Below, one piece after another: positions 1 through 18,922 of a stretch of DNA of 18,922 nt. Source of the stretch: Clostridia bacterium (GTDB taxonomy: Bacteria > CBDUZB01 > JAGLHV01); contig JAUVLC010000048.1 in NCBI GenBank assembly GCA_030595925.1, forward strand, positions 1 through 18,922, written 5' to 3'. A program made the translations under genes and the position numbers. The notes beneath the pieces are model-generated. The model saw nothing but the letters and a program-made list of their open reading frames with translations, ran no database searches and had not been told where the DNA came from. Every line of letters begins with the position of its first letter. Within the stretch, counting starts at the first letter, position 1.

Positions 1-1
1 T

Positions 2-772
2 GGCGGTGGATTTGATGTGTGGGGGCCTTTGTTTTTGTTTTTTCTTCCTTTTTTATTTTTTTTGAAAAAGAATGTTAAAATAATAAAACAACTTAAATTA
101 TATGTTTTCTTATATTTTTGTGTTTGGATAGCAACCGGAAAAGTACTTCGTTTTTTGATAGTAATTCTTCCCTGTTTAAGCATTTTAATTGCTTATTGTT
201 TTATTTGCCTTGAAAAGAAGGGAAAGGGATGGAAATTAATTAGGTTAGTGCTGGTTATTTCTATCGCAGGTAATTTTTTCTTGTTCGGATATTTGGAGAC
301 AGTGGTGGATCCTTTTCCTGTAGCATTGGGTATGGAAACACGGGAGAAATACCTGGGAAGAAAATTAAATTATTATAAAGGGGTAAAATTTATAAATGAC
401 AATTTACCTGATGGGGTAAAGATTTTGTTTATTGGAGAAAGTAGAGGATATTACTGTGAGAGACAATATATAGCAGCGACGGTTTTTGATGTGAATCCGA
501 TAGTTGAGGCAGCTAATAACTCTGATAATGAGGAAGAAATGTTAAAAAAATTGCGACAATTGGGAATAACACATGTTTTTTATAATGATAAAGAAGCAGC
601 AAGATTAGAAAAGGGATACCATATTTTTTATTGGACGAATAAGGGATATCGGGTTAATAAAAACTTTAAGCAGAAATATTTGAGGTGTTTATATAAAGAA
701 AAATTCATATATGTTTATGAGATTGACTATTCAATATTAAAGTTAAAAGAAAAAGTGAACGGCAACAGATAG
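2..772 (+). CDS. Membrane glycosyltransferase (GT39/ArnT-like), 3' part only
   Basis: The reading frame is open through the left edge (GGFDVWGPLF precedes the first GTG at 17), so the gene is cut by the window and 17 is not its real start. The visible 256 residues begin with hydrophobic helices, one motif-like stretch being ATGKVLRFLIVILPCLSILIAY, followed by a soluble tail with INDNLPDGVKILFIGESRGYYCER and LRQLGITHVFYND. Polytopic sugar transferases of the GT39/ArnT/PMT type usually have this plan: many membrane helices, then an extracytoplasmic C-terminal domain. These enzymes take sugars from polyprenyl-phosphate donors. The catalytic N-terminal half is not visible, so substrate and subfamily cannot be given. 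The stop TAG (770-772) falls at the junction of two intergenic heptamers (AACAGAT and AGTCCAT), so the repeat supplies the stop. Confidence 0.7.
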   Translation, partial: GGGFDVWGPLFLFFLPFLFFLKKNVKIIKQLKLYVFLYFCVWIATGKVLRFLIVILPCLSILIAYCFICLEKKGKGWKLIRLVLVISIAGNFFLFGYLETVVDPFPVALGMETREKYLGRKLNYYKGVKFINDNLPDGVKILFIGESRGYYCERQYIAATVFDVNPIVEAANNSDNEEEMLKKLRQLGITHVFYNDKEAARLEKGYHIFYWTNKGYRVNKNFKQKYLRCLYKEKFIYVYEIDYSILKLKEKVNGNR

Positions 773-1000
773 TCCATAGTCGACAGTCCATAGTCCATAG
801 ACAACAGATAAAAGACAGGTACAAAGTTAAATGATAAAAGACTGCAAATGGCAAATGGCGAATAGCAAGAAAGTTGTTTTCCCCCTTTGTAAAAGGGGGT
901 TAAGGGGATTTAGACAACAGACGTATTAGTTATAAGTTAAAAAAAATTTGGAGTTTGCCTGTCCGCCAATTTTTAAGGCGGAAATTGGAAATTGGGAATT
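764..1000 (+). repeat. Intergenic repeat block A (heptamer words and truncated hairpin module)
   Basis: This fills most of the 288-bp spacer. In order: AACAGAT (764-770); a 30-bp element of four AGTCSAY heptamers plus AG (771-800); GCAAATG twice, then GCGAATA (844-864); the start of the C-rich/G-rich hairpin module (877-920, arms CCCCCTTT and AAAAGGGGG); AGTTATA then AGTTAAA (928-941); a GCCTGTCCGCC hairpin with arms 962-967 and 976-981; and GGAAATT twice then GGGAATT (980-1000). Each tandem word has a 7-bp step. No gene is seen in the spacer. The downstream gene's ribosome site (AAAGGAGAAAGGAG, 1041-1054) lies just outside the block. Confidence 0.85.
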
Positions 1001-1060
1001 TGAGAGAATAGTCATAAGTAGGGGGCGAAATTTTTATTTTAAAAGGAGAAAGGAGAAAAA

Positions 1061-2074
1061 ATGCCTTATTTTTTAGTTTTTTCAATTGCTTTTATTTTGA
1101 GTTTTATACTTACGCCTTTAATGATGAGAATAGCAATCAAACATAACATTGTAGATTTACCTGATAGTCATGAGGCAAAAACTCATAAAGAACCCGTACC
1201 ATATCTGGGAGGAATAGCTATTGGAGTTAGTTTTATAGTTAGTTTATTTGTTATTCGTTTTGTTACTTTTTTTCCTACCGGGACATTACGGGCTTTGCGT
1301 GGAATTATTTTTGGTGGAATGATAATTATGTTGGTAGGTTTTTTGGATGACGTTAAACCGGTAAGTTTTAAAATAAAATTTTTTATTCAAATTCTCCTGG
1401 CAATAATTTTAATTGTTTTTGGTATTAGAATAAGGTTTATTTCACCTGGTTATCTGTCAGTATTGTTCACTATTTTCTGGGTTGTAGGCATTACTAATGC
1501 CTTTAACATTATTGATGTTATGGATGGTTTATCGGCAGGTATAGCGATAATCGCCTGCCTTTTTTTCTTTTTTATTGGATTACCCACGGAACAAATTTAT
1601 GTAAATTTTGCTGCCATTGCTTTAATGGGGAGTTGTATGGGTTTTTTAAAATATAATTTTTTACCAGCTAAAATTTTCATGGGAGATTCAGGAAGTCTTT
1701 TTATCGGCTTTGTACTGGCCGCAATTTCTTTGGGGGAGAGTTATACCCATATTAATAATATTGCTTTGTTTTCTCCGCTTTTGATATTAGGAGTTCCACT
1801 TTATGATACATTGCTGGTGATGATTTTGCGTTTTCAACAGGGAAAATCGATATTTTTAGGCAGTCGGGATCATTATGCGCTGCGGTTGGAAGCTCTGGGT
1901 CTTAACCGTAAAGAAATAGTGATTTTAAGTTACTTGTTTTGTTTTATTTTGGGTTTACTTGCTTTTATTATAACCAAGGTTACTCTTTATTTAGCGTTAG
2001 GGATTTATTTTATTGTGATAATTTTTGGGTTTTTAATGGGAAATAAACTTAGTAAAATTAAAGTAGAAGGATGA
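1061..2074 (+). CDS. Undecaprenyl-phosphate sugar-1-phosphate transferase (WecA/TagO/MraY family)
   Basis: A 337-aa polytopic membrane protein of the glycosyltransferase-4/MraY family. The family transfers a sugar-1-phosphate, usually GlcNAc-1-P, from a UDP-sugar to undecaprenyl phosphate on the cytoplasmic side of the inner membrane, starting lipid-linked glycan synthesis. Visible motifs: an N-terminal DLPD...KTHKEPVPYLGG; the Asp pair D96-D97 in GFLDDV; N149 to D155 in NIIDVMDGLSAG; GDSGS at 208-212; and SRDHYALRLEALG near the C-terminus, the HxxxRL-type basic loop. The DHYALRL form and the polysaccharide setting favour WecA/TagO over MraY. Tandem AAGGAG-type sites precede the ATG. The next gene starts 20 bp after the stop, so the two are probably co-transcribed. 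The exact UDP-sugar cannot be told from sequence. Confidence 0.88.
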   Translation: MPYFLVFSIAFILSFILTPLMMRIAIKHNIVDLPDSHEAKTHKEPVPYLGGIAIGVSFIVSLFVIRFVTFFPTGTLRALRGIIFGGMIIMLVGFLDDVKPVSFKIKFFIQILLAIILIVFGIRIRFISPGYLSVLFTIFWVVGITNAFNIIDVMDGLSAGIAIIACLFFFFIGLPTEQIYVNFAAIALMGSCMGFLKYNFLPAKIFMGDSGSLFIGFVLAAISLGESYTHINNIALFSPLLILGVPLYDTLLVMILRFQQGKSIFLGSRDHYALRLEALGLNRKEIVILSYLFCFILGLLAFIITKVTLYLALGIYFIVIIFGFLMGNKLSKIKVEG

Positions 2075-2094
2075 ATTTATCCGGTATTTTCTAA

Positions 2095-3678
2095 ATGATA
2101 CAGATTCGAGAAAGATTAATAGAATATAGCCTTCTTTTTTTGCTGGCAATAACCCTGTTTGTTCCCGGCACTATAGATGTTTTCACTAATTCCTTAGTAA
2201 ATTTATTAGTGGCCGTTATTTTTTTCTTATGGCTCACAATCCGTTTTCCCCGTTATACTGTTCGAATTAATCTGCCGTTATTGTTGCTTCTATTATATTC
2301 TTTGTTTTCCTTGTTTAAAACGTGCAATTTCGCTTTTACCATGATGCAAATATTTATGTTTGTTAGTTTGTATTTGTTGTTAATTATGGTGATAAATGTT
2401 TTTGATAATAAGGATAGTATTAGGAGATTTACTGTTTTCTTTTTGGTTATCGGCGGGATAAAAATGCTGCAGGTAATATTAAAAAAATTATTACCTGATA
2501 TGGGTTATCAATTACCTTTATTTTTTTCCCATTCGATGGCTAACGATAATCATTTGGCCGGTTATTTAACCATGATTGTTTTAGTAGCCGGGGGGATCTT
2601 TTTCTTTAAAAAGGGGATAAAGAAGAGTATTAAAATATGTTTGTTCTTATATTTAATCATCGGTTTTATCCTTATATTTTTGGCTAACTCACGGTCGGGT
2701 TTAATTGCTTTACTGTTTTCTTTTTTAATATTAATTTATATAAAAAACAAAAAGTTTCTACTTACAGGACTGGTTGTGGTTTTGATGACCTTAATTTATT
2801 GTTTCTTTTTTTCAAATATAGGGAGAGAATTTAAAAGAGGGGATGTTCATTCCTATGAGCGGTTGATTATCTGGGAAGATACGCTTAACTTATGGAGTGA
2901 TTATCCTGTTTTTGGTTCAGGATTGGGGACTTTTAGAGATTATTATCCACGGTATAAAAGAATGGAAGGAACTTATACTGCTCAATATGCTCACAATGAA
3001 TACCTGAATTTATTAGCTGAAATGGGAATTGTGGGTTTTGCTCTTTTTGGGTGGATAATAATAAGATTATTTCGGGAGACAATTCCCAGGAGGTTTCTCT
3101 ATCCGGGGTTCTTTGCTGCTTTCTGTAGTGTGCTGATACAGGCAGGGGTGGAGTTTAATTTGCATAATATCGCCATTACTTTTCCGTGTTGTTTTTTAAT
3201 CGGGATAATTTTACCCAAAGAAAAAAACAAAGTGGAACAAATTTCTTATTTAGCTAAAACACCCATTTATCTGGGAATTGTTTTTTTAATTTTCTTCTTT
3301 AGTTTCCCGCATTTAGGGGCACAATTTCACAAAAAGGGGCAAAATTTTCTCAAAAACGGCCGGTTAATGCAGGCGAAAACAAATATTTTTCGTAGTGTAT
3401 TTTTTAACCCTGTATATGCTAAATATCATGTTATCTTGAGCGATATATATGAAAAAGAAGGATATTTCGTTAAAGCTCTGGATGAGTTTAAAATTGCAGT
3501 AGAATTAGAGCCTCGAAATGTATGGTATAAAAAGAAGTTAGCGCAAAAGTATTTACAGTGGAAGAATTTAGATAAAGCAATTGAAGAATATGAAAAAATA
3601 GTTCGACTTGCTCCCAATGTTTCTTCCTTTCGTGACGAATTGAAGAAATTATACGACTGGAAAACAAATATACAGTAA
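2095..3678 (+). CDS. O-antigen ligase/polymerase-like membrane protein with C-terminal TPR repeats
   Basis: This 527-aa protein has about ten or more hydrophobic helices over residues 10-420, then a soluble tail of about 110 residues. Wzy_C/WaaL-type features are the FSHSMANDNHLAGYL segment, ANSRSGLIALL, and the long periplasmic loop with YERLIIWEDTLNLWSDYPVFG followed by GTFRDYYPRY and YAHNEYLNLLAEMGIVGF. The family joins or polymerises lipid-linked glycans at the periplasmic face of the inner membrane. The C-terminal part (about 440-520) reads as TPR units (AKYHVILSDIYEKEGYFVKALDEFKIAVELEP, then a second unit with AIEEYEKIVRLAP). Ligase/polymerase proteins with TPR tails are known in several phyla. 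Whether it acts as a ligase, a polymerase or a protein O-glycosyltransferase cannot be decided. No good Shine-Dalgarno site precedes the ATG, so translation may be coupled to the upstream gene. Confidence 0.82.
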   Translation: MIQIRERLIEYSLLFLLAITLFVPGTIDVFTNSLVNLLVAVIFFLWLTIRFPRYTVRINLPLLLLLLYSLFSLFKTCNFAFTMMQIFMFVSLYLLLIMVINVFDNKDSIRRFTVFFLVIGGIKMLQVILKKLLPDMGYQLPLFFSHSMANDNHLAGYLTMIVLVAGGIFFFKKGIKKSIKICLFLYLIIGFILIFLANSRSGLIALLFSFLILIYIKNKKFLLTGLVVVLMTLIYCFFFSNIGREFKRGDVHSYERLIIWEDTLNLWSDYPVFGSGLGTFRDYYPRYKRMEGTYTAQYAHNEYLNLLAEMGIVGFALFGWIIIRLFRETIPRRFLYPGFFAAFCSVLIQAGVEFNLHNIAITFPCCFLIGIILPKEKNKVEQISYLAKTPIYLGIVFLIFFFSFPHLGAQFHKKGQNFLKNGRLMQAKTNIFRSVFFNPVYAKYHVILSDIYEKEGYFVKALDEFKIAVELEPRNVWYKKKLAQKYLQWKNLDKAIEEYEKIVRLAPNVSSFRDELKKLYDWKTNIQ

Positions 3679-3799
3679 TGAGAAATATTGTTTAATTTTC
3701 AAAAGAAGATGGTTATTAAAGGCAAAGGATATTTCCTTCCTTACACCATGATTTCACCTTATTGTCCCTCGTTATTTACAAAAAGCCTATAAATAAATT

Positions 3800-3828
3800 T
3801 TGCAATTTATTTTTAAAAAATGTATAAT
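3800..3828 (+). promoter_or_regulatory. Candidate sigma-70-type promoter upstream of the flavoprotein gene
   Basis: TTGCAA (3800-3805) and TATAAT (3823-3828) are separated by exactly 17 bp, in the 163-bp gap after the O-antigen ligase-like gene. A transcript would start near 3835. That is almost on top of the AGAGG site (3831-3835) that would serve the TTG start at 3842, so this promoter fits the later GTG start (3941) better. In an AT-rich genome a chance match is possible. Confidence 0.5.
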
Positions 3829-3841
3829 TTAGAGGTTTTTA

Positions 3842-5305
3842 TTGAAGAAAAATAATTTCAATACAGCTCTGGAATGTTTTTCCAAATTCGCATTGGAAAA
3901 ACTTAATAGGATAAACGGTGAATTGTTTTTGGGGGAGAAAGTGAACGTAATAATTTTGGGGGCAGGGTTGACTGGGTTATCCTGTGCTTATCACCTTAAA
4001 CGGAAAATAAAAAAAAATAGTAATTTTTCTTTTGCCCTTTATGAAAAAGAGGATAATGCCGGAGGTTTATGCCGCTCTGAAGCTAGTCAGGGATTTGTTT
4101 TTGATTATACAGGACATTTGCTCCATCTGAAAAGTAATTATGCTAAAAACTTAATTAAAACATTATTGGATAAAAATTTAAAACGGATAAAGAGAAATGC
4201 CTGGATTTATTCTAAAGGAACTTATACTCCGTATCCATTTCAGGCAAATATATATGGGCTTTCGCAAAAAGTAGTAAAAGAGTGCATCGAAGGGTTTATT
4301 AAGGCGAGATGTTTGAAACAAGATAAATCAGTTGCTGGTTCTTTTTATGATTGGATTATTGATACTTTCGGAGAGGGATTTGCCCGGCATTTTATGGTTC
4401 CCTATAATCAAAAAATATGGACTGTTCATCCTAAAAATATGACTTGTGAGTGGATGGGAAAATTTGTTCCCCTTCCTCAAATAAGAGAAGTCTTAATTGG
4501 GGCATTTAGGCAACAAACTAAAACATTTGGTTATAACAGTTATTTTTATTATCCTCAAAAAAGAGGAATAGGGGTCTTAGCCGATGTTTTGTCCGGTAAA
4601 GTGCAAAAGCATTTATTTTTAGGCCGGCAGGTAAATGAAATTTGTTTGTCGGAAAAAGTTGTTAAATTTAGCGATGGACAACAATTAAAATATGATCGTC
4701 TGGTTTCTACTTTACCCTTAAAAGAGATGATTTTGAAAATAATTAAAAAAGTTCCTTGCCGGGTAAAGGAAAAGGCCGGGGCTTTGAAATGTAATTCGGT
4801 TTTAAATATAAATCTTGGAATTAATCGTAGGAATATTTCTGATAAACACTGGATATATTTTCCTGAAAAAAAATTTGTTTTTTACCGTGCAGGTTTTCCG
4901 ATGAATTTTTCTTCTTCTATGACACCGCCGGGGACAAGCTCTATTTATACGGAAATAGCTTACCGGAAAACAATTCCGGGTTTATTGTCAGATGCGGGAG
5001 GGAATGTATCCGGTTTTTCAGAAAATATGATTGACCGAAAGAAATTAACAAATAGAGTAGTGGGGGATTTGATTAAAGCAGGAATTTTAAAAAAAGATGA
5101 CAAGGTTTTAACCACAAAGATTTTAAACATAAAGAACGCTTATGTAATTTATGACCGGAAATACAAAGAAAGTACAAGAGTTATACATAAGTTTTTGCAG
5201 GATAATAAAATTTATTCGAGCGGCCGGTATGGGGCATGGAATTATTCTACGATGGAGGATGCTATTTTAGAAGGACGGGAAATAGCAAATAACTTGCTTA
5301 GCTAA
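3842..5305 (+). CDS. FAD-dependent amine oxidase / UDP-galactopyranose-mutase-like flavoprotein
   Basis: A 487-aa protein with an FAD-binding Rossmann motif, VNVIILGAGLTGLSCAYHL (G40-x-G42-x-x-G45), followed by LYEKEDNAGGLCRS. The middle has HFMVPYNQKIWTVHPKNMTCEW, which resembles the NPYNEKIW region of UDP-galactopyranose mutases and the protoporphyrinogen-oxidase-like flavoproteins (COG1232 type) found in polysaccharide clusters. The C-terminus has SSGRYGAWNYSTMEDAILEG, typical of the FAD-closing segment. It may isomerise or oxidise a nucleotide sugar or lipid-linked precursor; the substrate is unknown. Start choice is open. The TTG at 3842 has AGAGG six bases upstream, but GTG at 3941 (GGGGGAG just upstream) would start the protein exactly at the dinucleotide fold, as is usual in the family, and suits the promoter at 3800-3828. 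The next gene begins within 30 bp. Confidence 0.78.
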   Translation: MKKNNFNTALECFSKFALEKLNRINGELFLGEKVNVIILGAGLTGLSCAYHLKRKIKKNSNFSFALYEKEDNAGGLCRSEASQGFVFDYTGHLLHLKSNYAKNLIKTLLDKNLKRIKRNAWIYSKGTYTPYPFQANIYGLSQKVVKECIEGFIKARCLKQDKSVAGSFYDWIIDTFGEGFARHFMVPYNQKIWTVHPKNMTCEWMGKFVPLPQIREVLIGAFRQQTKTFGYNSYFYYPQKRGIGVLADVLSGKVQKHLFLGRQVNEICLSEKVVKFSDGQQLKYDRLVSTLPLKEMILKIIKKVPCRVKEKAGALKCNSVLNINLGINRRNISDKHWIYFPEKKFVFYRAGFPMNFSSSMTPPGTSSIYTEIAYRKTIPGLLSDAGGNVSGFSENMIDRKKLTNRVVGDLIKAGILKKDDKVLTTKILNIKNAYVIYDRKYKESTRVIHKFLQDNKIYSSGRYGAWNYSTMEDAILEGREIANNLLS

Positions 5306-5331
5306 GAACATTGCCGGTTAAAATAAAAACA

Positions 5332-6477
5332 ATGAAAAAGATTAAGATAGCCCACATCATTACTAAACTGGAATTAGGAGGTGCACAGCAAAATACTTTA
5401 TATACGTTAAAACATCTGAACCGTGAAAAGTTTGAGACTATTCTTATTAGCGGAAAAGGAGGAATACTTGCTCAAGAGGCATTTTTGAGTTTAACGAATA
5501 GACTTTTTTTTATTGGGGAATTGGTTCGAAAAATAAATCCTATTTTTGATTTTATAGCTTTAATTAAAATATGGCATTTACTAAAAAAGCAAAAAGTTAA
5601 TTTAGTCCATACACATAGTTCTAAAGCAGGTATTCTAGGCCGTTGGGCAGCTAAATTAGCCGGGGTTCCTTATATTGTCCATACTTATCATGGATTTGGG
5701 TTTAATGATTACCAGAAATGGCTTGTTCGATGGCTGTTTATCGGAATAGAAAGAATTACTGCATACATTAGCACTAAATTAGTTGTTGTATCCGGCGAAA
5801 ACGCTAAAAAAGCGATGGCTAATAAAATTGGGGAAAAGAATCAGTATGTGGTTATCCATAGTGGAATAAAAATTAGAGAAGTGTCATTTAATCCGATAAT
5901 TAAAAAGGAAAAAAGAAAAGAGCTTGGGTTTAGTGATGAAGATTTTGTGGTAGGGATGATAGCTTGTTTTAAGCCCCAGAAAGACCCCATATCTTTTGTA
6001 TTATTAGCGAATAAAGTTTCTGCTTGTTTGCCGCAGGCAAAATTTTTATTAGTGGGAGACGGCCTGCTGCGTCCTTCGGTTGAGAAACTGATTTCTAAGT
6101 TAAATTTGCAGGAAAAGATAAAATTGTTGGGGTGGCGCAGAGACATTCCCCTATTGTTACAAACGTTTGATATAATGATTTTAACTTCTCTATGGGAGGG
6201 TTTACCGCGGGTTTTTTTAGAAGCAATGGTTTTGGGTGTTCCTATTGTGGCTACCCGGGTAGATGGAGCAAGAGAGGTGATTAAAAACGGAATAAACGGT
6301 TTTTTAGTTTCTCCTAAAGATATAGAGTCAATGGCTCAAAAAGTTGTCTACCTTTTTAAAAATGAGGAAGAAAGGAAACAAATGGGAATATGTGCCAAAG
6401 AGATGATTTCTTCTTCTTTTGACATTGATCAAATGGTAAAGGAAATAGAAGAATTATATAAACAATTAGTTAGTTAA
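5332..6477 (+). CDS. GT4-family glycosyltransferase (GT-B fold)
   Basis: A 381-aa cytoplasmic or membrane-associated glycosyltransferase. The N-terminal domain opens with KIAHIITKLELGGAQQNTL, the usual glycine-rich GT-B acceptor loop, followed by LVHTHSSKAGILGR and TYHGFGFNDYQ. The C-terminal nucleotide-sugar domain carries FKPQKDP, FLLVGDGLLRPSVEKL and the EX7E-type motif region LWEGLPRVFLEAMVLGVPIVAT. Family members move a sugar from a UDP- or GDP-sugar onto a glycan or lipid-linked acceptor; specificity cannot be read from sequence. I chose ATG at 5332 over the in-frame TTG at 5311 because the family normally begins just before the KIAHII strand. Neither has a strong ribosome site. The gene lies 26 bp after the flavoprotein gene and probably belongs to the same transcript. 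Confidence 0.87.
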   Translation: MKKIKIAHIITKLELGGAQQNTLYTLKHLNREKFETILISGKGGILAQEAFLSLTNRLFFIGELVRKINPIFDFIALIKIWHLLKKQKVNLVHTHSSKAGILGRWAAKLAGVPYIVHTYHGFGFNDYQKWLVRWLFIGIERITAYISTKLVVVSGENAKKAMANKIGEKNQYVVIHSGIKIREVSFNPIIKKEKRKELGFSDEDFVVGMIACFKPQKDPISFVLLANKVSACLPQAKFLLVGDGLLRPSVEKLISKLNLQEKIKLLGWRRDIPLLLQTFDIMILTSLWEGLPRVFLEAMVLGVPIVATRVDGAREVIKNGINGFLVSPKDIESMAQKVVYLFKNEEERKQMGICAKEMISSSFDIDQMVKEIEELYKQLVS

Positions 6478-6536
6478 GAAAAAGTTATATTTGTAGTTTG
6501 TGAAATATAAATTGAATGGGAAAGGAAAGGATTAAG

Positions 6537-7796
6537 ATGGGGAAGACGATAGTCGAGAAAATTTTAAGTAGTCATAGCAAAAAAGATGTTTGTGCCGGGG
6601 AAATAGTTGTTGCGGATTTAGATTTTTGTATGGGACAGGATGGGACTTCCGGAATAATTATCGATAGTTTCGGTAGTATGGAAATGCAAAATGTTTTCGA
6701 TACAAAAAAATGTACAATGGTTATTGACCATAGTGCTCCCAGCCCTTTGCAAGAGGTATCGGCTGTACATAAAAAAATGCGGAATTTTGTTAAACAACAG
6801 GAAATATCTTTATTTGATATTGGGTGTGGGGTGTGTCATCAATTGCTTCCGGAAGAAGGTTTGGTTGTGCCCGGAGATTTAGTTATCGGGGCTGATTCTC
6901 ATACCTGCACTTATGGTGCAATTAATGTTTTTTCTACCGGAATGGGTTCAACGGATGTCGCTGCGGGATTTGCTACGGGTAAAAACTGGTTTAAGGTTCC
7001 CGAAACCATAAAATTTGACTGTTTCGGAAAATGGCCGGAGGGTGTTTTTTCCAAGGATTTGATTTTATATATTATAGGCAATCTTAGTGCTAATGGAGCG
7101 ACTTATAATGCTGCCGAATTTATCGGAAAGGCAATAGATGTGTTAAGTGTGGAGGCAAGGTTCACTATTGCCAATATGGTCATAGAAATGGGGGCTAAGT
7201 GTGGAATAATGTTGGCTGATAAAAAAGTTTGTGAGTGGGTAAAAGAACATTCTTCCAGAAGTTTTTTGCCTGTGGGACCGGATGAGGATGCGAAATATTT
7301 GGATATCAAAGAATATGATGTTTCCAATTTAGAACCTCAAATAGCTAAGCCGCATACAGTGGATAATGTTTGTCCCATTACTCAGATGGAAGAAACTTAT
7401 ATTCAACAGGGATTTTTAGGCACGTGTACCAATGGGCGGATAGAAGACTTAGAAATAGCGGCGAAAATATTAAGCGGAAAAAAGGTTCATCCTGATGTGC
7501 GATTTATTGTAGCACCCAGTTCCCGACGGGTTTTTTTAGAGGCAATAAAAAAAGGTATTTTGCAAATTTTGGTGGAAGCAGGAGCAGTAATTGTAACTCC
7601 CGGTTGCGGCCCCTGTGTAGGAACGCATAACGGCGTTCCTTCCGATGGAGAGAAAGTTATTTCCACTGCCAACCGTAATTTCAAGGGTAGGATGGGTAAT
7701 CCCAATGCTGAAATCTATTTGGCTTCACCGGCTACAGTCGCCAGTTCAGTTATTGAAGGGAAAATTACCGATCCCAGAAAATATTTAGAAACTTAG
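6537..7796 (+). CDS. leuC: 3-isopropylmalate dehydratase/homoaconitase-type large subunit (LeuC family)
   Basis: A 419-aa protein of the aconitase superfamily, in the short LeuC2/HacA class. LeuC with LeuD isomerises 2- and 3-isopropylmalate in leucine synthesis; close relatives act on homoaconitate or citramalate-derived acids. The 4Fe-4S ligands are visible: C297 in GTCTNGR, and C357 and C360 in PGCGPCVG. Other family marks are GADSHTCTYGAINVFSTGMGSTD, MAEFIG-like AAEFIGKAIDVLS and PHTVDNV. I chose ATG 6537 because AAAGGAAAGG ends six bases upstream; the in-frame ATG at 6516 lacks a site. No leuD, leuB or leuA is present on either side, so the small subunit must be encoded elsewhere and the precise substrate is uncertain. 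The neighbours are envelope genes, so the context adds nothing about function. Confidence 0.85.
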   Translation: MGKTIVEKILSSHSKKDVCAGEIVVADLDFCMGQDGTSGIIIDSFGSMEMQNVFDTKKCTMVIDHSAPSPLQEVSAVHKKMRNFVKQQEISLFDIGCGVCHQLLPEEGLVVPGDLVIGADSHTCTYGAINVFSTGMGSTDVAAGFATGKNWFKVPETIKFDCFGKWPEGVFSKDLILYIIGNLSANGATYNAAEFIGKAIDVLSVEARFTIANMVIEMGAKCGIMLADKKVCEWVKEHSSRSFLPVGPDEDAKYLDIKEYDVSNLEPQIAKPHTVDNVCPITQMEETYIQQGFLGTCTNGRIEDLEIAAKILSGKKVHPDVRFIVAPSSRRVFLEAIKKGILQILVEAGAVIVTPGCGPCVGTHNGVPSDGEKVISTANRNFKGRMGNPNAEIYLASPATVASSVIEGKITDPRKYLET

Positions 7797-7899
7797 AAAA
7801 ATCTAAGAAAAAAAAGACAGTTAAAAGACAGTTAAATTGGTTTAGATTCGTTTTATTGGTTAAAGGATAAAAGAAAAAGAAAAAGACAAAAACGAAAGA

Positions 7900-8360
7900 C
7901 TGCAAATGGCGAATAACAAAAGAAAAAAGACAGTTTTCCCCCTTTGGAAAAGGGGGTTAGGGGGATTTTGAAAAAACAGTTAAACATTGAGATATTATTG
8001 TAGGGGTGAACCCCTGTGTTCACCCGAACGAGGAAAATAAAGGTAAAACATATTTCTCACTAGACGCATAATTTTACCCTTTGGGCACGCAAAAAAAAAT
8101 AGTCCACAGTCCATAGTCGATAGTCCATAGACAACAGATAACAGAAAGTTATAAGTTATGAGTTAAAGACAAACAGAAGTCCATAGTCGACAGTCCATAG
8201 TCCATAGATTACGGATAAAGACAAAGATAAAGACGAAAAACAGGCACAAAGGCATCAAGGCACAGAGACACAAAGTTAACAAACAAAGACAAAGATAAAA
8301 GATTGCAAATGGCAAGTCTGTTTGTAGTCGCTCAATTTATTGAGCAGAAATGTTTGGGAT
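7900..8360 (+). repeat. Intergenic repeat block B (heptamer words, 157-bp module, 8-bp-period words)
   Basis: This occupies most of the 602-bp gap between leuC and the DUF3108 lipoprotein; no gene is seen. Order: GCAAATG-GCGAATA (7902-7915); the 157-bp hairpin module (7934-8090); a 30-bp four-heptamer AGTCSAY element (8101-8130); AGTTATA, AGTTATG, AGTTAAA (8147-8167); a second 30-bp element (8178-8207) followed by ATTACGGATAAAGAC; an AAAGAC-type 6-bp run; GGCACAAA-type words with 8-bp step (about 8243-8274); another GCAAATG word (8305-8311); and TTTGGGA-like heptads near 8353-8373. Parts of 7800-7900 are simple A-rich DNA without a recognisable site. Confidence 0.85.
7934..8090 (+). repeat. 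157-bp hairpin module, copy 1
   Basis: It starts with a C-run/G-run hairpin (CCCCCTTT facing AAAAGGGGG), then GTTAAACATTGAGATATTAT, then a second hairpin (GGGTGAAC facing GTTCACCC, loop CCCTGT), and ends in TTACCCTTTGGGCACGC. A copy of exactly the same length lies at 15431-15587 and a shortened copy at 11931-12080. Copies at 877-920 and 13207-13239 keep only the first hairpin. It has no ORF, so it behaves as a small non-coding repeat. Confidence 0.8.
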
Positions 8361-8398
8361 TTTGGTATTTGGGCGTTTGAAAAAGAGAGGTTATTTTA

Positions 8399-9478
8399 AT
8401 GAAATACCGGATGATTTTTCTGGTTTTTTTATTGATGTTTAGTGCCTGTACTTCGGGTAGATATCGGTCAAGAATTAGAAAAGAAAAGAAATCGCGGAAA
8501 GAAGTTAGAAAAGAAGAAGAACAGGAAAAAAATAAAACTGACCGGGTTTTAGAAAAAAAACTACCAACCATCATACGTGTTTCGGAAACAACAGATCAAA
8601 AAAAGATAGAAGAAAATTTAAATAGTTTAGATTTGACAAGGACAGAAAAACGGGAAATACAGGAATTATCAAGTGTTAAGAAGGAAAAAGAAGATAAACA
8701 ATCCTCTGTTTCAGCAGAAGGAAAACAAAAAAAAACTGTTTCTGAAAAAACAAAAATAGAACAAGTCTCTACCGGAAACGAAATTAAAGGCAGTAAAGAA
8801 TTTAAATGGCGTAAAGTAGAAAATAATGCTTTCAAAGTAGGGGAAAAATTAACTTTTGCCATAAGATGGGGTGCAATAACCGCTGGTTATTCTACTTTAG
8901 AAGTGCACGAAATTATAGAAATGAATGGCCGCAAAGTATATCATATCATTGCTAAAACCCGCTCCACTTCTTTTTTTGATAAATTCTTTAAGGTAAGAGA
9001 TACAGTAGAAACTTTTGTTGACGTAGAAAGTCTTTGTACCTGGCGGTTTAGAAAAGAATTAAACGAAGGTAAATACCATAAGGTGAAAGAAACGATTTAC
9101 GATCAGAGAAATCATACCGCAACCACTAAAGGTAATGTGGTTAAAGTTCTTCCTTTCGTTCAGGATGTGTTGTCTGCTCTTTATTATTTGCGTACCCATG
9201 ATATCAAAACAGGTAGAAACTATGATATTGATGTAAATACCGATAAAAAAAATTGGGCTTTGCGGGTAAATGTTTCAAAGGAAGAAATGGTAAAAACAAA
9301 AGCAGGTAAATTCCGGACAATTTGCATTGAACCGGTTTTGAGGGAAGAAGGGATTTTTAAACAAAAGGGACGGCTTTGGGTTTGGGTGACTAATGATAGT
9401 AAAAAGATACCTGTTTTAATGGAAAGCAAGATTTTGGTCGGTTCAATTGTTGCTGTTCTGATAGAATTAAAGAAATAA
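8399..9478 (+). CDS. DUF3108 lipoprotein with long charged linker
   Basis: A 359-aa protein. Residues 1-17 form a lipoprotein signal (MKYRMIFLVFLLMFSAC) with C17 as the likely lipidated residue. Residues about 20-140 are a Lys/Glu-rich, low-complexity and probably disordered linker. From about 145 (FKVGEKLTFAIRWGAITAGYSTLEV) to the end it matches the DUF3108 pattern, including TRSTSFFDKFFKVRDTVETFVD, the VQDVLSALYYLRT segment and KGRLWVWVTNDSKKIPVLMESKI. DUF3108 proteins are beta-rich envelope proteins of unclear biochemical role, often in gene sets for the outer membrane. The long linker would let the domain sit away from its membrane anchor. AGAGAGG (8384-8390) lies eight bases before the ATG. 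It sits between repeat-filled spacers on both sides and may be its own transcription unit. Confidence 0.78.
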   Translation: MKYRMIFLVFLLMFSACTSGRYRSRIRKEKKSRKEVRKEEEQEKNKTDRVLEKKLPTIIRVSETTDQKKIEENLNSLDLTRTEKREIQELSSVKKEKEDKQSSVSAEGKQKKTVSEKTKIEQVSTGNEIKGSKEFKWRKVENNAFKVGEKLTFAIRWGAITAGYSTLEVHEIIEMNGRKVYHIIAKTRSTSFFDKFFKVRDTVETFVDVESLCTWRFRKELNEGKYHKVKETIYDQRNHTATTKGNVVKVLPFVQDVLSALYYLRTHDIKTGRNYDIDVNTDKKNWALRVNVSKEEMVKTKAGKFRTICIEPVLREEGIFKQKGRLWVWVTNDSKKIPVLMESKILVGSIVAVLIELKK

Positions 9479-9560
9479 AATTTTGTTTGGAAAAAAAGTA
9501 AAAATTTAGTAAAATAAGTTGCTAAATCGATTTATAGAGTTATGCAAAATACAATGTTTT

Positions 9561-9756
9561 GTCATTCCGCACTTGATGCGGAATCTATAATGTTTTTAAA
9601 TATCAATAGATTTTTGCTTCCCAGACTGTGTCACAACTCTGATTTTCATGTGGTAGCCGCAGGCTTTAGCCTGCGTTATCGTCGGAGCTTTTTCGCAGGC
9701 TAAAGCCTGCGACTACCAAAAAAGGGATTATGACACAGTCTGTCTGCAGGAATGAC
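9561..9756. repeat. Nested palindromic (MITE-like) element
   Basis: Three sets of inverted arms are nested. The outer pair is GTCATTCC (9561-9568) and GGAATGAC (9749-9756). The middle pair is CAGACTGTGTCA (9622-9633) and TGACACAGTCTG (9731-9742), a perfect 12-bp match. The inner pair has 25-bp arms (9651-9675 and 9694-9718) with one mismatch, each arm itself containing the near-palindrome GCAGGCTTTAGCCTGC. A further small hairpin, ATTCCGC/GCGGAAT (9564-9584), sits at the left end. There is no ORF. Half of the inner arm recurs at 13286-13309. The structure suggests a non-autonomous mobile repeat or nested insertions in the 375-bp gap before rfaE1. Confidence 0.75.
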
Positions 9757-9764
9757 TCGCCTTA

Positions 9765-9789
9765 TCCGCCTGAGGCGGAGCGGACAGGC
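9765..9789. repeat. Small GC-rich hairpin with GCGGACAGGC word
   Basis: TCCGCC (9765-9770) and GGCGGA (9774-9779) form a tight hairpin, followed by GCGGACAGGC (9780-9789). The reverse complement, GCCTGTCCGC, occurs at 957-966 and 13256-13265, each next to a TCCGCC hairpin. So this is a three-copy short dispersed repeat present in both orientations. Confidence 0.6.
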
Positions 9790-9853
9790 AAAAAATATAA
9801 AAAGCCATTTTGCAGAAGTCTAAAATTAATTCAAAGTAAGGAGTATTTTTTTT

Positions 9854-10876
9854 ATGATATCGAAAGAGAGAGCAAAAAAATTATACCAGGTTATGGATGG
9901 ATTTAGAGGAAAAAAAATCTTAGTGATAGGGGATATTATCGTAGATAAATTTGTTTTTGGAAAGGTTTCCCGTATTTCCGCTGAGGCACCGGTTCCGGTT
10001 GTAGAAATAAAAGAAGAAAAATATATGCCCGGGGGGGCAGGTAATGTGGTTAATAACCTTTGGGCATTAGGAAGTAACGTTATGCTTTGCGGAGTTATTG
10101 GAGAAGATGTAGTAGGGTTAAGATTGATGGATGAATTTAAAAGTAAGGGCATAGAAACTTCCGGTATATTTGTTGATCCTTCCCGTCCTACTATTTTGAA
10201 AACCAGAATTATAGCTGACCACCAACAAGTAGTCAGAACGGATAAAGAGGTCAAAAACACCTTATCTGAAAAAATGAGCAAGCAAATTATTGCACATATG
10301 AATAAAGTATTTCCTAATATAGATGCAATTATTATTTCCGATTATGGGAAAGGGGTTGTTAATCGCAAGATTCTTTCTTTTATTATAAATAAAGCTTATA
10401 AGAAAGGAATTCCTTTATTAGTAGACCCTAAAATCGAACATTTCCTGCTTTACAAAAAAGTAACAGGAATTACTCCTAATCATCATGAAGCAGGACAGGC
10501 AATTCACCATAAAATTAATGATGAAAAAAGTTTATTATTGGTAGGTAAAAAGTTAATGAAAAAATTAAATTGTGAATCCCTTTTAATTACCCGGGGAGAA
10601 GAGGGAATGACTCTATTTGAAAAAAAGGGTAGAATAACCCATATTCCAACGGTAGCGAGAGAGGTTTATGATGTTACCGGGGCAGGGGATACAGTCATTA
10701 GTGTTTTTGCTTTATCTCTGGCGGTAAAGAAAAGTAGTTTTCTTGATGCCGCTTATATTGCTAATTATGCGGCAGGAATAGTAGTAGGGAAATTAGGGAC
10801 AGCCACTGTTAGCATAGAAGAGATAAAAAAAACAATGAAAAAAGAAATAGGGGCTGTCAAAGGTAAAACGAAATGA
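9854..10876 (+). CDS. hldE1/rfaE1: D-glycero-beta-D-manno-heptose-7-phosphate kinase (RfaE domain I)
   Basis: A 340-aa PfkB/ribokinase-family protein matching the N-terminal kinase half of E. coli HldE; the C-terminal nucleotidyltransferase half is absent. It would phosphorylate heptose-7-phosphate at C1 on the way to ADP-heptose for the LPS inner core. Visible features: KKILVIGDIIVDKFVFGKVSRISAEAPVPVV at the N-terminus, the PGGAGNVVNNLWALG substrate loop, and DVTGAGDTVISVFAL with catalytic Asp D279 in GAGD. A split HldE is common outside enterobacteria; a separate RfaE2 is expected but not present here. TAAGGAG (9837-9843) lies ten bases before the ATG. The stop overlaps the start of kdsB by four bases (ATGA), so the two are translationally coupled. 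Confidence 0.92.
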   Translation: MISKERAKKLYQVMDGFRGKKILVIGDIIVDKFVFGKVSRISAEAPVPVVEIKEEKYMPGGAGNVVNNLWALGSNVMLCGVIGEDVVGLRLMDEFKSKGIETSGIFVDPSRPTILKTRIIADHQQVVRTDKEVKNTLSEKMSKQIIAHMNKVFPNIDAIIISDYGKGVVNRKILSFIINKAYKKGIPLLVDPKIEHFLLYKKVTGITPNHHEAGQAIHHKINDEKSLLLVGKKLMKKLNCESLLITRGEEGMTLFEKKGRITHIPTVAREVYDVTGAGDTVISVFALSLAVKKSSFLDAAYIANYAAGIVVGKLGTATVSIEEIKKTMKKEIGAVKGKTK

Positions 10877-11625
10877 ACGTAGCGGGGATTATTCCTGTTA
10901 GATATAATTCTACCCGATTACCGGGTAAACCGTTAGCTGATATAATGGGTAAACCAATGGTGTTATGGGTTTGTGAACAAGCTCAAAAAGCAAAAAATTT
11001 AGAAGATGTTTTTGTAACTACCGATGACAATCGAATTAAAGAAGTGGTGGAGAAAGCAGGAATAAGGGTGATTACGAGTTCTCCCTGTTGTAATAGCGGC
11101 ACAGAAAGATTGTCCGAAATTGTCAAAACATTGGAATATGATGTTTTCGTAAACATTCAGGGGGATGAACCTTTAATTTCTCCTGAAGTGATTGATTTGG
11201 TAGTACAACCGTTTAGGGAAAATTCGAATTTGTCCGTATCTACTGCAGTTACAAGGATTTCTGATAAAAATGAAATAAAAGATCCCAATATTGTAAAAGT
11301 AGTGGTGGATAAGTTTAATTTTGCTTTGTATTTTTCCCGGGCGGCCATTCCTTTTGTTCGGGATGAAGACAAAATGGTCCCCAGACCTCAATATTATAAA
11401 CATCTGGGAATTTATGCTTATAAAAAAGACTTTCTTATAAATTTTGACTCGATGTCCCCGAGTGATTTAGAACAAATAGAACAACTGGAGCAATTACGTT
11501 TTTTGAAGAACGGATACAAAATAAAAGTAATGCTCAGTAATTATGATTCGATTAGTGTAGATACCCCTCAAGACTTAGAAAGAGTGAGGGAAATAGTTAG
11601 ACAACAGATAACAGATAGTCCATAG
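10873..11625 (+). CDS. kdsB: 3-deoxy-manno-octulosonate cytidylyltransferase (CMP-Kdo synthetase)
   Basis: A 250-aa cytoplasmic enzyme that activates Kdo with CTP to CMP-Kdo for LPS inner-core assembly. Visible: IIPVRYNSTRLPGKPLADI (CTP-binding N-terminus), VFVTTDDNRI, NIQGDEPLISPEVI and HLGIYAYKKDFL, all characteristic of KdsB; the length matches the usual 245-255. It overlaps the heptose kinase gene by four bases. The natural end of the family is near VDTPQDLERVREIV. Here the last residues (about QITDSP) and the stop are encoded by the intergenic heptamer repeat: two AACAGAT units (11603-11616) and the first AGTCCAT (11617-11623). The repeat has therefore become the C-terminus. Confidence 0.93.
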   Translation: MNVAGIIPVRYNSTRLPGKPLADIMGKPMVLWVCEQAQKAKNLEDVFVTTDDNRIKEVVEKAGIRVITSSPCCNSGTERLSEIVKTLEYDVFVNIQGDEPLISPEVIDLVVQPFRENSNLSVSTAVTRISDKNEIKDPNIVKVVVDKFNFALYFSRAAIPFVRDEDKMVPRPQYYKHLGIYAYKKDFLINFDSMSPSDLEQIEQLEQLRFLKNGYKIKVMLSNYDSISVDTPQDLERVREIVRQQITDSP

Positions 11626-12080
11626 TCGACAGTCCATAGTCCATAGATAACAGAGAAACAACAGTCCATAGTCCACAGTCGATAGTCCATAGACAACGGA
11701 ATAAAGACAATAAACATATAAGTTAAAAATTTTGGGGTTTTGAAGTTTGAAGTTTGAATTTGGGAGTTTAAAAATTAGTCCATAGGCAGAAACGACAGTT
11801 ATAAATTACGAGTTATAAGTTAAAGAATAAGACAGGCACAAAGGCATCAAGGCACAGAGGCACAAAGTTAACAAACAAAGACAAAGATAAAAGATTGCAA
11901 ATGGCAAATGGCGAATAGCAAAAAGGCAATTTTTCCCCCTTTGAAAAAGGGGGTTAGGGGGATTTAGACAAAACAGTTAAACATGGAGATGTTATTGTAG
12001 GGGTGAACCCCCTGTGTTCACCCGAACGAGGAAAATAAAGGCAAAATATGTTTCTCTCTAGATGCATAATTTTACCCTTT
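11603..12080 (+). repeat. Intergenic repeat block C, forward part
   Basis: This starts inside kdsB and fills most of the 619-bp gap before kdsD. Order: AACAGAT twice (11603-11616); a 30-bp AGTCSAY element (11617-11646); a second one (11663-11692), with the same 46-bp offset as in block E; TGAAGTT twice then TGAATTT (11741-11761); AGTTATA-type heptads (11797-11824); GGCACAAA-type 8-bp words (about 11835-11866); GCAAATG twice then GCGAATA (11897-11917); and a shortened copy of the 157-bp module (11931-12080) that lacks the GGGCACGC end. No gene is seen. Confidence 0.85.
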
Positions 12081-12138
12081 TTACCTTCATTTTTTTAATT
12101 AGTTTTGTTAGATAATTAATTTAGAATTTATTCTTTGT

Positions 12139-12195
12139 TTTTATCTTTGTCTTTATCCGTAATCTATGGACTATTGACTGTGGACTATGGACTGT
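12139..12195 (-). repeat. Inverted copy of the heptamer element plus ATTACGGATAAAGAC tail
   Basis: Read on the - strand this is a 30-bp AGTCSAY element (12164-12193) followed by ATTACGGATAAAGACAAAG. Counting two flanking bases it forms a 32-bp arm with one mismatch against 11661-11692, in opposite orientation. It ends about 50 bp before the kdsD start, upstream of a TATAAT at 12222-12227. A transcript across the gap could form a very large hairpin. Confidence 0.85.
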
Positions 12196-12244
12196 CTTGT
12201 TTTCGTATTTAGGAAGTTGTATATAATATAAAAGGAGTTGTTAA

Positions 12245-13204
12245 ATGATTAACAGAGAGGCAAGGGAAGTTTTAAATATAGAAGCAGACTCAATAAAGGG
12301 CCTGATCAAGAATATTAATCGGGATTTTGAGAAAGCGGTTAAATTGGTTTTAAATTGTAAGGGGCGGGTAGTGGTTATGGGAATGGGAAAATCCGGAATA
12401 ATCGCCAGAAAAATAGCTGCTACGTTATCTTCTACCGGTACACCGGCGTTTTTTTTGCATCCGGCGGAAAGTATTCACGGGGATATCGGGATGATAACCA
12501 ATAGGGATTTGATAATAATTCTTTCTTATAGCGGAGAAACCGCAGAAGTAGGGAAGATATTGCCCCTCATAAAAAAAATGAAGGTAAAATTAATTTCCGT
12601 TACCGGTGGGAAGGGTTCTACTTTAGGTAAAAGTGGAGATGTTTTTTTAAATGTAGGAATAAAGAAAGAGGCCTGTCCGTATAATATAATTCCCACTTCT
12701 TCTACTACGGCAATGTTGGCAATGGGTGATGCATTAGCGATATGCGTTTTTAAACAAAAAGGTTTAAGTAGAGAGGATTTTGCTTTATTTCATCCGGGTG
12801 GAAATATCGGCCGAAGATTACTTAAAGTAGGGAATATAATAAAAAAAAGAAAGAAAAATCCGGTAATCAAGGAAGAAAAAAGCGTTAAAGATGCACTTTT
12901 TGTAATGACGCAAGGCCGTTTAGGGGCGGTAAGTGTGGTTGATAAAAAAGGAAAGCTGGTAGGGTTTTTTACTGACGGTGATTTGAGAAGGCATTTACAA
13001 AAAAAAGGGAAAGACCTGTTAAATAAAAAAATTTCCTGCATAATGACTAAAAACCCAACCACAATAACGGTTGATTTTTTTGCTAATGAAGCGATAAAAA
13101 TTTTAAAAGGAAAAAATTTTGATAATATTCCGGTAGTAGACAAGAACAGTAAACCCATTGGAATTATAGACGAAAGAGATTTGTTGGTGCCGGAAACGGA
13201 ATAA
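12245..13204 (+). CDS. kdsD: D-arabinose-5-phosphate isomerase (KdsD/KpsF family)
   Basis: A 319-aa protein that converts ribulose-5-phosphate to arabinose-5-phosphate, the first step to Kdo. The N-terminal SIS domain (about 30-185) shows VVMGMGKSGIIARKIAATLSSTGTPAFFLHPAESIHGDIGM, SYSGETAEV and PTSSTTAMLAMGDALA. H183 in FHPGGNIGRRL corresponds to the catalytic-region histidine of the family. Two CBS domains follow (about 200-260 and 265-319), with GAVSVVDKKGKLVGFFTDGDLRR and IPVVDKNSKPIGIIDERDLL. Length and domain order are standard. AAAGGAG (12231-12237) lies seven bases before the ATG. kdsB is upstream but separated by a long repeat block. kdsA and kdsC are not in the window. Confidence 0.93.
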   Translation: MINREAREVLNIEADSIKGLIKNINRDFEKAVKLVLNCKGRVVVMGMGKSGIIARKIAATLSSTGTPAFFLHPAESIHGDIGMITNRDLIIILSYSGETAEVGKILPLIKKMKVKLISVTGGKGSTLGKSGDVFLNVGIKKEACPYNIIPTSSTTAMLAMGDALAICVFKQKGLSREDFALFHPGGNIGRRLLKVGNIIKKRKKNPVIKEEKSVKDALFVMTQGRLGAVSVVDKKGKLVGFFTDGDLRRHLQKKGKDLLNKKISCIMTKNPTTITVDFFANEAIKILKGKNFDNIPVVDKNSKPIGIIDERDLLVPETE

Positions 13205-13206
13205 AG

Positions 13207-13403
13207 TTCCCCCTTTGAAAAAGGGGGGTAGGGGGATTTAAAAGACAGTTGAATTGCCTGTCCGCCAGTTTCTAAGGTGGAGAGGGGTAGCCGCAGGCTT
13301 TAGCCTGCGTATAAGTTTTTAGTTGTCTTTAGTTTTTGTTTTTTTAACTCATAACTTATAACTCATAACTTATAATTGTCTGTTATTTGTTATTTGTGGA
13401 CTA
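13207..13403. repeat. Intergenic repeat block D (hairpin start, half palindrome, inverted heptamers)
   Basis: It begins two bases after the kdsD stop with the first hairpin of the 157-bp module (CCCCCTTT facing AAAAAGGGGGG, 13207-13239), which could also act as a transcription-ending hairpin, though no clear T-run follows. Next come GCCTGTCCGC (13256-13265) with a TCCGCC/GGTGGA hairpin, a half copy of the palindromic arm from 9651 (13286-13309), five heptamers of AGTTATA/G read on the - strand (13343-13377), TGTTATT twice (13381-13394), and a fragment of the AGTCCAC heptamer on the - strand (13397-13403). The thrS ribosome site AAGGAG follows. Confidence 0.8.
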
Positions 13404-13428
13404 TTAACAAGAAAGGAAAAAGGAGACG

Positions 13429-15159
13429 ATGAAAGAGGAACAGGGAGATATCAGTGTTTTAAGGCATTCTTGTGCTCATATAATGGCACAGGCGGTGACT
13501 GAAATTTATCCGGAAGTGAAGTTAGCTATCGGTCCGGCCATTGAAGAAGGGTTTTATTATGATTTTGATAAAGAAACACCTTTTACCCCGCAGGATTTAG
13601 AAATTATTTCATCTAAAATGAAAGAAATAATTGCTATGGATTTACCTTTCGTAAAACAGGAAATAAAAAAAGAAGAAGCGTTAAAATTTTTTAAAGAAAA
13701 AAAGGAAATATATAAGGTAGAAATAATAGAGGAAATTAAGGAGGAGAAAGTTTCCCTCTATAAACAGGGTTCTTTTGTCGATTTATGCCGGGGACCGCAT
13801 CTTCAATCCACAGAAAAAGTCAAACATTTTAAACTTTTGAGTGTTGCCGGTGCTTATTGGCGTGGAAATGAAAAGAGGCAAATGTTACAACGAATCTATG
13901 CAACAGCTTTTTTTGATAGAAAGGAATTAGCTAAATACTTGTTGTCTCTAGAGGAAGCGAAAAAAAGAGACCATCGGAAAATAGGAAAAGACCTTGACCT
14001 TTTTAGTATTCATGAGGAAGGAGGTCCGGGATTAATTTACTGGCATCCTAAGGGGTTTATGATTAGGGATATAATTGAGACTTTTTGGAAGAAAGAACAC
14101 TTTAAAGCCGGTTATCAAATGCTTTCTATTCCTCATTTAGCTAAGATTGACCTTTGGAAAACCAGTGGGCACTGGGATTTTTATAAGGAGAATATGTATT
14201 CCCCTATAGATATTGAAGGGCAGCAATATATTATCAAACCGATGAATTGTCCGGGGCATATTTTAATCTATAAAACAAAATTGCGCAGTTATCGGGATTT
14301 ACCCATTCGCTGGGCGGAATTAGGTACTGTTTACCGGTACGAGCGTTCCGGGGTATTACATGGTTTGATGAGAGTAAGGGGGTTTACCCAGGATGATGCT
14401 CACATTTTTTGCCGGGAAGACCAATTAGAGGAAGAGATTATTTCAGTTATTGAATTCGTTTTATTTATTTTGAAAAGTTTTGGTTTTAATGATTTTGAGG
14501 TTTTTCTTAGTACGCGTCCCCCTAAATATGTGGGGACTGTTGAAGAGTGGGATAAGGCGACCGAGGCACTTAAAAAGGCATTGGAAAAAGTAGGTCTTGC
14601 TTATCAGGTTGACCCCGGGGAAGGTGTCTTTTATGGGCCGAAAGTAGATATAAAAATTAAAGATTGCCTGAAGAGGTCCTGGCAGTGTTCTACCGTGCAG
14701 GTGGATTTTAATTTACCCGAGCGTTTTGATGTTAAATACCGGGATAAAGAGGGGGGAGAACATACGGCAGTTATGATTCATCGGGCCTTAATGGGTTCTT
14801 TAGAGCGTTTCTTTGGTATTTTAATTGAACATTATGCCGGGGCTTTTCCTTTATGGCTGGCTCCGGAACAGGTGCGTATTATTACTATTACTAATAATCA
14901 GGAAGAATATGCTAAAGGAATTTTAAAAGATTTAAAAGAAGCTGATATTCGTGCAGAGGTTGACCTGGAAAATGAAAAATTGGGATATAAAATAAGGCAG
15001 GCCCAAATGCAGAAAATTCCTTATATGCTGGTGTTAGGACAAAAAGAAGCTGAATCACAGACTGTTACCGTGCGTAAAAAAAGCGGAGAGAACCTGGGAC
15101 AATTAAAAATTACTGATTTGATAAGTAGATTGCAGCAGGAAATAAAGGAGAAGAAATAA
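13429..15159 (+). CDS. thrS: Threonyl-tRNA synthetase lacking the TGS domain
   Basis: A 576-aa cytoplasmic class II synthetase that charges tRNA-Thr. It begins directly at the editing domain ([15 protein letters not shown], HxxxH; then VDLCRGPHL), so the N-terminal TGS domain of about 60 residues seen in E. coli ThrS (642 aa) is missing. The catalytic zinc ligands are intact: C274 (MNCPGH), H325 (TQDDAHIFC) and H451 ([10 protein letters not shown]). Their spacing, 51 and 177 residues from the Cys, equals that of E. coli C334/H385/H511 as I recall it, and the offset of 60 equals the lost TGS. The C-terminal HGTP anticodon-binding domain runs from about 475. AAGGAG lies just before the ATG. The stop TAA (15157-15159) touches the AACAGAT heptamer of the next repeat block. 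TGS-less ThrS forms occur in several lineages. Confidence 0.93.
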
Positions 15160-15274
15160 CAGATAGTCCATAGTCGACAGTCCATAGTCCATAGATAACA
15201 GATAAACAACAGTCCATAGTCCACAGTCGACAGTCCATAGATTACGGATAAAGACAAAAGACAAAACGAAAGAC

Positions 15275-15326
15275 AAAGAAAAAGAAAAAGAAAAAGAAAA
15301 AGAAAAAGAAAAAGAAAAAGAAAAAG
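15275..15326 (+). repeat. AAAGAA hexanucleotide microsatellite, about 8.7 copies
   Basis: Eight perfect AAAGAA units and a partial ninth lie in tandem inside repeat block E. The same position in blocks B and C holds only short AAAGAC/AAAGAT runs, so this looks like a local expansion of that hexamer. It is far from a start codon (about 550 bp upstream of the next gene), so phase variation of a gene is unlikely. Confidence 0.9.
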
Positions 15327-15430
15327 ACTGGCACAAAGGCATCAAGGCACAGAGGCACAAAGTTAACAAACAAAGACAAAGACAAAAGACAGCAAATGGC
15401 AAATGGCGAATAGCAAAAGAAAAAATACAA

Positions 15431-15587
15431 TTTTCCCCCTTTGAAAAAGGGGGGTAGGGGGATTTTGATAAAACAGTTAAATATGGAGATGTTATTGTAG
15501 GGGTGAACCCCTGTGTTGACCCGAACGAGGAAAATAAAGGCAAAACATATTTTTCTCTAGACGCATAATTTTACCCTATGGGCACGC
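15431..15587 (+). repeat. 157-bp hairpin module, copy 2
   Basis: It has the same length and order as 7934-8090: C-run/G-run hairpin, GTTAAATATGGAGATGTTAT, a GGGTGAAC hairpin (the right arm here is GTTGACCC, a mismatch in the stem), then TTACCCTATGGGCACGC. The two full copies differ by scattered substitutions without length change, as expected for copies of one element that have aged. Confidence 0.8.
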
Positions 15588-15667
15588 AAAAACAAAATAG
15601 TCCATAGTTGACAGTCCATAGTCCATAGATAAAAGTATAAAAGACTGCGAATGGCAAATGGTGAATA

Positions 15668-15690
15668 GTAGGGGCGACCCTTGGTCGTCC
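15668..15690. repeat. Short hairpin (GGGCGACC/GGTCGTCC)
   Basis: GGGCGACC (15672-15679) and GGTCGTCC (15683-15690) can pair with one mismatch around a three-base loop. It follows the last heptamer words and is the right-hand limit of the repeat-rich zone. From about 15700 to 15817 I see plain AT-rich sequence with no clear gene or site. Confidence 0.5.
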
Positions 15691-15817
15691 GAAAGGTTCT
15701 ATATCGTTCAAAACACATTTTACTTTTATTTTTAGATAATGTAAAAAAGTGTCAATTATTTTAAAACAAGACATTGATATTTACCTGTTTACCAAGGGAT
15801 TAGTAACAGAAAATATT

Positions 15818-15834
15818 TCGGTTATTTTAAGTTA
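15818..15834 (+). promoter_or_regulatory. 17-bp direct repeat, copy 1, before the 75-aa gene (possible operator)
   Basis: TCGGTTATTTTAAGTTA occurs here and, identical over all 17 bases, at 16117-16133. Copy 1 ends 44 bp before the start of the 75-aa gene. Both copies also have AGTAAC a short way upstream. Matching sites before two adjacent genes suggest a shared regulator or a recombination footprint. Confidence 0.55.
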
Positions 15835-15878
15835 GCCGTTATGTTGTTCTAAACATCATTCTAAAAGGAGGTATGAAG

Positions 15879-16106
15879 GTGGCAACATATAAACAAATTC
15901 AAGAGTGGGTGAGGGAACAGGAACGCTTTAAATTTACTGTACATACTTGTTGGATAGCTCACGTAAAAGAAATGTGTGGGCTTAAACCAAGAAGAGCGGC
16001 AAACAGAGTTGATGGAAGAAAAAATCCATGTCCGCAGGATAAAGTCGAACCAATTAAAAAAGCATTCAGACATTTCAGAATGAAATGTGTCGATTTTAGA
16101 ACATAA
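15879..16106 (+). CDS. Small basic protein of unknown function (75 aa), partner of the GHKL ATPase
   Basis: I place the start at GTG 15879, giving MATYKQIQEWV..., because AAGGAGG (15865-15871) lies seven bases before it. The ATG at 15873 is only one base from that site. The 75-residue product is rich in Lys/Arg. It has a likely helix at 3-14, a motif TCWIAHVKEMCGL (23-35), a basic turn RRAANR (38-43), NPCP (49-52) and a last helix at about 53-66. Cysteines are at 24, 33, 51 and 70. The helix pattern and charge would fit a small DNA- or RNA-binding protein, but no classical helix-turn-helix can be assigned with confidence. I have an unverified impression of similar small proteins near restriction and helicase genes. 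It is flanked by two identical 17-bp repeats and followed by the ATPase gene after 109 bp. Confidence 0.65.
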   Translation: MATYKQIQEWVREQERFKFTVHTCWIAHVKEMCGLKPRRAANRVDGRKNPCPQDKVEPIKKAFRHFRMKCVDFRT

Positions 16107-16116
16107 ACGAAGTAAC

Positions 16117-16133
16117 TCGGTTATTTTAAGTTA
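16117..16133 (+). promoter_or_regulatory. 17-bp direct repeat, copy 2, before the ATPase gene (possible operator)
   Basis: This is identical to 15818-15834 and ends 82 bp before the ATPase start. An inverted partner of its GTTATTTT core, AAAATAAC, lies at 16161-16168, so this copy could also form a weak hairpin or a two-site operator. No convincing -35/-10 pair was found in the gap. Confidence 0.5.
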
Positions 16134-16215
16134 TCGGAAATTGAGAAGTGTGAGGAGTATAAAATAACTTTCTTGGACACCAAATGATATTAAAAAAATA
16201 GAGGAAGATTTGCAT

Positions 16216-18591
16216 ATGGAAGAACTTTTTGGGGAATTATACAATTCAAATTATGAAAGTGAAATTGAATCAATTATAAAAAAAAATAAAGTAATGTGTG
16301 ATCCTAATAACTGGAAACCTTATGGGGATAATAAAGGGAATTTTGGTACTTTTGAAAGTCAGCAGTACCATCCTATTCCAGCATTAATTGAAAAAATTAC
16401 CAATTCTATTGATGCGATGCTTATTAAAGAGTGTAAAATAAAAGGGTTAAATCCAAAATCAAAAGATGCTCCAAAGTCAATGAAAAAAGCAGTTGAATTA
16501 TTTTATAATGTAAAGGATGGAGAGATAGGAGAATTAGATCCAAAGTCAAGACGGGGACTAGCAGAAAACATACAAATTTTAGCGTTTGGAGATAAAAGTC
16601 AGCCTTCAATTGTCATTTATGATAATGGCGAAGGACAATCGCCAGATTTTTTCAAAGACACATTTCTTTCTCTACACACAAACAATAAAACTAATATTTC
16701 TTTCGTTCAAGGTAAATATAACATGGGGTCAACTGGTGCAGTTGTGTTTTGTGGAGATAATAAATATCAGCTTATTGCTTCAAAAAGAGACTCAATTTTT
16801 CAAAGTAATTCAAAATTTGGATTTACATTAGTTAGGCGTCATCCCTTATCAACAGAAGAAGAATATGAATATGGAAAAGCAACATGGTATGAATATTATT
16901 GCCCAAATAATTTAATACCATCTTTCAATATTAGTTCATTAGATATTGGGTTATATAATAGAAAATTCAAGAGTGGGAGTATTGTAAAGCTTTATTCCTA
17001 TCAGTTACCTCGTGGTTCTCGTTCAGATATTACTTGGGATTTATGGAGAGATTTAAATCAATACATGTTTAATTTACCATTACCAGTCATAGTCTTTGAA
17101 AAGAGAGATTATAGAAGAAAAACCCCAAGTAAACCTTTATTAGGAAATAGAACACGTATTGCAATTGATGATAGAAATAAAGTTGAAAAAATAATCCAGT
17201 TTAATATTCCTAAAAATTCCGATGTTGGGGAAGTTAATATTGAAGTAATTATTTTTGACAAATTAGTTGACCACAATGAGTTCATAAATCATAAATCAAT
17301 TATCTTTACTCTTAATGGTCAGGTACAAGGATTTGAAGGACAATCTTTTATATCGCAAGATTTGGGTTTTTCCCTATTAAAAAAGCATATGTTAATTCAT
17401 GTTGATTGCACAAAAGTACCAACCAGCATACGGCAAGACTTATTTATGTCAAATCGTACACATTTAAAACAATGTCCTAAGACAGAAAAATTAAAAGATG
17501 TGATTATAAAAGTATTGAGAGAGAGTGAGCAACTAAAACAGTTAAACAACGATAGAAAAAATGCCATATTTCAAGATTCAGAATCAGATAAAGAATTATT
17601 AACTAATTTACTGTCTAAATTACCTATAGATAAAGATGTCTTAAATTTATTAAAAAAAGATGGTGTTTTAAATTTCCTTAAAATAAAAGGCAAAAAATTT
17701 AAACCAGAAAAACCTCTAAAACAAAAAAAAATGAAAAGATTTCCTTCAATTTTTAATCTTAAGCATAGTGATAATGGACAATTATATAAAACGATCCCAA
17801 TAAATAGCCAAGGTAAAGTCATTCTTGAAACAGATGTTGAAGATGATTATTTATTTAGACCATATGAGAAAGGTACTTTTGAAATTGAAATATTACAGAA
17901 ACAAAATAACACAGACAAACCGATAAAAGACCCGAGTCCAAACCCAAATGAAGTTACAGACATTATTACGGTTGAAAGGGAAGGGCCCAATAATGGTACA
18001 ATTAAACTTATAATAAAACCTAATCATAAAGCCACTGTTGGAGAGGAGGTTGATATAAAAGCAAAAATTAGTTCACCTGGTCAAGATTTAAGTTGTGTAT
18101 TTACAGTTAAAGTTGATAAAAAAATCGTTCCACCAAAAGAAAAGGAAGAAAAAAACTCAGAAACTTTTCCAAATTTACCAACACCGAAGAAAGCTTATGA
18201 ATCACCTGTTGAAAATAATGGTGTTCCATGGAATGAATTCAATTGGGATGGCAATGATATAGTAAAAGTAATTAGTGCTGTTAATGATGAAACAAATGAA
18301 TTATTAGTGGAGGGTATTGTTGTAAACATGGATGCCTTTGTGTTAAAACGGTTTGTTTCAAAAAACAAAATTAAAACAGAAAAGGAATTAAAATTTATTT
18401 CAGATAAATATTTTTTATCCGTTTATTTGCATTCTCTTTTCTTGTTTAGTATTCTACAAAAGATGAGAAAAGAAGATGATAAATTAAAACCAATTGAGGT
18501 AGATGAGTTTGTTTCTTCAATGATAAAACCCTACTCCAATTTCTTACTTTACGAAAATTATCATATTACAAAAATGGCTTTTGATGATTAA
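16216..18591 (+). CDS. GHKL (Bergerat-fold) ATPase, MORC/MutL/Hsp90-like, with C-terminal beta domains
   Basis: A 791-aa protein starting at ATG 16216, with GAGGAAG eight bases upstream; the TTG at 16210 is too close to that site. The ATP-binding motifs are clear: E59-x3-N63-x2-D66 (EKITNSIDA, N-box), D136-N-G-E-G-Q (G1) and G166-KYNMGSTG (G2). Residues about 220-420 probably form the S5-like transducer domain seen in MORC/MutL relatives, ending in the conserved-looking TSIRQDLFMSNR (403-414). About 575-637 reads as a beta-sandwich (GTIKLIIKPNHKATVGEEVDI). The final about 120 residues (from NGVPWNEFNWDG) form a separate domain I do not recognise. No nuclease motif is evident. Prokaryotic MORC-like ATPases are known in restriction-modification and other defence contexts (for example, the MutL-like component of mza-type systems), so a defence role is a reasonable inference only. 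Confidence 0.8.
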   Translation: MEELFGELYNSNYESEIESIIKKNKVMCDPNNWKPYGDNKGNFGTFESQQYHPIPALIEKITNSIDAMLIKECKIKGLNPKSKDAPKSMKKAVELFYNVKDGEIGELDPKSRRGLAENIQILAFGDKSQPSIVIYDNGEGQSPDFFKDTFLSLHTNNKTNISFVQGKYNMGSTGAVVFCGDNKYQLIASKRDSIFQSNSKFGFTLVRRHPLSTEEEYEYGKATWYEYYCPNNLIPSFNISSLDIGLYNRKFKSGSIVKLYSYQLPRGSRSDITWDLWRDLNQYMFNLPLPVIVFEKRDYRRKTPSKPLLGNRTRIAIDDRNKVEKIIQFNIPKNSDVGEVNIEVIIFDKLVDHNEFINHKSIIFTLNGQVQGFEGQSFISQDLGFSLLKKHMLIHVDCTKVPTSIRQDLFMSNRTHLKQCPKTEKLKDVIIKVLRESEQLKQLNNDRKNAIFQDSESDKELLTNLLSKLPIDKDVLNLLKKDGVLNFLKIKGKKFKPEKPLKQKKMKRFPSIFNLKHSDNGQLYKTIPINSQGKVILETDVEDDYLFRPYEKGTFEIEILQKQNNTDKPIKDPSPNPNEVTDIITVEREGPNNGTIKLIIKPNHKATVGEEVDIKAKISSPGQDLSCVFTVKVDKKIVPPKEKEEKNSETFPNLPTPKKAYESPVENNGVPWNEFNWDGNDIVKVISAVNDETNELLVEGIVVNMDAFVLKRFVSKNKIKTEKELKFISDKYFLSVYLHSLFLFSILQKMRKEDDKLKPIEVDEFVSSMIKPYSNFLLYENYHITKMAFDD

Positions 18592-18660
18592 TAATATTTT
18601 ATATTATAACAGTATTAATTTATAGATGCTCAAACAAGAATATTGTAAAATGAAAATACG

Positions 18661-18780
18661 CTCCACAACTTCTGATAACACCGGGTACAAGGTTCTGCTT
18701 CCTTTGGTCGCTTTACCCAAATTGCTTTCCCGTTGGTCAGTGCAACTTCTTTTATCTGCAGAACGTTAAGCGAAAGGCGA
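18661..18780. other. Structured intergenic segment of unlike composition
   Basis: It is more GC-balanced than its surroundings. GTTCTGC (18692-18698) and GCAGAAC (18758-18764) are inverted; GGGTA (18684-18688) and TACCC (18714-18718) are inverted; and CAACTTCT occurs twice in direct order (18666-18673 and 18743-18750). GTTAAGC (18765-18771) fits the GTTRRRY core of integron attC sites, but no matching RYYYAAC partner is found. It could be a structured leader, a recombination site or a remnant. Confidence 0.35.
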
Positions 18781-18807
18781 CACTGCTGTTTAAGAAAGGA
18801 GATTATA

Positions 18808-18922
18808 ATGACATTAAAGGATCTTATCAAAGAAGGTAAAGGATTATTAATAGAAATTGTTTCAAAGAATAGAGATATTATTGCTGGAGAACTCCCAGTA
18901 AAGATCAAATCTTTACACGTCA
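18808..18922 (+). CDS. Start of an unrecognised gene, cut by the window edge
   Basis: ATG 18808 follows AAGAAAGGAG (18792-18801) by six bases, a good ribosome site, and the frame stays open for 38 codons to the end of the window (MTLKDLIKEGKGLLIEIV, then SKNRDIIAGELPVKIK). The visible N-terminus looks like a soluble alpha-helical start. No motif can be named. It is in the same orientation as the ATPase, 216 bp downstream, and could be a third component of that module or the next unrelated gene. Confidence 0.55.
   Translation, partial: MTLKDLIKEGKGLLIEIVSKNRDIIAGELPVKIKSLHV

Follow-up and report, generated by a model that had tools for sequence, protein, structure and literature searches.

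Heptanucleotide tandem repeats of many words in the intergenic DNA of a Clostridia bacterium

The intergenic gaps of an 18,922-nucleotide stretch of DNA from an uncultured Clostridia bacterium (contig JAUVLC010000048.1; hereafter the window) contain tandem arrays of short words, most of which repeat every seven nucleotides (Table 1). The window is one contig (C111) of a 2.6-Mb draft genome (G000) that is 97% complete and comprises 193 contigs. Genes next to the arrays include one that is thrS-like and another, preceding the tract at 11599..11697, that we take to be kdsB-like. Further downstream, a large open reading frame (ORF) at 16210-18591, GHKL-type ATPase-like by eye, is preceded by a small ORF (about 15874-16106), which is flanked by two copies of CGGTTATTTTAAGTTA (about 15816-15836 and 16117-16137). 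All the arrays cited in an initial annotation of this DNA could be read, either exactly where it placed them or 1-2 bases away. That annotation also correctly recognized GGCACAAA as having a period of 8 and AAAGAC/AAAGAA as having a period of 6. Because the units lie head to tail with no spacers, a CRISPR or other spaced direct-repeat array is ruled out.

Table 1. Tandem arrays and composite repeats of the window, in order of position.
Feature	Position	Strand	Remarks
AACAGAT-AGTCCAT heptamer tract	764..800	+	overlaps the first gene's stop codon; 769-800 period 7, 4.6 copies
GCAAATG array	844..868	+	3.6 copies; 844-864 reads GCAAATG GCAAATG GCGAATA
GGAAATT array	980..1000	+	3 copies: GGAAATT GGAAATT GGGAATT
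AGTCCAT array with variants	8099..8130	+	4.6 copies
AGTTATA/AGTTATG array	8146..8167	+	8147-8167 reads AGTTATA AGTTATG AGTTAAA
AGTCCAT array	8178..8207	+	4.3 copies
GGCACAAA degenerate array	8244..8276	+	period 8, an exception to the 7-nt rule; 17/25 lag-8 matches
AACAGAT / AGTCCAT composite tract	11599..11697	+	one 7-nt register; overlaps the 3' end of the preceding gene
TTTGAAG (TGAAGTT) array	11739..11762	+	3.6 copies; 11741-11761 reads TGAAGTT TGAAGTT TGAATTT
AGTTATA degenerate tract	11797..11824	+	AGTTATA AATTACG AGTTATA AGTTAAA; 14/21 lag-7 matches
GGCACAAA period-8 module	11834..11865	+	
GCAAATG array	11897..11922	+	
AGTCCAT tract, reverse orientation	12164..12195	-	period 7 CTATGGA; downstream end of the gap holding the 11599-11922 repeats
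TAACTCA/TAACTTA alternating array	13345..13375	unassigned	two heptamers form a 14-mer unit, repeated 100% at period 14
TGTTATT array	13381..13397	unassigned	x2 at 13381-13394; - strand AACAAAT, one letter off AACAGAT
Largest composite dispersed repeat of the window	15157..15641	+	heptamer tract, AAAGAC tract, GGCACAAA, GCAAATG, CCCCCTTT palindrome, GTGAACCCC module
AACAGAT / AGTCCAT composite tract	15158..15240	+	starts at the stop codon of the thrS-like gene
AAAGAA/AAAGAC period-6 tract	15250..15327	+	12.8 copies
GGCACAAA period-8 module	15330..15360	+	19/25 lag-8 matches over 15330-15362
GCAAATG array	15392..15417	+	
AGTCCAT array	15597..15628	+	4.6 copies

The arrays are adjoined by REP-like palindromes at 9652-9718, 7920-7970, 7998-8030, 11930-12020, 15434-15530 and 15663-15690; these comprise GCAGGCTTTAGCCTGC in inverted pairs, CCCCCTTTGAAAAAGGGGG, GGGGTGAACCCC and GGGGCGACCCTTGGTCGTCC. 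AGTCCAT arrays often start on a stop codon or immediately behind one, in the sense orientation (for example, at 15158-15192, 11603-11646 and 764-800). The TAG or TAA of an array can serve as the stop codon of the gene; in this way, arrays determine where genes end on the 3' side in several phyla. The antisense strand of AGTCCAT is open in all three frames and is a source of spurious ORFs. A 146-aa antisense ORF at 15103-15543 (- strand) is for the most part backwards-read repeat sequence, heptamers and others. For annotation, the arrays account for variable gene ends and spurious antisense ORFs.

Across the six repeat-rich gaps of the window, base identity at lag 7 was 0.400, compared with 0.283 +- 0.008 in 200 dinucleotide shuffles (z 13.9). 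Lag 14 gave an echo (z 7.6), and lags 8 and 6 reached z values of 6.1 and 4.4, respectively. Perfect arrays in the window's gaps numbered 15 with period 7, five with period 6 and none with period 8. The check proposed in the initial annotation, an autocorrelation combined with a list of tandem words by period, was run on a 546-kb sample of the same genome. This sample included 40 stretches besides the window, chosen mostly by contig number and blind to repeats, with a few contigs included for carrying AGTCCAT; it yielded 89 kb of intergenic sequence once ORFs were masked. The peak was again at 7, with many words: lag 7 (z 22.8) ranked first among lags 3-15, and lag 2 was higher still (z 25.7). 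Perfect 7-nt arrays of at least two units numbered 89 in the 89 kb, versus 8 in one shuffle, and represented 37 distinct units. An equal length of ORF sequence held 15.7 such arrays, and lag-7 identity was 0.320 in intergenic versus 0.282 in genic sequence; the arrays are therefore mainly intergenic. With a stricter cut, period 7 retained 45 arrays (18 distinct units) versus 1.2 expected, period 6 retained 8 versus 2.2, and period 8 retained 11 versus 0.6. Periods in this sample are thus not spread evenly over 5-10, and the heptamers of the window are not the only ones. Exact 7-nt tandem units that exceed chance, lie mainly between genes and comprise several words per genome place these repeats among the heptanucleotide long SSRs or STRRs.

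The same period is found in other genomes. An unrelated 1.0-Mb genome (G067), picked because of its GGAAATT arrays, held 25 period-7 arrays in 140 kb, versus 0.0 expected, with 18 distinct units and other words; it also had six period-8 arrays (0.2 expected) and none of period 6. Loci of Anabaena azotica, chosen because of AGTCCAT, held 145 period-7 arrays versus 0.2 expected, with 27 units. The only unselected set, a pool of 38 genomes in pieces of at most 20 kb, gave small counts, with six period-7 arrays versus 0.6 expected. Two other genomes of the window's genus (G001 and G002) were compared, and the remaining relatives were matched at the domain level only. The period-7 pattern is real and recurs in unrelated bacteria with different words. 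Since period 8 is also above chance in the window's genome and in G067, a step of 7 is preferred, not exclusive.

The 7-nt register extends beyond the perfect arrays. Units adjoining each perfect array were scored against the array unit, in and out of register. For period-7 arrays of the window's genome, the next two units were 0.52 and 0.45 identical in register versus 0.30 off register, and in G067 the corresponding values were 55% and 42% versus 26%. Units flanking the period-6 and period-8 arrays of the window's genome showed no comparable in-register identity. This in-register identity of the flanking units means that perfect arrays are islands within longer, decayed 7-nt tracts, and the flanks of period-7 arrays suggest that new words arise partly through mutation inside old tracts. 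The earlier observation that the phase runs on from one word into another is borne out in the statistics over 88 arrays, although the junction cited for it is weak on its own: 11603-11623 reads AACAGAT AACAGAT AGTCCAT, and the AACAGAT-to-AGTCCAT junction matches at 3 of 7 letters in register. When paralogous spacers are aligned, gap lengths have a modest local peak at 7 (n=23, versus 9 at 6, 6 at 8 and 18 at 5), in counts where neighbouring events may be double-counted and aligners favour gaps at repeats. Published indels are stronger evidence for 7-nt steps than this peak: TAACTGA sites of Cyanothece PCC 8801 and 8802 differ mostly by indels in 7-nt increments (PMC4679880).

What varies is the word. 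Ten words common in the window's genome lie on average 2.89 mismatches apart over all rotations and both strands, versus 2.87 +- 0.10 for letter-shuffled words. Some are sisters: a single letter separates AACAGAT from TGTTATT as read on the opposite strand, and likewise TGAAGTT from TTGAATT. Many sites copy one composite repeat. In the window, about five of the seven words first listed count as independent. The claim that unrelated words share a period of 7 holds genome-wide and in unrelated lineages, but several of its examples are not independent. The window's genome has 114 AGTCCAT dimers and none of the backwards control. AGTCCAT runs span 2 to 11 perfect units. AGTCCAT arrays were also found in Bacteroidota, Cyanobacteria, Omnitrophota, Acidobacteria, Patescibacteria and further phyla. 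A conserved or transferred AGTCCAT word across phyla was considered and rejected, since among 147 Bacteroidota genomes AGTCCAT occurred in 1 and the backwards, composition-matched control in 3 (17, 16 and 99 matches). With the control commoner than the word itself, any word of this sort would probably turn up once some 85,000 genomes are scanned. Many TACCTGA arrays, the control in question, occur in the Bacteroidota genomes G311, G329 and G330, with up to 99 matches in one genome. TAACTBA had four unrelated carriers among 193 genomes, versus three for its control, and GGAAATT had two unrelated carriers. As the backwards control does as well as AGTCCAT, which word is used seems arbitrary, and the shared feature appears to be the period.

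Copying of longer units adds a second layer. Once arrays and genes were masked, 23 of the 36 AGTCCAT sites in the sample of the window's genome fell into one group by common non-array flanks, which are modular. Composite repeats with the same module order (heptamer tract, AAAGAC tract, GGCACAAA, GCAAATG, palindrome CCCCCTTTGAAAAAGGGGG and GTGAACCCC module) recur in this genome, spanning 200-450 bp, with identities of about 70-93%; parts of the composite at 15157-15641 have further copies in the genome that are about 70-92% identical. The shared flanks and recurring composites establish that the high number of AGTCCAT sites mostly reflects copying of composite repeats. The initial annotation had proposed a single generating process with a fixed step and had argued against the spread of one element. 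The first part is supported by the 7-nt step with unrelated words, but the flanks shared by 23 of 36 sites make the second part too strong. A single MITE- or REP-like composite intergenic element may even have spread and handed down its heptamer period everywhere, a reading favoured by the same shared flanks, by the ordered composites and by 13 matches to Y1_Tnp (REP/IS200-type) transposases in the window's genome. However, this reading leaves the many unrelated words of the same period, and the words found at a single site, unexplained, as well as the period of 7 with other words in G067 and Anabaena. The composite element also holds period-6 and period-8 modules, and G001 carries AGTCCAT arrays yet gave no Y1_Tnp match. 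Together with the 11 AGTCCAT sites that lack shared flanks and the words seen once, these points make the spread of one element an unlikely source of the period.

The explanation that we favour, and regard as fairly probable, is that heptanucleotide long-SSR or STRR repeats come from two processes, namely birth and growth in steps of 7 nt and copying of composite repeats. It builds on direct observations: the dominance of 7, the arbitrary words, the register in degenerate flanks and the copying of composites. In DNA without coding constraint, replication or repair errors would gain or lose about 7 nt each time. A two-copy 7-mer would appear and then slip, such that any word could form an array and the step would stay at 7. 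Point mutation would then degrade arrays to tracts that hold the register, from which variant words could grow. Some finished tracts were taken along, as modules within composite intergenic repeats, to dozens of places, which accounts for the frequency of AGTCCAT. We infer that the copying error takes the form of slippage and that the number 7 stems from the replication machinery itself. More tentatively, a conserved property of replication or repair, such as the length of the primer-template duplex held by the polymerase, could favour 7-nt slip-outs over those of 6 or 8 in any sequence; this is conceivable, though we would not bet on it. We know of no polymerase property that fixes 7, which is a conjecture in the literature too. 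Were such a property real, the heptamer-rich genomes of many phyla would be a readout of it.

Selection offers a different reason for a period of 7, through a 7-nt spaced site or frame-independent stops. Because 7 leaves a remainder of 1 on division by 3, a single stop per heptamer blocks all three frames every 21 nt. Of the AGTCCAT arrays lying no more than 60 bp from a stop codon, 60 had their stop-bearing strand in sense and 7 in antisense, in several phyla, and TAACTGA arrays lie mostly just upstream of start codons, where translational control has been proposed (MacGregor 2015, PMC4679880). The sense bias arises partly by construction, as an array overlapping a gene end must supply the stop, and it is absent from other Anabaena words (16 sense, 17 antisense). 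Moreover, neither strand of GCAAATG or GGAAATT contains a stop, and periods of 4, 5, 8 or 10 would likewise close all frames. With a bias that holds for AGTCCAT and not for those Anabaena words, stop-codon function as the reason for 7 was demoted to a rival, and selection of either kind is improbable.

Loss of mismatch repair, a system that handles loops no longer than about 4 nt, would not select 7. Both MutS and MutL were undetected in G000, G002, G067 and G196, all of which carry arrays, as would be expected if their loss produced the arrays. Yet no other carrier seen is as rich in arrays as Anabaena azotica (G193), and this species has both proteins, as has G330. Their presence contradicts loss as a necessary cause; we regard such loss as a very improbable origin. 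As a separate matter, MutS (PF01624) and MutL (PF01119) were undetected in the 97%-complete G000 and in G002, and the sister genome G001 has mutS and mutL adjacent (C390). Judging from these gene contents, mismatch repair was probably lost within one genus. Templated or enzymatic addition in a 7-nt register, for instance by a telomerase-like reverse transcriptase, would fit a fixed step with varied words, and the window's genome has two reverse-transcriptase matches. A templating enzyme should yield few words per genome, however, and not the 18 seen in 140 kb of G067. Searches for RVT_1 gave no match in G001, G002, G067 or G189, and the heptamer-rich G067 thus largely refutes such an enzyme unless it is an unrecognised one, making this the least credible of the alternatives. 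These absences of enzymes rest on family searches with controls; a protein search that lacked a positive control adds little.

Slippage in 7-nt steps, together with the copying of composite repeats, is the preferred basis of the repeats, and the window's genome is a new carrier of a known repeat kind. Heptanucleotides were described as the commonest class of long repeats, and polymerase-linked slippage of 7 nt was proposed for them, by Mrázek et al. (2007), according to PMC4679880 and PMC4692102; both MacGregor (2015, PMC4679880) and Rehm (2015, PMC4692102) restate the proposal. The fixed-step argument, presented as new in the initial annotation, had therefore already been published as an observation and a hypothesis, as far as these citing papers relate. 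It is sound in outline and overlooks composite copying. The question of why 7 nt is preferred, standing since 2007, is sharpened here by two controls, a backwards word that does equally well and decayed flanks that stay in register. The window's genome, G067 and Anabaena azotica are good material for a direct test.

Several known systems share features with these repeats. The LSSRs, with units of 5-11 nt (Mrázek, Guo and Shah 2007, as described in PMC4679880 and PMC4692102), are likewise dominated by heptamers of varied words, and fixed-step slippage has been proposed for them, with 7 nt as the length of polymerase contact. In contrast to the LSSRs as described there, the present repeats come from an undescribed genus, include composite dispersed repeats and have degenerate flanks in register. 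The STRRs of heterocystous cyanobacteria (Calothrix, Nostoc/Anabaena) are also intergenic tandem 7-mers with several words per genome; AGTCCAT itself is common to the window's genome and Anabaena azotica, whereas the other words are mostly different. Marine Beggiatoaceae carry TAACTGA direct repeats (PMC4679880), again few-copy intergenic heptamers, from which TAACTTA and TAACTCA of the window are one letter off. There, one dominant word lies just upstream of starts, whereas here many words occur and AGTCCAT often follows stop codons. Heptamers are over-represented between genes in Xanthomonas and Nostoc, where GGGAATC and GGGGATT form intergenic arrays, mostly of few units, as in the window (Rehm 2015, PMC4692102). 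GGGAATC and GGGGATT can form G-quadruplexes, whereas the words of the window are mostly A+T-rich.
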